Source: Bacteroidaceae bacterium
GTDB lineage: Bacteria; Bacteroidota; Bacteroidia; Bacteroidales; Bacteroidaceae
Direction of reading: 5' to 3'
Assembly (NCBI GenBank): GCA_017428785.1
Contig: JAFRQD010000042.1
Span: forward strand, 1 to 63,703
DNA length: 63,703 nt
The notes below the pieces were generated by a model. That model saw only the letters and a program-made list of their open reading frames with translations. It was not told the origin of the DNA and did no database searches. How positions within the stretch are numbered: the stretch's first letter is position 1; the number at the start of each line of letters is the position of its first letter. Positions 1-63,703 of the stretch are shown here, one piece after another. The position numbers were made by a program, and so were the translations under genes.

Positions 1-1524
1 GACGCCATACCGCTCAACCAGAACCAGAAGGTGAACCGAAAGGCTTTGCCTGCCCCCGTGATTCAGGCATCCGACCGTGAATACGTGGAGCCAAGCAACG
101 AGCAAGAGCGCATGTTTGCCAAGATCTTCGGAGATATCCTGCAGATGGACAAGGTGGGAGCCACCGACAACTTCTTCGACCTTGGCGGCACGTCGCTTAT
201 GGTGACGCGTGTCATCATCGAATGCGACAAGGCGGGGCTGCACGTGGCATACGGCGACATCTTCGCCAACCCGACGCCTCGCCTGCTGTCGCGCTTCCTT
301 TCGGGCGACACGGCTGAGGAGAGCTTCGACGAGATAACAGGCTTCGACTACACGGCCATCAACAACCTATTGCAGCGAAACACCATCAACGCCTTCAAGC
401 GCGGGGAGCGTCAGGAGTTGGGGAGCGTCTTGCTGACCGGCGCAACAGGCTATCTCGGCATCCACGTGCTTCGTGAGTTGATTGATTCCGACGCCCCGAG
501 CATCTATTGCCTGGTGCGTGGCGAGACGGTGGAGAAAGCCGAGAGCCGCCTCCGCACGTTGCTCTTCTACTACTTTGCCGATGCTTTCAAGGAACTTTTC
601 GGTAAGAGGTTGCACGTCATCCTTGGCGACGTGACCCAGAACCTCAGTTCCGTTTGTTGCGTTGCCAACGCAACAATCTCAACCGTCATCAACTGTGCCG
701 CCAACGTGAAGCACTTCTCGAAGGGCACCGACATTGAGGACGTGAACATCGGAGGCGCTCGTCGTTGCGTCGAGTTCTGCCTGAAGACGGGCGCCCGACT
801 TGTCCATGTCTCCACGACCAGCGTGGGCGGAACGTCCATCAACGGCTATCCGGCTGCCGATGTCCTGCTTAATGAACAGCGCCTCTACTTCGGACAGTAC
901 CTGGGCAACCAGTACACGTACTCCAAGTTCATGGCCGACCGCATCATCCTCGACGCGGTTGCCCTGCACGGACTCAACGCCAAGATTATGCGCGTGGGCA
1001 ACCTCGCAGCCCGAAGCACCGATGGTGAGTTCCAAGTTAACTTCCAGTCGAACAGCTACATGGGCCGCATACGTGTCTATAATATGCTTGGCTGCTGCCC
1101 ATATTCAGACTATGACGCGCTCGCAGAATTCTCGCCTATTAACGAGACGGCACGTGCCATCGTACTGCTCGCATCGACGCCCAAGGAGTGTGTTGTCTTC
1201 CATCCCTACAACAATCACGTCGAGTTGATGGGCGACATCCTTACCCAACTCGGCAAGATTACCGGCGGTATTCGGTTCGTTGACCCGCAGGAGTTCGAGG
1301 ACGTGATGGAGGAAGCGAAGAGCGACCCGCAGAAGGCGAAGGCGCTGTCCAGCATGTTGGCATACAAGGACATGGCCCACGGACAGAAGTCTGCCATGGT
1401 GGACCGCCAGAACAACTACACCTCGGAGGTTCTCCATCGCTTGGGCTTCTACTGGAGCACCACGTCGCAGGACTACATCGAACGCATGCTGACGGCCATC
1501 GCGGGCTTCGGCTTCTTCGAATAA
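1..1524 (+). CDS. NRPS-like protein, C-terminal part: end of adenylation domain, carrier protein, thioester reductase (5' end outside window)
   Basis: The reading frame is open from base 1, so the start lies upstream. The first residues (PLNQNQKVNRKALP) match the A10 motif that closes an adenylation domain. A carrier domain follows, with the phosphopantetheine serine in DLGGTSL (codon at 193-195). After a linker comes a Rossmann-type thioester reductase domain: TGATGYLG nucleotide-binding loop, then YTYSKFMAD with the Tyr-x3-Lys pair of extended SDR enzymes. Family knowledge: A-PCP-R proteins load an amino or aryl acid and release it reductively as an aldehyde or alcohol. The substrate-specificity residues are outside the window, so the product cannot be stated. 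No tailoring gene follows; an inverted repeat comes next. Domain identities are secure; the pathway is unknown. Confidence 0.9.
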   Translation, partial: DAIPLNQNQKVNRKALPAPVIQASDREYVEPSNEQERMFAKIFGDILQMDKVGATDNFFDLGGTSLMVTRVIIECDKAGLHVAYGDIFANPTPRLLSRFLSGDTAEESFDEITGFDYTAINNLLQRNTINAFKRGERQELGSVLLTGATGYLGIHVLRELIDSDAPSIYCLVRGETVEKAESRLRTLLFYYFADAFKELFGKRLHVILGDVTQNLSSVCCVANATISTVINCAANVKHFSKGTDIEDVNIGGARRCVEFCLKTGARLVHVSTTSVGGTSINGYPAADVLLNEQRLYFGQYLGNQYTYSKFMADRIILDAVALHGLNAKIMRVGNLAARSTDGEFQVNFQSNSYMGRIRVYNMLGCCPYSDYDALAEFSPINETARAIVLLASTPKECVVFHPYNNHVELMGDILTQLGKITGGIRFVDPQEFEDVMEEAKSDPQKAKALSSMLAYKDMAHGQKSAMVDRQNNYTSEVLHRLGFYWSTTSQDYIERMLTAIAGFGFFE

Positions 1525-1580
1525 GGAATGGAACAGGTATAAACTAAGAGTGGCGTCATAACACAATCAATATAATAAAA

Positions 1581-1663
1581 CAACGGATTTCACGAATTTA
1601 ACGGATTTAGCAACGCTGGTAATCAGTCATTTAGATAATCCGTAAAATCCGTGGAATCCGTTG
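1581..1663. repeat. Imperfect inverted repeat of CGGATTT-type units
   Basis: Arms 1581-1607 and 1637-1663 are reverse complements at 24 of 27 positions, around a loop of about 29 bases. Each arm repeats a short AACGGATT / CACGGATT word. It lies just past the reductase gene and could fold as a terminator-like hairpin, but there is no T-run. It may instead be a dispersed palindromic repeat. Confidence 0.7.
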
Positions 1664-1718
1664 TCGTTTAGAATGAGCACTCTTCTTAGTTGTTCATTTA
1701 GGCACATTATAATCTGCC

Positions 1719-1972
1719 TCATTCGTAGTGAGGGATTCTGACGTCGATGCCCTCGGACTTCAGTTCTGCTGGGAGATTCGAGACTTCTGTCTGCCCGGAT
1801 CGATTTCTATCTCCTTCCCGTCGAACTCGATACGAATGCTGGCATGCATCAGGGCATGCATCCTGACGGTCTTTCCGCCCTTCGTTTGGAACTCGTCAAC
1901 CTCGTAATTCTGCTGAGCAGAGGCAGTCGTGAAGCCCAACGTGGGCAGCAGGCAAATAAGAATCTTCTTCAT
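1719..1972 (-). pseudogene. Internally deleted MBL-fold (UlaG-like) metallo-hydrolase remnant
   Basis: The frame begins with a signal-peptide-like start (MKKILICLLPTLGFTTASAQ), then HASIRIEFDGKEIEIDP, which resembles the first strands of UlaG-like metallo-beta-lactamase-fold proteins. Immediately afterwards the frame runs to a stop. In another frame the downstream DNA reads TEVSNLPAELKSEGIDVRIP and stops at 1719-1721, which looks like the C-terminus of the same family. The whole catalytic middle, including any HxHxDH metal site, is missing. I infer a deletion that fused the two ends out of frame. It could also be a small expressed secreted peptide, but the matching ends argue for decay. Only a weak promoter-like box (TGTCTTTG on the minus strand) lies upstream. 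Confidence 0.6.
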
Positions 1973-2085
1973 GAGAAAGCTGTTGTGATGTGGTAAATCC
2001 GAGACAAAGACAGCGAATAGTTTTGAATTAGCCGTGATTCGCCAGCCATTTTATGCTGCCGAACTACTAAATTCGACCTTGAACA

Positions 2086-2180
2086 GAACCCGACACGGCA
2101 GGCCAAGTTGTTTGCAACTACATGTAAATGCAATTGCACATACATGTACATGCAATTGCATATACATGTACGTGCAACGA
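2086..2180. repeat. 22-bp-period repeat array, TACATGTA/TGCAATTGCA family, copy 1
   Basis: A 20-base flank (GAACCCGACACGGCAGGCCA, 2086-2105) is followed by units starting with TACATGTA at 2119, 2141 and 2163, exactly 22 bp apart. Each unit combines two palindromic words, TACATGTA and TGCAATTGCA. The same flank plus array recurs in the same orientation at 6664-6760, on the other side of the receptor operon. This copy lies about 35 bases past the receptor stop codon. Confidence 0.9.
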
Positions 2181-2214
2181 ACTTAATTGGTTTAGTTGGA
2201 TGACTCGGCTCGCT

Positions 2215-5200
2215 TCACTCCCTCTTCTTGGGTGTCTTCTGGAACTTATAGACTGCGTGCAGGAGTCCGTATCGCGGCAGGACATTGGTGTAAGTCTCTG
2301 TGCGGCCTTGCGCGTTGATGGTGCGCGTGACGTTACTCAACTGCCCGAGAATGTCGAAACCATCAAGCATCACGACCCACTTGCCCTTGAAGAGCGCACG
2401 AGCCAGGCGGGCGTTCCAGACCACGTCGGCCGTGTTGAGGCTCGCGTCGGCATAACCTGTTCGGCCATAAAGCGTTAGGTCGGTGGTGAGGTCGAACTTC
2501 CAGGGCAGGTGTACGATAGCGTCCGCGCCGATGCGATACTGCCAGGCGTTGATGTTCTGGAACGTCGAGCGGTCGCTCGTATAGCGGTTCCAAGCCACAT
2601 CCGACGAGAAGCCGAGGGTATGTTTGCCGAGGGAAAGACTCACTTTTGGCGAGAAGGAAATGGTGGCACTCTTTACCAAACTTCTGTTGCTGGTAATCTC
2701 TTGCTCCTTGCCCCCTGCCCCTTGCTCCTCACTCATCAGGTCCACACTATTCCTATAGCTGAACTGCGTGACCATGCTGGCGCTGTGCTTCTTGCCGTCA
2801 CCAAAGCTATAGTTGATGGTGTGCTTGGCTGAAGCGTCCCAGTTACCGTTGACATTCGTCGGACAGAACGTGCGTCGGCCAGTCGTGCGGTCGTAGATCT
2901 GACCCATACTTATCGCGTTGTGTGTGAAGCCGTAGCTGAGGTCGAGGCGGTTGTGCATACGCTTGTTCATCGAATACAGGTTGCCGTCGAGGACCGCGTC
3001 GGTGCGGATGGCGTATCGAAGGTCAGAGTTGCCGATGCGGATGTTCATGGGATCTGTGTCGTCCACTATGGCTGCCTCGTTCAAGAGCTCAGGCGCCTCG
3101 CTCCTCACCCGCACTTCGAGTCCGGCATGATGACCGTCCTTGGTCCTCAACCAGGGCTTTGTCTTGAACTCGAACGTCGGGCTGAAACGGTGGAGAAGGG
3201 TGTCGATGGTGCCTCGCTCGTAGTCGTGTCGCTGCGCATTCAGTGTGGCATCTATCCTGAAATCAAGGTAGAACTGCCCCCACTCCTTCTGTCCCAAGCC
3301 GTATTTGAAGTCGGCCCAAAAGGCGCTTGTGTTGTCGATGTAATGCGCCAGATGACTATTCGCGCGGTCGAAGACCTGCCTGTATTCGGTCACGCTGGGC
3401 AGCAAGTCGATGGGTTTAGAGAAGCTTGAGTCGGCATTCGCCAGGCGGTCCAGGCGATAGATGCTCTCCTGTTCGCGCCGATTGCTGTGGTTAAAGCTAT
3501 AGCCAAGCAGCAATTGGCGATAATGTTCGCCAAGGGAGAACGTATACTGGACGAAGGGATTGAGTTCGAACTTGCTGCGAGGCGGGGCGTCAACGAACTG
3601 GTGGCGGAAGAGGGTAGGCTTGCTCGAGCCATTGGCACGCACTTCCTGACGCGAGAACTCCTGCCTTTTGTTCTCTTTGTAGCTGGCGTTTATGCCGAAG
3701 TTCAGGAAGTCGCCCGTGCCTTTTATCTTCTTTGTCTCGAACAGGTCGGCGTTTGCCTCGATGTCGTGCCCCATGCCTTTGCTCTCGCGGAGCTGTCGGT
3801 TGATGAGCGTGTCGCGCAGGTTCGGACGGGGAGATGTCGGGGAGAAGAGGTCGTCGAGCAACTGGTGGCTGACCTCCACGGGCGCAGAGAAGAGGGCCGA
3901 CGTGCTGCCGGAGGCGTTCCGAAAGTAGCGGTAGCGGGCATCTGCCGTTGCCTGCGTCCGCAGTCGATTGCCTTTGTAGATGAAGCGGTGCCACGTCGAG
4001 ACGTCCCACGCTTCGTTCTTCATATTGCCGAAGCCATAGTCGTAGGTGTCGCCATTGGGCAGAAATGTCTGCGTCGTGGTGCGCGTATCCTGCCATTCCT
4101 TCGCGTGATGCGCCTCGACATAGACAAAGTAATCCCGCTTCTTGTCGTCCGACATCAGGTTGGCATCCACGCGGACCAACTCGTTGCGACTCAGCTTGCC
4201 GGATCTGTCGGGCTGCCATCCGTCGCCCCAGACCATGTCGCCCACGTCCTCGTCGTTCAGGTTGTTGGCTTTGGCAAAGAAGCGTATGTTTGAACGCTCG
4301 TCGCTTCGCATGGCGAAGAGGCGTGCCAAGTAGGGCGTCTCGTCCTGCCGAAGTCCCGCTCCCGCCTCAATGTTTGCTATCCAGCCGACCATGTATTCGC
4401 GCTTCAGCCGCACGTCGATGACGTGGTGCTGACTGCTCTCGTCGGTCCTTCCGAGCCATTCATTCTCCTCCGTCTGCTTGTCATAGACGGCCACGTCCTT
4501 CACCGTGTAGGCCGGCAGGTTCTCGAGCATGAGCTTCCGACTGCCTTTGAAGAGGTCCTTGCCATTGAGCAAGAGGTCGTCCACGAACTTGCCGTTGTGG
4601 TAGATTCGCCCGTCGCTCTTGAGTTCGACGCCCGGCAACTGCTTCAACAAGGCGTCGAGCATCGAGCCTTCCGCCAGCTGGAATTGGCTGGCATCGTACA
4701 CGATGGTGTCGCCCCTGAAGTAGAATCGGACGCGAGATGCCTTGACGGTCACCTCCTGGAGGGTCTTTGAAACCTTATGAATATAGAAGGGCGCGACGTT
4801 GCGCCACGTTTCCCGTCGGCCCACACGGTCCACCTCATAGCTAAAGCAGGTAGTCCGGTAGTCGTCCATCGAAATGCGGAAGATGTAGTGGCGGGGCAGA
4901 GCGGGCACCTCTATGTTGTAGCGCGGCGTGTCGTAATCCACTTGGCGGCCGCTATCGTCGTAGTAGAAGGCGGACTGTCGGGCACGCACCGAGTCGATGA
5001 GCGTGCTGTCCTCGGCCAGGAGTTCCACCTTCGCGTCCATCAGGTACTCGCGCGTCCGGGCATCGCAGACCGTACCGGAGAGCCGGATGGTGCGTGGCTT
5101 GTAGCGTGTGTCGTACTGCACAAAGATCTGCTTCTCCTTGACTTTCACCTTGACGGGCTGTCCCGAGCAGAGCCGTTTGATGGCCTCCATCATCGAGAGA

Positions 5201-5391
5201 CCATTGAGGCTGGCGTGGACGGGCAACGTCTCGAGGTCGTTTGCGATGAAGTTAATCGTGTATTCCGTCTGCATGTCGCGGAGGACGGCAAGTGCATAGG
5301 TGAGCGATTCGCCGCGGAACGTCAGGTCGCGAGCCACGGCGTTCAGCCCGATGCCTATATATATAATAAGGTGTAAGACGAGTCGTTTCAT
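2215..5391 (-). CDS. STN-domain TonB-dependent-receptor-like outer-membrane beta-barrel protein
   Basis: 1058 residues. There is a signal peptide (about 1-20), then an STN (secretin/TonB short N-terminal) domain at about 22-93, which in FecA-type receptors contacts the anti-sigma protein. A carboxypeptidase-regulatory-like beta-sandwich follows from about 101, with an insert. The plug-like region contains DTIVYDASQFQ and LLKQLPGVELKSDGRIYHNG, and the rest is a long barrel. It is the last gene of a sigma/anti-sigma/receptor operon and overlaps the FecR-like gene by 4 bases (ATGA). The ligand is unknown; there is no SusD partner and no siderophore gene. In-frame repeat DNA at about 2701-2730 adds a Gly/Glu-rich stretch (EEQGAGGKEQE) between barrel strands. 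Function as a signal-transducing receptor is inferred from the operon. Confidence 0.85.
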   Translation of the reverse strand: MKRLVLHLIIYIGIGLNAVARDLTFRGESLTYALAVLRDMQTEYTINFIANDLETLPVHASLNGLSMMEAIKRLCSGQPVKVKVKEKQIFVQYDTRYKPRTIRLSGTVCDARTREYLMDAKVELLAEDSTLIDSVRARQSAFYYDDSGRQVDYDTPRYNIEVPALPRHYIFRISMDDYRTTCFSYEVDRVGRRETWRNVAPFYIHKVSKTLQEVTVKASRVRFYFRGDTIVYDASQFQLAEGSMLDALLKQLPGVELKSDGRIYHNGKFVDDLLLNGKDLFKGSRKLMLENLPAYTVKDVAVYDKQTEENEWLGRTDESSQHHVIDVRLKREYMVGWIANIEAGAGLRQDETPYLARLFAMRSDERSNIRFFAKANNLNDEDVGDMVWGDGWQPDRSGKLSRNELVRVDANLMSDDKKRDYFVYVEAHHAKEWQDTRTTTQTFLPNGDTYDYGFGNMKNEAWDVSTWHRFIYKGNRLRTQATADARYRYFRNASGSTSALFSAPVEVSHQLLDDLFSPTSPRPNLRDTLINRQLRESKGMGHDIEANADLFETKKIKGTGDFLNFGINASYKENKRQEFSRQEVRANGSSKPTLFRHQFVDAPPRSKFELNPFVQYTFSLGEHYRQLLLGYSFNHSNRREQESIYRLDRLANADSSFSKPIDLLPSVTEYRQVFDRANSHLAHYIDNTSAFWADFKYGLGQKEWGQFYLDFRIDATLNAQRHDYERGTIDTLLHRFSPTFEFKTKPWLRTKDGHHAGLEVRVRSEAPELLNEAAIVDDTDPMNIRIGNSDLRYAIRTDAVLDGNLYSMNKRMHNRLDLSYGFTHNAISMGQIYDRTTGRRTFCPTNVNGNWDASAKHTINYSFGDGKKHSASMVTQFSYRNSVDLMSEEQGAGGKEQEITSNRSLVKSATISFSPKVSLSLGKHTLGFSSDVAWNRYTSDRSTFQNINAWQYRIGADAIVHLPWKFDLTTDLTLYGRTGYADASLNTADVVWNARLARALFKGKWVVMLDGFDILGQLSNVTRTINAQGRTETYTNVLPRYGLLHAVYKFQKTPKKRE
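2701..2730. repeat. In-frame low-complexity repeat (TGCTCCTTGCCCC family) within the receptor gene
   Basis: This stretch is built from TTGCTCC and TGCCCC words and is related to the segments at 16158-16190 and 44096-44200, which also lie inside coding frames. On the coding strand it gives Gly/Glu/Lys/Gln residues in what should be a barrel loop. Confidence 0.55.
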
Positions 5392-6023
5392 CGCTTGCCC
5401 TCCTTCTTCTCGTCCGATTCAACATGGAGCGTGTCGAAATCCTGAATGATGCGGAAGCCGTCGAACATGTTCATCGTCTCCACAAACTCGTCGAGCGTCT
5501 GTGTGGTGTGGCAGGTGATGTAGAGGCGAAGCTGCTGCGGCTGCTTGCTGTGGAAGACGACCTGCCGCTCGTAGTGCCTGCTGACGACGGCGAGGATGCT
5601 GTCCAGGCGGATGTTCTCGAAGCGGAAGATGGTGTCGCCATCCTGCACATCGACGTAGAACCGCTCAGTCTTGACGGCCGTAGTATCCGTTGTCCGTTGT
5701 CTCTTGTCCGTTGTCGTTTTATAGGAGAAGGCACGATAGCCGGCCAACGACATGAGGCCAAGGAAGGCGACTGCAACGAAGATGGCGGCAATTCGGACCC
5801 TCTCCCGACCTCTCCCTTGTAGGGAGAGGAGTGAATACAAATGGTAGCGCAAACTACGCCTCTCCCTACAAGGGAGAGATTGGGAGAGGGTCTTCTTCCA
5901 CGCCTCCTCCGCATCCGGCTCCTTGTCAAGCTCGGCCATCATCGCTTCGAGCTGCTCGTCGGAGTAATTCTCCGGGTGTTCCTGCATGTCGAAGAACAGT
6001 TTCTTATCGTCTAAGGGGTTCAT
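5388..6023 (-). CDS. FecR-like anti-sigma factor (DUF4974-type C-terminal domain)
   Basis: 211 residues with a short cytoplasmic N-terminus rich in Asp and Glu, one membrane helix at about 78-97 (IAAIFVAVAFLGLMSLAG), and a periplasmic domain at about 120-205 that ends like the FecR C-terminal (DUF4974) domain. It would hold the ECF sigma factor until the STN domain of the receptor signals. It overlaps the genes on both sides by 4 bases, so translation is probably coupled. Residues about 45-76 are encoded by an inserted inverted repeat (5796-5892) just before the membrane helix, and residues about 101-115 (TTTDKRQRTTDTT) come from a TTGTCCG repeat. The linkers are therefore partly made of repeat DNA. 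The central FecR domain is short, so this is a minimal version. Confidence 0.8.
   Translation of the reverse strand: MNPLDDKKLFFDMQEHPENYSDEQLEAMMAELDKEPDAEEAWKKTLSQSLPCRERRSLRYHLYSLLSLQGRGRERVRIAAIFVAVAFLGLMSLAGYRAFSYKTTTDKRQRTTDTTAVKTERFYVDVQDGDTIFRFENIRLDSILAVVSRHYERQVVFHSKQPQQLRLYITCHTTQTLDEFVETMNMFDGFRIIQDFDTLHVESDEKKEGKR
5796..5892. repeat. Inverted pair of palindromic CTCTCCCT repeats inside the FecR-like gene
   Basis: Arms 5796-5829 and 5859-5892 are reverse complements at 32 of 34 positions. Each arm is itself a hairpin (CTCTCCCTTGTAGGGAGAG). The pair brackets about 29 bases and keeps the reading frame open across about 32 codons. It resembles the paired elements in the mannose-6-phosphate isomerase gene. 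Confidence 0.9.
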
Positions 6024-6496
6024 AAGCTCTTCGGATTAAAGTGTTTCTTGACTTCTGTGATGGCGTGTGAGAGGTTCTTCCAGACGGCAACCTTGCTGAT
6101 ACCCTCGGCTGCGGCTATCTCATCGTAGCTGCAACCTTCCGCGAAACGCAGGTTGAAGATGCGCTGCTCGCGTTCCGAGAGATGGCTGACGACGAACTCC
6201 ACGATGTCCGACAGCCTGTCATCTTCCTCAGGGGCACTCCCCCAAAGGGGGAGCGGGGAGGGGGCTTTTTTTAGGTTTTCATGCCTAAGCCGTTTCAGGC
6301 AACGGTTTCTGACGCTCGTCATCAAGTATCGCTCCTCCGTTCCTGGCACAAGAACCGTCTCGCCACGAAGCAGGCTCTCGAAGATGTCCTGACAGACATC
6401 CTCGCTCTCCTGCACGTCGTAGAGCAGGGTGCGCGCCACCCTCTGCATCCGTGCGTAGTGCTGCATGAACAGCCTCCTTACGGCCTCGCGTTCCAT
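6020..6496 (-). CDS. ECF-type RNA polymerase sigma factor
   Basis: 158 residues from the ATG at 6496. Sigma region 2 includes EDVCQDIFESLLRGE; region 4 has LSEREQRIFNLRFAEGCSYDEIAAAEGISKVAVWKN, a helix-turn-helix for -35 recognition. An in-frame TTG at 6523 would add nine residues. I prefer the ATG because TTG starts are rare, and because AAAGGAG lies just before the ATG, although closely spaced. A TACCTTTG box at 6561-6568 fits a promoter for either start. The inter-domain linker (KKAPSPLPLWGSAPEEDD) is encoded by a palindromic repeat at 6231-6265. It heads the operon with the anti-sigma protein and the receptor. Confidence 0.88.
   Translation of the reverse strand: MEREAVRRLFMQHYARMQRVARTLLYDVQESEDVCQDIFESLLRGETVLVPGTEERYLMTSVRNRCLKRLRHENLKKAPSPLPLWGSAPEEDDRLSDIVEFVVSHLSEREQRIFNLRFAEGCSYDEIAAAEGISKVAVWKNLSHAITEVKKHFNPKSL
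6231..6265. repeat. In-frame palindromic CTCCCCC repeat within the sigma factor linker
   Basis: CTCCCCCAAAGGGGGAG is a perfect hairpin, followed by CGGGGAGGGGG. It encodes the flexible linker between sigma regions 2 and 4, where an insertion would be tolerated. Confidence 0.75.
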
Positions 6497-6560
6497 CACT
6501 CCTTTACTTATAATACCCCTCAAAGGCAGAAAAAACTAACCCTGAAAGCAAAAATTTACA

Positions 6561-6568
6561 CAAAGGTA
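6561..6568 (-). promoter_or_regulatory. Candidate -7 box (TACCTTTG) for the sigma/anti-sigma/receptor operon
   Basis: The minus strand reads TACCTTTG, matching the Bacteroidetes TAnnTTTG element. It is about 65 bases upstream of the preferred ATG. No clear -33 TTTG was found at the usual distance. Confidence 0.5.
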
Positions 6569-6663
6569 CGGAATTTTGGGTGATTAGAGGGGTTCCCCTA
6601 CCCTGTTTCTGCTGGTTGATAACGAATATTAACAGCAGAGGTTGCCCAATTTTGGCAGATTAG

Positions 6664-6760
6664 GAACCCGACACGGCAGGCCAGCATGTTTGCATGTACA
6701 TGTATATGCAATTGCACATACATGTAGATGCAATTGCACGTACATGTACGTGCAACAAAC
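6664..6760. repeat. 22-bp-period repeat array, TACATGTA/TGCAATTGCA family, copy 2
   Basis: The same 20-base flank as at 2086 occupies 6664-6683. Units beginning TACATGTA start at 6697, 6719 and 6741, 22 bp apart. With the copy at 2086-2180 it brackets the 4.3-kb receptor operon as a direct repeat. It lies upstream of the sigma gene and past the terminator of the peptidase gene. Confidence 0.9.
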
Positions 6761-6789
6761 CAGGCTTGCCAAGTCGGGCAACCGAGGGG

Positions 6790-6830
6790 CATAAAAAGAG
6801 CGGCACAACGCTCTGGACGATGTGCCGCTC
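6790..6830 (-). terminator. Rho-independent terminator of the peptidase pair
   Basis: GAGCGGCACA (6798-6807) pairs with TGTGCCGCTC (6821-6830) as a perfect 10-bp stem, and on the minus strand the hairpin is followed by TTTTTAT. It ends transcription of the C1 peptidase gene, whose stop is at 6873. Confidence 0.9.
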
Positions 6831-6872
6831 CCTGCTGTATCTATATTTTACATATATTGTCTAACGCATCTG

Positions 6873-8093
6873 CTACTTGATGCCAAGTCGCTGACGGATG
6901 TCGGCAGGAATGGCGTTCTTGTTGATGACGATGTTCATGGTCTTGTAGGCTGCATAAGCCTGACTGACGTACCAGAAGCCCTTGAACGGGCCGCTCTCGC
7001 CCCAAGAGTTCTTCATCATGAAGTACTCCTTGCCGTACTGGTCCTTTGCAAGTCCGTAGATCAGCATGCCGTGGTCGTCGGTCGTCTCCCAGTTGTCGTA
7101 AGCCTCCTGACGCATCTCGGGTGTGATTTCCTTCTCGGCATTGGCCTTGACAATCTCGACCTTCTCCGAAACCTTCTCGCCCGTCCAGCGAGCCTGGTCG
7201 CTGCCAACGCCTGCCTTGAACTTGGTGTCGGGCACCATGGCCACGCTCTTGTTGGTACCGTTGCGGCGGCTGAAGCCGTCCTCGCTGACGTCAGCGCCCC
7301 AAGCGAATGTCCAACCGTTCTTCACAGCATCATACATGACACGCATGAAGTCGTCGAGAGGCAGGTTGTAGCTGCTTGCCCAGCGCCAATTGTCCTCTAT
7401 CTCGAGGATGAAGCTGCTCCAGTAGGGATGGTGCGTGTAGCTGGTCAGGCTGACATAGTCATTGGGGTCGAGCGTGAGATAATCCTTCACGAAAGACTGT
7501 GGCGTATAGCGTTTGCCTTTGTACTCGAACTCAGTGGGGCATGTCCCGAAATAGCTGTCGAGCATCGTCTGAAGGGCAGACTTCCAAGCCTTCGGGTATA
7601 TCTTCTTTGCACTGCTCTTAGAGATGCTTTGCAAGTAAGCCGTCATGGGAGGGAAGAGCTGGCCGAAGTTGAAGAGTGAGTCGCCGTACTCGGTGATGGG
7701 ATAAGGCATGATGCCTTCGGGAATGAGGCCGTAGTGCTCCATGCAGTAGAGCGCGTCCTCGAAGCTGCCGCCCTGGCTGAAGCTGGCGTCGCCGTGTGTG
7801 CGGACATGCTTGTCGGCACGGTCCACGTATGTCTTGCTGATGAGGAACGACTCGCAGAGGTCAATGTCGTCCTTCATCTCAGGATGCTTCTTGATGGCCT
7901 CGCTCTCCAGGAATGCCAGAGAGGAATACGCCCAGCAAGTGCCCGAGCTGTTCTGGTTCTTGATGCTTGTCACGGGGTGCTCGATGATGGTGGTGAAGAT
8001 GAGGGTGTCCTTCGGAGCCTCCTTCTTCTTGTCCTTTGCGGCAGCCGGCATGACGAGCAATGCTACGGCTGCAAGTGCGATAAGTTTCTTCAT
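6873..8093 (-). CDS. Secreted C1B-family cysteine peptidase (bleomycin hydrolase / aminopeptidase C type)
   Basis: 406 residues from the ATG at 8093. That start gives a clean signal peptide (MKKLIALAAVALLVMPAAA), while a longer frame upstream lacks one. The papain-fold catalytic residues are visible: Cys53 in SSGTCWAYSS, His341 in DDHGMLIYG and Asn362 in MKNSWGE. Peptidases of this family trim N-terminal residues from peptides. Most characterised members are cytosolic hexamers, so an exported version implies work on peptides in the periplasm or outside. It lies 8 bases downstream of the Xaa-Pro aminopeptidase gene, so the two are probably co-transcribed. A second C1B enzyme with a signal peptide is at 17961-19328. 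Peptidase identity is firm; substrates are not known. Confidence 0.88.
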   Translation of the reverse strand: MKKLIALAAVALLVMPAAAKDKKKEAPKDTLIFTTIIEHPVTSIKNQNSSGTCWAYSSLAFLESEAIKKHPEMKDDIDLCESFLISKTYVDRADKHVRTHGDASFSQGGSFEDALYCMEHYGLIPEGIMPYPITEYGDSLFNFGQLFPPMTAYLQSISKSSAKKIYPKAWKSALQTMLDSYFGTCPTEFEYKGKRYTPQSFVKDYLTLDPNDYVSLTSYTHHPYWSSFILEIEDNWRWASSYNLPLDDFMRVMYDAVKNGWTFAWGADVSEDGFSRRNGTNKSVAMVPDTKFKAGVGSDQARWTGEKVSEKVEIVKANAEKEITPEMRQEAYDNWETTDDHGMLIYGLAKDQYGKEYFMMKNSWGESGPFKGFWYVSQAYAAYKTMNIVINKNAIPADIRQRLGIK

Positions 8094-8101
8094 GTTTTTT
8101 A

Positions 8102-9493
8102 TTATTTGGTTTGTTCTATCTCGTTTATGTGGTAAGGGATGAGCTTCTCGCCAAGATACCTGCAACCGCTGGCGGTGATGAGAATGTCATCCTCGATGCG
8201 CATGCCACCGAAGTCTTTGTATGTCTCGAGGAGGCCATAGTTGATGAACTCCGCGCAATGCCCTGTCGAGCGCCACTCGTCGATGAGAGCGGGAATGAAG
8301 TATATGCCGGGTTCATCCGTCATGACGAAGCCTTCCTGCAGGCGGCGGCCGCAACGCAGACAATTGGTGCCGAACTGCTCAAGGTTGGGCTGCACCTCAT
8401 CGTCGAAGCCGACGTAGACCTGCCCAAGGCCCTCCATGTCGTGAACATCCATGCCCATCATGTGACCAAGTCCGTGAGGCATGAACATGGCATGTGCGCC
8501 GGCACGAACGGCTTCGTCTGTGTCGCCCTTCATGAGGCCGAGTTCCTTGAGACGTTCCGTCATGAGGCGGCAGACACCGAAGTGCACGTCCCACCACTTC
8601 ACGCCTGGAGCGGCAAGCGTCAGAGCATAGTCGTGGCATTCCTCAACGATGCTGTAGATCTCGCGTTGACGCTGTGTGAAGGTGCCGCTTACAGGCATCG
8701 TGCGCGTATTGTCGCTGCTGTAGTTCTCGTTAGTCTCGGCACCGGCATCGCAGAGGAACAGGCGTCCTGCTTCGAGAGGCCACGGGCTGGGATAGCCGTG
8801 CATGATTTCGCCGTGCTGTGTGACGATAGGCGGGAAGCTCACCATGCAGCCTCGGCTGCTGGCGATGCCGCTGATGTGACCTGCTATCTCCTGCTCCGTC
8901 ACACCTGGCCGACACATCTTCATGGCGGTGGTATGCATCTCGTAACCGATGGCGCAGGCGCGTTCGATTTCTGCTATCTCTCCCTGGCTCTTCACGGCCC
9001 GCTGGTCAACAATGGCTTTGATGAGTTCGAGGCTGGCTGCTTCCCTTTGCTGAGAGGGATGAATGCCCAGCATGTCCATGAGCTGTATCATGGTGTCGTG
9101 GCGATATGGCGGCAGGAAATGGATGCGCTGGCCTGCGCTTTTTGCCTTCTTAATGAAGTCGGAGAGGCCTTTCATGGGCAGCGTCTTTGCCACACCTGTC
9201 TCGGCGGCCATGTCGGCGACGCTGTCCACACTGCCGAACCAAACGATGTCGTCGATGTCGATATCGTCGCCGACAAGGTACTCCTGGTTGTTGTCGACAT
9301 CAATCACTCCAGCCAGTCCTTCGCGATGCAGCCCGAAGAAATAGAGGAACGAGCTGTCCTGACGGAAATGATAGACGTTGCTGGGATAGTTGGCCGGCGA
9401 GTCGTTATTGCCCATCAGCAGTATGATGCCCGAGCCGATTCGCTCCTTGAGCAGCCTGCGCCGCTCGATGTAAGTCTGTTTATCAAAAAGCAT
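8102..9493 (-). CDS. M24B aminopeptidase P family protein (Xaa-Pro aminopeptidase)
   Basis: 463 residues from the ATG at 9493 (MLFDKQTYIERRRLLK), the start usual for this family. An in-frame ATG at 9508 lies inside a repeated CATTTACC segment and is less likely. The N-terminal creatinase-like domain is followed by the pita-bread domain, with metal-ligand regions in FLCDAGAETNENYSSDNTRTMPV, HGLGHMMGMDVHD (His) and the late TDEPGIYF and RIEDDILIT (Glu) motifs. It removes N-terminal residues preceding proline, using two metal ions, and has no signal peptide. It is the first gene of a pair with the exported C1B peptidase. A TATATTTG box at 9569-9576 is the likely promoter. Confidence 0.9.
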   Translation of the reverse strand: MLFDKQTYIERRRLLKERIGSGIILLMGNNDSPANYPSNVYHFRQDSSFLYFFGLHREGLAGVIDVDNNQEYLVGDDIDIDDIVWFGSVDSVADMAAETGVAKTLPMKGLSDFIKKAKSAGQRIHFLPPYRHDTMIQLMDMLGIHPSQQREAASLELIKAIVDQRAVKSQGEIAEIERACAIGYEMHTTAMKMCRPGVTEQEIAGHISGIASSRGCMVSFPPIVTQHGEIMHGYPSPWPLEAGRLFLCDAGAETNENYSSDNTRTMPVSGTFTQRQREIYSIVEECHDYALTLAAPGVKWWDVHFGVCRLMTERLKELGLMKGDTDEAVRAGAHAMFMPHGLGHMMGMDVHDMEGLGQVYVGFDDEVQPNLEQFGTNCLRCGRRLQEGFVMTDEPGIYFIPALIDEWRSTGHCAEFINYGLLETYKDFGGMRIEDDILITASGCRYLGEKLIPYHINEIEQTK

Positions 9494-9500
9494 CTTTTTA

Positions 9501-9566
9501 TTTACCATTTAATCATTTACCATTTACCATTTAATCATTTACCATTTACCATTTAATCTTTTTGCC
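9501..9566. repeat. 22-bp-period repeat array, TTTACCATTTAATC family
   Basis: Units beginning TTTACCATTTAATC start at 9501, 9523 and 9545. The first two are identical over all 22 bases and the third diverges at its end. It covers the 5' leader of the aminopeptidase P gene and creates an upstream in-frame ATG. Related CATTTACC words occur at about 39970-39990. Confidence 0.85.
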
Positions 9567-9568
9567 TG

Positions 9569-9576
9569 CAAATATA
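9569..9576 (-). promoter_or_regulatory. Candidate -7 box (TATATTTG) for the aminopeptidase P / C1B peptidase pair
   Basis: TATATTTG on the minus strand fits TAnnTTTG and sits about 76 bases before the chosen ATG. The leader between them is the TTTACCATTTAATC array. Confidence 0.5.
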
Positions 9577-9697
9577 GCGAAAATTCCTGACATAAGAGCA
9601 AGTCTTCTATAGAAAAACATCCCACGAGTGTCAATTCCGGCTTTCATCTTTCAGTTTTCCGCCTTCAGACTTTTACTTTTCGGCTTGTCGGATTCTT

Positions 9698-9781
9698 GAA
9701 ACGCAGGTTGCGCATGAAGATTCGCAGGTTGCATTTCAGCATTCGCAGGCTGCGCATCTGCATTCGCAGGTTGCGGCTATC
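9698..9781. repeat. 21-bp-period repeat array, ACGCAGGTTGCG family
   Basis: Four contiguous 21-bp units start at 9698, 9719, 9740 and 9761. Each contains (A/T)CGCAGG(T/C)TGC, a near-palindrome. It lies 50 bases past the alpha-galactosidase stop codon. The same family and period occur at 43170-43253. Confidence 0.9.
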
Positions 9782-9830
9782 GTTCTCAGCATGGCGGGAA
9801 TCTGAATTCGGCAGGCCGCGCTGCTCTTTT

Positions 9831-11885
9831 CTACTCCTGGCGTTCGTATTTCAGCAACAGGCTGCTGCGAGGTTGCGGCAGGGTCAAGGTCAGCCCCTCC
9901 ATCAGTTCTTTGCCGGAATGCCGAGCCGTCTCGTTCGTGTCCTTATTTAAAAGAAGATAGGTCTGTGTGGGTTGAAGGCCGGAGAGCTTCACTTCATAGG
10001 TCGATGCCTGACAGTCGGCCCGTCGGAAAGCCACGATGCAGCCGGAGCCGTCGGCCGGGCGATGCAGCTGATAGGCCAGCCAGATGTCGTCGCCCGTCAA
10101 GTCGCCAATGCCGGAGAGGGGATAGAAATCTTCGTAGAAGTAAGGCCGCACTTCCTCGAACTCCTGCTGTGTCCGCAGCATATCCGTGAAGGACTCGCCT
10201 TGCTGGGTGAGCTTCCAATTGAAGACCACCGCGCTGCCCAGCGAGGAACGCGAGTCGAAGGGGTTCACATGATAGCTGCCTGTGGCATGCTGAGGCAGAT
10301 AGAACTCCAATCCGTAGGTGTGGCATTGATAGCCCACGGGTTCGCCGTAATGGTAGTCAGTACGCCACATCGGAGCGCTCCGCAGCATGGTTTCATAGTC
10401 GATGCGCCGTCCGCCGCTTGCGCAATTATCGATTAAGAGAGAGGGGAAGCGGCTGAGCAGATAGTCCCAATAGTCATAGAGCCCCATGATGTACTTCACC
10501 TCCGTCATTCCTCGCCGCCCGTCCTCGTCATTAGCCAGCCAGATGTTTTCCGGTGCGATGTTGAAGTCTTGCCGGTAAAGGTCGATGCCATTCTCCTCCA
10601 GGATGTCGCCGATGGTCTGGCTCAGCCATTGAAGAGCCTGGGGGTTGCTGAGGTTGAACAAACGATTGTCGCCGCCGGCAGCCAGCATCCACTCGGGATG
10701 TTCGCGCTCCCACCGGCTGTCTTTATAGACACGCTCAGGCTCGAACCAGACCATGAAACGCGCTCCTTGTTGATGGATGTAGTCGGAAATGGGGCGAAGG
10801 GTGTTGGGGAACCGCTTGGCGTCAGGAGTCCAGTTGCCTACGGTGTTGTACCAGTTCTTGCCTGCCCTGTAGTCACTTGCCTCGGTGTACCAGCCGGCAT
10901 CCAACCAGAATGCCTCGGGAGTGAAGCCGAAGAGGTAGGCCCGCTGAACGAGGGCAATGGCGTACTCCGTCGTCATGCAGGTATATTCGTTGCAAGGCTC
11001 GGGGTCTCCCCAATTGAAGCCGCAGAACATGGGATAGTAAACAGGCTTGCCATCCACTTTCCGCGAGTGATGAGCCAGCATGAAGCGTCGGAAAAGGTTG
11101 TGTCCGGCCATCCGGTTGTCGCCTTGCCAGAAGAGGAGACAGACACTTGCCAAGCGGATCTTTTCTCCCGGAAGCAGTCCTGCCTCCAGATGCTTAAGGC
11201 CGGCCGTCAAATGGACGCTGCGGTTGTCAATAGCCGTGACACAGCTGCTCCAGGTTCCTGTCCAGCCGATAGCCACCACGATGCCCTCGCCGTCGGAAGT
11301 CTGAATGTTGAAGAACGGGAAGGCTCCGTCGGAGGAACGGCCGCCATTGGGCGCCATGACGAGTGAGTCCTTCGGCTGCAACAGCTTCTGATGCGGGGCG
11401 AAGTCGGAACGGCTGGCATTGCTTCCCTCGGAATAGTAAAGCGTCGCCGGACGATTGTTCTTGGGGGAGAAGAAGGTGGCGTCTGCGGTCTGGGCCTGGC
11501 TGATGAGCGGGGTTGTGTTCTGCGACAGGTTCTCGAACCTCAGCACCCACTCTACGGCACCAAAGTCCTGCCATCCTGTCACCTCGCACTCCACCTTCAG
11601 ACCTGTCTTCCCGTCGGCATAAGTCACCAAGTAGCGCACCTGGCTTTCCTCAGACGGCAGCCGCGAGATGCTGTGCTTCCACGTTCTGAGAAACTCCGCA
11701 GAAGGCCGGCCTCCATACCGGAACGAGAATGGTGGCGTCTTTCCCTTCGCAAACTGCGAGGTTATCCAACGCTCCACATCCACTCGCCTCCTGCCAAGAG
11801 TGGTTTGGCTCTGAGCCTCAACAGACAGGCTACCTGCCAATAACAGGAAGGATAGGACCAGGAGTGACCGCAAAGAGCTATTCAT
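9831..11885 (-). CDS. GH36 alpha-galactosidase, exported
   Basis: 684 residues with a signal peptide ending near AQS (about 25). An N-terminal beta-sandwich is followed by the (beta/alpha)8 catalytic domain (FWLDAGWY at about 327-333). The expected nucleophile is Asp440 in LYRQDFN and the expected acid/base is Asp510 in RSAPMWRTDYHYGEP. DNCASGGRRID is also typical of clan GH-D. The enzyme removes alpha-1,6-galactose from oligosaccharides or galactomannan. The start overlaps the end of the beta-mannanase gene by 8 bases, so the pair forms one operon: debranching plus backbone cleavage. Identity at family level is firm; preference for galactomannan is inferred from the neighbour. Confidence 0.92.
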   Translation of the reverse strand: MNSSLRSLLVLSFLLLAGSLSVEAQSQTTLGRRRVDVERWITSQFAKGKTPPFSFRYGGRPSAEFLRTWKHSISRLPSEESQVRYLVTYADGKTGLKVECEVTGWQDFGAVEWVLRFENLSQNTTPLISQAQTADATFFSPKNNRPATLYYSEGSNASRSDFAPHQKLLQPKDSLVMAPNGGRSSDGAFPFFNIQTSDGEGIVVAIGWTGTWSSCVTAIDNRSVHLTAGLKHLEAGLLPGEKIRLASVCLLFWQGDNRMAGHNLFRRFMLAHHSRKVDGKPVYYPMFCGFNWGDPEPCNEYTCMTTEYAIALVQRAYLFGFTPEAFWLDAGWYTEASDYRAGKNWYNTVGNWTPDAKRFPNTLRPISDYIHQQGARFMVWFEPERVYKDSRWEREHPEWMLAAGGDNRLFNLSNPQALQWLSQTIGDILEENGIDLYRQDFNIAPENIWLANDEDGRRGMTEVKYIMGLYDYWDYLLSRFPSLLIDNCASGGRRIDYETMLRSAPMWRTDYHYGEPVGYQCHTYGLEFYLPQHATGSYHVNPFDSRSSLGSAVVFNWKLTQQGESFTDMLRTQQEFEEVRPYFYEDFYPLSGIGDLTGDDIWLAYQLHRPADGSGCIVAFRRADCQASTYEVKLSGLQPTQTYLLLNKDTNETARHSGKELMEGLTLTLPQPRSSLLLKYERQE

Positions 11886-13212
11886 CCTTTCTATTGCACC
11901 TTTCCGAAGCTATTCGGATGAGCTTGAGCGTTGTGCTGTCACACGAGAAGACAGCATTGAGCCCCTGTTCCTCCTGGGCTGGGTCGCCCACATAATCGTC
12001 CCATCGCTGCCAGCGGACATGCTTGGGCTGGGCATAGCCGCCCCATGCCCAGAAACAGCAGCCTTGCAGTTTTCCGCTGCGATGAAGCAGACTGAAGACA
12101 TGGGCATAATAGCCGTCACGACCCAATGTGGACGAACCTGGCTCGATGAGATAGCCATCGCGGGGATAGCCGAACTCCTCCAGAACCAACGGCTTGTTCA
12201 AATCCTTCACGGCTTCATAGCAGGAATCGAGGTAGGCGGTCGTGTTTTGGCAAGCGTTCATCAGTCCGGTCAGCGTGGACTTCTCGCCATTCTTGGCAAG
12301 GGCGACCTCGAGCGGACCGCTTGCCGGACCAATCCAATGCCAGTTGTAGGGCCAGATGTGGATGCAGATGTAGTCAATCTCGGGGAAGGCATGAACCTGC
12401 CGGAACAGGTCGGGGTCTTCTTCGCAACCCATGATGCCTTCGCTTCCCGTAGTGACCAAGTGGTTTCCGTCGAGGCTTTTGATGAGCCTGGCCTGTGTCT
12501 CGATCCAATTCGCAAAGCAGGCCTTCGTCAAAGAATCCCTTGCAAAAGCCCTCGGTTCGTTGGCGAGCTCCCAAGCCATGATGGCCGGCGACTCCGAATA
12601 GGGCTTGCCGGTGACGGTGTTGGTGCGAGTGACGATGAATCGGACATGCTGCTCCGCCATCTGCTTTGCCTTGTCGTTCTTGACGAATTGGCAGTGGTAG
12701 TTCTGTGCCGTCGTCCAGTCCGACCAGTCGGGCACCGGCCCGCATCCTGCCCATTCGAGGTAGGCGCCGTATCCCCCACTCCACTCCCATGAGTTGTTCA
12801 GGAAGAGGACTGCGGTCATTTCGCGTTTCTCGAGTTCTGCCAGGAGGTAGTCCAATCCCTGAAGCAGCGTGTCGTTATAGACGCCGGGCTCTGTTTGGAG
12901 GACAGGGACGACGTGCGAAGCCACCGTGTCTGGCCCTTCGCCGGAGGCAAGGACGCGCACATTGGTGATGCCCACAGCCTGCATCAAGTCGAGTTCCTTT
13001 TGGAGGCGTTCACGGTCGCCGCCTTGGCCTTCGGAAGCCAAAACAGCTCCAAACCAGAAGTTTGTGCCGATGAACTTGTACTCGGCATCGCCGCGATAGA
13101 ACTTGCCATCGTGGGTTGTCACAAAACTCGGAGTGGCGGCCGGCTTATCGCTCTGGCAAGCAAAGAGACCTGCCAGACAGGCCGCACACAATAGATACAG
13201 GATGCGTCGCAT
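11878..13212 (-). CDS. GH5 (subfamily 7-like) beta-mannanase lipoprotein
   Basis: 444 residues with a lipoprotein signal peptide; the lipobox is LFAC with Cys19. The mature part begins with FYRGDAEYKFIGTNFWFGA and GITNVRVLASGEG, typical of fungal- and Bacteroides-type GH5_7 mannanases. The acid/base is Glu219 in WELANEPR; the nucleophile is probably Glu346 in LVLEEFGYPRDG. It would hydrolyse beta-1,4-mannosidic links at the cell surface or in the periplasm. It is the first structural gene after the AraC regulator and overlaps the alpha-galactosidase gene. Exo-mannosidase or mannobiose-releasing activity cannot be excluded from sequence alone. Confidence 0.9.
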   Translation of the reverse strand: MRRILYLLCAACLAGLFACQSDKPAATPSFVTTHDGKFYRGDAEYKFIGTNFWFGAVLASEGQGGDRERLQKELDLMQAVGITNVRVLASGEGPDTVASHVVPVLQTEPGVYNDTLLQGLDYLLAELEKREMTAVLFLNNSWEWSGGYGAYLEWAGCGPVPDWSDWTTAQNYHCQFVKNDKAKQMAEQHVRFIVTRTNTVTGKPYSESPAIMAWELANEPRAFARDSLTKACFANWIETQARLIKSLDGNHLVTTGSEGIMGCEEDPDLFRQVHAFPEIDYICIHIWPYNWHWIGPASGPLEVALAKNGEKSTLTGLMNACQNTTAYLDSCYEAVKDLNKPLVLEEFGYPRDGYLIEPGSSTLGRDGYYAHVFSLLHRSGKLQGCCFWAWGGYAQPKHVRWQRWDDYVGDPAQEEQGLNAVFSCDSTTLKLIRIASERCNRKDE

Positions 13213-13242
13213 AACTATGAACTTTGAACTTTGAACTACGGG

Positions 13243-14121
13243 CTAAATGATGATCTTGCTCTTATGGTAATTCTCCCTGAAAGCGGTTGGTGAGCAGCCT
13301 TTCTTCTTCTTGAAGATGCGGTTGAAGTTGCTGATGTTGTTGAAGCCGCAGCTGTAGCAAATCTCTGCCACGCTTGTGTGTGTGTCAACGAGCAGGCGGG
13401 ATGCATAGCCGAGACGGATGTCGATGATGTAGTCGCTGACGGTCTTGCCCGTACGGGTACGGAAGAAGCGAGAGAAGGCGGCTGGCGTCATGCCGGCTAT
13501 TTCGGCAAGTGTCTTGAGGCGAACCTCTGTCTTGAAATTCTTGTCGATATAATCTTCGACGGCCCGGACTCTGCGGCTTTCGGGCTGGTTCTTCACGTTT
13601 GCAAACGACTTGCTGGCAAGCAAATGGTAGTTTTCCTGCAGAGAGAGTTCGTAGAGAATCTCGAGCAATGAGAGCATGCGGTAGAAGCCGGGCTGTGACG
13701 AGGTGATGTTCGTTATCTTTCCATACAGCTCCATGATGGCAGGAAGCTCAAAGGCAACGCCTCGCTTGGCATTCTCGAAGAGTGTGCGGAGGCTGCTCAG
13801 CTGGTTTTTCTGCAAGAACTGCTCGCCAAGAAGGTCTGGGGGAAATTGGATGGTAATCTCGTGGATCGAGCGACTGTGGCAGTCGTACTGGTCCCACATG
13901 TGCTCGAGGCCGCTTCCGATAAGCACGAGGTCGTACTTGCCAAGCTCTTCGATACTGTCGCCCACAATACGCCGCGCTCCGTCGCAATGCTCTACGAAAT
14001 TCAGCTCCATCTCCTCGTGCTTGTGCAGGGGATACGTGAAAGCGTCTTTTTCTCGGTCCACCATCAGGAAACAGTCCTTCTCTCCCAATGGTGTAACCTC
14101 AGTTATTACTTTGTCTGTCAT
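13243..14121 (-). CDS. AraC-family transcriptional regulator with cupin-like sensor domain
   Basis: 292 residues. The N-terminal part is a cupin-like sensing domain (FTYPLHKHEEMELNFVEHCDG). The C-terminal 100 residues carry two helix-turn-helix motifs: LAEIAGMTPAAFSRFFRTRTG and VAEICYSCGFNNISNFNRIFK. It lies 30 bases upstream of the mannanase in the same direction, so it probably responds to a sugar and controls the mannanase/galactosidase genes and itself. A TAACTTTG box at 14169-14176 is the probable promoter. It has no membrane segment, unlike hybrid two-component regulators of many polysaccharide loci. The inducer is unknown. Confidence 0.88.
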   Translation of the reverse strand: MTDKVITEVTPLGEKDCFLMVDREKDAFTYPLHKHEEMELNFVEHCDGARRIVGDSIEELGKYDLVLIGSGLEHMWDQYDCHSRSIHEITIQFPPDLLGEQFLQKNQLSSLRTLFENAKRGVAFELPAIMELYGKITNITSSQPGFYRMLSLLEILYELSLQENYHLLASKSFANVKNQPESRRVRAVEDYIDKNFKTEVRLKTLAEIAGMTPAAFSRFFRTRTGKTVSDYIIDIRLGYASRLLVDTHTSVAEICYSCGFNNISNFNRIFKKKKGCSPTAFRENYHKSKIII

Positions 14122-14168
14122 ACTGAAAAATAATTAGGTTTTAAGGTAGGTTTCGGTTTTTTTCCGCG

Positions 14169-14176
14169 CAAAGTTA
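14169..14176 (-). promoter_or_regulatory. Candidate -7 box (TAACTTTG) for the AraC/mannanase/galactosidase operon
   Basis: TAACTTTG on the minus strand matches TAnnTTTG, about 50 bases before the regulator's ATG and within an A/T-rich stretch. Confidence 0.55.
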
Positions 14177-14274
14177 CATTTTTTTTCTGATAAAAGGAAA
14201 AAAATCAGGCAAAAAAATATCGAAAAATATGGTGCTGGAACAAAAAATTCCGAAGGAAAAGATTCAAAAAAATC

Positions 14275-14619
14275 TTTACAAGAAATGGTCGTTCTGCGTG
14301 GCATCATTGGGCACGTCCTGTGCCGCGTTCTACAACGCCGCGTGCGACGATTGCCAACGCCGCGTGCGATGTTTGCAATTTCCCTGTGCGGCGTTGACTA
14401 TCGCCGCAGGCGGAAATTGCCCGTTTTCTATGCTATCTTTAGCAACGCCGAATGCATCATCGACACTTTCTTAACTGAGCGTCAGAAAATGCGGCTTTGT
14501 AACCCACTGATTATCATAGCCCATTCGATTTAAGCCCTTATTTTGCGTTTGGGGTAGAAAAGTGCCACGAGACCAAAAATAAGCCGCCAGAAGAGGTTTC
14601 GTCAGGAAAATCCTTTACA
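14275..14619. repeat. Composite noncoding element, copy 1 (22-bp array + TTCGATTTAAGC core)
   Basis: This fills most of a long gene-free stretch. In order: TTTACA (14275), a four-unit GC-rich array with units at 14334, 14356, 14378 and 14400 (exactly 22 bp each, ending 14421), a 102-base spacer, TTCGATTTAAGC (14524-14535), AAAGTGCCAC (14559), GCCGCCAG (14583) and a second TTTACA (14614). Copy 3 at 49659-50023 has the same order, with array-to-core distance 190 and core-to-downstream offsets 35, 59 and 89-90. No convincing reading frame spans it, so a structured RNA or small mobile element is possible. Confidence 0.8.
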
Positions 14620-14830
14620 AAAAAGGCCGCAAGACTATGGACAGACCGCTCGAACTGTCAGACCGTCGCAACGGCTGAAATTCTCTTGATTCTACATAAA
14701 TCTTGCATCATAATATTCGGTTTTCCCATAATAAGGGAAAGGAAAAATTATTATTGCAGTCCGGTAAAAATTTTTCATCATTACTTGCACCCTCCTAACC
14801 ATCGGCATTTAGAGCAACATGTGATAGGCA

Positions 14831-15034
14831 GGGGCTTGGGACGCCCCAAAGGGGCAGAAAGATGTCAGCCCAGGGCAGCGCCCTGGGTGTTGAATGCCGC
14901 GGCAAATGACGCTCTGTAAGAGCAAAAGCACTAAAACACACATCTTTTGCCCCTTTAGGGCGAATCTACTTCTGCGTCATAAACCCAGGGCGCTGCCCTG
15001 GGCTGACATCTTAATGGCCTTTCAGGCCGGATTA
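14831..15034. repeat. Large multi-hairpin repeat (REP/BIME-like)
   Basis: Arms 14861-14888 and 14983-15010 are perfect 28-base inverted repeats. Each arm contains its own hairpin (CCCAGGGCAGCGCCCTGGG). Between and beside them are further small hairpins: GCCCCAAAGGGGC, GCTCTGTAAGAGC, GCCCCTTTAGGGC and GGCCTTTCAGGCC. From general knowledge this resembles REP-type elements moved by RAYT transposases in Bacteroidetes; no transposase gene is in the window. It ends about 45 bases past the stop of the radical SAM gene. Confidence 0.85.
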
Positions 15035-15079
15035 ACCGGACAGCAATAAAAATTCATATGGAACGGCCCTTGGCTGTCT

Positions 15080-16312
15080 TCAGAAGAGCGACATCACTCC
15101 GCTCGCCGGCCTTCCTGCAAGGAGTTCCTGCATCATATAGTCCATATAGGGTGCGACGTGCTGGAAGAAGATGCGGTAGCCCGCACAAAGATAGTTGAGG
15201 CCCGGCTCGCCGTCGGCAGTCCTGAGGAAGCGCAGACGCGGGCATTCTCCATGACAGGCCTTGAGCCATTGGCACTCGCGGCATTGACGGGGAAGCGCCT
15301 CTCGCTTCAAGCGGCTGAAACGGTTCTGCTTGGTGCCGTAGAGCATCTGTGGAAGGCCGTGTGTGCGAATGTTGCCCAACTTGTACTGAGGGAAGACGAA
15401 ATGGTCGCAGGAATACAGGTCGCCGTTCTGCTCCATTACCGCCGCATGGCCGCATTCCTCGGCATAGACGCATACACCCGGGGCCTCGCCCAACCAGCCG
15501 GCAAGCGTCGCGTCGAAGAGCTGCACAAACATCTCACCCACATCATGCTTTACCCAATCGTCGAAGATGGCGCACATGAAGTGCCCCCACTCTTCCGGAC
15601 GGATACTGAAGGGTGCGATGGGACAATCCTCGTCGAAGAGCTGTGCCAAATGCCGGCCGTCGCTATGCTCCTTGATGCGCTCCACAACAGGACTTATCTG
15701 CAGGAATTTGCACTTCAGCTCGTCGCGGAAGAAGTGATAGAAGGCAATGGGGTCCTGGCAGTTATAGTGGTTCGCCGTAGCCATCGCATTCCATTCCACA
15801 CCATAATCATTGAGCATCTTTATGCTCTCTACCACCCTTTCCCATGTTCCCTGACCGTGAGCATCGAGGCGATAGGCATCGTGCTGCTCCTTCGTCCCGT
15901 CGATACTGATGCCCACAAGCCAGCCTTCATCGTGAAGGAACTGGCACCATTCGGGCGTCAGGAACAGGCCGTTTGTCTGGATGCTGTTGCTGATTCGCTT
16001 GCCTCGCCCGTAATAATGCTGAAGCCTGACCGCCTGCTTATAGAAAGCCAGCGGCTTGATCATAGGCTCGCCGCCGTGCCAAGCGAAGAGCACGTCAGGT
16101 GTCTGCTGAACTCCGATGTAGTCGCGGATGTATTGCTCAAGGAGCTTGTCGGTCATGCCTTGCCCCCTGCCCTTCGCTCCTTGCTCCTGCGAAGAGCCCA
16201 AGTGCTGCTTCTCCAAATAATAACAATACTTGCAGCGAAGGTTGCATTGCGGCCCCGCCGGCTTGGCCATCACATAAAGTGGCCGGGCGAAAGGATATAC
16301 AATTGACGACAT
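15080..16312 (-). CDS. Radical SAM / SPASM protein, anaerobic sulfatase-maturating enzyme-like
   Basis: 410 residues. The radical SAM cluster motif is CNLRCKYC (Cys23, Cys27, Cys30). The C-terminal half has the SPASM cysteine set (GVCVYAEECGH, YSCDHFVFP, CRECQWLKACHGECPR) that binds two more Fe-S clusters. Enzymes of this type oxidise a Cys or Ser of a sulfatase to formylglycine. No sulfatase is in the window, so the substrate must be encoded elsewhere, or it is a related SPASM enzyme. It starts 1 base after the permease gene and is last in the run C1B peptidase, rbfA, permease, radical SAM. Residues about 39-52 (GSSQEQGAKGRGQG) come from an in-frame repeat (16158-16190) just after the first cluster motif. 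Confidence 0.85.
   Translation of the reverse strand: MSSIVYPFARPLYVMAKPAGPQCNLRCKYCYYLEKQHLGSSQEQGAKGRGQGMTDKLLEQYIRDYIGVQQTPDVLFAWHGGEPMIKPLAFYKQAVRLQHYYGRGKRISNSIQTNGLFLTPEWCQFLHDEGWLVGISIDGTKEQHDAYRLDAHGQGTWERVVESIKMLNDYGVEWNAMATANHYNCQDPIAFYHFFRDELKCKFLQISPVVERIKEHSDGRHLAQLFDEDCPIAPFSIRPEEWGHFMCAIFDDWVKHDVGEMFVQLFDATLAGWLGEAPGVCVYAEECGHAAVMEQNGDLYSCDHFVFPQYKLGNIRTHGLPQMLYGTKQNRFSRLKREALPRQCRECQWLKACHGECPRLRFLRTADGEPGLNYLCAGYRIFFQHVAPYMDYMMQELLAGRPASGVMSLF
16158..16190. repeat. In-frame low-complexity repeat in the radical SAM gene
   Basis: TGCCCCCTGCCCTTCGCTCC followed by TTGCTCC belongs to the same word family as 2701-2730 and 44096-44200. It encodes a Gly/Gln/Lys-rich loop shortly after the radical SAM cysteines. 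Confidence 0.55.
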
Positions 16313-16313
16313 C

Positions 16314-17591
16314 TTACTTCAATAAAGTTCTCGAAAGGTAGCGAACGGGGTACCATATAGCAAGCCAACCGACAGCGAGGACAGTCACGAGAACCAGGAT
16401 GATGTCCGTCCAATAGACACTTACGGGGTAGGTCTCGATGATGAAGCTGCCTTCGCTATCGCCCATCGTGACCACGCCGTACTTCTGCTGTATCCAGCAA
16501 AGCGTCACGCCCAGCACCAAGCCGAGCAAGGCCCCTGCAAGGCTGATGATGTGGCCCTCGAGGCGGAAGATGGTACATATCTGCGAGTCGGTTGCCCCAA
16601 GGCTCCGAAGTGTCTGGATGTCCTGCCGCTTGTCTATCATGAGCATCGAGAGGGAACCGATGATGTTGAAGCAAGCCACCAAAAGGATGAAGGAGAGAAA
16701 GACATAGGAGATGAGCTTCTCGATGCGCATCACACGGAAGACATCGTTCTGCTGCTCATAGCGGTCCTCCACATTGAAGCGCTCGCCAAGCCGAGCCAGC
16801 AGTTGCTTCTTCACCTTGTCTGTGCCCGTCTTGCCATTACTCTTGAGCTTGAGTTCGATTCCCGAAACCCTGCCCTCTCTCTCGAAAAGGCGCTGAGCAA
16901 AGCCGAGGCTTGTGAGGATATAGTTCGCATCGTACTTTGCCTGCCTCACCATAAAGACAACTCCGGGACTCTGCAATTCGTCGTGATTGAACGAAGAGAG
17001 CGGATTGCCGATGTTCACCCTCTCTCCCTGCTTGGGGGCGTACACTTGCAGAGGATTCTCGAAGAAGGCCGGAAGCCCGAGCTGCTGGGCAAGCTGAATG
17101 CCGAGGACGCCATACTCAAGCACATCTGCATGCAGGCAGAAATGTCCGTCGCCATAAAGGATGTCCTCGATGTGCCCCTGCTCTGTCACATTATCAGCCA
17201 CGCCTTTAATGGTCACTACTTGTTGCTTGCCACCTTGCACAACAAGGGCTTGCCCCTCGAGCACAGGCGTATATACCTCCACCATATCGCTCTTCTTGAG
17301 CCACAACAGGTCTTTGTCCTTTGCATCGATGGTCTGCCCGTCTTTCGGCGTGACAAGCAACTCGGGGTCGAAGGCGGTAAAGAGGTCAGCCACAAGGTCC
17401 TGGAAGCCATTGAACACGCTGAGCGTGATCACCATCGCCGTCGTGGCAACTGCCACACCAAGCACCGAGATGCCACTGATGATGTTGATGGCATGATGAC
17501 TCTTCTTGGCGAAGAGATAGCGACGAGCTATGAAGAGTTCGAGCCGCCCCCATCCCCTCCAAACGAAGGGTGAACTGCCGCCTGACCTCAT
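16314..17591 (-). CDS. FtsX-family ABC transporter permease (LolC/LolE-like)
   Basis: 425 residues. One membrane helix lies near the N-terminus (IISGISVLGVAVATTAMVITLSVF), then a large extracytoplasmic domain (about 75-275), then three helices in the C-terminal 150 residues. This is the MacB/LolC-E permease topology. Such permeases extract lipoproteins from the inner membrane with an ATPase (LolD), which is not in the window. The ATG overlaps the rbfA stop (ATGA). The first 15 residues (RSGGSSPFVWRGWG after Met) come from a palindromic repeat between the start codon and the conserved LELFIARRY start, so the N-terminus is an add-on compared with relatives. Lipoprotein release is likely but not proven. 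Confidence 0.8.
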   Translation of the reverse strand: MRSGGSSPFVWRGWGRLELFIARRYLFAKKSHHAINIISGISVLGVAVATTAMVITLSVFNGFQDLVADLFTAFDPELLVTPKDGQTIDAKDKDLLWLKKSDMVEVYTPVLEGQALVVQGGKQQVVTIKGVADNVTEQGHIEDILYGDGHFCLHADVLEYGVLGIQLAQQLGLPAFFENPLQVYAPKQGERVNIGNPLSSFNHDELQSPGVVFMVRQAKYDANYILTSLGFAQRLFEREGRVSGIELKLKSNGKTGTDKVKKQLLARLGERFNVEDRYEQQNDVFRVMRIEKLISYVFLSFILLVACFNIIGSLSMLMIDKRQDIQTLRSLGATDSQICTIFRLEGHIISLAGALLGLVLGVTLCWIQQKYGVVTMGDSEGSFIIETYPVSVYWTDIILVLVTVLAVGWLAIWYPVRYLSRTLLK

Positions 17592-17959
17592 TCGTCCTGT
17601 TCCCCTTCCTTGGATGGGCCAGAGGAAGCCTTCAGCAGCTCATCTATATGCTCCACATAGTCCAGGCTGTCGTCCACAAAGAACTTGAGCTCGGGGATGA
17701 TGCGCAGCTGCTTGCCCACTCTTGTGCCGAGTTCATAGCGAACCTGACGGCCGTTGGTGTTGATGTTCTGCACTATCTCCTCGGCCTTCTCGCTGGGGAA
17801 GACGCTGAGATAGACGCGGCACACACTCAGGTCGGGGCTGATGCGGCAAGCACTGACGCTCACCAGAACGCCCCTCATTGCACTGGTCTGCTTCTGAAAG
17901 ATGTCGCTCAACTCCTTCTGAATGAGGCGAGCTATCTTGTTCTGTCGGGTTGTTTCCAT
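17588..17959 (-). CDS. rbfA: Ribosome-binding factor A
   Basis: 123 residues matching RbfA along its length: RLIQKELSDIFQK at the start, RGVLVSVSACRISPDLSVCRVYLSVFP in the KH-like core, and RYELGTRVGKQLRIIPELKFFVDDSLDYVEHIDELL near the end. It binds the 30S subunit during late 16S rRNA maturation. A short Ser/Glu-rich tail follows. It is 1 base downstream of the C1B peptidase gene and overlaps the permease gene, so it is translated within that operon. Confidence 0.95.
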   Translation of the reverse strand: METTRQNKIARLIQKELSDIFQKQTSAMRGVLVSVSACRISPDLSVCRVYLSVFPSEKAEEIVQNINTNGRQVRYELGTRVGKQLRIIPELKFFVDDSLDYVEHIDELLKASSGPSKEGEQDE

Positions 17960-17960
17960 A

Positions 17961-19328
17961 TTAGTCTTCTTCGCTAAACATCGGGTCCCATGCGGGCAGG
18001 CGGACTGGCTTCTGCTTCAGCAGATTGAGGACGGAGGCGGGACAATACTTGCGGTTCGCCACTATGCGGAACATGTACTCGCGGAACCATTCGTCGGTCA
18101 TGATGATGTAGCCGTTTGCGCCGCTGGAAGAGCCCCAGCTGTTCTCCACCTTCCACTTCTTGGCCTTGCCTGCGCCGTCGAGATCAACGGCCATCAAGGT
18201 CATGGCATGCGTGCTGCCACTGTCGAAGGTCTGGATGCGCTGTTTCTTGTTCATGCCGAAGGTTGTTCCCAAGAGGCTTCCGTAGTCGAAGTTCTTGAGG
18301 TCGGCGATGCCTGTGGTGCGGTCGAGGAACTTGTTGACGTCGCAGCTGAAATAGATCTGGCTGCTGTCCTTCAGGGAGGCGATGGCGATGCTCTCCACCT
18401 CCTCGATAGGCAGGTTGACATAGAGCCAGTTGTGTCCGTCATAGACGTGGCGGTCGTAGTCAATCTCATATACCTTGTTGTACGGACGGCTGGGGTCGTT
18501 CATCAGCATCACATAGTCCTTGTTGAGGTCCTCGCCATCCTCGATGCAATAGGCCTTGAAGAACTCCTGAGGGGTGTAGGTCTTGTCATTCCAAGTGAAC
18601 TGCGTAGGAGGCACGCCGTAGGCCATCACAAGCATCTTATAGACGGTGCCGAGCTGCTCCACCTTGAGCGCCTGCAACTGCTTCTCGCTCATGCCTGCCT
18701 CGCTCTTCTCGCGAAGGGTGATGCCAAACTCGCGCAGCTTCCTCTTCAGGTGTCCGCAGAACTCGCTGGTGCTGTTGCTGACATAGGTCTCGGGCATGAT
18801 GTCGGCAGGGATGACGCCGTACTTCGTGGCAAGGTCGGCCACGCCGGTGTAGGTGCCACCGTCGGAGAGCGGATGCTGGAAGAGCCAGCGCACCATCTCG
18901 CTATCGACAGGCTGCTCTCTGGTGTCGATGATGCCCTGCAGGAAGAGGTTGCTCTTCTCCAACTGGTCGTAGAAGAAGAGGTAGCACTGACTGAGGACAA
19001 AGTCCTTTGTGTCCAGCTTCTTCATCGCTCTGCCTCTCAGCACGTTAAGCCCGGTAAAGAGCCAGCAGCGACCACTGCTCTTCTGGTCGGTAATGCCCGT
19101 GTTCTTAATCTCGATGCCGAAGTGCTTGTCCTTGGCACCGGCATTCTCCTGGTTGATGGCCATCTTCGCGATGCCCACATTGCTGATGGCATTGCGCAGA
19201 GCCTTCTCTGCCGGCGTGCCGGTATAGCTGCCCTCGAGCTGCTTGAGCACCTCGGGAGTAATGCTTGTCTGTGCACCAACCAGCGCACAGGAAAACATGA
19301 TAATTGTAGAGACAATTCCCTTTTTCAT
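17961..19328 (-). CDS. Second C1B-family cysteine peptidase with signal peptide (bleomycin hydrolase type)
   Basis: 455 residues with signal peptide MKKGIVSTIIMFSCALVGAQ. Catalytic residues are Cys88 (SSGRCWLFTG), His374 (STHAMTLMA) and Asn396 (VENSWGS). Compared with the enzyme at 6873-8093 it is closer to classical PepC / bleomycin hydrolase, with the family's FFYDQLEKSNLFLQ segment. The C-terminus ends ...PMFSEED, longer than the C-terminus that blocks the active site in characterised aminopeptidases. Export is the unusual part, since classical members are cytosolic. It heads an operon with rbfA, the permease and the radical SAM protein; a TACCTTTG box at 19366-19373 fits its promoter. Confidence 0.9.
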   Translation of the reverse strand: MKKGIVSTIIMFSCALVGAQTSITPEVLKQLEGSYTGTPAEKALRNAISNVGIAKMAINQENAGAKDKHFGIEIKNTGITDQKSSGRCWLFTGLNVLRGRAMKKLDTKDFVLSQCYLFFYDQLEKSNLFLQGIIDTREQPVDSEMVRWLFQHPLSDGGTYTGVADLATKYGVIPADIMPETYVSNSTSEFCGHLKRKLREFGITLREKSEAGMSEKQLQALKVEQLGTVYKMLVMAYGVPPTQFTWNDKTYTPQEFFKAYCIEDGEDLNKDYVMLMNDPSRPYNKVYEIDYDRHVYDGHNWLYVNLPIEEVESIAIASLKDSSQIYFSCDVNKFLDRTTGIADLKNFDYGSLLGTTFGMNKKQRIQTFDSGSTHAMTLMAVDLDGAGKAKKWKVENSWGSSSGANGYIIMTDEWFREYMFRIVANRKYCPASVLNLLKQKPVRLPAWDPMFSEED

Positions 19329-19365
19329 ACTTTATTATATTATAATGTGTTTGTCAATTATTGCG

Positions 19366-19373
19366 CAAAGGTA
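19366..19373 (-). promoter_or_regulatory. Candidate -7 box (TACCTTTG) for the C1B peptidase/rbfA operon
   Basis: TACCTTTG on the minus strand, about 40 bases before the ATG. The leader is A/T-rich and free of other signals. Confidence 0.55.
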
Positions 19374-19559
19374 CGAAAAAAATAATGAAATAATGAAGAA
19401 AAGAAAAATGAAAAATAAAAAAGTGAGTCATAAGGCACAACGAAAGGGCAACCGACAAAGAGACAGATTGTAAGCTAAAGCGCCGATTCGCTATCATACT
19501 GTCAATTATTGCACACTTCGCAGCAGAGGGAAAAACAAGTCCCGAAAGGCTGTCTTTGG

Positions 19560-19805
19560 AACTTCCGCATGGGGAGTTTGCAAACGCCGCGTGCGGCGAT
19601 TGCTATTTCCGCATGCGGCGTTGCCAATTTCCGCACGCGGCGATTGCAGACTTCGCATGCGAAAAAGTGTGCAAAAAAGCGTTGAAATGGGCAATTTTGT
19701 CAAGCAGAGATGGCAATCAGACCATCGAAGATTGAAAACTCAAAAACGAACACTTCTGACAACTCCTTGTGGCAGAGGCGATTCCGAAATCCTTTCGATT
19801 TAAGC
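19560..19805. repeat. Composite noncoding element, copy 2 (diverged)
   Basis: GC-rich units start at 19560, 19583, 19605, 19627 and 19649 (22-23 bp apart), followed by about 123 bases and TTCGATTTAAGC at 19794-19805. Counting from the unit at 19605, the distance to the core is 189, against 190 in copies 1 and 3. The downstream AAAGTGCCAC and GCCGCCAG blocks are not recognisable here. It lies in the gene-free stretch 19329-20035, where I see no other gene. Confidence 0.7.
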
Positions 19806-20035
19806 GCGTCTTTTCATAAAAATGGTCTCAACCTTAGCCGAGAACATTTTAAGCGATTCTGGAGCGATTGCCCAAAATGCAGATGTAAGCAAAACGGCCG
19901 TTTTTGTAACATTTTGTCAAAAGCGGCATTCTCTCAACTCGTACGCCTCCCGGACTAATTGGCAAGCATGTTGCTGTCCAAACTCGCTACGCAGACTTGC
20001 TGAGCCAACTACGGCTCCTGTCAAGGCTAACACAA

Positions 20036-20218
20036 CTAATACTTCCAGAAGTCGTATTTCTTGCGCAGCTCTTCCTGCTTCTCAGGGGGCAACGACTTGA
20101 AATAACCGCGCCAACTGGGGCAGAAATTGATTTGCCAACGCCAGAAACGGCCGATAAGCGACTTGGGATTCTTGTCATACTGAGCACGAAGCTTGCAGTT
20201 CTCACATGGGTACTTCAT
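20036..20218 (-). CDS. Small conserved-looking protein with CxxC motif
   Basis: 60 residues: it starts MKYPCENCKLRAQYDKNPKS and continues RFWRWQINFCPSWRGYFKSL before a charged C-terminus. Two cysteines form CxxC near the start and a third precedes PSW, which suggests metal binding or a small redox site. There is no signal peptide. It lies 27 bases downstream of the CDF exporter in the same direction, so it may be co-transcribed with it. I do not recognise a named family. The even codon structure and Cys/Trp-rich composition suggest a real gene rather than a chance frame. Confidence 0.65.
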   Translation of the reverse strand: MKYPCENCKLRAQYDKNPKSLIGRFWRWQINFCPSWRGYFKSLPPEKQEELRKKYDFWKY

Positions 20219-20245
20219 AATCTACAATATAAATATGTATTTGGG

Positions 20246-21349
20246 TTACTCGCTATAGTTGTGGTCCACAATGATGACGACTTGCTTGTCGGGCACCAAA
20301 GGCTGGAGTTCGCTGGTGAGCCTGCTGACAAGGGCGGCATCGTCGTGGACGGAGATGTCGGGCACAACATCGACAGAAAGCATCTGGTCCTTCTCGGAAT
20401 AGTAGAAGCCATGCACCTGAACGATGTCCTGATGGGCAGCAAGCGTCTGCATCACCTTCGTCTGCAACTCGGCACGACGATTCTCGCCCGTGGCTATGGC
20501 ATAAACGCCTACAGTCATGACGATGTTGTGGCGCTCTATCATCTGCATCGTGATTTTGCGTGTCAGACCATGAATCTCGTGGGCCGGCATCGTGTCTAAG
20601 ACATTGATGTGGAGCGAGCCAATCTGTATGTCGGGCCCATAGTTGTGCAGAATGAGGTCGTAAACGCCGTGGACACCCTCGAACTCGGACACTTCCTTCT
20701 TGATCTGGTTGGTGAGTTCCGCAGAGATGCTCGTGCCCAGCAACTCGTTGACGGGCGAGGCAAGCATCTCGATGCCGGCCTTGATGATGACGAGGGATAT
20801 CAGGGCACCAAGAATGCCGTCGAGCGAGATGCCCCACAGCAGCATGACTCCAGCCGAAACAAGCGTGGCCAAAGTGATGATGGCATCGAACAGGGCATCA
20901 GAGCCGGAGGCTATCAGGGCATCGCTCTTCAGCTGTGTGCCCTTGCGCTTCACATATTGTCCGAGGACGAGCTTGACCACGATTGCCACCACGATGACCA
21001 CGAGCGTCAATGTCGTGTAGGTAGGCTCTGTAGGATTGAATATCTTCTTGACAGACTCGATGAGCGAGGTGATGCCTGCCGACAGCACAATGACTGCAAT
21101 GATGATGGCGCTGAAGTACTCCACCCTGCCGAAGCCAAAGGGGTGCTTGCGGTCAGGAGGGCGCTGCGAGAGCTTTGTGCCGACAATGGTGATGACGCTC
21201 GAAAGGGCATCGCTCAGGTTGTTGACGGCATCCATCACAATGGCCACCGAGCTGGCAAGCACGCCTACTGCAGCCTTGAAGCCTGCCAGCAGGACATTGG
21301 CCGCAATGCCTATCCAGCTGGTACGAATGATTTGTTGACTCCTGTCCAT
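20246..21349 (-). CDS. Cation diffusion facilitator (CDF) family metal exporter
   Basis: 367 residues. About six membrane helices occupy the first 210 residues, followed by a cytoplasmic ZT-dimer-like domain with a C-terminal extension of about 80 residues. The metal site in helix 2 is DAVNNLSD (Asp40, Asp47); helix 5 has SDALFDA. The DRKHPFGFGRVEYFSA loop is a family signature. It exports divalent cations such as Zn, Fe or Mn by proton antiport; the metal cannot be fixed from sequence. The start is 10 bases past the end of the deleted glutathione peroxidase gene, which suggests they once formed a stress or metal operon. Confidence 0.88.
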   Translation of the reverse strand: MDRSQQIIRTSWIGIAANVLLAGFKAAVGVLASSVAIVMDAVNNLSDALSSVITIVGTKLSQRPPDRKHPFGFGRVEYFSAIIIAVIVLSAGITSLIESVKKIFNPTEPTYTTLTLVVIVVAIVVKLVLGQYVKRKGTQLKSDALIASGSDALFDAIITLATLVSAGVMLLWGISLDGILGALISLVIIKAGIEMLASPVNELLGTSISAELTNQIKKEVSEFEGVHGVYDLILHNYGPDIQIGSLHINVLDTMPAHEIHGLTRKITMQMIERHNIVMTVGVYAIATGENRRAELQTKVMQTLAAHQDIVQVHGFYYSEKDQMLSVDVVPDISVHDDAALVSRLTSELQPLVPDKQVVIIVDHNYSE

Positions 21350-21359
21350 ACCCGTCTCT

Positions 21360-21572
21360 CTATAGTTGTTCCTCTATCGGCTGTTCCAGTTGAGCAGGCT
21401 CCGTTGTCGGCTCAAAGCGGCCCATCACCTTGCCTTTGCGATTGGCGAAGCTCACTTCCTGCCCCTTGTTCTGGAGGGCGCTGAATTGATAAACCGTGTC
21501 CGTAGCGCTGGTTTTACATGTAAGCAGACATAACATGACAGCCAGGATTGATAAAAAAGTTCCGTGTCGCAT
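21360..21572 (-). pseudogene. Glutathione peroxidase with its catalytic core deleted
   Basis: From the ATG at 21572 the frame encodes a signal or lipoprotein-like peptide (MRHGTFLSILAVMLCLLTCK), then VYQFSALQNKGQEVSFANRK, which is how glutathione peroxidases begin. It passes straight into GKVMGRFEPTTEPAQLEQ, which is how they end. The roughly 110 residues between, including the catalytic Cys/Sec, Gln and Trp, are absent, yet the frame is kept. The join falls at RKGKV, a string typically found at both places in the family, so recombination between short repeats is a likely cause. A TATCTTTG box remains at 21603-21610. The protein may still be made, but it cannot be a peroxidase. Confidence 0.75.
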
Positions 21573-21602
21573 CTTGATGGATGATTTCAGAAGATTCGCT
21601 TG

Positions 21603-21610
21603 CAAAGATA
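21603..21610 (-). promoter_or_regulatory. Candidate -7 box (TATCTTTG) upstream of the deleted peroxidase and CDF exporter
   Basis: TATCTTTG on the minus strand, about 31 bases before the ATG at 21572. It probably still drives the CDF gene, which has no closer promoter-like box. Confidence 0.55.
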
Positions 21611-21706
21611 AGAAAAAAGAACGACTTTTTGCATGACTTTCAACTAATAATGCCTTTTCATGCAAAAAAGAAGCCCTCTCTTCACACAGAATTCATGTTT
21701 GTGCCA

Positions 21707-21748
21707 TAAAAAAAGCTCCCACCTTAATACAATGACTAAGGTGAGAGC
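21707..21748 (-). terminator. Rho-independent terminator after the small ...DEEW gene
   Basis: On the minus strand GCTCTCACCTTAG pairs with TTAAGGTGGGAGC around a short loop and is followed by seven T. It closes the BspA-like / small-protein transcription unit. A second, palindromic GGGGAG repeat at about 21755-21775 lies between it and the gene. Confidence 0.85.
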
Positions 21749-21806
21749 ATAACTGATTCCCCACTAAGCGGGGAGGGAGTTAGGACTGGCTATTCTTTAC
21801 TATTCT

Positions 21807-21989
21807 TTACCATTCTTCGTCCCAGATGTCGCCGGATTCCTTTGTGCGGATAATGCCGCCATCGTTGTTGCTGCTGGCACCGCCATAGCCGACGGCATTG
21901 CTTTGAACATCTTCCACGCTCTGCATCAGCAACCCTTGATGTTGCAGCTGCACAATAATGATTTCAGGGCTTAAATATGACTTTTTCAT
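21807..21989 (-). CDS. Small protein with C-terminal DIWDEEW motif
   Basis: 60 residues. It begins MKKSYLSPEIIIVQLQHQGL, has a Gly/Ser/Asn-rich middle (GYGGASSNNDGG) and ends TKESGDIWDEEW. There is no signal peptide or membrane segment. Its ATG overlaps the stop codon of the BspA/GLUG pseudogene (ATGA), so it was translationally coupled to that secreted protein. A second protein with the same beginning (MKKxYxxP...VQL...QS) and end (TK...IWDEEW) is at 53121-53294, directly after another secreted GLUG protein with a matching C-terminal tail. I know no function. Possibilities include a secretion partner, a regulator or a modified peptide precursor; none is shown. Confidence 0.75.
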   Translation of the reverse strand: MKKSYLSPEIIIVQLQHQGLLMQSVEDVQSNAVGYGGASSNNDGGIIRTKESGDIWDEEW

Positions 21990-24136
21990 TTCAGTACTTT
22001 TATTCCGTTTATGATATTGATGCCTTTCTGCATCTTGTTCAACCGCTGGCCGGCAAGATTATAGATAGCATCATCTGCTGTCTGCTGTATGTTGCCAATA
22101 GTCTTGATTGCTGTTGCATCGTCGTCGTCGCCGAAGTTCAGCACGAAGGACTTGACGCCAGTTGCTTCTCCGAGATCAACCTGGAAGTAGGCGCGGAAGG
22201 CCCTGATGGTGTTCGTGGTTGTGCCATCGGGATAGTAGGGCTTATTCTGTGTTCCCAGGAAGAGGACGCTCTTGTCCTCTGTATCATAGCTGACGGGAGC
22301 GTAAGTGCCCAGGAACTTCACATCATTCAAGCCTGTATTATGGGCAACAACGGCTTCGGGAACTGTAGCATCGATGGTAACGCCTGTAAACACAGGATTG
22401 GTGACATTAGCCCCCTCCGGCCACTTCACGAGGTAAGGCACACCAGCTTTCATGCCTTGATGTCGGCTGTAAGCTTCACATATTGTCCTTCATATGTCCA
22501 GCCTTCATTCACCCTTGCAGCAAATGCTTGCCATTGTATGGCAGTACCGATGAGGTATGGGTCGTCATCCGTACCACGACCTTGAATGGTGGAACCCTCT
22601 GTTGTCTCGGTGAAGTAGCCTATGTCGGGGTTAGCCATATCGCCATGAACCTATAAACTCGAGTAAGTCACATTCTTAGGCTCATTCTTCAATGCACCGC
22701 ATCCATCGAACATGTAAACGGCCGTTTCTATATCCCATGCATTATCACAGGTAATCGTCGTGAGACTAGTACAATTGCCGAACATTGCAGAGGCGTTGGT
22801 CACCTTGCTGACATCGAAGTTGTTGACATTGATGGATGTGAGTTTTTTACACTGAAAGAACATTGAGTTCATGTTTGTACACTCGCTGGTGTTCAGGTAC
22901 TCGATTCCCTCTACTGTGGTCAGGTTCTGGAATCCCATGAACCACCAGTACATGCTGCGTGGCTTCACTTCGGCAAAGCTATCGTCGAAGACTACAGTGG
23001 TGATAGCCGACGATACCTCCGGCATATAGTTCGTTGGCAATAACATTCGTTGCAACGCGACAGTCGAAGATGTAGGCTGTGTTTCGAATACTGCCTACGA
23101 GTCCGGCTGCGTGACGACCGCCCTTGACTGTACCCTTCACATAGACATTCTTAATGTTGGCGTGGGAGACGCAGGCAAAAGGAGCTGCGAACTTTTTAGA
23201 GCCTTCATCTATATCCACGGTAAGCACATGTTGTTCATTATTATAGTTACCGAAGAATGTTCCGCTAAAAAACTTTCTTTTAGTTTCATCGTCATTTTCA
23301 GCACCGATGCAAGTCTTCACGGTAATGTCGCGTCCCAACTGGAAGTACAGTCCATAGCAGTTGTTGCTGGCTGCCACGTAGCTACTCAGAGCATCCCACT
23401 GTGCAGCGTCTGTGATAACGAAGGGAGTATCTAATGCTCCTGTACCCGTCATCTCAGGCTTCGTCGTGAAATAGCCGGTAAAGGGATTGGCCATGCTGAT
23501 GTCGGTAGAGGAACTATCATATCCCTTCAATCTGGTGGTATTTTGGAACAAGTCTCTCGAATCGGCAATGCCCGACCAAGTCTTGTTACAATAAATGGTC
23601 CTCAAGTTAGTACAAGCAGAGAACATGCCAAAGACGTCTGTCACCTTGCTCATGTCGAATGTAGAGACATCAATCGATGTAAGACTGTGGCAACCGGTAA
23701 ACATGCAATTCATGGACGTAACCTCTGAGGTGTTGAGGTTTTCTATGCCAACAATGTTAGTTAAGCTTCCCATAAAATCAAACCATTTGTGTAAAGTCAC
23801 AGGCTTAACGTCCTTGAAGCTGCCGTCGAACTTGATAGTCGTTGCACTTCCAGCCGTTGGATACCATGCAACGGAGGAGGAGGATGAACTCTGACCTTCC
23901 ATATACGCGTATGAGTTTGTCACAGCCTCACCGCTCCACACAGCTGTCACCGTCTGTCCGTCGAAAATGTCGTTTACAGAAACCTGCTCCAGATTCACGA
24001 AATAGAGCGTGTGGTTACCACTACACCAGACGGCCTGAGCCACTGGAGATGCCTGGGCAAAACCAGTCCCAAACAACAAGACCGATAGAAGGATAAGCAT
24101 CCTCCTCACGGGCCTCAATAAAGATCTCTTTGCCAT
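21986..24136 (-). pseudogene. Mosaic BspA-like (DUF285) / GLUG surface protein gene, broken at three places
   Basis: The first segment (24136 to about 22979) has a signal peptide, DUF285-type leucine-rich repeats (IENLNTSEVTSMNCMFTGCHSLTSIDVS style) and a GLUG-type stretch ending AGGIVGY. The frame then shifts into a second DUF285 block (22651-23055) that resembles the first (FDDSFAEVKP against FDGSFKDVKP). A single in-frame TAG at 22651-22653 interrupts VTYSSL / VHGDMANPDIGYF. After LTADIKA the frame shifts again at 22450 into KAGVPYLVKWPEGA and a C-terminal tail (IYNLAGQRLNKMQKGINII). It reads like two or more paralogous modules joined by deletions. Assembly error is possible. Short fragments may still be expressed. 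Confidence 0.75.
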
Positions 24137-24328
24137 AAAATAAATAATAATTATAAATAATGTATTTGATGTTATTTCGGGCTGCAAAGGGTACAAATAA
24201 GTGAATATAACACAAAAAAAATCAATATTATTTTTGCAATTAACGACAACTTGACAGACAAGTCGCCCAACTCAACACGCCTGCAATATAAATATGACAC
24301 ATTAACTTAGCATTTTATTCACGATGAT

Positions 24329-24359
24329 TTTGCTTTTTTAATTATATTGTGTATCTTTG
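24329..24359 (+). promoter_or_regulatory. Promoter for the mannose operon (TTTG ... TATCTTTG)
   Basis: TTTG at 24329-24332 and TATCTTTG at 24352-24359 are separated by 19 bases, matching the Bacteroidetes -33/-7 promoter. The ATG of the isomerase gene is about 20 bases further on, giving a very short leader. This is the best promoter match in the window. Confidence 0.8.
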
Positions 24360-24380
24360 CAAAGGAATAGATATGTTTTT

Positions 24381-26099
24381 ATGAGAAAAAGCAATTACGA
24401 CAAGAAACCTTCGACGCACATCGAGGGCAAGATAATTACAGGTTGGGATAACATCGTCGATACACTTTCGCAGGCATGGGCCGACGAGCCTGTTTGGGCC
24501 ATCGACCTCTACCCGGGCACATACGAAGAAGACTTTATCAATGCCTTAGCCAAGACAGGCAGGAAGATTATCAATACCCGCACCCTGATGCGGCCTGAAG
24601 AGGAAATCCGACAACTGACAGAGCGCTTCATGACGGATGATGTGCTCTTCGGTTACATGTCGAATGTGAGGTTGGAAGAGTACTGGACCCCCCAGCCCCC
24701 TTTAGGGGGAGTAACAGAACCTGTCATCATTATCGGTACGGGAGCCGCTTCCTTTCTCCCCCTAAAGGGGGTCGGGGGGTCAGGTCCTGTCTGTTACGCC
24801 GACATGGCCCGCTGGGAGATTCAGCAGCGTTTCCGCAGGCACGAGGTCAAGGCCTTGGGCATCGACAACCACGAGGACAGTCCGTCGGTACAATATAAAC
24901 GAGGCTACTTCAACGACTGGAACATCATCGACCGCTACAAGGACGAGCTGATGCAGAGCGGACGCATCCAGTTCTGGATTGACTCGAACCGTCGCGACGA
25001 GCCTAAGATGATTACCGATGCACAGATGCGGCAAGGGCTGGAGCGGACGGCTCACAAGCCTTTCCGCGTAGTGCCTTTCTTCGACCCTGCTCCCTGGGGC
25101 GGACAATGGATGAAAGAGGTGTGCGACCTGCCTCGAGAAGAGCAGAACTACGGCTGGTGCTTCGACTGCGTGCCCGAGGAGAACAGCCTATATCTGGAAG
25201 CGGAAGGAACGCTCTTCGAACTGCCCTCGCAGGATGTTGTGCTGGCTCACACTCGCGAGTTGCTCGGCCAGCAGGTTTGGCATCGCTTCGGCAAGAGTTT
25301 CCCCATCCGCTTCGACTTCCTCGATACGATGCAAGGCGGCAACCTCAGCCTGCAAGTGCACCCGACAAACGAGTTCGCTCAGCGCGAGTTCGGACTGCCA
25401 TACACTCAGGATGAGAGCTACTACCTGCTCGATGCAGCCGACAATGCCGTGGTCTATCTCGGCCTGAAGGAAGGCATCGACAAGGTGCAGATGATTGAGG
25501 ACCTGCGGGCTGCTCAGAGGGGCGAGATACTCTTCGACGCAGAGAAGTACGTCAACAAGCTGCCTGCCAAGAAGCACGACCACTACCTCATCCCTGCAGG
25601 CACGATTCATTGCTCCGGCCACGACAGCATGGTGCTTGAGATAAGCTCCACACCCAGCATCTTCACCTTCAAGCTTTGGGACTGGGCGCGACTGGGTCTG
25701 GACGGCAAGCCGCGACCTATCAATGTGGAGCGCGGCAAGCATGTCATCCAATGGGAGCGCACCACACCTTTTGTCATGTCGCAGATTGCCAACCATTTCG
25801 AGGTACTCCATGAGGAGGAAGGCATCAAGGAGGAGCGCACAGGCCTGCATCCCAATGAGTTCATCGAGACACGCAGGCACACCTTCACTCGTCCTGTGGT
25901 GCACAACACAAATGGCGGCGTGAATGTCCTCAACCTTGTGGACGGCGAGGCAGCCCTCATCGAGAGCCCTGAAGGCAAGTTCGAGCCCTTCGAGGTACAC
26001 TATGCCGAGACCTTCATCATCCCTGCCTGCATCGGCCGTTACACCATCAAGCCCCTGCAGGGAGAGTGCATGACCATCAAGGCCTCAGTAAAAAGGTGA
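24381..26099 (+). CDS. Class I mannose-6-phosphate isomerase with N-terminal extension
   Basis: 572 residues from the ATG at 24381; an upstream TTG at 24357 overlaps the promoter and is rejected. The C-terminal half is a type I phosphomannose isomerase of the cupin fold: GGNLSLQVHP (metal His), the catalytic-domain PAGTIHCSGHDS and a late ...GRYTIKPL strand. It interconverts mannose-6-P and fructose-6-P. The first about 230 residues are an extra domain (VCYADMARWEIQQRFRR, FNDWNIIDRYKDEL) that I cannot name, found in long Bacteroidetes versions. That domain carries a palindromic pair of in-frame repeats (24687-24780) around VIIIGTGAAS. The gene is first of three with a ROK kinase and an MFS porter. 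The base enzyme is secure; the role of the extension is unknown. Confidence 0.88.
   Translation: MRKSNYDKKPSTHIEGKIITGWDNIVDTLSQAWADEPVWAIDLYPGTYEEDFINALAKTGRKIINTRTLMRPEEEIRQLTERFMTDDVLFGYMSNVRLEEYWTPQPPLGGVTEPVIIIGTGAASFLPLKGVGGSGPVCYADMARWEIQQRFRRHEVKALGIDNHEDSPSVQYKRGYFNDWNIIDRYKDELMQSGRIQFWIDSNRRDEPKMITDAQMRQGLERTAHKPFRVVPFFDPAPWGGQWMKEVCDLPREEQNYGWCFDCVPEENSLYLEAEGTLFELPSQDVVLAHTRELLGQQVWHRFGKSFPIRFDFLDTMQGGNLSLQVHPTNEFAQREFGLPYTQDESYYLLDAADNAVVYLGLKEGIDKVQMIEDLRAAQRGEILFDAEKYVNKLPAKKHDHYLIPAGTIHCSGHDSMVLEISSTPSIFTFKLWDWARLGLDGKPRPINVERGKHVIQWERTTPFVMSQIANHFEVLHEEEGIKEERTGLHPNEFIETRRHTFTRPVVHNTNGGVNVLNLVDGEAALIESPEGKFEPFEVHYAETFIIPACIGRYTIKPLQGECMTIKASVKR
24687..24780. repeat. Inverted pair of palindromic CCCCCTTTAGGGGG repeats inside the isomerase gene
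   Basis: Arms 24687-24711 and 24756-24780 are reverse complements at 23 of 25 positions; each contains its own hairpin. They encode TPQPPLGGV and LPLKGVGGS and bracket a short conserved-looking strand (VIIIGTGAAS), so the frame and the strand survive between two insertions. Confidence 0.9.
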
Positions 26100-26197
26100 A
26101 ATGGTGAAATGGTGAAATGGTGAAAACGAAATAACGTAATGACATTATCACGAAATGAAGAGTAATCGAAATAACGAAAACTATAAAACCAACTATT

Positions 26198-27292
26198 ATG
26201 AGTAAAGACAAGAAAATCGTGCTGACGCTTGATGCAGGCGGAACGAACTTCGTGTTCTCAGCAATTTGTGACAATGAGGAGATTGTGGAACCCGTGCGCC
26301 TGAAGGCTGTAACCACCGACACCGAGGGCTGCTTGGCCACTCTTGTGCAAGGCTTCACAACGGTCAAGGAGAAACTCGATGCCGAGCCCGTGGCTATCAG
26401 TTTCGCTTTCCCCGGTCCTGCCGACTATGAGCGCGGCGTGATTGGCGACCTGCCCAACTTCCCTTCCTTCCGAGGTGGAGTGGCGCTCGGCCCTTATCTG
26501 GAGAGTGTTTTCAAGATTCCCGTGTATGTAAACAACGACGGCAATCTCTTCGCATACGGTGAGGCTTTGGCCGGAGCTCTGCCGCGTGTGAACAAGGCTC
26601 TCGAGGAGGCTGGTTGCAAGCGTCGCTACAAGAATCTGGTGGGCATCACCCTCGGCACAGGTTTTGGCGGTGGCGTGGTGATCGACAAGGTCTTGCTGAA
26701 GGGCGACAACAGCTGTGGCGGCGATGTCTGGTGCATGCGAAACGGCATGTATCCCTTCGTCATAGCAGAGGAGAGTGTCAGCATCCGTGCTGTCCGCAGA
26801 GTGTATGCCGAGATGTCGCATGAAGAGATAGGCGACCTCACGCCCAAGGACATCGGCGATATCGCCAATGGTACGCGCCCAGGCAACATGAAGGCCGCTC
26901 AGGAGAGCTTCCGCCAGCTGGGCCAGGTAACGGCTGCGGCACTGGTGAATGTGCTCAACATTGTAGATGGAATCGTGGTGATAGGTGGCGGACTGTCGCA
27001 CAATTCGAAATGGATTCTGCCAGGCATGATGGAAGAGTTCAACCGTCCTGTAGGCACCTTCTCGGGCAATCTGCTCCCCACTCTTCAGTCGGAGGTTTAC
27101 AACTTCGAAGACCCTGAGCAGCGTGCAGCCTTCCTCGAGGACAAGGATGTCTATGTCGATGTGCCCCATACCGACAAGAAGGTTCTGTATTGTGCCCAGC
27201 GGAAAGTGGCTGTCACCATCTCCGAACTCGGCGCAAGCAAAGCCATCAACCTGGGAGCTTATAACTTCGCACTTAATCAGTTAGAGAAATGA
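26198..27292 (+). CDS. ROK-family sugar kinase (probable hexokinase/mannokinase)
   Basis: 364 residues. The ATP phosphate-binding motif DAGGTNFVFS lies near the start; VGITLGTGFGGGVVID and DGIVVIGGGLSH are the usual ROK glycine motifs. YVNNDGN holds the catalytic Asp region. In Bacteroides, ROK kinases phosphorylate glucose and mannose; here the flanking isomerase and transporter point to mannose. The gene follows a 98-base spacer containing AAATGGTGA repeats and overlaps the MFS gene by 4 bases (ATGA). Fructokinase or N-acetylhexosamine kinase activity cannot be ruled out. Confidence 0.85.
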   Translation: MSKDKKIVLTLDAGGTNFVFSAICDNEEIVEPVRLKAVTTDTEGCLATLVQGFTTVKEKLDAEPVAISFAFPGPADYERGVIGDLPNFPSFRGGVALGPYLESVFKIPVYVNNDGNLFAYGEALAGALPRVNKALEEAGCKRRYKNLVGITLGTGFGGGVVIDKVLLKGDNSCGGDVWCMRNGMYPFVIAEESVSIRAVRRVYAEMSHEEIGDLTPKDIGDIANGTRPGNMKAAQESFRQLGQVTAAALVNVLNIVDGIVVIGGGLSHNSKWILPGMMEEFNRPVGTFSGNLLPTLQSEVYNFEDPEQRAAFLEDKDVYVDVPHTDKKVLYCAQRKVAVTISELGASKAINLGAYNFALNQLEK

Positions 27293-28443
27293 ACAAGAAG
27301 CTAATCCCCGTCATGCTATGCTTCTTCGCGATGGGTTTCGTGGATATGGTAGGCATAGCAAGCAACTATGTAAAGGCCGACTTGAACCTCTCCGACTCGA
27401 TGGCGAACACACTCCCCTCGCTCGTGTTCCTGTGGTTCCTCATCTTCAGCATCCCCACAAGCTTGCTGATGAACAAGATCGGCCGCAAGAACACAGTACT
27501 GCTGAGTCTTGCGATGACCCTTGTGGCAATGGCGATTCCGGTATTCACCCTCGATTTCACCATGCTGCTGCTCTCTTTCTCCCTTTTGGGAATAGGCAAC
27601 GCCATCCTCCAGACCTCGCTCAATCCGTTGGTTGACACGGTGATGAAAGGCGGCGCATCAGCCAGCACCCTGACCTTCGGGCAGTTCATCAAGAGCATCG
27701 CATCGTTCCTGGCTCCCATCATCGCCTCTTGGGGAGCCACCACAAACGCTTTCGGCCTGGGTTGGCAAGCACTCTATCCTATATATTTATGTGTAGGAAT
27801 TGTGGCAACGCTGCTGCTCTTCGGCACCCGCATCGACGAGGAACCCGCAGCCCAAGAGCAGAAGTCTGTGGGCGAACAGTTTGCCGGAGCTTTTGCTCTG
27901 CTGGGCAATCCCTTCATCCTGCTCTGCTTCCTGGCCATCATCTGCCATGTGGGCATTGATGTCGGCACCAGCGTAACAGCCCCGAAGATACTGATGGAAC
28001 GGACAGGCATGGAACTTAACAATGCCGCTTTCGTCTGCACCATTTACTTCGTAGCAAAGGCCGTCGGCAGCTTCTCGGGCAGTTTCATCATGAACTACCT
28101 GAAGGACTGGAGCTTCCTGCTCCTGAGTGTCCTGCTGATGGTACTGGCCGCCGTTGGCCTCATCTACGGCCACGACACCGCCACCATCTACGCCAGCGTG
28201 GCTCTGATGGGCTTCGGCAACGGCAACCCCTTCAGCATCATCTTTGCAAGAGCCATGCAGGCTGTTCCCGAGAAGAAGAACGAAGTGAGCGGCTTGCTCA
28301 TCATGGGCATCTTCGGCGGCACCGTCTTCCCGCTCCTGATGGGCTTCGCCAGCGATGCAATGGGACAGGTCGGCGCCGTTCTCGTCATGGCTGTCGGCAT
28401 CCTCTATCTGCTCGGCTTCTGGCTCCAAGGCAGGAAGGCCTGA
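27289..28443 (+). CDS. MFS sugar transporter (FucP/GluP-like)
   Basis: 384 residues with about 12 membrane helices. The N-terminal helix MLCFFAMGFVDMVGIASNYVKADLNLSD, the loop MNKIGRKNT (MFS motif A) and GIGNAILQTSLNPLVD resemble the fucose/glucose/galactose:H+ symporter group of Bacteroidetes. It would import the hexose that the co-translated kinase phosphorylates. Mannose is the likely substrate from context. A 22-bp repeat array starts 9 bases after the stop. Confidence 0.88.
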   Translation: MNKKLIPVMLCFFAMGFVDMVGIASNYVKADLNLSDSMANTLPSLVFLWFLIFSIPTSLLMNKIGRKNTVLLSLAMTLVAMAIPVFTLDFTMLLLSFSLLGIGNAILQTSLNPLVDTVMKGGASASTLTFGQFIKSIASFLAPIIASWGATTNAFGLGWQALYPIYLCVGIVATLLLFGTRIDEEPAAQEQKSVGEQFAGAFALLGNPFILLCFLAIICHVGIDVGTSVTAPKILMERTGMELNNAAFVCTIYFVAKAVGSFSGSFIMNYLKDWSFLLLSVLLMVLAAVGLIYGHDTATIYASVALMGFGNGNPFSIIFARAMQAVPEKKNEVSGLLIMGIFGGTVFPLLMGFASDAMGQVGAVLVMAVGILYLLGFWLQGRKA

Positions 28444-28451
28444 CAACCTGG

Positions 28452-28539
28452 CAAGTGTAGTTGACGAACCTCACAAGTGTAGTTGACGAACTTGACAAGT
28501 GTAGTTGACGAATTAGGCACGTTTAGTTTGCGAACTAAG
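28452..28539. repeat. 22-bp-period repeat array, CAAGTGTAGTTGACGAA family
   Basis: Units start at 28452, 28474, 28496 and 28518, exactly 22 bp apart. The first three share CAAGTGTAGTTGACGAA; the fourth is diverged (CACGTTTAGTTTGCGAA). The fourth unit and its edges also form a hairpin (AGGCACGTTTAGTT with AACTAAGCGTGCCT) followed by ATGTTTTT, which may terminate the mannose operon. Confidence 0.9.
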
Positions 28540-28679
28540 CGTGCCTATGTTTTTGCTCCTCCAACGTCCCTCATGTTCCTTGAAAGGGATGAGCAGAGCG
28601 AAGCGAGAGGTGGAGTTGGAAAGGAGGCGTTTCAATGCGCGAAACAGGCCGGTTTCACCAGGCGGCGATGGCATGAAAA

Positions 28680-28767
28680 AACGCCGCGTGCGGCGATGGC
28701 AATCCCCGGCTGCGGCGATGGGCATTTCCGCGTGCGGCGTTGGCAATCGCCGCAGCCGGCGTTTTCA
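28680..28767. repeat. 22-bp-period GC-rich repeat array (CCGCGTGCGGCG family), four units
   Basis: Units start at 28680, 28702, 28724 and 28746, all 22 bp. Their 5' words run AACGCC, ATCCCC, ATTTCC, ATCGCC, the same order as in the array at 37724-37811, so whole arrays have been copied. The rest of the gene-free stretch 28540-28680 holds only imperfect inverted repeats. Confidence 0.9.
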
Positions 28768-28792
28768 ACCCCTCCACAGGGGCCTCGAAAAT

Positions 28793-28824
28793 TAAAAAAA
28801 GGGCAACCTCACGGCTGCCCTTTC
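28793..28824 (-). terminator. Rho-independent terminator for the sigma/anti-sigma pair
   Basis: On the minus strand AAAGGGCAGCC pairs with GGTTGCCCTTT, with the hairpin followed by a run of T. It ends transcription 73 bases after the anti-sigma-like gene. It could also act on the plus strand, with a weaker T-run. Confidence 0.8.
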
Positions 28825-28896
28825 CTGTCGTTAGATAATTGTTTTTGAGAGAATTGATTGTTTTAATAAACCTTTTTATTATAAAAGCAGAAATGA

Positions 28897-29391
28897 TTAT
28901 CTGGGGAACGCATCGAGCGTGTCGATGGATAATGTCTTGAGTTCGGCCGACTGCTGCTCGGGCCGAGACGCTATCGAATCATTGACCATCGACCATTGAC
29001 TGTTGACCAACGAAGGCTGTCCGTTGTCCGAAGCCTGTTGTCCGTCATCGGTAAAACTCTGATGAGCCGCATTGCCGATGGTGAGCAGGATGGCGATGAG
29101 GCCAGCCGCTCTGTAGAAAGGACGGCAGCGGCGCATGAAGGTCACTCTGCGGGCCTTGCACACCTGAACCGCAGGCTCCTCTCCTACCATACGGAGCATC
29201 TTGTCCTGGAAGTCCTTGCTTAGGTGCTCCCCGGCCATTTCGTCTTCTTCGAGGAAGAGCTGGCGATAGGGAAGCAGGCTGGCAGGCACATCCTCCTGGC
29301 GGAAGAAAGTGCGGAGGATGGCCTCCTCCTCGAGTGTCGTCTGGCATTCCCAGTAACGCTCCAACAGTTGTTCGATGTATTTATAGTCCAT
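28897..29391 (-). CDS. Putative membrane anti-sigma factor
   Basis: 164 residues. The cytoplasmic N-terminal half is acidic and helical (IEQLLERYWECQTTLEEEAI, LRTFFRQEDVPASLLPYRQL). One membrane helix (about 94-108, AAGLIAILLTIGNAA) is followed by a short outer tail. It overlaps the upstream sigma gene by 11 bases, the usual arrangement of a sigma factor and its membrane-held inhibitor. The tail contains repeat-derived sequence (DDGQQASDNGQPSLVNSQWS), from TTGACC and TTGTCCG words. The regulated genes are not visible here. Confidence 0.65.
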   Translation of the reverse strand: MDYKYIEQLLERYWECQTTLEEEAILRTFFRQEDVPASLLPYRQLFLEEDEMAGEHLSKDFQDKMLRMVGEEPAVQVCKARRVTFMRRCRPFYRAAGLIAILLTIGNAAHQSFTDDGQQASDNGQPSLVNSQWSMVNDSIASRPEQQSAELKTLSIDTLDAFPR

Positions 29392-29872
29392 TGTTCAGTT
29401 TATCTTTTATCTTCGTCCGCGCTCTGTGCAAATAGACCTTCACCTGAGTCTCGCTGATGCCCAGCATAGCGGCTATCTCCTGATAGGTCTTGCCCTCGAT
29501 GTCTCTCAGCAACATGATAGTGCGCTGCACCTCAGGCAGGGCGTCCATGAGCCTTCTGACGAGAGAGATTTGCTCGCTAGCCACCAGTTGCTCGTGAGGC
29601 GTCTGGCTGCTGAAATGTGCCATTTCATCGAGGTTTTCGGTATTGCGACCTGCCCGTTTCTGGATGTCGAGAGCACGATTTCTGCATATTGCGATGGCGA
29701 ACGCTTCGAGATTGTCTATCTGCTCCCACTCGCTGCGATGCTCCCACACCTTGAGCAGCGTGTCCTGCACCACATCTTCGGCCTCTGCCCTGTTCATCGT
29801 AATGCGTAGAGCAAGGCGAAAGAGCTTGTCGCTCAACGGCATAACGGTGGTTCGGAAGCTGATGTTTTCCAT
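29381..29872 (-). CDS. ECF-type RNA polymerase sigma factor
   Basis: 163 residues. Region 2: FRLALRITMNRAEAEDVVQDTLLKVWEH. Region 4: LPEVQRTIMLLRDIEGKTYQEIAAMLGISETQVKVYLHRARTK, a clear helix-turn-helix. It differs from the FecI-type factor at 6020-6496 in having no STN receptor partner; instead it pairs with a one-helix membrane protein. Autoregulation is possible, but I see no matching -35/-10 pair. Confidence 0.88.
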   Translation of the reverse strand: MENISFRTTVMPLSDKLFRLALRITMNRAEAEDVVQDTLLKVWEHRSEWEQIDNLEAFAIAICRNRALDIQKRAGRNTENLDEMAHFSSQTPHEQLVASEQISLVRRLMDALPEVQRTIMLLRDIEGKTYQEIAAMLGISETQVKVYLHRARTKIKDKLNNGL

Positions 29873-29914
29873 CTCTCTACTTATGAAGACGATTCAGGAC
29901 TGAAAAAGTTACAG

Positions 29915-30041
29915 GGAAAGGTGAAAAATTTAAAAGTTAAAAAGTTAAAAGGTGGTTACGGCATAAGACAATTCCACTTCATCCCCCTCTTTTTCACCTT
30001 TTTACCTTTTCAACTGTTCACCTTTTCAACTTTTAAACTTT
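29915..30041. repeat. A/T-rich low-complexity inverted repeats (GGTGAAAA / TTTTCACC)
   Basis: The left part is built from AAAAGTTAAA words ending in GGTG. The right part repeats TTCACCTTTT at 29993, 30017 and 30041, 24 bp apart. The two parts are roughly complementary, so a long hairpin is possible between argB and the sigma gene. The argB stop lies inside it. Confidence 0.6.
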
Positions 30042-30857
30042 TCACCTTTTTATCGTTGTTCCCCTCGAGCCGTCGATGTTGTCGGAATGCGTGATAACCA
30101 CTTGCCGCACGCCTTTACGGATAGCGTCGAAGGCATTCTCTATCTTCGGTATCATGCCGCCTGCAATGACGCCCTCGGCTATGAGACGGTTTGCCGCTTG
30201 CTCGTCAATAAGAGGAATCACGCTGCTGTCGTCGTCGGCATCGCGAAGCACGCCTGCCTTCTCGAAGCAGAAGGTCAGCGTCACATCATAAAGCTCGGCA
30301 AGGGCTTGAGCTACGGACGAGGCAATGGTGTCGGCATTGGTGTTGAGGATGTGGCCTTCGCCATCGTGCGTCAGCGGAGCCACAACAGGCACAGAGCCGC
30401 TCTCTATAAGTTCCGAAAGCAGCTGGGCATCTACCCTGTCCACATCTCCTACAAAGCCGAAATCGACCATCTGCTCCGTGCCGTCATCCATCTTGACACG
30501 CTTCAAGGGCCGCTTATGACTGCGAATCACATCGCCATCGGCACCAGTCAGGCCAATTGCTTTCACACCTTTCGCCTGCAGGCCTGCCACGATGTTCTTG
30601 TTGACCAGGCCGCCATAAACCATCGTCACCACCTCGAGCATCTTCTCGTCTGTGATGCGACGGCCGCCAACCATCCTGCTCTCAATGCCGAGGCTCGCTG
30701 CCATAGAAGTCGCCAGACGGCCGCCTCCATGCACAAGCACCTTGCGCCCAGGCATCGAAGCAAACTGCTCGAGCAATGAAGCAAGCGATGCGGCATTCTC
30801 CACCACACCGCCTCCTACCTTTATTATATTAAGGGGCTCCCCTGTATTTGTTTTCAT
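30042..30857 (-). CDS. argB: Acetylglutamate kinase
   Basis: 271 residues from the ATG at 30857; a TTG four codons earlier is rejected. Amino-acid kinase fold: [11 protein letters not shown] (phosphate loop), [14 protein letters not shown] (second glycine loop), [15 protein letters not shown] and [16 protein letters not shown] (substrate and nucleotide lysines). It phosphorylates N-acetylglutamate (N-acetyl- or N-succinyl- in some Bacteroidetes) in arginine synthesis. The 5' end overlaps rsgA by 29 bases; no other arg gene is nearby. Confidence 0.92.
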
Positions 30858-31764
30858 CTTTGTCTTCAAGCATTGACAGATAACTCATAAAGCGACTCTC
30901 GGCAATCCGTCCCTCTGCAACTGCCTGCAAGACTGCACAGCCAGGCTCGTGGGTATGGGTGCAATTGCCAAAGCGGCAGTCGGCCGAAGTCGTGAATATC
31001 TCGCGGAAATAGTGCGACACTTCCTCGCGCTCCATATCGAATGTGCCAAAGCCCTTGATGCCCGGAGTATCGATAAGCGAACCGCCCTGAGGCAGGAAGT
31101 ACATCTCGGAGAAAGTCGTGGTGTGCATACCGGCATCATGAGCCACGCTGATTTCTGCCGTCTTCGCCTCTGCATCAGGCACCAGCAAGTTGAGCAATGT
31201 GCTCTTGCCCACTCCGCTGTTGCCGCTGAGAAGCGTCGTCTTGTCCATAAGCACGGCCTGCAACTCATCGATGCCATTCCCTGTCTCGGCAGAACAAGTG
31301 AGGCACTCGTAACCTATGCTTCTGTAAAGCGACACGAGAGACGACATTTTCCCCAGCTCTGCCTCGTCATAGAGGTCAGTCTTGTTGAAAATGAGAAGCA
31401 CAGGCACCCGATACGCCTCTGCACTTGCCAGGAAGCGGTCGATGAAGGTCGTGCTCGTCTCGGGATGGGCAATCGTGACCACAAGCGCAGCCATATCGAC
31501 ATTAGCAGCAATGATGTGGCTCTGCTTCGAGAGGTTGGAGGCTTTACGGATGATGTAATTCCGCCTGTCCTCGATGTCGTCAATCAATGCCGTCTGCCCG
31601 TCGGGACTCGGCATAATGCTTACCACATCGCCCACGGCAACAGGATTCGTGCTCCTGATGCCCTTGAGGCGAAAGGTCCCCTTCACCTTGCAGTCGAACA
31701 GCCGGCCATCGTCCGTCTTGACGGTGTACCAGCTTCCTGTATTCCTGACAATGAGGCCGCGCAT
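30829..31764 (-). CDS. rsgA: Ribosome small-subunit-dependent GTPase A
   Basis: 311 residues, starting at the ATG that overlaps the frr stop (TGATG). N-terminal OB-fold ([27 protein letters not shown]), then a circularly permuted GTPase: NKTD (G4) comes before [12 protein letters not shown] (G1) and DTPGIKGFG (G3). The C-terminal zinc domain has [16 protein letters not shown]. It matures the 30S subunit. With frr upstream, and rbfA elsewhere in the window, it adds to the ribosome-handling genes here. Confidence 0.95.
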
Positions 31765-32324
31765 CAAACGGTCATGATTTCCTTCTCCTTAGCGGCAAGG
31801 ACTTCGTCCACCTTCTTGACGAACTTGTCGTGCATCTTCTGCATGTCGCCCTCGGCATCCTTTTCCAAATCCTCGGAAAGGCCGTCCTTGATGCCCTTCT
31901 TCAGCTTCTCGATGATTTCGCGACGTGTGTTGCGGATGCTCACCTTTGCCTGCTCAGCCTCGCCCTTGCACTGCTTGGCAAGTTGCTTACGGCGCTCCTC
32001 TGTCAAAGGAGGAATGCCCAGGCGGATAATCTCGCCATTGTTCTCCGGCGTGATGCCTACGTTGCTGTCCATGATGGCCTTCTCAATGGGACGGAACATG
32101 CTCTTGTCCCAGGGCTTGATGGTGATGGTGCGTGGGTCGGGAGCCACAACGGCAGCCACCTGATTGAGAGGCACCATGCTACCATAGCTGTCCACACGAA
32201 TGCCATCCAGAATCTTCACATTGGCCTTGCCTGCACGAATGTGTGCCAAGGTCTCCTCGAGGTACATCACAGCCTCCTCCATTTTCTCCTCAGCTTTGCC
32301 GAGAGTTTCTTTTACATCTATCAT
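31764..32324 (-). CDS. frr: Ribosome recycling factor
   Basis: 186 residues matching RRF over its whole length: [22 protein letters not shown] at the start, then [31 protein letters not shown] and the helical C-terminus ending [13 protein letters not shown]. It splits post-termination ribosomes with EF-G. It heads the frr-rsgA-argB run; a TACTTTTG box at 32376-32383 is the probable promoter. Confidence 0.97.
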
Positions 32325-32375
32325 ATTTCTTTATATTTAATAGGTTATAACGTCCATTTCTTCGCTTTTGTTTAG

Positions 32376-32383
32376 CAAAAGTA
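32376..32383 (-). promoter_or_regulatory. Candidate -7 box (TACTTTTG) for frr-rsgA-argB
   Basis: TACTTTTG on the minus strand fits TAnnTTTG, about 52 bases before the frr ATG. The divergent VTC-domain gene is on the other side of this 142-base gap. Confidence 0.5.
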
Positions 32384-32437
32384 GTGTTTTTTTGTTAAAA
32401 ACATCACGCCACGCGTCATTATTTGCATAAAAATGTC

Positions 32438-32445
32438 TATATTTG
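32438..32445 (+). promoter_or_regulatory. Candidate -7 box (TATATTTG) for the VTC-domain cluster
   Basis: TATATTTG on the plus strand lies about 21 bases before the ATG at 32467. That makes the upstream TTG at 32443 unlikely as a start, since it is inside the box. Confidence 0.6.
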
Positions 32446-32466
32446 TCGCGAATAAAGTCAAAAAGT

Positions 32467-33246
32467 ATGGATATTGACGCCCGCATAGACGAATTGCTTG
32501 CAAATCTGAAGCCAATTACGCTGGACGAAATGAAAGAGATTCGTCTTATGAATCGCACGGACACCAAGTTCGTGACGAACAAGGAAACCCTTGCTCGCTT
32601 GCTGGAGCTTGCGCAAGGCAAATACTTTGCGCAGTTCCATTTCGGTGCCAAGATTGCAAACTACATGACAACATACTGGGACACGGACGAGTATCGCTTC
32701 TATATGGAGCATCATAACGAACGAGCTCCAAGGCAAAAGGTGCGCGTCAGAACCTACATGGACAGCAACGACACCTTCCTGGAGGTCAAGACAAAGAACA
32801 ATCACGGCCGGACGAAGAAGAAACGCGTCGCCGTCCCTGGCCAAGAGATAACAGGCGAGAACGGCAACGAAGAGTTCCTTCAGGAGAAGGTGCACCTCGG
32901 ATTAGCCGACATACATCCAACTGTTCGCAACCAATTCCATCGCATCACACTCGTCAACTATGGCAAGACAGAACGCCTGACCATCGACTATGATGTGCAG
33001 TTCCACAACTTCGAGACAGGGAAGGATGCTAATGTCGGGCCTCTCGTTATCATAGAGCTTAAGCGCGATGGCAATGTCTATAGTCCTGTCCTCGACATTC
33101 TTCGGGAGCTTCGCATCAAGCCAAGCGGGTTCAGCAAGTACTGCATCGGCTCGGTGCTGACAAACAAGGGCTTGAAGCAGAACCTCTTCAAGGCGCGTCT
33201 GGTGAAGCTGGGCAGAATGGCAGGGCAGAAGCTGCAAGCCAACTAA
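32467..33246 (+). CDS. VTC-domain protein (polyphosphate polymerase-like triphosphate-tunnel fold)
   Basis: 259 residues from the ATG at 32467. The charged motifs of the VTC tunnel fold are visible: RTDTKFVTN, KVRVRTYMDSNDTFLEVKTKNNHGRTKKKR, ERLTIDYDV, VIIELKRDG and PSGFSKYCIG. In yeast Vtc4 the equivalent Arg, Lys and Glu residues bind the polyphosphate chain and metal. The SPX domain and membrane anchor of the yeast protein are missing. The gene is first in a five-gene, same-strand cluster with a DUF4956 membrane protein, a DUF2490 outer-membrane-like protein, a T9SS-tail protein and a beta-helix protein. Polyphosphate synthesis is inferred from the fold only; the real substrate is open. 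Confidence 0.82.
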   Translation: MDIDARIDELLANLKPITLDEMKEIRLMNRTDTKFVTNKETLARLLELAQGKYFAQFHFGAKIANYMTTYWDTDEYRFYMEHHNERAPRQKVRVRTYMDSNDTFLEVKTKNNHGRTKKKRVAVPGQEITGENGNEEFLQEKVHLGLADIHPTVRNQFHRITLVNYGKTERLTIDYDVQFHNFETGKDANVGPLVIIELKRDGNVYSPVLDILRELRIKPSGFSKYCIGSVLTNKGLKQNLFKARLVKLGRMAGQKLQAN

Positions 33247-33274
33247 GAAGTAAAACTAAACAAACATCATTTAT

Positions 33275-33988
33275 ATGGATTACCTAAACGACCTTAATTA
33301 TCAGCTGGGCAATTTAATAGGCTTAACGCTTTTCGATCCCCAGCACTTCATCTCTTTAGTGATGCGTTTCGTCATCAATCTGATTGTGGTGACAGTCATA
33401 GCGCGTTACTTCTATTATCCTCGCAGCCGTCGCCGCGACTATATGTTCATCTTTATCCTCATGTCCGTGAGCATCTTCCTCCTGGTCAGCCTGATGGAAG
33501 GCGACGGCATGAACCTTGGAGCTGCGATGGGCCTCTTCGCCATCTTCGGCATTATGCGTTTCCGCACAGAAGCCGTCCCCATTCGCGAGATGACATACCT
33601 TTTCATGCTTATTGCTGTAAGTGTCGTGAACGCCCTCAGTCGTGCCGAGTATCATCCCAAGGCCGACTATTGGGATGGTTTCGGCCTGGTAACCATAGTC
33701 TTCGTCAACCTTGTCTTCTTGGGCATGGCTTGGCTCTTCGAGAGCAGTAGGCTGGTCAGCTCAAACTGCAGCAAGTATATTCTTTACGATAACATCTCCC
33801 TCATCACGCCCGATAAGCGCGAAGAGCTGAAGGCCGACTTGGAGAAGCGCACAGGTCTGAAGATAGAACGCCTGGAAGTAGGCACCATCGACTTCCTGAA
33901 GGATTCATGCATGATCCGCATCTTCTATGACTATCCTTTCGACCGTGGCAACAGCATAGAAGGAATGATAAAAATGCCTCGCACATGA
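33275..33988 (+). CDS. DUF4956 membrane protein
   Basis: 237 residues with about four membrane helices in the first 155 (e.g. FVINLIVVTVIARYFYY, MFIFILMSVSIFLLVSLM, LFMLIAVSVVNALS). The GAAMGLFAIFGIMRFRTEAVPIREMTYLF stretch is the most conserved-looking part. The cytoplasmic C-terminal domain resembles a small alpha/beta domain (LKADLEKRTGLKIERLEV). In many bacteria DUF4956 genes sit beside VTC-domain genes, so the two probably act together at the inner membrane. Function unknown. The stop overlaps the next start (ATGA). Confidence 0.85.
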   Translation: MDYLNDLNYQLGNLIGLTLFDPQHFISLVMRFVINLIVVTVIARYFYYPRSRRRDYMFIFILMSVSIFLLVSLMEGDGMNLGAAMGLFAIFGIMRFRTEAVPIREMTYLFMLIAVSVVNALSRAEYHPKADYWDGFGLVTIVFVNLVFLGMAWLFESSRLVSSNCSKYILYDNISLITPDKREELKADLEKRTGLKIERLEVGTIDFLKDSCMIRIFYDYPFDRGNSIEGMIKMPRT

Positions 33989-34869
33989 TGACACGCCGAT
34001 ACATATTTGCAGTCCTGCTCCTTGCCCCCTGCTTCTGGCTCCCTGTCTCTGCACAGGAAAGCAACGACGAGGTCGGCATCTGGTCGGAGATTGGCATAGA
34101 GAAAGCCATCACGAAGAACTGGGATGTCGGGCTCGACATGGAGTATCGTGCACAGAACAAGGCACGCTTGTCTGTCGGGCTCGGCACGAGCTACAAGGTC
34201 AACAAGTACCTGAAGTTTGGCCTCAACTACAGCTTCCTCTATTCCGAGAAGAACAAGTACAAGGTAAAGGAAGAGGGCGAAATCGGTTCCGATGCCTGGA
34301 CAAGAGGCTACAACCTCATCGATGAATGGTATCCGCGTCACCGCTTCAGTGCTGAGGCTATCGGCAGCATTAAGTTATGGAATTGGCTGAAGGTGTCGCT
34401 CAGAGAGCGTTACCAGCTGACACATCGCAGAGCATGGAGCGCCGAGAAACTCGAGCATCGAGAGAACCACCTGAAACATTATGACTTCGATGACGACTGG
34501 AATGAAATCACATGGGAAGAAATGAATGTCATTGACAGGACGGAGATTAAAGAGTATCCTGCCCTTACCGACCAGGTGTTGCGTTCCCGCCTTAAGCTTG
34601 AGTTCGACAAGAAGCGCAACCCCTTCTCGCCATTCGTCTCGGCAGAGTTCCACAACAGCGTTAGCAGAGGCGACCACATGCTGCTCCAGAAGATACGCAC
34701 TGCTGCTGGTTGCGCCTACAAGTTCCGCAAGCACAACGAAGTGTCGCTCTCGTACATCATAACTTTTGACATGTACGACATCGAAGAGGACGAGAACATG
34801 CAACAGACCACCGTGCGGCTTCACGACAGGATGCACGCCATCAGTCTCGGCTACAAATACAGCTTCTGA
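33985..34869 (+). CDS. DUF2490 beta-barrel-like protein, exported
   Basis: 294 residues with a signal peptide (MMTRRYIFAVLLLAPCFWLPVSAQ). The mature part alternates hydrophobic and polar residues in strands such as WDVGLDMEYRAQNKARLSVGLGTSYKV and ends in aromatic residues (GYKYSF), as outer-membrane barrels do. It belongs to the DUF2490 type of Bacteroidetes. Translation is coupled to the DUF4956 gene, so an outer-membrane role for the same system is likely. No substrate evidence. Confidence 0.8.
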   Translation: MMTRRYIFAVLLLAPCFWLPVSAQESNDEVGIWSEIGIEKAITKNWDVGLDMEYRAQNKARLSVGLGTSYKVNKYLKFGLNYSFLYSEKNKYKVKEEGEIGSDAWTRGYNLIDEWYPRHRFSAEAIGSIKLWNWLKVSLRERYQLTHRRAWSAEKLEHRENHLKHYDFDDDWNEITWEEMNVIDRTEIKEYPALTDQVLRSRLKLEFDKKRNPFSPFVSAEFHNSVSRGDHMLLQKIRTAAGCAYKFRKHNEVSLSYIITFDMYDIEEDENMQQTTVRLHDRMHAISLGYKYSF

Positions 34870-34938
34870 CAACAGACAACAGACCGCCGCGCATCAAAAG
34901 CGCGCCCAGGACAGACAACAGATAACAGATAACATAAT

Positions 34939-35394
34939 ATGAAGACAAAGAACATTTTGGCAGCACTGCTGCTCACGATTAGTGCCAATGCGATGGCCGA
35001 CGAGGAAATGTACCAATACCTCACCATTACATATACTGGCTCTGTATCCAACATCTACCTGCCCATCGTGCAGAGGATTTCCTTTGAAGACGATTATCTC
35101 AAGGTGACGACTACCGAGGGTTGGGAGAAGTTCCCTCTCTCTCTCGTGGAGAAGATTACCTTCACCGAGTCGCCGACCGCAATCGAAGCGCTGCCGGAGC
35201 AGGCTGAGAACCTTACCTACAAGGACGGTACGCTCGCCATCAAGGGCGACGGCCTGCTGCGCATATTCAGCACGAACGGTGCTCTCGTCAGCATCGCGAA
35301 TGTCAAGGAAGGTGCCAACGTCAGCCTCGACAAACTGCCCGCAGGTGTTTACATTGTCCGCATGGGCGACAAAACAATTAAGGTAAGAAGATAA
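34939..35394 (+). CDS. Small secreted protein with T9SS type A-like C-terminal sorting tail
   Basis: 151 residues with signal peptide MKTKNILAALLLTISANAMA. The middle has ISFEDDYLKVTTTEGWEKFPL and a LVEKITF strand, a short module common in Prevotella surface proteins. The last 45 residues (LRIFSTNGALVSIANV ... LPAGVYIVRMGDKTIKVRR) match the type IX secretion sorting domain. The preceding 69-base gap holds ACAACAGA-type repeats and a GCGC hairpin. It lies 1 base before the beta-helix gene. Confidence 0.75.
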   Translation: MKTKNILAALLLTISANAMADEEMYQYLTITYTGSVSNIYLPIVQRISFEDDYLKVTTTEGWEKFPLSLVEKITFTESPTAIEALPEQAENLTYKDGTLAIKGDGLLRIFSTNGALVSIANVKEGANVSLDKLPAGVYIVRMGDKTIKVRR

Positions 35395-35395
35395 T

Positions 35396-36628
35396 ATGAA
35401 ACGACTTCTCTCACTTCTCTTGTTCTTTGCGCCTTGCTTCTTGCTTCTCGCTCAGACAGAGGAGCAGATACGCGTCTGGAAGGAAGGGGAAAGCAAGCGC
35501 TTTACCACCTCGGAGCTGCTGTTCTCCAACGATGGCACTTCGTTCTCGGTGCAAGACTCCACCTACGACTGTGCCAAGATTGACAGCATCACGCTTGTGC
35601 ACACCGTGACCGTCACCTTTGCCGGCGACACGGCCTATGTGGATTACGGGCATACGCCGAATGTCACCGACACCATCCAGGGTGCCCACGTCAAACTCGT
35701 CAGCACCAACACCAAGAGCGAATTGGAGTTCGTGCTGCAAGGGGAAAGCACACACGGCTCACTGACATACGACGGCCCGCTCAAGTGCAGGTTCTACCTC
35801 AACGGCCTCAAACTGAAGAGCGACAAAGGGGCAGCCATCGACATCAAGTGCGGCAAGCGTATTGACCTCATCCTGAAAGACGGCACGGAGAACATCCTGG
35901 AGGATGCTGCAGGCGGCACGCAAAAGGGAGCCCTCCACTGCAAGGGACACCTCGAGGTGTCGGGAGGCGGCTCTCTCACCGTCACCGGCAACTCCAAGCA
36001 CGGCATCGACACCAAGGAATACCTGGAGCTGAAGCGGAGCACCGGCACCATCACTATTAAAAAGGCTGTGGCCGACGGCATACACGCGGGGCAGTACTTC
36101 AAGATGAGCGGCGGCACGGTGGTCATCAGCGGACAAGGTGGCGAAGGGATTCAGGTGGAGCTAATGACGCTCGACGACGACATCACGCCCAATCCCGACA
36201 AGGAGGACAATGGATATGCGTTCATCCAAGGCGGCAACATCAACATCACCGTCAACACCATCTGCGCGAAAGGCATAAAGGTGCCCCTGGACCTGACTGT
36301 CAGTGGCGGCACCTTTGATATCACGGCCAACGCCGACGGCAGCAGAGGCATACAGGTGGCCGGCAACATGCTGATCAATGAAGACACCAACACCACCCTC
36401 ATGCAGATACGTGCCAAGGGCACCATCTACGAAGACGAGGATACGGAAGACGACTGGCGCTGCGTAGGCATCAAGGTGAAAGGCAACCTCACCATCAATG
36501 CCGGCACTGTGCGGATTGCCAACACGGGCAAGTATTCCTACGGCATCAGGGTGAACGGCAAATACACCAAGAGCCCGAATGCTGTGGTATCAGCAAACAT
36601 CAAAGAAGGCGAAAGCGACAACAACTGA
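35396..36628 (+). CDS. Exported parallel beta-helix / carbohydrate-binding-domain protein (DUF4353-like)
   Basis: 410 residues with a signal peptide (RLLSLLLFFAPCFLLLAQ after Met-Lys). After a short module (SFSVQDSTYDCAKIDSITL) comes a repetitive beta-helix: CRFYLNGLKLKSDKGAAIDIKCGKRIDLILKDGTEN, LEVSGGGSLTVTGNSKHGIDTKEYL, and further GGT/GGN rungs. This is the carbohydrate-binding DUF4353 type. There is no T9SS tail, unlike the neighbour. It is the last gene of the VTC cluster and ends at a strong bidirectional hairpin. A surface polymer-binding role is a guess from context. Confidence 0.8.
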   Translation: MKRLLSLLLFFAPCFLLLAQTEEQIRVWKEGESKRFTTSELLFSNDGTSFSVQDSTYDCAKIDSITLVHTVTVTFAGDTAYVDYGHTPNVTDTIQGAHVKLVSTNTKSELEFVLQGESTHGSLTYDGPLKCRFYLNGLKLKSDKGAAIDIKCGKRIDLILKDGTENILEDAAGGTQKGALHCKGHLEVSGGGSLTVTGNSKHGIDTKEYLELKRSTGTITIKKAVADGIHAGQYFKMSGGTVVISGQGGEGIQVELMTLDDDITPNPDKEDNGYAFIQGGNINITVNTICAKGIKVPLDLTVSGGTFDITANADGSRGIQVAGNMLINEDTNTTLMQIRAKGTIYEDEDTEDDWRCVGIKVKGNLTINAGTVRIANTGKYSYGIRVNGKYTKSPNAVVSANIKEGESDNN

Positions 36629-36654
36629 TGCCGCAGGCCTAACATACTGTAATA

Positions 36655-36696
36655 AAAGAAGAGGCGTTCGTTCTGACAGACGGACGCCTCTTCTTG
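36655..36696. terminator. Bidirectional Rho-independent terminator between the VTC cluster and rfbA
   Basis: AAGAAGAGGCGT..G and C..ACGCCTCTTCTT pair as a stem of about 13 bp with a short loop. It has T-rich sequence on the plus-strand side (TTGTTTTG) and A-rich sequence (TAATAAAAG) on the other, and lies between convergent genes. Confidence 0.9.
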
Positions 36697-36711
36697 TTTT
36701 GGCTGCGAGGG

Positions 36712-37620
36712 TTACTTGTCGGAATCCTCAGCATTGAAGCGCTTCTCGTCTTCAATGACTTTGAGCAAGTACTGACCGTACTGGTTCTTGAGCATCGGCT
36801 GTGCGAGCTGGCGCATGCGCTCTTCGTCGATCCAGCCCTTGCGATAGGCAATGCCTTCCAGGCAGCCCACCTTCAGGCCCTGGCGCTTCTCGAGCACCTC
36901 AATGTAGGTGGACGCTTCGGAGAGGGAGTCGAAGGTGCCTGTGTCGAGCCAGGCGAAGCCGCGGCCCAGTGTCTGCACTTTCAGCTCGCCGTCGGCAAGG
37001 AAGCACTGGTTGACGGTCGTTATCTCGTACTCGCCTCGGGCGCTGGGCTTGATGTTCTTCGCCACCTCGACCACCTTGTTGGGATAGAAATAGAGGCCTA
37101 CGACGGCGTAGTTGCTCTTGGGGTTGGCCGGTTTTTCCTCGATGGAGAGGCAGTTGCCCTGCTTGTCGAACTCGGCCACGCCGTAGCGCTCGGGGTCGTT
37201 CACCCAGTAGCCGAAGACGGTGGCCTTCTGCTCTTCCTCGGCCGTGCGGACGGCTTCGCGAAGCATGGCACCGAAGCCGTTGCCCTGGAAGATGTTGTCG
37301 CCCAGGACGAGGCAAGCGCAGTCGTCGCCGATGAAGTCAGCGCCGATAGTGAAGGCCTGTGCCAGTCCGTCGGGCGAAGGCTGTTCGGCGTAGGTGAAGC
37401 GCACGCCGTAGTCGCTGCCGTCGCCCAGCAGGCGCTTGAAGCCCGGCAGGTCGTAGGGTGTGGAGATGATAAGGATGTCCCGGATGCCGGCTTGCATGAG
37501 CACGCTGAGGGGATAGTAGATCATCGGTTTGTCGTAGATGGGCATGAGCTGCTTGCTGATGCCCTTCGTGATGGGATAGAGACGGGTTCCCGACCCGCCT
37601 GCTAAAACAATTCCTTTCAT
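36712..37620 (-). CDS. rfbA: Glucose-1-phosphate thymidylyltransferase
   Basis: 302 residues. The nucleotidyltransferase signature [31 protein letters not shown] is at the N-terminus; [13 protein letters not shown] has the metal-binding Asp; [36 protein letters not shown] and [12 protein letters not shown] follow in the normal order. It makes dTDP-glucose for dTDP-rhamnose and related sugars. rfbB, rfbC and rfbD are not in the window. A four-unit GC repeat array lies about 100 bases upstream. Confidence 0.96.
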
Positions 37621-37723
37621 GGTTCTTTCGTTATATTTTTGTTGTGTTGTTGCAACTGTTTCTCTTTCAGGACATTACACACGCCTGGTGCCGCGTTCCC
37701 GGACTCGGCCAAGGGGGCTTCCA

Positions 37724-37811
37724 AACGCCGCGTGCGGCGATGGCAATCCCCGCGTGCGGCGATGGGCATTTCCGCGTGCGGCGTTGGCCATCGCCGCAGG
37801 CGGCGTTTTTC
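37724..37811. repeat. 22-bp-period GC-rich repeat array, four units, touching a stop codon
   Basis: Units start at 37724, 37746, 37768 and 37790. The 5' words run AACGCC, ATCCCC, ATTTCC, ATCGCC, as at 28680. The last base of the array (37811) is also the last base of the porin gene's stop codon. Confidence 0.9.
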
Positions 37812-39157
37812 TACCTCCTGTGGCGGGTGGAAAAGACGGTCGGGTTGAGGTCGAAACTCACCCATCCCCAGTTGTGCACAGTGCCTGCGTCAGCACCTTT
37901 GAAGAGCTGTATCGTCTCCGATGCTATCAGCATGCTGTAGCCTGCCCGGAACGTCACATACTGCCACGGACTGTAGCTCGCTTCCAGGTCTATCTCGGTG
38001 CCCAGGTTCTGCGCAAAGCGGTACTTGCCATTGTAGCGGCGCATGATTGCTATCTTCTCGGGGTCTTTAATCTCCTCAATAGGGTCCTTGAGGTAGTTGT
38101 TGATGGGGCGTCCGGAGCAAAGCCAGTGCATGGCCATCGTCATCCCGAACTTCGGGTTGGGTTTGAAGTTGGCTTTCGCATTGAGGTCGTTGATGCCGTA
38201 GAGAGGGATGGCACCGTAGCCGAAGTAGTCCATCGAGCCGAGGAACTCGTGATACGAGCCGTAGAGGAGGTTGAAGGTGCGGTTGGTGCCAGGCATGCCG
38301 TCGCCGCCGCTCAGGTAGTCGTCGCCGATGGAGGCCCTCCACTTGGGGGAGAACTGCAGTCCGAGGTTGCCGCTCATCAGGAACGCCCTGATGTCTTCGC
38401 CCATACGGTCTGTGCCGATCTGGTAATAGAGTGAGGCGTCGAAGAAGAACTTACGCTTGGCATAGTCCATGTATGTGCCGAACGTCTGCATGTAGTTGAC
38501 TCCACCGCCTTTCGCAGCACCCACGCCCTGATTGCTCAGAAGCAGGCTCAGGCGGAAGGGCTCTTCGTCAGCACCGAAGCGATACCAGAGCGTCTGCATG
38601 TTCTTGTAAAGCCTTCCGCCGGAAGCGCTCGTGCCGTAGTGTATGTCGTCCACCACATCAGCCGTCTGGTTGAAGCTGGCAATGGCATGCAGCTGGTGGC
38701 GCTCATTCGCCCAGCCAAGGCGCAGGCCATCGTGGGCACGGGCCGAAGGCTCCCAGTCGTGCTCACCGAACAGACGCTCGTCGTCGTAGGAGAGCGCCTG
38801 GCGGCCCACCTGTGCAAAGAAGCCTTTGCCGAAGGTCATCTTGGCCCAAGCCTCGTGGAGGGCAATCTTGCCAGCTGTGTTTTCATGCGAGCCGTTGTGC
38901 CAACTCCCCGTGTGCTGCGCAGCAATCTTCATGCTGATGTTCTTGCGCTCCCAGCCGAAAGAGAGGCGCACCCTATCGCACACCCCGAGCTTGTAGGCCT
39001 CGCTACCGTCATCAAGCGTGCCCAAGCCAGTGTGGAACTCGCCCAGTGAATTAATCTCCGCATCGATGGTGAAATCGCCATAATCAGGAGCCGCACTGTC
39101 CTGTGCAACGGCAGCCATTGCAAAGATGGTCGCCCATAAAGTCAAAACCTTTCTCAT
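37811..39157 (-). CDS. Alginate-export-family outer-membrane porin-like protein
   Basis: 448 residues with signal peptide MRKVLTLWATIFAMAAVAQ. Strands such as RVRLSFGWERKNISMKIAAQHTGSW and the conserved GRQALSYDDERLFGEHDWEPSARAHDGLRL (compare GRQ...D.R..G...W....R..D..R) identify the alginate export / AlgE-like barrel type. Despite the name, in Bacteroidetes these are general porins of unknown substrate. The last residues (FSTRHRR) run into the edge of a 22-bp repeat array, so the natural C-terminal strand may have been altered. Confidence 0.82.
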   Translation of the reverse strand: MRKVLTLWATIFAMAAVAQDSAAPDYGDFTIDAEINSLGEFHTGLGTLDDGSEAYKLGVCDRVRLSFGWERKNISMKIAAQHTGSWHNGSHENTAGKIALHEAWAKMTFGKGFFAQVGRQALSYDDERLFGEHDWEPSARAHDGLRLGWANERHQLHAIASFNQTADVVDDIHYGTSASGGRLYKNMQTLWYRFGADEEPFRLSLLLSNQGVGAAKGGGVNYMQTFGTYMDYAKRKFFFDASLYYQIGTDRMGEDIRAFLMSGNLGLQFSPKWRASIGDDYLSGGDGMPGTNRTFNLLYGSYHEFLGSMDYFGYGAIPLYGINDLNAKANFKPNPKFGMTMAMHWLCSGRPINNYLKDPIEEIKDPEKIAIMRRYNGKYRFAQNLGTEIDLEASYSPWQYVTFRAGYSMLIASETIQLFKGADAGTVHNWGWVSFDLNPTVFSTRHRR

Positions 39158-39206
39158 ATTATCCTTTCTTTCCTAATTCTTAATTATTAATCCTCAATAC
39201 CTGATT

Positions 39207-39977
39207 TCAATAAGTATGCACGCTCAAGCCCTGGGCCGACGGCAGGTAATTGATGCCCCACCAGCACATCTGAAGGCACATGAAACAGATTATCTGCCAA
39301 AGCAAGGCAGGGCGAACGCTCGCAGGACGGCATCTGCGCCAATGCACATAGATGAGGTAGCAAAGCCACGTAGCCGCCGCCCATGTCTCCTTCGGGTCCC
39401 ACGACCAGTATGTGCCCCAGGCCTCTTTTGCCCACAAGGCACCGAAAAGCATCCCGACAGTAAGGAAGGAGAGACCTACCCGCGTCAGGTTGTCGATGGC
39501 AGACAAGTCCTTCTCCTTGCGGAAAAGCTGCCATAGGGAGAGCAGCATGGCGGCACCGGTCGTCGCGTACGCGAACATATATATTATTACGTGCGGGGCA
39601 AACCACGGGCTCTGCAAAGCAGGCATCAGCTCCTTGCTGTGTATCTCGGGCTTGAAGAGGTTGATGCAAATGAAGACAGCGCTGAGCATCGTGCTGAAAA
39701 GGAGTATCCAGCGATAGCGCCAGCGGCTGTAGGTTATCAGGCCTACAAAAGGCAGGAAGAAGGAATACCACAGCCGCGTCTCGCCCATGGTGCGCAAAGG
39801 CGGGCGCTCCAGGGAATGCCACATTAAGGCGATGTACGCGCCGAAGACAAGCAAGCCGCAGATGGTCAGCAGATAGACCGTCTTATGCCACTTGCCACGA
39901 AGGGCAAGCAGTGCAGCCACAGCCCAACATGTCAGCGCGGGCAAAGCGAAGAGCCAGAGGTCAGTCCATGTTACCAT
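39207..39977 (-). CDS. Cytochrome c biogenesis protein CcsA/ResC-like
   Basis: 256 residues with about eight membrane helices. The haem-binding WWD-type motif is WAKEAWGTYWSWDPKETWA (182-200); conserved His residues include MWHSLERPP and APHVIIYMF. It works with the ResB-like protein encoded next to it (7-base gap) to deliver haem to apocytochrome c in system II. It supports anaerobic respiratory cytochromes such as nitrite reductase NrfHA. Confidence 0.88.
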   Translation of the reverse strand: MVTWTDLWLFALPALTCWAVAALLALRGKWHKTVYLLTICGLLVFGAYIALMWHSLERPPLRTMGETRLWYSFFLPFVGLITYSRWRYRWILLFSTMLSAVFICINLFKPEIHSKELMPALQSPWFAPHVIIYMFAYATTGAAMLLSLWQLFRKEKDLSAIDNLTRVGLSFLTVGMLFGALWAKEAWGTYWSWDPKETWAAATWLCYLIYVHWRRCRPASVRPALLWQIICFMCLQMCWWGINYLPSAQGLSVHTY

Positions 39978-39984
39978 TTATCAC

Positions 39985-40854
39985 TTACCATTTACTTTTA
40001 AGAAACACACTTACTGCGCCCGCCAGCATCATGAAGATGCCAAGATACACGAAGGGCAGCCAGGGATCGCGCACAAGCTCAAATACGCTGATGTCGCTCT
40101 TGCCGCCCATCGCCTCGTCGTAGCTGTATTGATACACCTTCCAGCCCCGGACAGCGAGGGGCTTGTTGACGCGAATCGTGTCGCGCAACGCAAGGCCTTT
40201 CTTCGTATAGACTGTCACATCCGACAAGAAGCTGAGCTTCGGCTCTTGCTCGATGGAGAAGTCATGCAGCTCGATGGCTATCGGCATCTCGTGCACTCTG
40301 TGCTTCTCGTCAACGGCGCGCCACTCGGTCTTGCCTTCCTGCACCGTCATCATCAGGCGCTGCATGTCGGCATTGCCAAGCGTGCCGGCGACGAGGGCAA
40401 TGAAGATGCCAAGGTGATTGAACAGGAAAGGAACATTCCGCCACGACGGGCGCAGCCTCGTCATGCTGACCATGCCGACAAGCACCGTCAGCCACAGGTA
40501 CGAGAGCACGAAGGGCCAGAAGCTAAGCATGGCGGTGATGCCGATAGGCTCTGCGGGCTGATGTCCCGAAGGCACCTGCCTTGTGACTCCCATCAGGAGG
40601 GTCAGCATAGCACACGCCACCATTGCCGGTATGCCTGCCTGCAGCGTTGCCATCCATCGGAAGAGGCGGACTTTGCCACGACACAGATGCATGGCCACAA
40701 TGCCCAGCAGAAGCGCTGCCAACACAAGGCCATTAACAGGCCAGGCCAGCGCATCCCAACGGATCGGACCTGCCGTCAGCTGCAACAGCACACCAGCGAC
40801 AATCATTCCGCAGCACACGAGGCCGCCCATAGTCATTCCCCAAGCTTTGTTCAT
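39985..40854 (-). CDS. Cytochrome c biogenesis protein ResB-like
   Basis: 289 residues from the ATG at 40854; an upstream extension to 40950 would cross the promoter box at 40876-40883 and is rejected. Several membrane helices occupy the first 170 residues. A periplasmic part (KTEWRAVDEKHRVHEMPIAIELHDFSIE, LRDTIRVNKPLAVRGWKVYQYSYD) and a last helix follow; RVNKPL...GWKVYQ is typical of ResB. It forms the system II haem lyase with the CcsA-like protein downstream. The short gap between the two genes contains CATTTACC words. Confidence 0.87.
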   Translation of the reverse strand: MNKAWGMTMGGLVCCGMIVAGVLLQLTAGPIRWDALAWPVNGLVLAALLLGIVAMHLCRGKVRLFRWMATLQAGIPAMVACAMLTLLMGVTRQVPSGHQPAEPIGITAMLSFWPFVLSYLWLTVLVGMVSMTRLRPSWRNVPFLFNHLGIFIALVAGTLGNADMQRLMMTVQEGKTEWRAVDEKHRVHEMPIAIELHDFSIEQEPKLSFLSDVTVYTKKGLALRDTIRVNKPLAVRGWKVYQYSYDEAMGGKSDISVFELVRDPWLPFVYLGIFMMLAGAVSVFLKSKW

Positions 40855-40875
40855 CAACTTATGCAATAGTTCATG

Positions 40876-40883
40876 CAAAGATA
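40876..40883 (-). promoter_or_regulatory. Candidate -7 box (TATCTTTG) for the cytochrome c biogenesis pair
   Basis: TATCTTTG on the minus strand lies 22 bases before the ResB-like ATG and fixes that start. Confidence 0.6.
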
Positions 40884-40927
40884 CGAAGAAAATAAGAATT
40901 ATGAAGTAAGAATTAAGAATTATTTCG

Positions 40928-40935
40928 TAACTTTG
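40928..40935 (+). promoter_or_regulatory. Candidate -7 box (TAACTTTG) for xth and the flippase gene
   Basis: TAACTTTG on the plus strand lies 23 bases before the xth ATG and is divergent from the cytochrome biogenesis promoter. Confidence 0.6.
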
Positions 40936-40958
40936 CACACAATAACGCACTTACTACT

Positions 40959-41711
40959 ATGAAATACCTTAGTTGGAACGTCAATGGCCTGCGGGCTGTT
41001 GTCGGAAAGAACTTCCGGGAAGTGTTTGCTCAGCTCGATGCGGACTTCTTCTGTCTGCAGGAGACGAAGCTGCAGGCGGGACAGCTCGACCTGAGTTTCC
41101 CAGGCTACACTTCTTACTGGAACTATGCAGAGAAGAAAGGCTACTCGGGGACAGCGGTCTTCACGCGTCAGACGCCAGTTGCTGTGACCTACGGCATGGG
41201 CATCGAGGAGCACGACAGCGAGGGCCGCATCATCACGCTCGAGATGGCGGACCACTTCCTGGTATGCGTCTATACACCCAACAGCCAGGATGGCCTGCGC
41301 CGCCTCGATTATCGGATGCAGTGGGAAGATGCCTTCCGCCACTACCTGCTTGCGTTGGACAAGAGGAAACCCGTCGTCGTGTGCGGCGACATGAATGTGG
41401 CTCACGAGGAGATTGACCTGAAGAACCCTAAGACGAACCACATGAATGCGGGCTTCACGGACGAGGAACGCGAGAAGATGACCACGTTGCTCGGCAGCGG
41501 CTTCATCGATACCTTCCGCCATTTCTATCCCGATGCCACAGACCGATACAGTTGGTGGAGCTATCGATTCCGTGCCAGGGAGAAGAACGTGGGCTGGCGC
41601 ATTGACTATTTCCTCGTTTCCGAGCGCCTTGCCCCACGCCTGACATCGGCTGACATTCACGACGACATCATGGGCAGCGACCATTGCCCTGTATCTATAA
41701 CGCTCGACTGA
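40959..41711 (+). CDS. xth: Exodeoxyribonuclease III (AP endonuclease)
   Basis: 250 residues with all family motifs: SWNVNGLRA, LQETKLQ (metal Glu), VCVYTPNSQ, CGDMNVAHEEID (Asp/Asn), NHMNAGFTDEERE and the final MGSDHCPVSI (catalytic His). It repairs abasic sites and degrades 3' ends. It starts just after a TAACTTTG box and is followed after 1 base by the flippase gene; the two share no obvious function. Confidence 0.96.
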   Translation: MKYLSWNVNGLRAVVGKNFREVFAQLDADFFCLQETKLQAGQLDLSFPGYTSYWNYAEKKGYSGTAVFTRQTPVAVTYGMGIEEHDSEGRIITLEMADHFLVCVYTPNSQDGLRRLDYRMQWEDAFRHYLLALDKRKPVVVCGDMNVAHEEIDLKNPKTNHMNAGFTDEEREKMTTLLGSGFIDTFRHFYPDATDRYSWWSYRFRAREKNVGWRIDYFLVSERLAPRLTSADIHDDIMGSDHCPVSITLD

Positions 41712-41712
41712 C

Positions 41713-43128
41713 ATGGCAAACCTCAAAGCTCTGGCCAAAGACACGGCCATCTACGGGCTCTCGAGCATCGTGGGCCGCTTCCTCAACTACCTGCTCGTGC
41801 CGCTCTACACGCACTACATGCCCAAGGCGTCCGGCGACTATGGCGTGAACACGAACATGTATGCGTACACCGCTTTGTTCTTCGCCATCCTGACATTCGG
41901 CATGGAGACGACGCTCTTCCGGTTCGCCAACGACGACAACGAGCAGCCCGACACCGTCTTCTCCACCGGCTTCACTATGGTGGGGAGCCTGACGGCTGTC
42001 TTCCTCCTGCTTGTCTTCGGCTTCATCGGCCCCATTGCCGGCTATCTCGGATATGCCGAGCACCCGGAATACCTGCTGATGATGGCTTCGGTTGTTGCCT
42101 TGGATGCCCTGCAGGCTCTGCCTTTCTGCTTCCTGCGTTTCCATCACCGCCCCATTCGCTTCATGTCGCTGAAGATGCTGTTCATCTTCCTAAACATCTC
42201 GCTCAACGTCGTCTTCTTCGTCCTGCTCGGCAAGACATCCGTCTTCTATGTCTTCTTCATAAACCTGCTCTGCACGGGCTTCATCACATTCTTTTTCATC
42301 CCCGACCTTGTCAAGATACACTGGCACTTCGACGGAAAGCTCCTGCGAAAGATGCTTTCCTACTCGTGGCCGATTCTCATATTGAGCGTGATGGGAATCC
42401 TGAACCAGGTGGCCGACAAGATTCTCTTCCCGAAGGTCTATCCCGACGAGGCTCAGGCGAATGTTGAGCTGGGCGTCTATGGGAGCTGCGTGAAGATAGC
42501 GATGATTATGGCGATGATAACCCAGGCGTTCCGTTTCGCCTACGAGCCCATCGTCTTCGCCAAGTCGAAGGATGCCGACAAGAACGAGTACTATGCCCTC
42601 GGCATGAAGTATTTCATCATCTTCACCCTGCTGGCCTTCCTCGGCGTGATGGGATACTTGCCCATCCTGCGCTACATGGTCGGCTCCGACTACTGGGAGG
42701 GATTGCGGGTCATCCCCATCGTGATGGCGGCAGAGATCATGATGGGCATCTTCTTCAACCTGTCGTTCTGGTACAAGCTCATCGACAAAACCATCTATGG
42801 AGCCCTGTTCTCCATGGCAGGCTGCATAGCGCTCCTTGCCGTCAACCTGTGGGGCATACCCCGATACAGCTACATGGCCTGTGCCTGGGGCGGTGTGGCA
42901 GGATACGGCACAGCGATGCTCCTGAGCTATTTCGTGGGGCAACGCATCAACCCCATCCCCTACCCGATGCGCTCGATAGCTGCCTACATCGTCATCGCCG
43001 CCCTGTTCTATTTGGTGATGACGCTCGTTCCGGAGGCATGGCCCGTATGGATTTACATTGCCGTCAGCACGGTGCTCTGCCTCACCTTCGCTGCCATAAT
43101 CTATTGGCGCGAGTTAAGGAAACACTGA
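41713..43128 (+). CDS. Polysaccharide flippase (Wzx / MATE-like oligosaccharide exporter)
   Basis: 471 residues with 12-14 membrane helices. The N-terminus (AKDTAIYGLSSIVGRFLNYLLVPLYTHYM) is the usual start of Bacteroidetes lipopolysaccharide and capsule flippases (polysaccharide biosynthesis protein family). It moves undecaprenol-linked glycans across the inner membrane. No glycosyltransferases flank it, so it is an orphan here. A 21-bp repeat array begins 42 bases after the stop. Confidence 0.87.
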   Translation: MANLKALAKDTAIYGLSSIVGRFLNYLLVPLYTHYMPKASGDYGVNTNMYAYTALFFAILTFGMETTLFRFANDDNEQPDTVFSTGFTMVGSLTAVFLLLVFGFIGPIAGYLGYAEHPEYLLMMASVVALDALQALPFCFLRFHHRPIRFMSLKMLFIFLNISLNVVFFVLLGKTSVFYVFFINLLCTGFITFFFIPDLVKIHWHFDGKLLRKMLSYSWPILILSVMGILNQVADKILFPKVYPDEAQANVELGVYGSCVKIAMIMAMITQAFRFAYEPIVFAKSKDADKNEYYALGMKYFIIFTLLAFLGVMGYLPILRYMVGSDYWEGLRVIPIVMAAEIMMGIFFNLSFWYKLIDKTIYGALFSMAGCIALLAVNLWGIPRYSYMACAWGGVAGYGTAMLLSYFVGQRINPIPYPMRSIAAYIVIAALFYLVMTLVPEAWPVWIYIAVSTVLCLTFAAIIYWRELRKH

Positions 43129-43169
43129 CGGCGCAGCCGGATAAATGTCTTTCCGGCCGTCACGGACTT

Positions 43170-43253
43170 GATACGCAAGCTGCGTATGTAGAAACACAAC
43201 TTGCGTCTGCAGAAACGCAGCCTGCATTTGTAGATACGCAGGCTGCGTTTTCA
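43170..43253. repeat. 21-bp-period repeat array, ACGCAGSCTGCGT family, four units
   Basis: Units start at 43170, 43191, 43212 and 43233, each 21 bp (GATACGCAAGCTGCGT type). They share their core with the array at 9698-9781. The near-palindromic cores could form small hairpins at the end of the xth-flippase transcript. Confidence 0.92.
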
Positions 43254-43332
43254 GATTTTTGCGCGGAGGAACAAAGAATGCCGCCTGCTAAAAGGGCATA
43301 ACAGGCAGCAGGTATTCGAAAAGCCTCCCGCG

Positions 43333-45858
43333 TCACTCCATCAGGATAATCTTCCGCAGCGCGTCCATCAGCTGGTCGGCCAGGCCGATGCTATAGCCTT
43401 GGCGGAACCATACGACACGGTTGAAGGTGTCGCAGAGCATGAGGATGGGCAGTTCCTCGCTGCCTCGCGTAAGCTCCTGGATGTGCATCGCCTCGATGGT
43501 CGCAGGGTCGGCCACACCGAAGAGCACGTTGCTCGGCAGGTCGTCGAACTCCTTGCGGTCGAATTTGGCATAGTCCTCCTGGCTCTCGAAGAGCATGAGG
43601 TAGCACTGCGACCACTGCGAGATATGGATGTTGGCAGCCTCCATGTCGTGGAGGAGGTGCATGCTCGGCTCGTGACCGCTGCGGATGAGGGCAATCATAT
43701 AGAAGCCCCGTCCAGTCGTTTCGAGTATCTTCTTGTGCACTCCCTTTACATTGGTGAAGTATTGCTCGCAGTCGAAATTGCCAATGACGTGCAGGTGCTC
43801 GTCGTCCGCACGCAGGCGGAGTTGTTCCGTTTGCTGCTGTTCTGCAGCGACATTGAAGATGTCGAGATTGGCCCACACACCGCCGTTTGCCAGACGCGTG
43901 CCGCTGAGGAGCATGTACTGGCCTGCATCAACCTGCACGCCGTCCTTGAAGGTGTCCTTCCATGTCGCGTTCTCCGGGAACTCCTGCAACTGCGGACGAC
44001 CGTCCACGATGCGTGAAAGCGCGAATTGCGAATAGTAGGAGGGGTTCTCCTTGACAGCCTGGTCGGTGTAGGAGAGGCGAAGAAGCCCCCTCCCCTCGTT
44101 TGGGGAGCAAGGGGCAAGGGGCAGGGAGCAAGAGGATTGATTGTTCGGGAAGGAGCTATTTGTATCCTCCTGCTCCTTGCCTCTTGCTCCTTGCCCCCAT
44201 AATTCAAGTCGGCCCGTCACCTCGTCGATGCGTGCGGGGATGCCTATGCTGCGGGCCGCCGACACGAGGAAGATGTCGCGGCTGTGGGCGTCGCACGTCC
44301 GATGCCTCAGCACGCTGAGCGGGCTCATGCAGAGATGCTGCGGATTGCGTGTGTCGTCCACCGTGATGCTATCCTTCACCCACTGCTGAAGTTGCTCTGC
44401 CGTCATGCCTCGGAAGTATTCGGAAAGCGTCTTGCGATATGGCGTCAGGCGTTCGTTGGCCACACGCGGTCTGAGGACAGCATTGCCGTTCCCCTCTCCA
44501 TTGGAGGGGACGGGGGAGGCTGCCACATCCATCAGCACATCGAGCGTGACGTCGCGATAGTCTTTCTTTGACAACGTGGCGAGGATGTCGTCTGCCAGTT
44601 TCTTGTCGGGACAGTTCTTCCTGAAGGCCTCGATGGTCCGCCAGTTAGCCCGAGCCAGGGCTTCCGGGCTGTTGGGCTCTGCATTCGGGCAGAAGGCCTG
44701 CTTCATGTAGGCGATGCGGATGCTGTCCTCCTGAGCAAGACGATCCTGGTTGGCGCGCTTTGCTTCGATACTCACCTCCGGCTTGCTGTCCTTGCCAAAA
44801 GGCGGCACCAGGTCGAGCTCGAGGGAAGCGGTATAGGTGCTGTCCTTGTCCATGACCACAGTTGCCAGCGCATCTTTGCCCACGCTCACCTTCTTGAAGC
44901 CGAACTTGCCGCCCTTGCTTGCCCATACGATAAGGTCGCCCATGCCGCAGGTCAGCGAGGACTTGCCCGTCACGTCGCTCTGCTTGGTGGCAATCGGGTA
45001 CAGCTCGGCATAGTTGTAGAGGCGGTAATCGACCGTTGCGCCCTCGACAGGAAGGCTGTCCTCGCTCAGCACGGTCACTATGACCGAGGCGACATCTACA
45101 TAGTTCTTCGTGACGTTTATCTCCGTATAGCACGCCGTCTTGCTCATCACCTCCTCGGGTCCTGTATAGTCCCCAAAGGCTTTCGTGTGCATGAGCATGC
45201 CTCTGCTGGCCGGCTCGTTGAACCATGCAAGGTTCAGCAGGGGCTCGGGCTCGCAAGCGCCAAGGAAGTACCATATCCCATCAACCCAGGCTTCCACCCA
45301 GGCATGGTTGTCGTCGGTGTGTGCCCAGCGAGGCGTATAGACCTGTCGGGCAGGGATGCCGATAGTGCGGAGGGCAGTGACAGTGAAGGTGCTCTCTTCT
45401 CCGCAACGCCCAATGGCAGAGCGCAGTGTGTTCATCGGGGAAGAGGTCCGGCTGTCACTTGGCTGGTAAGAGACGTGCTCGTGGCACCAATGGTTCACCT
45501 CAAGCACGGCCGCATACATCGACTTGCCCTTCACCCTCTCCTTCAGCTCGTCATAATAGACAATGCGGAAGGAATCGAGGTCCTCGTTGTTGACGCGCAA
45601 AGGGAGCACAAAGTGGCGCCACTCGCGCCCCGGCACCTTCTCGCCCCAAGGCATCTCGTGGCGTGCCTTCACCGCTACCTTTACATTGGCCTCCCAGAAC
45701 TCGCGAGAGTAATCCACGCTGTCGGGCAACGGCATTCCCGCATAAAGGAAGTCCAACGCATCCTGTTCTTCCCGGCCTCTGTCGGTGCAGGCAGCCATAA
45801 ACGCAAAGAGCCCCGCAACGAGGGCTCCCTGCAATATCATTCTTGCTTTATTCTGCAT
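43333..45858 (-). CDS. Transglutaminase-domain lipoprotein with thioredoxin-like C-terminal region
   Basis: 841 residues. The lipobox ends at Cys24 (FMAAC). The transglutaminase-like core has Cys152 in GRCGEESTF and His185 in DDNHAWVEAWVDG. Middle domains include a beta-sandwich (VTVLSEDSLPVEGATVDYRLYN). The C-terminus (PILMLCDTFNRVVWFRQGYSIGLADQL) looks thioredoxin-like but has no CxxC. Repeat DNA at 44084-44200 and about 44490-44522 adds low-complexity inserts (SSCSLPLAPCSPNEGRG, SPVPSNGEGNGN). It overlaps the GH125 gene by 11 bases, so it belongs to the alpha-mannosidase operon. Such proteins in Bacteroidetes glycan loci may act as proteases or peptide-glycan cross-linkers; no activity is shown here. 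Confidence 0.82.
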   Translation of the reverse strand: MQNKARMILQGALVAGLFAFMAACTDRGREEQDALDFLYAGMPLPDSVDYSREFWEANVKVAVKARHEMPWGEKVPGREWRHFVLPLRVNNEDLDSFRIVYYDELKERVKGKSMYAAVLEVNHWCHEHVSYQPSDSRTSSPMNTLRSAIGRCGEESTFTVTALRTIGIPARQVYTPRWAHTDDNHAWVEAWVDGIWYFLGACEPEPLLNLAWFNEPASRGMLMHTKAFGDYTGPEEVMSKTACYTEINVTKNYVDVASVIVTVLSEDSLPVEGATVDYRLYNYAELYPIATKQSDVTGKSSLTCGMGDLIVWASKGGKFGFKKVSVGKDALATVVMDKDSTYTASLELDLVPPFGKDSKPEVSIEAKRANQDRLAQEDSIRIAYMKQAFCPNAEPNSPEALARANWRTIEAFRKNCPDKKLADDILATLSKKDYRDVTLDVLMDVAASPVPSNGEGNGNAVLRPRVANERLTPYRKTLSEYFRGMTAEQLQQWVKDSITVDDTRNPQHLCMSPLSVLRHRTCDAHSRDIFLVSAARSIGIPARIDEVTGRLELWGQGARGKEQEDTNSSFPNNQSSCSLPLAPCSPNEGRGLLRLSYTDQAVKENPSYYSQFALSRIVDGRPQLQEFPENATWKDTFKDGVQVDAGQYMLLSGTRLANGGVWANLDIFNVAAEQQQTEQLRLRADDEHLHVIGNFDCEQYFTNVKGVHKKILETTGRGFYMIALIRSGHEPSMHLLHDMEAANIHISQWSQCYLMLFESQEDYAKFDRKEFDDLPSNVLFGVADPATIEAMHIQELTRGSEELPILMLCDTFNRVVWFRQGYSIGLADQLMDALRKIILME
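44084..44200. repeat. In-frame inverted repeats (CCCCTCCCC and GGAGCAAGGGGC families) in the transglutaminase gene
   Basis: A CCCCCTCCCCTCGTTTGGGGAG hairpin-type element overlaps a pair of GGGAGCAAG / CTTGCTCC words at about 44104-44136 and 44168-44198 that are inverted relative to each other. A related CCCCTCTCCATTGGAGGGG element is at 44490-44522. All keep the frame open. Confidence 0.75.
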
Positions 45859-47275
45859 ACATATCTACAATAAGCTCGCCGAAAAGCGTGTTAGCCCAAG
45901 CAAACCATGAACGCGTGAAGTCCTTGGCATCGTCCTTGTTGAAGGACTCGTGCATGAAGCCTGTGTCGCCATCCGTCTTCAGTATCTCCTGCACACACCA
46001 CTCCTTCTCCGCACGGTCGTTGGTCGTGAAGGCCTTCATCACCAGAGACATGGGCCAAGGCTTGTTCAGGCCGCAATGAGGACCGCCGATGCCTTCGCCT
46101 GCCTTGCCCTTGAAGAAGTAAGGATTGTCCTCACTCCATACGAAGCGACGAGTGTTCTGGTAGATGGGATCGTCGATGGCCACGTCGGTCAGATAAGGCA
46201 GACAGAGCAGGCTGGGCGCATTGCTGTCGTCCATCAGGAGGGCCGAGCCGTAGCCATCCACCTCGAACGCATATATCTTACCATACTTGGGGTGCTCCAC
46301 AACGGCGTACTTCTCCAAAGCCTCTTCCACCTGCGTTGCCATGCGGCGGCAGTCGCTTGCCAGGCCGTATTCCTTGTTCACATCGTTCAGGATGATGGCT
46401 GCCTTGCGCAGCACGCTTACTGCAAAGAAGTTGCTGGGCACGAGGTAAGGGAAGATGGTGCTGTCGTCGCTAGGACGGAAGGCACTGGCAATCAGTCCGC
46501 AGGGCTTGCCGGGATGGCCGTAGCCTCGGTTGGAGCGTGTGTCGTGCAAGGCCTCGGTCTTGCGTGTGAAACGGTAGTTCGTGATTGGACCGTTCCAGTT
46601 CTGCTGGTCCTGGAAGACGCGCAGTATCTCGCGGATGGCCTTAGTCCATTTCTCGTCGAAGATGCTGGTGTCGCCCGTCTTCTGCCAATAAGCATACGCC
46701 AGACGCAAAGGATAGCAGAGCGAGTCAATCTCGTATTTGCGCTCGTGGAGTTCCTTCTTCATGGCTGTATTGTCCGACATCCAGTGGCCGTTCTCGATGG
46801 CTTTGATGTTGAAGGCATTGGCATACGGGTCGATAAGGATGCAGGCCAGCTGACGGCGGATGACGCCGCGGATGAGGTGGCGCAGGGGCTCGTCCTGGTT
46901 CACATAGCGCAGATAGGGCCACACCTGTGCGGCACTGTCGCGAAGCCACATAGCTTCGATGTCGCCGGTGATGACAAAGGTGTCGTCGTCGCCGCTCTCA
47001 TTGCTGTACCATACTGTTGTGTCGAGTGTGTTGGGGAAGCAGTTGACGAACATCCAATAGAGCTTTGGGTTGATGGCCGTAAGCTTTTGCTTGAGGTCGA
47101 GTATCTGCTTCTCGATGGCTTCACTGCGGAAGAGGCGGTCCTTCTCGGTAGGACGCAGATCCTTGATGGTGCTTTGTACTGCCACTTGCTGCTTCTTGGC
47201 AGGTTCGGGCATGGTGGAGACTGCCATGGCACTTGCAGGGACAGCCAAAAGGAGGAGGATGATTAGCTTTTTCAT
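45848..47275 (-). CDS. GH125 exo-alpha-1,6-mannosidase, exported
   Basis: 475 residues with signal peptide MKKLIILLLLAVPASAMA. The (alpha/alpha)6 toroid has the typical motifs VNCFPNTLDTTV, ITGDIEAMWLRDSAAQVWPYL, GHPGKPCGLIASAFRPSDDSTIFPYLVPSNFFA and EGIGGPHCGLNKPWPMSLVMKAF. GH125 enzymes remove alpha-1,6-linked mannose by inversion. It lies between GH92 and the transglutaminase gene and probably acts on host N-glycans or yeast mannan. Confidence 0.93.
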   Translation of the reverse strand: MKKLIILLLLAVPASAMAVSTMPEPAKKQQVAVQSTIKDLRPTEKDRLFRSEAIEKQILDLKQKLTAINPKLYWMFVNCFPNTLDTTVWYSNESGDDDTFVITGDIEAMWLRDSAAQVWPYLRYVNQDEPLRHLIRGVIRRQLACILIDPYANAFNIKAIENGHWMSDNTAMKKELHERKYEIDSLCYPLRLAYAYWQKTGDTSIFDEKWTKAIREILRVFQDQQNWNGPITNYRFTRKTEALHDTRSNRGYGHPGKPCGLIASAFRPSDDSTIFPYLVPSNFFAVSVLRKAAIILNDVNKEYGLASDCRRMATQVEEALEKYAVVEHPKYGKIYAFEVDGYGSALLMDDSNAPSLLCLPYLTDVAIDDPIYQNTRRFVWSEDNPYFFKGKAGEGIGGPHCGLNKPWPMSLVMKAFTTNDRAEKEWCVQEILKTDGDTGFMHESFNKDDAKDFTRSWFAWANTLFGELIVDMYAE

Positions 47276-47310
47276 ATTGTTATTTCGTTATTACATTATG
47301 TCGTTATTCC

Positions 47311-47346
47311 GATTGTCTCCTCCCTTCTGGGGAGGCTGGGAGGGGC
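47311..47346. repeat. Palindromic CCTCCC repeat between GH125 and GH92
   Basis: CCTCCCTTCTGGGGAGG followed by CTGGGAGGGGC belongs to the same dispersed family as those inside the sigma factor, isomerase and transglutaminase genes; here it lies in a gene gap. It may act as an intergenic hairpin. Confidence 0.65.
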
Positions 47347-47348
47347 TT

Positions 47349-49511
47349 TTATTTCGTCATATAGACGTCGAGTGTGCCGCCGGCCATGATTTGCTCGTGG
47401 GTGATGGTGGTGCCCTTGAGCTGTTTGCCGTTCAGCACATACTTCTTGACATAGATGGCTTTGTCGCTGCCGCCGTGGGTGCGGATGGTGAAGGTCTTGC
47501 CGTCGCCGACTGGGATGACGGCTTCTTCCACGATGGGCGAGCCGAGCTGATAGACGCCGCCGCAGGGCTCCACCTGATAGAAGCCGAGGGCTGAGAGGAT
47601 GTACCAGGCGGACATCTGACCGACGTCCTCGTTGCCGCAAAGTCCTGCCGGCTGGTCGGTGTAGAGCTCGTCCATGACCTGACGGAGCCACTTCTGGGCT
47701 TTGCGAGGCTGGCCTACATAGTTATACATGTAGAGGATGTGGTGGCTGGGTTCGTTGCCGTGGGCATACTGTCCGATGAGGCCGGAGATGTCGGGGGCTG
47801 CGCCTGCACCCAGGTCGCTGCTGGCCGCCAAGAGGTCGTCGAGGCGCTTCTCGAGTGCCTTGTCGCCGCCCATCACTTCTGCCAGGCCCTTCACATCATG
47901 AGGCACGAGGAAGGTGTACTGCCAGGGATTGCCCTCGGTATAGTCACGTGTCTGCTGATTGGGGTTGAAGTTGGGGGGCAGGGGACGGAACTCGCCCTTC
48001 ATGTCGAGGGCGCGCATCACGTTGACGCGGCGGTCGTAGAGCCTCTTGTAGTTCATGCTGATGTTGTAGAAACGGATGCTGTCCTCCTTATGGCCGAGCT
48101 TTCCGGCGAGCTGAGCGGCTGCCCAGGAAGCGATGTAGTACTCCATGCTCTTGCCGATGACCTCGCTCTCGCGACCGTCGTAGGGCAGGTAGCCGAGCTC
48201 TGCCAGATAGTCCTTACCGCGGAGAGGCACACGCCGCATCTTGGCATATTCTGTGGGGAGCATGCTGGCGCAAACGGCCTCGTACGCCTCGTCGATGTCG
48301 ATGTCGGCAGCCTCGCCCTTGAGGATGATGTCGGCAAGGACGGGCACAGCAGGCTCGCCCACCATGCAATAGGTGTCGTTGCTGACCAGGTGCCATACGG
48401 GCAGTTCGCCCCACTCACGGTAGATGGCGAGCATTGTCTTGGCATAGTCGCGCATGCGGTCGGGCATGATGATGGTGGCCAGAGGATGAGCGGCACGATA
48501 GGTGTCCCAAAGGCTCCAGGTGGTGAGCGTATTGTAGTCGGCTCCGCGATGCACCTTGAAGTCGGCGCCCATGTAGTCGCCCGTCACGTCGCACCAGAGC
48601 TGGGGCGCCACCATGTAGTGATACATAGCGGTATAGAAGATGGTGCGTTCACGCTCGGTGCGGAACGTGGCCTGGATGCGGGAGAGCTGCTTGTCCCAAG
48701 CCTCTTTGGCAGCATTGGCAACAGCCTCGAAGTCCCAGACTTCGCCCTGTTCGGCATTCAGGTTGAGCATGGCATTGGCCTCGCTGGTGGGCGAGATGGC
48801 CACCTTGACCATCACATCGTCGCCGGGGCCCACCTCGAAGGTCGCCACACCGTACTTGGCGTCCGGGCCCTCGCTCAGCCAGTAATGCATCGGCTTGCTG
48901 AACTTCATGCAGAAATAGACAATCTGGTCGCTTGCCCAGCCGCGGCTGCGACGATAGCCAAGCAGCGTGTTCTCGTCGACGGGAACGGCACGCGTATCAG
49001 TAGCCTGGTCGCCGATCGTGTTCTCCAGGTCCACCACGATGCGGGCATTGTTGCTGCCCTTCGGATAAGTGAAGCGATAGAGAGCCGTACGCTCCGTAGC
49101 CGTCACCTCGGCCCTGATGTGGAAACGGTCGAGCATGACGCTGTAGAAGCCAGGCCCCATGGACTCCGTCTCATGCCTGTATTCGCTGGCAAGCCCCTCG
49201 CGCGTGAGCTCCACGTCGCCATAAGCAGGCATCAGCCCGATGTCGGCAAGGTCGGCACAACCGCAACCGCTGAGGTGCATCTGGCCGAAGCCGATAATCT
49301 TCTTGCCACTCTCATGATAGCCGGAGCACCAGTCCCAGCCCGTCTCGAGCTGCGTAGGGCCGGCATTCACCATGCCGAAAGGCACATTGGCACCCACGAA
49401 GACATGGCCGTGGTCGCCCGTACCGATTCTCGGGTCAACATACTGTGCATAGTTTTCGGCCTGTGCCGTAGCGGCAAACAAAAGGCCGACGAAAAGGAGT
49501 TTCGTTTTCAT
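47349..49511 (-). CDS. GH92 alpha-mannosidase, exported
   Basis: 720 residues with a signal peptide (MKTKLLFVGLLFAATAQA). The N-terminal beta-sandwich begins YVDPRIGTGDHGHVFVGANVPFGMV. The catalytic domain has YHESGKKIIGFGQMHLSGCGCADLADIGLMP, WSLWDTYRAAHPLATI and the late GLCGNEDVGQMSAWYILSALGFY, which includes the catalytic Glu/Asp region. GH92 enzymes are calcium-dependent inverting exo-alpha-mannosidases (1,2 / 1,3 / 1,4 / 1,6, depending on subfamily). It leads the GH92-GH125-transglutaminase operon; a TAACTTTG box lies at 49543-49550. Confidence 0.94.
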   Translation of the reverse strand: MKTKLLFVGLLFAATAQAENYAQYVDPRIGTGDHGHVFVGANVPFGMVNAGPTQLETGWDWCSGYHESGKKIIGFGQMHLSGCGCADLADIGLMPAYGDVELTREGLASEYRHETESMGPGFYSVMLDRFHIRAEVTATERTALYRFTYPKGSNNARIVVDLENTIGDQATDTRAVPVDENTLLGYRRSRGWASDQIVYFCMKFSKPMHYWLSEGPDAKYGVATFEVGPGDDVMVKVAISPTSEANAMLNLNAEQGEVWDFEAVANAAKEAWDKQLSRIQATFRTERERTIFYTAMYHYMVAPQLWCDVTGDYMGADFKVHRGADYNTLTTWSLWDTYRAAHPLATIIMPDRMRDYAKTMLAIYREWGELPVWHLVSNDTYCMVGEPAVPVLADIILKGEAADIDIDEAYEAVCASMLPTEYAKMRRVPLRGKDYLAELGYLPYDGRESEVIGKSMEYYIASWAAAQLAGKLGHKEDSIRFYNISMNYKRLYDRRVNVMRALDMKGEFRPLPPNFNPNQQTRDYTEGNPWQYTFLVPHDVKGLAEVMGGDKALEKRLDDLLAASSDLGAGAAPDISGLIGQYAHGNEPSHHILYMYNYVGQPRKAQKWLRQVMDELYTDQPAGLCGNEDVGQMSAWYILSALGFYQVEPCGGVYQLGSPIVEEAVIPVGDGKTFTIRTHGGSDKAIYVKKYVLNGKQLKGTTITHEQIMAGGTLDVYMTK

Positions 49512-49542
49512 TGTCTGTTTGTTTAATTTGCGAAATCTGCCG

Positions 49543-49550
49543 CAAAGTTA
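49543..49550 (-). promoter_or_regulatory. Candidate -7 box (TAACTTTG) for the alpha-mannosidase operon
   Basis: TAACTTTG on the minus strand, about 32 bases before the GH92 ATG. Confidence 0.6.
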
Positions 49551-49658
49551 CGCAAAAAAGGCGAAATGCCCAAGCCTACCGCACAAAAACTAAAGAAAAA
49601 TGTATCAGCAACGGCTAATCCCCGTCCAGATACCCACAACCAGGACACTGCAAAAAAC

Positions 49659-50023
49659 TTTACAAAAAAACTGCCATTCCATCGGGAAAACCATCAGGGC
49701 GCATGGGGTGTTTCCAAACGCCGCACAGGGTGTTTCCAAACGCCGCACGCGGAAATGGCCAACGCCGCACGCGAAGTTTGCAATCGCCGCACGGGGAATT
49801 GACCGACGCCGGCAGCCGAAAATCACACAAAAACCGGCAAAAACAGCTTATTTTGCAAGGCGGAGATGTCAATTCCGCACCATTCGGCCTCAAATCCACA
49901 ATTTCAACAACCTGATTATCACCGGAAATTCGATTTAAGCGCGTTTCTCGCCTTCGAGGCTACAAAGTGCCACAAAGCAAAAAAAACGCCGCCAGAGAAG
50001 GCTCCCTCCGAAAAAAGTTTACA
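49659..50023. repeat. Composite noncoding element, copy 3 (22-bp array + TTCGATTTAAGC core)
   Basis: TTTACA at 49659; GC-rich units at 49695, 49717, 49739, 49761, 49783 and 49805, all 22 bp apart; TTCGATTTAAGC at 49929-49940; AAAGTGCCAC at 49964; GCCGCCAG at 49988; TTTACA at 50018. From the unit at 49739 the spacing to the core is 190, identical to copy 1. It fills most of the 865-base gap between divergent genes. Confidence 0.82.
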
Positions 50024-50263
50024 TTTCACAGCATTCCTCCCGCACAACAGACGAGAGGAGGGAAACAGACATCCCGGCCTCTCGCCGAAGCAGGCGGAAA
50101 GCGAAACAAAGCGTGCGGCACACCAAATTCAAACTCTTCTGCGCCATTTTATAACGCATTCGCACAGGATAGTAGTATTCATTTAACAAGCCACGGCCAC
50201 ATCATGCGACTTTCGCAGCAAAAAAGAATGCGGGATAAGATATTTCTATTACTTTTGATTTAT

Positions 50264-50290
50264 ACTTTTCACACTTTTTTTATAATTTTG
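50264..50290 (+). promoter_or_regulatory. Candidate promoter for the GLUG surface protein (TTTG ... TAATTTTG)
   Basis: TAATTTTG at 50283-50290 with TTTG at 50264-50267, 15 bases before it (shorter than the usual 19-21). The ATG follows after about 86 A/T-rich bases. Confidence 0.45.
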
Positions 50291-50376
50291 CCTTCAAAAT
50301 ATATGCGCACGCGCATGTATATAATTAAGGAAACTACACACACTATCATCTATTATCTAACTAAACCCACAAACAA

Positions 50377-53046
50377 ATGAAAAAGAAACTATTCTCGCTC
50401 CTTGCCCTGGCATTCTGCATGGCAAGCAGCTGGGCGCTCGACCAAGTGAACGGCGTCTATCAAATCGGCTCGGCCCAAGACCTGGTTGACTTCGCCGCAT
50501 TGGTGAACGGCGGCACAACAGGAGCTAATGCTGTCTTGACAACCAACATCGACCTTGATGGCACGACATGGACGCCCATCGGCAACAGCACGAACAAGTA
50601 TGCAGGCACATTTGACGGCCAGGGCTACGCCATCACGAACTTCGACTACACGGCTACGTCTGACTACAACGGCTTGTTCGGCTACATCAGCAATGCAACC
50701 GTCAAGAACTTCAGCATCAGCGGCACACTAACGTCCGACGGCTTCACGAAGAACGGTGTCGTAGGTTGTGCCACAGGCACAGCAAAGGTTACAGGCATTC
50801 ACAGCTCGATGGCCATCAATGTATCGAACTTCAAGGCTCACACCGGCGGCATTGTCGGTGGCGACAATGGTGCCACGACCGACAAGATTGTCGTAGATGG
50901 CTGCGAATTCAGCGGCTCGCTGACGCATAGCGGCACAGGTGACTGTCAGGCAGGCATCATGGGCTACACCGGCTACAGCACCATCCGCAATTGCATCTTC
51001 AGCGGCACAATCAACGGCGGAAACTCCAAATACGGAGGCATCCTGGGCTACTGCAAGCAGCCTTCCTTTGGCGGCGTACAGAACTGCCTCTCTATCGGTA
51101 AGATTGTGGCCGACCCCAGTTGCACTACTGCTGCCGCTATCATCGCCAACTTCAACGGTGCTGCAACATCAAACGTGAAGAACAACTACTACTGCTTGGC
51201 AGAAGGTTCAACCACGACCATCGCCATCGGCAACAAGGCTTCCAGCTGCGAGGCTCCTCATGCTGTCACAGCCTCCCAGCTTGCCAGCGGCGAAGTCTGC
51301 TACCTGCTTAACGGCGACCAGAGCAACATCGCCTTTCATCAGACGCTTAGCACAGACGATGTGCCTACACTCGACGCAAGCCACGGCATAGTATATCTTG
51401 CTGGACGCACACATTGCGACGGAACAGCATATGAAGGCGTGACAGGATATTCCAACACTGCGAACATTCAGGATGATCACGACTTCGTTGATGGTTTCTG
51501 TTCTTATTGCGATGCACTTGATGCAAGCTTCACCATGACACCTAATACTGACGGCTACTACGAAATCAGCAGTGCGAACTTGTTGCGGCAGTTCGCTATA
51601 ACTGTGAACGGCGGCGAATACACCGCCAATGCCGTATTGACCGCTGATATTGACATGACCGACAAACCCTGGCCAAATTCCATAGGAGATTGGCAAAGCA
51701 GCCACATGTATAAGGGTAAGTTCGACGGACAGGGACACTCCATTACAAATCTGACCATCAACACCGTCCGCGACTATCATGGATTGTTTGGTGTAGTAGG
51801 CCAGGATGCCGAGATAAAGAACTTCTATATTGACGGAGCAATTACCGTCAATAATAACAGCATTGGCATCGTGAGCTATACACGCGATGACAATGTCCTC
51901 ATCAGTAACATACACAGCAATATGAACTTTAGTGGTGCATCCGGCAAAAGAGTTGGCGGAATTGTCGGCAACGCAAACCAAGCAAGCAATGTCGGCACAG
52001 CAACCATCGACCGCTGCGTCTATTCTGGTACGATGACGCTAACTGGCACAGGCAACAAGGGCGGCATCGTGGGATATATCCTAAATAATGGATATGTTAA
52101 GACCACTATCAGCAACTGCATTTTCGACGGAACAATCACCAATGACGGAGATGCCGAGACAGGTGGCATCGTAGGCTATGCAGGCGCCAATCTTACCAAG
52201 ACAGTCATTAAGAACTGCCTGTCTATTGGTACAGTAAATGCTACAGTAAGCGGGCAGGTCTTCGGAGTAGTCAAGAGTACGAAATGCTCCATTGTCAACA
52301 GCTATTATCAAGGCAGCGCTGTGAATGGAACAGCTCTTGATAATTCAAGTGTCACTCCTACGATAAACGAAGCAACGGAAGTGACAGACGCACAGCTTGC
52401 CAGCGGCTATGTAACAGCTAAGCTCGGCTATGCCTTCCACCAGAACCTTGGCAGCGACGATAGGCCTACCCTCGACAAGACTAAGGGCTATGTGACCGAG
52501 ATCAAGGATGCCGGCTGGAGCACTCAGTACATTACAGACTCCGATGTGACCATCCCCACTGGCATTGAGGTGTTCGCCGGCGTATTAAATGGCAGCTATA
52601 TCACGCTTGAGCCCATCACAGATAAGATTCAAGCGGAGGAGCCTGTCATCCTGAGTGGCGCCGCAGGTTTCTACAACTTCATGCCTACAACTGGTGCAAC
52701 CAAGGCCGATGAGAACGACCTCACGGGCTCCGATGGCACCGTTTCTGGCGGCGAAGGCATTTATGCACTTTCAAAACAAAACGATGTTGTCGGCTTCTAT
52801 CCTGTTGCAAGTAGCATTACCATCCCTGAAGGCAGAGCTTATCTGGACACTAACACGAACCCAGTCAAGGGCTTCTTCAGCTTCGAGGAAGACGATGCTA
52901 CAGCAATCAAGACAATCGACAACGAACAGTCAACAGACAATGTCATTTACAATGTTGCCGGCCAGCGTCTCCAGAAGATACAGAACGGAAGGTCGACAGC
53001 GGTCAAGGGCATCTACATCGTAAACGGTAAGAAAGTTCTCTTCTAA
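50377..53046 (+). CDS. GLUG-repeat secreted surface protein with T9SS-like tail
   Basis: 889 residues with signal peptide MKKKLFSLLALAFCMASSWA. Two similar halves (about 20-330 and 390-700) each start ...YQIGSAQDLVDFAALVNGG or YEISSANLLRQFAITVNGG, then GTFDGQGYAITNF / GKFDGQGHSITNL and GLUG-type rungs (GGIVGY, GGIVGNAN), i.e. a duplicated beta-helix. A C-terminal region leads to the tail IYNVAGQRLQKIQNG ... GIYIVNGKKVLF. Such proteins are probably adhesins or surface fibres. The tail is close to that of the broken BspA/GLUG gene at 21986. A small ...IWDEEW gene follows 74 bases later, as it does after that gene. Confidence 0.85.
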   Translation: MKKKLFSLLALAFCMASSWALDQVNGVYQIGSAQDLVDFAALVNGGTTGANAVLTTNIDLDGTTWTPIGNSTNKYAGTFDGQGYAITNFDYTATSDYNGLFGYISNATVKNFSISGTLTSDGFTKNGVVGCATGTAKVTGIHSSMAINVSNFKAHTGGIVGGDNGATTDKIVVDGCEFSGSLTHSGTGDCQAGIMGYTGYSTIRNCIFSGTINGGNSKYGGILGYCKQPSFGGVQNCLSIGKIVADPSCTTAAAIIANFNGAATSNVKNNYYCLAEGSTTTIAIGNKASSCEAPHAVTASQLASGEVCYLLNGDQSNIAFHQTLSTDDVPTLDASHGIVYLAGRTHCDGTAYEGVTGYSNTANIQDDHDFVDGFCSYCDALDASFTMTPNTDGYYEISSANLLRQFAITVNGGEYTANAVLTADIDMTDKPWPNSIGDWQSSHMYKGKFDGQGHSITNLTINTVRDYHGLFGVVGQDAEIKNFYIDGAITVNNNSIGIVSYTRDDNVLISNIHSNMNFSGASGKRVGGIVGNANQASNVGTATIDRCVYSGTMTLTGTGNKGGIVGYILNNGYVKTTISNCIFDGTITNDGDAETGGIVGYAGANLTKTVIKNCLSIGTVNATVSGQVFGVVKSTKCSIVNSYYQGSAVNGTALDNSSVTPTINEATEVTDAQLASGYVTAKLGYAFHQNLGSDDRPTLDKTKGYVTEIKDAGWSTQYITDSDVTIPTGIEVFAGVLNGSYITLEPITDKIQAEEPVILSGAAGFYNFMPTTGATKADENDLTGSDGTVSGGEGIYALSKQNDVVGFYPVASSITIPEGRAYLDTNTNPVKGFFSFEEDDATAIKTIDNEQSTDNVIYNVAGQRLQKIQNGRSTAVKGIYIVNGKKVLF

Positions 53047-53120
53047 TTCATGGATGCTTTAGCACCATGGCGCATAGTCAAGTGCGGAACTTATTTCTTA
53101 ATTATTAATTTGAAGAAGCA

Positions 53121-53294
53121 ATGAAAAAGACATATATTCACCCCGCATCGCTGACCGTACAGCTCGGCACAGTGCAAATGATGGCTCAGTCTCTGAGAGT
53201 TAACAGCAATCCCAGCGATCCGGTCATCGAGAACCCCAACGACATCCTGACCAAAGGAACGAACGACATCAACATCTGGGACGAGGAGTGGTAA
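53121..53294 (+). CDS. Small protein with C-terminal NIWDEEW motif
   Basis: 57 residues: it begins MKKTYIHPASLTVQLGTVQM, then MAQSLRVNSNPSD, and ends DILTKGTNDINIWDEEW. It is the counterpart of 21807-21989: same MKKxYxxP start, VQL, a QS pair, a polar variable middle, TK, then IWDEEW. There is no signal peptide. It follows the GLUG protein after 74 bases and ends just before a palindromic CCCCTCCCC repeat (53296-53328) and a strong terminator hairpin. Function unknown. Confidence 0.75.
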   Translation: MKKTYIHPASLTVQLGTVQMMAQSLRVNSNPSDPVIENPNDILTKGTNDINIWDEEW

Positions 53295-53341
53295 CAGCCC
53301 CCTCCCCTACTCCTCCCCGAGGAGAAGGGCAACAGATATCA

Positions 53342-53372
53342 GCATGGAGGCAGGCGTCGCTTGCCTCCATGC
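53342..53372 (+). terminator. Terminator hairpin after the GLUG / small-protein unit
   Basis: GCATGGAGGCA (53342-53352) pairs with TGCCTCCATGC (53362-53372), an 11-bp perfect stem, followed by TTTATG. Confidence 0.75.
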
Positions 53373-53390
53373 TTTATGCGAACTAGGCAA

Positions 53391-53428
53391 CAAAAAAGCC
53401 GCTCCATCCTTCACGGACGAAGCGGCTT
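53391..53428 (-). terminator. Terminator after rplQ, end of the ribosomal operon
   Basis: On the minus strand AAGCCGCT...AGCGGCTT forms a stem followed by TTTTTTG. It lies 19 bases after the rplQ stop. Confidence 0.85.
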
Positions 53429-53446
53429 CATTATTGCAATCTAGAA

Positions 53447-53959
53447 TTATTCGGCTTGAGCTTCTTCTGCTGCAGGAGCTGCAGTCTCTGCAACTTCCTC
53501 AGCGGGTGCCTCGGCTACGGGAGCCTCTGCTGCAGGAGCAGCGGCCTTCTTGGAAGAACGGCGTGTGCGCTTTGCCTTCTTGGCAGTCTTTGCCATGTTC
53601 TCATCGAAGTCAACAAGCTCGATGAAGCACATGGGAGCTGCATCGCTTGCACGGAAACCTGTCTTGATGATGCGGGTGTAACCACCGGGACGGTCGGCAA
53701 CAGCCTTCGAGATGGTGGTGAACAGTTCCGTGATGGCTTTCTTGTCCTGCAAGTAGCTGAACACGACGCGGCGTGAGTTGGTAGTGTCCTCCTTCGACTT
53801 GGTGATGAGAGGCTCTACATACTTCTTCAAGGCCTTTGCCTTGGCGAGGGTCGTAGTGATTCTTTTGTGCATGATCAGGGACACTGCCATGTTGCTCAAC
53901 ATAGCTGCTCTGTGGGATGCAGTACGACCCAGATGGTTGAATTTCTTATTATGTCTCAT
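53447..53959 (-). CDS. rplQ: 50S ribosomal protein L17
   Basis: 170 residues. The L17 core is [24 protein letters not shown] ... [23 protein letters not shown] ... [26 protein letters not shown]. An Ala/Glu-rich tail (about 138-170), common in Bacteroidetes, follows. Last gene of the operon. Confidence 0.97.
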
Positions 53960-53965
53960 GACTTT

Positions 53966-54958
53966 TTATTCTTTATCTAATTTATATTTAGAAATGTCGG
54001 TTCCAAACGACAGATTCAGACTCTCGAGCAAATCATCAAGCTCCGTGAGCGATTTCTTGCCGAAGTTCCTGAACTTGAGCAGGTCGGTCTTGTTGTACTG
54101 CACCAAGTCGCCCAAGGTGTCCACATCGGCAGCCTTGAGACAATTCAGAGCGCGTACTGACAAGTCCATATCCACCAGCTTGGTCTTCAGGAGTTGGCGC
54201 ATGTGGAGCACTTCCTCGTCGAACTCCTCGTTCACATCCATCTCGCTGTTCTCCAGCGTAATCTTCTCGTCGGAGAAGAGCATGAAGTGATGAATGAGGA
54301 TGCGGGCAGCTTCCTTGAGCGCGTCCTTCGGGTGAATGGAACCATCAGTGGTAATCTCAAGCACGAGCTTCTCGTAGTCAGTCTTCTGCTCTACGCGGAA
54401 GTTCTCTACGGCGTACTTGACATTCCTGATTGGGGTGTAAATTGAATCGATTGGGATAACATTCACATCAGTACAGAAGATGCGATTCTCGTCGGCAGGG
54501 ACATAGCCTCTACCCTTGTTGATGTTGATTTCTATGCGAAGGGATGCCTTAGGATCCAAATGGCAAATCACCAGCTCGGGGTTCAGCACTTCGAAGCCAA
54601 CCAGGTATTTGTTAAAGTCACCAGCCTTGAACTCTGTGACGTTCTCAACTGTAACAGCAACTTTCTCTGTTTCGAAATCCTCTACTTGTTGTTTGAATCT
54701 TATCTGCTTCAGGTTCAATATAATGTTGGTGACATCTTCCTTGACTCCAGGCACTGTAGCAAACTCGTGCTCTACACCTGAGATAGACACTGTGTTGATA
54801 GCGAAGCCATCAAGCGAGGAGAGAAGGATGCGGCGCAAAGCATTACCAATGGTAGTACCGAAACCACCTTCCAAGGGGCGGAACTCGAACTTTCCGTACT
54901 TATCGTCCGCCTCCAACATTATAACCTTATCGGGTTTTTGAAATGCTAATATCGCCAT
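53966..54958 (-). CDS. rpoA: RNA polymerase alpha subunit
   Basis: 330 residues. The N-terminal assembly domain includes [22 protein letters not shown] and [23 protein letters not shown]. The C-terminal DNA/activator-binding domain includes [14 protein letters not shown]-like and [20 protein letters not shown] sequence. A 6-base gap separates it from rplQ. Confidence 0.97.
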
Positions 54959-54967
54959 TCTTATATT

Positions 54968-55573
54968 TTATTTAGAGTACAACTCAACGATCAATTGTTC
55001 CTTAATGGTCTCGGGGATGTCAGCACGGTCGGGCTTGTGGAGATACTTGCCTGCCTTCTGGCTCTCATCCCACTCAATCCAAGGATACTTGGAGTGGTTG
55101 AAACCTGCCAAAGCATTCTGTACAACCTCAAGGCTCTTGCTGCGCTCACGAACACCGACTATCTGACCGGGCTTGACGCTATAAGAAGGGATACCAACCA
55201 CCTGACCGTCAACTACAATATGCTTGTGGTTGACAAGCTGACGAGCAGCACGGCGGGTGGGAGCGATGCCCAGACGATAAACGATGTTGTCGAGACGGCT
55301 CTCCAGATTCTGGAGGAGAATCTCACCGGTGATGCCACTGGTGCGAGCTGCTTTCTCGAACATATTGCGGAACTGCTTCTCCAGCACACCATAAGTGTAC
55401 TTAGCCTTCTGCTTCTCAGCAAGCATGATGCCGTATTCAGAGGTCTTGCGACGACGATTGTTACCATGCTGGCCAGGAGGGAAGTTGCGCTTAGCCTGTA
55501 CTTTGGGATTACCCAGGATAGCTTCGCCGAAACGACGGTCGATCCTTGACTTAGGTCCTGTATATCTTGCCAT
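54968..55573 (-). CDS. rpsD: 30S ribosomal protein S4
   Basis: 201 residues: [19 protein letters not shown] start, the S4 RNA-binding domain [33 protein letters not shown], and end [10 protein letters not shown]. It is the primary assembly protein of the 30S body. A 73-base gap with CCTAGGGG-type repeats separates it from rpsK. Confidence 0.97.
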
Positions 55574-55646
55574 AATTACAATGTATTTATTCTTTTATCC
55601 TAGGGGTTCCTAGGGGGTTCCTAGGTTTCCTAGAAGATCCTTTTTA

Positions 55647-56036
55647 TTAAACTCTTCTTCTCTTGGGAGGACGGCATCCATTGTGAGGAAGCGGAGTGAC
55701 ATCAACAATCTCAACCACTTCAATCCCTGCACCGTGAATGGTGCGGATAGCTGACTCACGGCCATTGCCTGGACCCTTTACATATGCCTTTACCTTGCGC
55801 AGACCCAAGTCGTATGCAGTCTTTGCACAATCCTGGGCAGCCATCTGGGCAGCATAAGGAGTGTTCTTCTTTGAACCGCGGAAACCCATCTTTCCAGCAG
55901 AAGACCAAGAAATCACCTGACCTTCGCTGTTGGCCAAAGAGACAATGATATTATTGAACGAGCTGTGTACGTGGAGCTGACCCATTGCGTCAACCTTCAC
56001 TACTCTCTTCTTTGTAGCAACTGCTTTCTTTGCCAT
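55647..56036 (-). CDS. rpsK: 30S ribosomal protein S11
   Basis: 129 residues with [41 protein letters not shown], and the usual basic end [16 protein letters not shown]. It binds 16S rRNA in the platform. Confidence 0.97.
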
Positions 56037-56044
56037 ATCAATTA

Positions 56045-56425
56045 TTATTTAGTAGCCTTTTTCTTGTTTGCAACAGTCTTCTTCTTACCCTTACGTGTAC
56101 GAGCATTGTTCTTTGTGCTCTGGCCACGAACGGGAAGGCCATTACGATGACGAACTCCACGATAGCAACCAATGTCCATCAGACGCTTGATGTTCATCGT
56201 AATCTCAGAGCGCAGGTCACCCTCAACCTTATACTCGGCACCGATAATCTCACGAATCTTACCTGCCTCGTCATCAGTCCAGTCTGTGACCTTCTTGTCC
56301 TTATCCACGCCAGCCTTTTCCAGGATCTTGGCGGAGCTACTGCGACCTATACCGAATATATAGGTCAAAGCGATTTCACCTCGTTTGTTCTGAGGCAAAT
56401 CTACACCAACAATTCTAATTGCCAT
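56045..56425 (-). CDS. rpsM: 30S ribosomal protein S13
   Basis: 126 residues: [20 protein letters not shown] start, [20 protein letters not shown], and the basic tail [20 protein letters not shown] with [17 protein letters not shown]. It contacts the P-site tRNA and the 50S bridge. Confidence 0.97.
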
Positions 56426-56455
56426 ATACTATACTTTTCTTGTTTGCAATAATGA

Positions 56456-56572
56456 CTAACCCTGACGCATCTTAAACTTAGGGTTTTTCTTGTTAATAAC
56501 ATACAAACGACCCTTGCGACGAACTATCTTGCAATCTGGGGTACGTTTCTTTAAAGAAGCTCTTGTTTTCAT
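56456..56572 (-). CDS. rpmJ: 50S ribosomal protein L36
   Basis: 38 residues: [20 protein letters not shown] followed by [18 protein letters not shown]. Of the four zinc ligands of the classic form, only the first Cys (Cys14) remains, so this is a zinc-free variant, as in many Bacteroidetes. It lies between infA and rpsM, as expected. Confidence 0.95.
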
Positions 56573-56582
56573 ATTCTTGTTT

Positions 56583-56801
56583 TTATTTGTATCTGAATAC
56601 AATACGTCCTTTTGTCAGGTCATAAGGACTCATCTCCACCTTGACCTTGTCACCAGGAAGTATTTTGATGTAATGCATCCTCATCTTGCCAGAGATGTTG
56701 CAGATTATCTTCTGACCTATCTCAAGTTCAACTCGGAACATCGCGTTTGAAAGCGATTCCACAATTACACCGTCTTGTTCTATAACAGCCTGTTTTGCCA
56801 T
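56583..56801 (-). CDS. infA: Translation initiation factor IF-1
   Basis: 72 residues, S1-like OB fold: [20 protein letters not shown] start, [40 protein letters not shown], ending RIVFRYK. Confidence 0.97.
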
Positions 56802-56808
56802 ATTTTGT

Positions 56809-57594
56809 TTAATTTGCCTTTTCTATATCTTCGAAGGAAGACAGAATCTCTATTTTCCCTTTATGCACCGCAATGGTGTGTTCGAAGTGGGCTGATGGTT
56901 TCCCGTCGCGCGTCTTGATGGTCCAGTTGTCCTCCGTCATATAGATCTTCGGACTTCCCATCGTGATCATAGGTTCGATTGCGATGCAAAGGCCGCTCTT
57001 TATCATCGGGCCATTTCCCTTCCGCCCATAGTTGGGAACCTGAGGGTCTTCATGCATCTTGCGCCCTATGCCATGACCGACGAATTCGCGAACGACTCCG
57101 TAGCCATGCGACTCGCAAAGTGTCTGCACTGCTGATCCGATGTCACCGATGCGCTTGCCTTGCTGGGCACTCGCAATTCCTTCGTAGAGGGCTTTCTTTG
57201 TGACATCGAGCAACTGAGCGACTTCCTCTGTCACCTCGCCAACACGAAACGTGTAGCAAGAATCGCCATTGAAGTCATTCAGGAGTGCTCCGCAGTCCAC
57301 CGACACGATATCTCCGTTCGCTAACGGCGTGTCGTTGGGGACACCATGCACCACCACATCATTGACTGAGGTGCAAATCGACGCAGGAAACGGTGTGCCC
57401 CCACAAGGGTTGGGGAAATCCTTGAAGGTTGGCACCGCGCCATTGTCGCGTATAAACTCTTCCGCTACCCTATCCAACTCCTTTGTCGTGACGCCTGGCT
57501 TGATATGTTTCCCCACTTCGGCAAGGGTCTTGGCAACAAGCTGGTTGGCAGCTCGCATTAATTCTATCTCGTCTTCTGTCTTAAGAAATATCAT
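56809..57594 (-). CDS. map: Methionine aminopeptidase, type I
   Basis: 261 residues. Metal ligands occur in the usual order: Asp in [15 protein letters not shown], His in [12 protein letters not shown], and Glu in AIEPMITMG and [10 protein letters not shown]. It removes initiator Met. Its place between secY and infA is standard for this phylum. Confidence 0.96.
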
Positions 57595-57611
57595 CCGCTG
57601 GTGACTATTCC

Positions 57612-58964
57612 TTAATAACGTGAAGATATGCCTGAGCGGCCATGTATGCGGCCGGAGCTCAGCAAGCCGTCATAGTGCCTCATGAGCAGATGGCTCTCAA
57701 TCTGCTGGAGCGTGTCGAGAACCACGCCGACGAGGATGAGCAGAGATGTGCCGCCGAAGAACTGAGCGAACTCAGGCTTCACATTGAGCAACCCTGCGAA
57801 GGCAGGCATACATGCAATCACAGCCAGGAACAGAGAACCGGGCAGCGTGATGCGGTCCATTATCTTGTCGATGAAGTCAGCAGTTTCCTTACCTGGACGG
57901 ATGCCGGGGATGAAACCGTTGTTGCGCTTCATATCCTCTGCCATCTGAACGGGGTTCAGGGTAATGGCAGTATAGAAATATGTGAAGGCGATAATCAACA
58001 AGGCAAAGACAATGTTGTAGGCCCAACTTGTGTGGTCGGAGAGTGCCATGAGGACAGGCGATGCGGCCTGACCGCCGTTGGCAACGAGACCAAGCAGAGT
58101 GATGGGGATGAACATGATGGCCTGTGCGAAGATGATAGGCATCACGTTGGCAGCAAACACCTTGAGGGGAATGTACTGACGAACGCCACCGACCTGCTGT
58201 CCTGCAACCATTCTCTTAGCATACTGTACGGGCACCTTGCGAACGCCCTGTACGAGCATGATGGCTGCGAGGATAACAGCGAAGAGGAGCACAAGCTCAA
58301 TAATAAACATCACCAGACCACCGCCTGACAAGTTGTTCAGACGAGATACCACTTCCTGTCCAAAGGCCTGGGGCAGACGGGCGATAATACCCAGCATAAT
58401 GATGAGTGACACACCGTTACCGATACCCTTGTCTGTGATGCGCTCACCTATCCACAGGATGAACATGCTACCTGCAGCAAGGATGACCGTGCTGGCAATG
58501 AAGAACAATGTCTGATCTATGTTAGGATTTATCGCACCCTGAGCCTGCATCTTCAGGTTGACCAGATATGACGGAGCCTGGACAAGCAGGATGGCCATGG
58601 TCAGCCAACGCGTGTACTGGTTCATCTTACGACGTCCGCTTTCGCCTTCGCGCTGCATCTTCTGGAAGTAAGGTACAACGAAAGCAAAGAGCTGGATGAC
58701 AATGGATGCCGAGATGTAAGGCATGATTCCCAATGCAAAGATGGATGCGTTGGAGAATGCGCCACCTGAGAACATGTTCAACAGAGACATAAGACCCGTG
58801 TTGGTCTGTTCTCTCAGAGCAGTCAAAGCCTCGGGGTTGATGCCGGGGAGGACGATGAATGATCCGAATCGGTACATTGCTGCAAATGCCAGCGTGATGA
58901 GGATTCTGGTGCGCAGATCCTCGATGTGCCAGATGTTCTTTAATGTTTCAATAAACTTCTTCAT
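57612..58964 (-). CDS. secY: Protein translocase subunit SecY
   Basis: 450 residues with ten membrane helices. Typical stretches: FGSFIVLPGINPEAL, SIFALGIMPYISASIVIQL, RRKMNQYTRWLT, DKGIGNGVSLIIMLGI, NPVQMAEDMKRNNGFIPGIRPG. It is the channel of the Sec translocon. It is 17 bases upstream of map and 5 downstream of rplO. Confidence 0.97.
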   Translation of the reverse strand: MKKFIETLKNIWHIEDLRTRILITLAFAAMYRFGSFIVLPGINPEALTALREQTNTGLMSLLNMFSGGAFSNASIFALGIMPYISASIVIQLFAFVVPYFQKMQREGESGRRKMNQYTRWLTMAILLVQAPSYLVNLKMQAQGAINPNIDQTLFFIASTVILAAGSMFILWIGERITDKGIGNGVSLIIMLGIIARLPQAFGQEVVSRLNNLSGGGLVMFIIELVLLFAVILAAIMLVQGVRKVPVQYAKRMVAGQQVGGVRQYIPLKVFAANVMPIIFAQAIMFIPITLLGLVANGGQAASPVLMALSDHTSWAYNIVFALLIIAFTYFYTAITLNPVQMAEDMKRNNGFIPGIRPGKETADFIDKIMDRITLPGSLFLAVIACMPAFAGLLNVKPEFAQFFGGTSLLILVGVVLDTLQQIESHLLMRHYDGLLSSGRIHGRSGISSRY

Positions 58965-58969
58965 CAGAA

Positions 58970-59416
58970 TTAAAGTTTAGTTGCAGTACCACCTACATTC
59001 TGGATTGCCTCTTCTGCTGTCTTAGAGAAGGCATTGGCTTCAACCTCAACCTTAGCGGTCAGAGTGCCGTTACCAAGAACCTTAACAAGTCCCTTCGGAG
59101 AAACCAATCCTGCAACAACCATGTCATCAATAGTAATCTTCTCCAGATTCTTCTTCTCGGCGAGTTTCTGAATAGAAGAGAGATTCACCACCTGATATTC
59201 TACACGGTTGATATTCTTGAAGCCGAACTTAGGCAGGCGACGCTGCAGAGGCATCTGGCCGCCCTCGAAACCGATCTTTCTCTTGTAACCGGAACGTGCC
59301 TTAGCACCCTTATGGCCACGGGTAGAGGTACCACCCAAGCCAGAACCGGGACCACGACCAAGCCTTCTACGACTGTGAGTTGATCCGGCAGCAGGTTTCA
59401 AATTATTCAATTTCAT
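58970..59416 (-). CDS. rplO: 50S ribosomal protein L15
   Basis: 148 residues: MKLNNLKPAAGSTHSRRRLG, then the Gly-rich GRGPGSGLGGTSTRGHKGAK and FEGGQMPLQRRLPKFGF, typical of L15. Confidence 0.97.
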   Translation of the reverse strand: MKLNNLKPAAGSTHSRRRLGRGPGSGLGGTSTRGHKGAKARSGYKRKIGFEGGQMPLQRRLPKFGFKNINRVEYQVVNLSSIQKLAEKKNLEKITIDDMVVAGLVSPKGLVKVLGNGTLTAKVEVEANAFSKTAEEAIQNVGGTATKL

Positions 59417-59448
59417 AATATAATCGAAGTTAATTGTTCATAATATTA

Positions 59449-59625
59449 TCAGTCAATCACCTTTACCAGATGATGAACTGTTTTAATCAAGCCACGGTTA
59501 GAGGCATTGTCTTCAATCTCGACAACCTGATTCATCTTTCTCAGGCCCAGTGTGTCCAAAGTGGCCTTCTGGGTGCGGGGAGCGTGAATGCGGCTTCTTA
59601 CTTGCTGTACTTTGATAGTTGCCAT
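59449..59625 (-). CDS. rpmD: 50S ribosomal protein L30
   Basis: 58 residues: MATIKVQQVRSRIHAPRTQK, then TLDTLGLRKMNQVVEIEDNA, ending TVHHLVKVID. Short as usual for L30; it sits in the expected place between S5 and L15. Confidence 0.95.
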   Translation of the reverse strand: MATIKVQQVRSRIHAPRTQKATLDTLGLRKMNQVVEIEDNASNRGLIKTVHHLVKVID

Positions 59626-59637
59626 AACTTTACCTCC

Positions 59638-60147
59638 TTATCCTCTAAATACTTTTTCTACACTGATACCACGGTTGGCGGCAACGGTCTTGGGGTCGCG
59701 CATCTGTGAGAGGGCTGCGATGGTTGCCTTCACCAGGTTGTGGGGGTTGGAAGAACCCTTTGACTTGGCCAGGCAGTCGGTGATGCCCACGCTGTCGAGG
59801 ACGGCACGCATAGCACCGCCGGCCACAACGCCAGTACCGTGAGAAGCAGGCATGATGAGCACATTGGCGCCGCCGAACTTTGCAGCTGCCTCGTGAGGCA
59901 CTGTGCCGTTATAGACGGGGACCTGTACCAGATTCTTCTTGGCTGACTCTACGCCCTTGGCAATGGCTGCGGTGACTTCACCGGCCTTGCCGAGGCCCCA
60001 ACCAATGATACCATTCTCGTTACCAACAACTACAATAGCGGCGAAGGTGAATGTGCGGCCACCCTTTGTAACCTTGGTTACGCGGTTGATTGCCACGAGC
60101 CTGTCCTTCAGCTCCATTTCGCTGTTTATCTTAACTTTATTTGCCAT
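59638..60147 (-). CDS. rpsE: 30S ribosomal protein S5
   Basis: 169 residues: [40 protein letters not shown], and [20 protein letters not shown], the double-stranded-RNA-binding and second S5 domains. Confidence 0.97.
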
Positions 60148-60153
60148 AATTCA

Positions 60154-60495
60154 TTAGAATTTAAGTCCACCGTTACGTGCTGCATCAGCAACTTCCTTCA
60201 CTCTGCCATGATAGAGGTAACCATTGCGGTCGAATACGACTGTGGTGATGCCTGCCTCGAGAGCTTTCTTGGCAGCCAGCTCACCGACCTTCGCAGCCTG
60301 TTCCTTCTTGGGGCATGCTTCCATGCCGAGGGAAGAAGCGCTGACCAGAGTGGTTCCGTTCATATCATTAATTATCTGTACATATATCTGCTTGTTGCTT
60401 CTGAAGACAGACATACGGGGACGCTCTGCAGTACCAGAAATCTTATTGCGAACTCTGTACTTAATCTTGATTCGTCTTTCTACTTTAGTTGTCAT
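60154..60495 (-). CDS. rplR: 50S ribosomal protein L18
   Basis: 113 residues: [40 protein letters not shown], ending [15 protein letters not shown]. It binds 5S rRNA. Confidence 0.97.
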
Positions 60496-60514
60496 AATCT
60501 TACAGTTTTAGATG

Positions 60515-61087
60515 TTACTTAGCACCAGCTGACTTACCGGACTTTCTGCGGATCTGCTCACCGAGGAACAGGATACCTTTGCCCTTATAAGGCTCGGGCT
60601 TACGGAAAGAACGAATCTTAGCACATACCTGACCGAGAAGCTGCTTGTCGCAGGACTCCAGGATAATCTGGGGGTTCTGGTTTCTCTCGGACTTTGTCTC
60701 TACCTTGATTTCAGAGGGAAGCTGAAGGAGGATGGGGTGCGTGTAGCCGAGCGCGAACTCCAGAAGGTTGCCCTGGTTAGACACGCGATAGCCGACACCT
60801 ACGAGCTCCAGCTGCTTCTTGTAACCCTCAGAAACGCCAACGACCATATTGTTGATGAGGGAGCGGTAGAGGCCGTGGAAAGCCTGCTTCTGCTTTGTCT
60901 CAACCGTGTCGTTTTCTTCTACGATCTCGAAAGTCATTTCGCCGTCAGCGATGTTGATCTTGATGGAAGGATCAACAACCTGAGACATCTCACCCTTCGG
61001 GCCTTTCACTGTAACCTTGTTGTCATCGCTGACATTGATAGTCACTCCGGCAGGAATGCTTATGGGCAATTTACCTATTCTTGACAT
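60515..61087 (-). CDS. rplF: 50S ribosomal protein L6
   Basis: 190 residues: MSRIGKLPISIPAGVTINVS, VTVKGPKGEMSQ, then the second half with GVGYRVSNQGNLLEFALGYT and YKGKGILFLGEQIRRKSGKS. Confidence 0.97.
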   Translation of the reverse strand: MSRIGKLPISIPAGVTINVSDDNKVTVKGPKGEMSQVVDPSIKINIADGEMTFEIVEENDTVETKQKQAFHGLYRSLINNMVVGVSEGYKKQLELVGVGYRVSNQGNLLEFALGYTHPILLQLPSEIKVETKSERNQNPQIILESCDKQLLGQVCAKIRSFRKPEPYKGKGILFLGEQIRRKSGKSAGAK

Positions 61088-61104
61088 AATGTATTCCTCC
61101 TAAA

Positions 61105-61500
61105 TTAATAAACGTAGCAAAGCACTTCGCCGCCGATTTTGAGGTCGGCAGCCTCTTTGTTCGTCATTACACCCTTAGATGTGGAAAGGATAGCGATACC
61201 CAATCCGTTGATAACTCTCGGCATATCCTTGTAACCGGTGTACTTACGCATACCGGGCGTGGATATTCTGATTAGCTTCTTGATAGCATTCACCTTGTTG
61301 ACGGCATCATACTTCAAGGCAATCTTGATTGTTCCCTGAGGACCATCTTCCACGAACTTGTAGTTCAGGATGTAGCCCTTCTCGAAGAGGATCTTCGTGA
61401 TCTCCTTCTTAAGATTTGACGCAGGCACCTCCACTACTCTGTGCTTGGCCTGAATTGCATTGCGCAATCTTGTCAAATAGTCTGCAATTGGATCTGTCAT
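61105..61500 (-). CDS. rpsH: 30S ribosomal protein S8
   Basis: 131 residues: MTDPIADYLTRLRNAIQAKH and the C-terminal RVINGLGIAILSTSKGVMTN with EAADLKIGGEVLCYVY. It regulates the spc operon in some bacteria. A three-unit GC repeat array separates it from rpsN. Confidence 0.97.
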   Translation of the reverse strand: MTDPIADYLTRLRNAIQAKHRVVEVPASNLKKEITKILFEKGYILNYKFVEDGPQGTIKIALKYDAVNKVNAIKKLIRISTPGMRKYTGYKDMPRVINGLGIAILSTSKGVMTNKEAADLKIGGEVLCYVY

Positions 61501-61588
61501 AAAAATTTAAATTTAATTGATCGGGACTTTCCCGACAATATTAAAACTTTATTTTCTCTCTCTGCCAGAGGCAGTTACGGAGTCTGAA

Positions 61589-61654
61589 AACTCCGCGTGC
61601 GGCGATTGCAAATTCCGCGTGCGGGGATGACCAACGCCGCGTGCGGCGTTTGGA
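61589..61654. repeat. 22-bp-period GC-rich repeat array within the ribosomal operon (rpsN-rpsH gap)
   Basis: Units start at 61589, 61611 and 61633 (22 bp each; AACTCC, AATTCC, AACGCC words before GCGTGCGG). It lies 4 bases past the rpsN stop, in a gap of about 160 bases inside an operon whose other gaps are mostly under 40. The remaining gap sequence holds only a short GGGACTTTCCC palindrome. Confidence 0.9.
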
Positions 61655-61658
61655 ATGC

Positions 61659-61958
61659 CTACCAGCTGGCCTTTTTCACGCCAGGGATGAGACCGCTTGA
61701 AGCCATTTCGCGGAACTGGATACGCGAAAGGCCGAACAGGCGGATGTAACCCTTTGGACGACCGGTGAGCTTGCAACGGTTGTGAAGGCGGATGGGGTTG
61801 GCGTTGCGGGGAATTGCCTGCAGCTTCTGTGCTGCCTCAAATGCCTCGACGGGATCGCCGGTGTTCACAATCTTCTTCAACGCTGCACGCTTTTCAGCAT
61901 ACTTAGCCACGAGTTTTGCTCTCTTGACCTCGCGGGCCTTCATTGATTCTTTAGCCAT
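61659..61958 (-). CDS. rpsN: 30S ribosomal protein S14
   Basis: 99 residues, the longer zinc-free type: [20 protein letters not shown], then [20 protein letters not shown] and [23 protein letters not shown]-rich repeat array touches its 3' end. Confidence 0.97.
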
Positions 61959-61963
61959 ATTGT

Positions 61964-62521
61964 TTAGTCGTTTTTAGCGTTCTTAAAGGGAAGGCCGAAC
62001 TCTTTGAGCAGAGCGTAACCCTCTTCATCAGTCTTCGCAGTGGTGACGAACGTGATGTTCATACCGAGGATGCGGTCGATGGTATCGATATTGATTTCGG
62101 GGAAGATAATCTGCTCCTGGATGCCGAGGGTGTAGTTACCGCGGCCGTCCAGCTTGCTCTCAATGCCCTTGAAGTCACGGATACGGGGCAGAGCCACGCG
62201 CACGAGCTTCTCGAGGAACTCGTACATTCTCTCGCGGCGCAGTGTGACCATGACACCGATAGGCATCTTCTTACGCAGTTTGAAATTAGCGACGTCCTTC
62301 TTGGAAACCGTAGCCACAGCCTTCTGGCCGGTGATGGCAGAGAGCTCGTTGATTGCAACGTCGATAATCTTCTTGTCAGCTGTTGCCATTCCCAAGCCCT
62401 GATTGATGACAATCTTCTTCAAAACGGGAATCTGCATTGCAGAAGAGTAGTTGAACTGCTTCTTCAGTGCAGGAGCGATGCGCTCGGCATATTCTTTCTT
62501 AAGGCTTGCAGTATTTGCCAT
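61964..62521 (-). CDS. rplE: 50S ribosomal protein L5
   Basis: 185 residues: [60 protein letters not shown]. It binds 5S rRNA with L18. Confidence 0.97.
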
Positions 62522-62536
62522 TATTTACATCTCCTA

Positions 62537-62815
62537 TTATTTAACAGTTACATTCATAGCCTTACCGTTGGAGCGGACAGCCTTGCCGTCCACAACAGGG
62601 TTGAGCTTTGAAACTTGAATGGGAGCTTCCTGCTTAACAATACCTCCCTGAGGGAACTTGGCGCTTGGCTTCTGGCTCTTGCTGACCATGTTAATACCCT
62701 CCACGATGGCGCGCTGCTCCTTCACGAGCACCTTCAACACTTTACCGGTCTGACCCTTGCAGTTGCCAGAGTTGACGTAAACTGTATCGCCTTTCTTAAT
62801 GTGTAACTTACTCAT
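62537..62815 (-). CDS. rplX: 50S ribosomal protein L24
   Basis: 92 residues from the ATG at 62815 ([20 protein letters not shown]), the family's usual start; an ATG four codons earlier is possible. The KOW motif is followed by [20 protein letters not shown] and [17 protein letters not shown]. The C-terminus is shorter than in many relatives. Confidence 0.96.
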
Positions 62816-62834
62816 TACTGAAATCATTAATTGA

Positions 62835-63200
62835 TTAAAGAACTTCGGGTGCCAGCGAAACCACCTTCATGTTGGCGGCACGCAACTCACGAGCAACAGG
62901 ACCGAAAATACGACTACCACGCAACTCGCCTGCATTGTTCAGGAGAACGCAAGCGTTATCATCAAAACGAATGTAGGAACCGTCAGCACGACGGACTTCC
63001 TTCTTAGTACGTACGATCAAGGCCTTTGATACTGCACCCTTCTTAACTTCACTGGTGGGGATTGCGCTCTTCACAGACACCACAATCACATCACCTACAG
63101 ATGCATAGCGACGACGAGTGCCACCCAGCACGCGGATGCACATAGCCTCCTTAGCACCGCTATTGTCTGCAACTACTAATCTAGATTCTGCTTGTATCAT
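62835..63200 (-). CDS. rplN: 50S ribosomal protein L14
   Basis: 121 residues: [40 protein letters not shown], ending [13 protein letters not shown], all typical of L14. Confidence 0.97.
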
Positions 63201-63202
63201 AA

Positions 63203-63460
63203 TTACTTAGCTCTTTCTACGATTTCTACTACTCTCCATCTCTTGGTCTTGCTCAAGGGACGGGTCTCCATAATCAGGACGGTATCACCCTTATGGCAAT
63301 CGTTCTTCTCATCATGAGCATGATACTTCTTTGTCTTCGAAACGAACTTGCCATAGATGGGGTGCTTCTCCTTAAACTTCGCAGCTACAACAATGGTCTT
63401 ATCCATCTTGTCGCTTACGACAACACCTGTTCTCGTCTTTCTTAAATTTCTTGCTTCCAT
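63203..63460 (-). CDS. rpsQ: 30S ribosomal protein S17
   Basis: 85 residues from the ATG at 63460 ([20 protein letters not shown]); a longer frame from 63472 adds four residues. [20 protein letters not shown] and [20 protein letters not shown] are family hallmarks. Confidence 0.96.
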
Positions 63461-63475
63461 GTTTAAGACCATTTA

Positions 63476-63670
63476 TTATTTGTTCAACTCTCTTTGGCGA
63501 AGCACGGTCTTGAGGCGTGCAATGTCACGACGCGCAGCCTTAATCTGTGCACTGTTTGCCAGGGGTGATACTGCATGGTTCAGGAGCATCTGCTTGTAGT
63601 TAGCCTGCTCCGTCTGTATGCGCTCTGCCAAATCGGCAGTAGTCATCTCCTTAATTTCTGCAATCTTCAT
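63476..63670 (-). CDS. rpmC: 50S ribosomal protein L29
   Basis: 64 residues: MKIAEIKEMTTADLAERIQT and AQIKAARRDIARLKTVLRQR, a two-helix L29. Confidence 0.96.
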   Translation of the reverse strand: MKIAEIKEMTTADLAERIQTEQANYKQMLLNHAVSPLANSAQIKAARRDIARLKTVLRQRELNK

Positions 63671-63672
63671 AA

Positions 63673-63703
63673 TTATGCGTTTTTGTCGTAATCACGTCTA
63701 ACA
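63673..63703 (-). CDS. rplP: 50S ribosomal protein L16, last residues only (gene continues outside window)
   Basis: The minus strand ends in VRRDYDKNA and a TAA stop, 2 bases before the rpmC start. This matches the C-terminus of Bacteroidetes L16 and is the expected neighbour. Confidence 0.75.
   Translation of the reverse strand, partial: VRRDYDKNA

Follow-up and report, generated by a model that had tools for sequence, protein, structure and literature searches.

Between the genes of Bacteroidaceae bacterium and other species of its genus lie short tandem arrays that differ in sequence and share a step of 21 to 22 bp. We lean toward reading them as chromosome-wide, helically phased binding sites for putative dimeric DNA-binding proteins whose sequence preference shifts between species. 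The window, that is, the whole stretch of DNA analyzed, comprises 63,703 nucleotides of contig JAFRQD010000042.1, and every array named in the original prediction is present in it (Table 1). The periods agree as well, with 22 bp in the CGC, TACATGTA, and CAAGTGTAGTTGACGAA families and 21 bp in the CGCAGG family. Four of the five families said to share this period do so; the array near 9501 is instead a heptamer array that also shows periods 7 and 15 and forms an AT-rich class by itself. The figure of about four units per array suits most CGC arrays (four cores in 21/39, range 2-6) and the 21-bp family (four cores in 8/8), but TACATGTA arrays mostly have three (8/9 here and 12/12 in genome G020), and the number varies with the family. 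To call the families unrelated was too strong: their sequences do differ, but ACGTG/CACGT is the 5-mer with the greatest excess at lag 22 (26 other species pooled), and TTGCAA-like spacers recur among the arrays.

Table 1. Tandem arrays in the window, with positions counted from its first nucleotide.
Family	Position	Strand	Description
TACATGTA	2112..2177	.	3 units, 22 bp; 38 bp past stop codon of gene 2215-5391(-)
TACATGTA (gap A)	6690..6755	.	3 units, 22 bp; different family there in G012 and G024
ATTTACC/ATTTAATC	9500-9562		7- and 8-mers, 7+8+7=22; 7 bp from predicted gene start
CGCAGG	9702..9775	.	4 cores, period 21 bp
CGC (gap B)	14333..14414	.	2 near-exact and ~2 degenerate units; right end by eye
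CGC	19556..19661	.	4-5 units, 22 bp
CAAGTGTAGTTGACGAA	28441..28537	.	~4 units, 22 bp; begins at stop codon of 27289-28443(+)
CGC	28682..28761	.	4 cores, 22 bp; left A-run, right T-run; ends by eye
CGC	37724..37805	.	4 cores, 22 bp; 6 bp past stop codon of 37811-39118(-)
CGCAGG	43170..43256	.	4 cores, period 21 bp; convergent gap
CGC	49717..49811	.	4-5 degenerate units, 22/44 bp; divergent gap
CGC	61588..61652	.	3 cores, 22 bp; 7 bp past stop codon of 61659-61943(-)

If the shared period were a coincidence, the genome-wide distribution of periods should be broad and without enrichment over 18-26 bp; a sharp peak at 21-22 bp was found instead. Across 183 gaps of this genome (461,106 of 2,981,395 bases), the numbers with a self-match at lags 18 through 26 were 0, 0, 5, 15, 59, 1, 4, 1, and 0, and a letter-shuffled control with one copy per gap gave a single match across lags 9-60. 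TRF, applied to 441,106 bp with a score of at least 50 and counting non-overlapping arrays, returned 62 arrays of period 22, 12 of 21, 2 of 20, 1 of 23, and 7 of 24. Lags 14 and 16 were raised too (23 and 10 gaps), their source being a separate heptamer/octamer class. The pattern CCGCGTGCGGCG has 459 copies genome-wide, and the same pattern read backwards has 0. Gaps >1500 bp were excluded from this lag analysis and from the dyad, 5-mer, palindrome-recurrence, location, copy-number, and flanking-run analyses.

The period extends through the genus. The 22-bp peak was present in 29 other sampled species (78/506 gaps) and absent from 17 sampled genomes of other families (0/61 gaps). Within the genus pool, an identical 8-bp palindrome recurred 64 times at 22 bp and 13 times at 44 bp, and no other spacing between 9 and 60 bp occurred more than twice. 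This count excludes six simple 8-bp palindromes, together with arrays that were >80% A+T or half one base. Chance as the origin of the period is ruled out by these recurrence distances and by the lag peak relative to shuffled gaps. The families themselves occur in many copies, each restricted to particular species: the GGTTAACC pair was counted 105 and 112 times in a pair of sister species and 17 and 1 times in two further ones, and 117/121 genomes had none. A literature search, with thin coverage of subscription papers, listed no account of a 21-22 bp period common to intergenic arrays of Bacteroidales, and 0 of 4227 Rfam families matched the window at the gathering score.

Near-palindromic units are common in the arrays, a point absent from the original prediction. 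The 151 arrays scored show two dyad axes offset by half a period, with a best-phase score of 4.4 versus 3.0 for column-permuted arrays and a second-axis score of 2.9 versus 1.1. A dyad score of 6 was reached by 25/151 arrays and by 5 in the control, and clear palindromy is not general to all families. Symmetric non-core positions of the CGC (n = 132) and GGTTAACC (n = 27) families lack within-species covariation, and their complementarity is often below that of permuted positions (CGC centre pair, 1/132 versus 57.7 expected), which suggests that base pairing is not the property being kept in these families. In G020, 2/28 units are symmetric versus 7.8 expected. Nested spacer pairing was likewise absent from 19 CGC arrays (7.47 versus 7.42 of 12). 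In the TACATGTA pool from four species (n = 25), two positions changed symmetrically (24 versus 17.6 and 20 versus 14.9), with no such change within any single species, and this is predicted by a dimer site and by pairing alike. The AACGTGTT pool (n = 14) also had a between-species symmetric excess at two positions. Selection for hairpins is thus unsupported in the two largest families, CGC and GGTTAACC, while the TACATGTA and AACGTGTT pools show symmetric excess.

The cores and spacers evolve differently. In 11 arrays aligned between the sister genomes G012 and G024 (84 kb; 8/9 blocks, a block of 78.8% identity being excluded), changes were found at 6/288 positions of the 8-bp cores and 39/284 spacer positions, compared with 983/10465 other intergenic and 2977/23796 third codon positions (core versus intergenic, p = 1e-6); the comparison covers two types of core in a single pair of sister species, and it is biased towards conservation because cores were seeded wherever one of the two genomes matched exactly. 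These rates support the view that cores are under purifying selection and that spacers are apparently free in sequence and seldom in length. Copy-number differences between sister species are whole 22-bp units, exactly 22 bp in two arrays, and resemble ordinary repeat gain and loss. Among the five indels of at least 12 bp in the 84 kb, none was a whole-array insertion. Once two degenerate members of the 21 four-core CGC arrays were set aside, the other 19 had a spacer likeness of 9.7 of 12 at the same position across arrays versus 8.0 between neighbors within an array, and it follows that whole arrays spread ready-made.

Some orthologous gaps hold different array families. Gap A has one family in common in G000, G005, and G034, and the cores differ in the gap B orthologues of G005, G013, G020, G034, and G035. 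In G012/G024 the gap orthologous to 43170..43256 carries the 22-bp GGTTAACC unit. G034 has a different 22-bp unit there and also carries another 22-bp unit in the gap orthologous to 61588..61652. Among 100 orthologous gap pairs, both members held arrays in 21 (11.2 expected from the margins), one in 25, and neither in 54; since a single sister pair accounts for 6/21 of the co-occupied pairs and gap length confounds the comparison, we draw no conclusion on co-occupancy. In the 15 non-sister co-occupied pairs, which derive from only five gaps, the units differ in all by eye.

Taken together, conserved cores, spacers that vary in sequence but rarely in length, and a period common to different families throughout the genus argue for the DNA-bound protein of the original prediction. 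Each core would be a short, mostly palindromic site for a dimer of a DNA-binding protein, and the 21-22 bp step would set three to four dimers on one face of the helix, where they could therefore make contact and build a nucleoprotein block of constant size. The likely job of such cooperative blocks would be to organize or insulate the DNA between transcription units. A genome would hold several families, with a preferred core that depends on the species, and sites would therefore be replaced genome-wide over time. A bolder version is possible, and we put it forward tentatively: a genus-wide chromosome-organizing system in which each cell has several DNA-binding proteins that dock on 22-bp-phased arrays of fixed size between operons, protein-word pairs co-evolve fast, and words are rewritten in place while step, register, and site are kept across species with common gene order. 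If the binding-site reading is right, hundreds of arrays per genome, fixed in spacing and varying in sequence among related species, would offer a rare view of a chromosome-wide protein-DNA code as it changes. It would also predict a protein class retrievable with one DNA oligo and would make much of the inter-operon DNA across a large gut-bacterial group structural rather than idle.

In the genus pool, a start codon is found within 60 bp of 6.5% of arrays, versus 22.8% under random placement; in co-directional gaps they sit towards the stop-codon side (mean relative position 0.31, n = 80). Arrays occur in 37/76 convergent, 80/374 co-directional, and 22/114 divergent gaps. The bias among gap types in this genome is unclear after allowing for gap length (61 placed arrays: 32 co-directional, 15 divergent, and 14 convergent; six of the 21/22-bp arrays are inside predicted genes, and unplaced ones are outside called gaps). 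Of those inside genes, five are 21-bp coding repeats, and the other is a CGC array in a gene call that is probably over-long. By eye, the strand of the CGC array matches that of the gene in about 8 of 15 cases and is opposite in 7.

The stop-codon side and the excess in convergent gaps would suit terminators or mRNA-end hairpins, in which case the RNA copy of the array would form a long stem, terminating or protecting transcripts from either side. An intrinsic terminator is a stem followed by a T-run, and in the CGC family 21/39 arrays are preceded on the left by an A-run and 25/39 followed on the right by a T-run (0.10 and 0.14 at random points), with each run also present in 6/11 GGTTAACC arrays. 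However, the runs are missing from TACATGTA (0/9) and ATCATGAT (0/5) and nearly so from the 21-bp arrays (0 and 1 of 8), divergent gaps hold arrays too, and a stem has no need of a 22-bp tandem period. Nested covariation is lacking in CGC spacers, spacers evolve freely in the sister-genome comparison, and by eye gaps A and B have a separate terminator-like hairpin ahead of the array, although a simple scan placed such a hairpin between stop and array on just 29/158 sides. We therefore regard this explanation as unlikely.

We consider it rather unlikely, too, that the arrays are REP-, BIME-, or MITE-like non-autonomous elements that spread for their own sake, the conserved cores being marks of the moving enzyme. 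REPs and BIMEs are dispersed, palindromic intergenic repeats associated with RAYT transposases, and MITEs have target-site duplications and terminal inverted repeats. The arrays are likewise dispersed, intergenic, and palindromic, in hundreds of species-restricted copies that spread as ordered modules. Yet the sole Y1 transposase (RAYT-type) here is bordered by REP words of its own, CCCAGGGC...GCCCTGGG, rather than by arrays, the nearest 22-bp array to the Y1 gene of G000 being ~2.5 kb away on L149, and we rejected RAYT/REP as the mover. The draft genomes of G012, G020, and G024 have no Y1 match despite >100 array pairs in each, and mobile elements would not readily account for families of different sequence with one period, a near-fixed core number, and cores kept in place between sister species. 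The other mechanism of the original prediction, replication or repair copying that yields units of constant length irrespective of sequence, is very improbable: the two sister-species differences of exactly 22 bp would fit it, but CGC spacer likeness indicates spread as whole arrays rather than units, selection is confined to cores, and the period is sharply defined in one genus but missing from the sampled genomes of other families.

ARG boxes (bound by ArgR) and met boxes (bound by MetJ) are tandem palindromic operators with a fixed step, ARG boxes being ~21 bp apart, and there the proteins bind side by side. The arrays share with such cooperative operators palindromic sites at a fixed helical step and under selection. 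Rather than being a few operators near the promoters of one regulon, however, the arrays number in the hundreds and lie away from starts (6.5% versus 22.8% near them), in several families per genome and with species-specific words. Plasmid iterons, such as the 22-bp iterons of R6K, are also short direct repeats in helix phase, in 3-7 copies, whereas the arrays are chromosomal and in hundreds of places, with no replication gene beside those examined. A plasmid search with the CGC array gave two weak matches (28-33% coverage), both within genes annotated in other bacteria. The DNA uptake sequence dialects of Neisseriaceae are short, many-copy words that vary among related species, but they are single or inverted rather than in phased arrays. 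CRISPR arrays have identical repeats, unique spacers of repeat-like length, and cas genes; the spacers here, at 8-14 bp, are too short, and the hundreds of loci also speak against this identity. The BrickBuilt MITE of Porphyromonas gingivalis is, like the arrays, an intergenic, multi-copy tandem repeat of Bacteroidales, with a 23-nt unit and a restricted host range; it is one family, with 19 copies in a strain and leader and tail parts, and is not reported to comprise a set of families sharing a period (PMC4596501). TAACTGA heptamers of Beggiatoaceae, some Cyanobacteria, and Bacteroidetes are abundant intergenic direct repeats that are thought to be binding sites and differ from the arrays in being one 7-bp word found mostly right upstream of start codons (PMC4679880).

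All of the arrays named in the original prediction were found in the window, one of 71 contigs (C36) in a draft Bacteroidales genome of 2.98 Mb, with a step of 22 bp, or 21 bp in the CGCAGG family. The array at 9500-9562 is of another class, built of 7- and 8-mers whose lengths sum to 22; it belongs with the AT-rich heptamer/octamer arrays behind separate peaks at lag 14 (23 of 183 gaps of the window's own genome) and lag 16 (10 of 183). These peaks come from a per-gap self-match scored at lags 9-60, with gaps defined by gene prediction using a simple custom hexamer method, in sequence from the own genome (461,106 bases, the window plus sampled stretches), from 29 further species of its genus, and from 17 genomes belonging to other families. 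Lag 22 was passed by 59 of the 183 own-genome gaps and lag 21 by 15, with 5 passing at lag 20 and 1 at lag 23. The other genus species (506 gaps) gave 78, 26, 2, and 5 passes at lags 22, 21, 20, and 23, and 0 of 61 gaps from the other families passed at lag 21 or 22. One letter-shuffled copy per gap produced 1, 2, and 3 passes in the three samples, all lags together. Identical 8-bp palindromes repeat the pattern: in 1.82 Mb of the genus, 64 lie 22 bp apart and 13 lie 44 bp apart, while no other distance from 9 to 60 bp gives more than 2, and 275 kb of other families holds none at 22 or 44. Lag-22 arrays were listed for 17 of 28 species; G051 has 12.

The number of cores per array is small and nearly fixed. 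Four cores were counted in 21 of 39 CGC arrays (range 2-6), 7 of 11 GGTTAACC arrays, and all eight arrays of the 21-bp family; three cores were counted in 8 of 9 TACATGTA and 4 of 5 ATCATGAT arrays, and the twelve TACATGTA arrays of G020 all have three units, each with unique flanks. Two symmetry axes per unit, about 11 bp or half a period apart, exceed a column-permuted control in 151 arrays, although a high symmetry score is reached by only 25 of these (control, 5). The families had been called unrelated. They are diverse, yet not wholly unrelated, because ACGTG/CACGT (30 vs 0.7) and ATTGC/GCAAT (23 vs 0.6) head the 5-mer excess at lag 22 in 26 other species, and TTTGCAAA is enriched in genus gaps (17 against an expected 1.7 and 32 against 5.7, with 1 against 0.7 in other families).

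The array families are species-restricted. CCGCGTGCGGCG occurs 459 times in the own genome. CGC pairs, that is, two cores one 22-bp step apart, number 226 there, 203 in G051, and 1-2 in three more genomes, and are absent from 96 of 101; in named genomes they occur in at least 67 stretches, and the matches listed, which include RUG12391 and a yak omasum record, are from uncultured Bacteroidales, Prevotellaceae, and Bacteroidaceae alone. GGTTAACC pairs were found in G024 (112), G012 (105), G116 (17), and G115 (1), and in none of the other 117 of 121 genomes. TACATGTA pairs are present in 17 of 121 genomes (maximum 173, in G020; backward control, 0-8) and TTTGCAAA pairs in 20 of 121. Across 295 genomes of the order, GCAATTGC pairs are limited to the own genome and G397, from another family. 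The three G397 copies are near-identical with a 22-bp step (C1:69109, C10:24138, C27:13201) and look like one dispersed element.

Orthologous gaps point to replacement of array families in place; whole-array spread and unit gain or loss both occur. Gene order at window positions 6873-26099 is common, in whole or part, to eight relatives. Within it, five species align almost gap-free across the array zone of gap B, with conserved flanks and the 22-bp register kept around different cores (Table). At the same gap, G020 has 8.5 units of still another word, and the sister species G012 and G024 have a 90-bp gap without an array. The gap at 43129-43332 holds 21-bp CGCAGG units in the own genome and 22-bp GGTTAACC units in the two sister species; in G034 the unit is a third one. 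Both species carry arrays in 21 of 100 orthologous gap pairs; the family is identical in the six from G012/G024, whereas in the other 15, which represent only 5 gaps, the units differ by eye. Contrary to this turnover, gap A has the TACATGTA family in the own genome, G005, and G034, with another family in G012 and G024. CGC spacers are more alike at the same position across arrays (9.7, 8.8, and 9.2) than between neighbours within an array (8.0), and therefore CGC arrays spread ready-made.

Table. Locations of array classes, gap B cores, and neighbouring repeats (L, sampled stretch).
Feature	Location	Genome	Remark
AT-rich heptamer/octamer tandem arrays	window 9500-9562, 13213-13237, 26091-26125, 29991-30050	own	second class of intergenic repeat
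Gap B, CGC cores	window 14122-15079	own	
Gap B, AATATATT cores		G034	
Gap B, alternating CAACGTAGGG and complement		G005	
Gap B, ACGTG-type cores		G035	
Gap B, CTCGCGTGC cores		G013	
Unusually long 22-bp array	L153 6627-6813	G020	8.5 units
Unusually long 22-bp array	L165 9283-9454	G013	7.8 units
68-bp tandem repeat	L168 2201-2355	G034	2.3 copies, 93% match; different kind
REP words in gap adjoining an array	window about 14840-15030	own	RAYT-type
REP words around Y1 transposase gene	L149 9800-10440	own	RAYT-type

The sister species G012 and G024 were aligned over 84 kb, and 38 lattice sites in 11 arrays were scored. Changes were found at 6 of 288 sites in the 8-bp cores, 12 of 213 in the three bases flanking them, 39 of 284 in spacers, 983 of 10465 in other intergenic DNA, and 2977 of 23796 third codon positions. 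Cores change less than other intergenic DNA (p = 1e-6) and spacers evolve faster than it (p = 0.02). An exact core in one or the other genome served as the seed for each array, a choice that leans somewhat towards conservation. Five indels measure at least 12 bp. Three of them span 22 bp, two of which correspond to a single array unit apiece.

Pairing across the cores was assessed as covariation of symmetric flanking positions. Within species there was none in CGC arrays (n = 132) and, in GGTTAACC arrays (n = 27), none except at one position (26 vs 25.0 of 27); several positions are less complementary than permuted. Pairing of CGC spacers 1 and 3 taken from one array (7.47 of 12; 19/21 arrays) is no better than that of spacers taken from different arrays (7.42). 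Symmetric excess appears at two positions when four species are pooled for TACATGTA and, weakly, at two positions in the AACGTGTT pool (n = 14), in both cases in no single species. This pooled excess fits dimer half-sites that change together, and may also come from pairing.

In the genus pool, arrays avoid start codons (6.5% of 124 lie within 60 bp, vs 22.8% for random placement), and within co-directional gaps they tend towards the stop codon (mean 0.31, n = 80). They are present in 37 of the 76 convergent gaps, against 80 of 374 co-directional ones and 22 of 114 divergent ones, a gap-type bias that is weak in the own genome alone. A/T-runs lie beside many CGC and GGTTAACC arrays and do not flank TACATGTA, ATCATGAT, or 21-bp arrays. 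Judged by eye, the array in gaps A and B is preceded by a terminator-like hairpin and followed by promoter-like DNA; in a simple scan of the DNA separating stop and array, only 29 of 158 sides had a terminator hairpin. Some families, CGC and GGTTAACC, may additionally end transcripts.

Because the cores are conserved, the spacers free, and the helical step fixed, we read the arrays, from sequence, as putative binding platforms of sequence-specific proteins. Dimers sitting side by side in a row on one face of the DNA would account for all three features, and the most likely role would be to organise or insulate the DNA between operons. A Y1 (RAYT) transposase was rejected as the mover, since the Y1 gene of the own genome is accompanied by other repeats, and no Y1 match was found in the draft genomes of G012, G020, and G024, all of which hold many arrays. 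As a separate observation, RAYT-type REP words (CCCAGGGC...GCCCTGGG) occur in a gap adjoining an array of the window and also surround the genome's single Y1 transposase gene.
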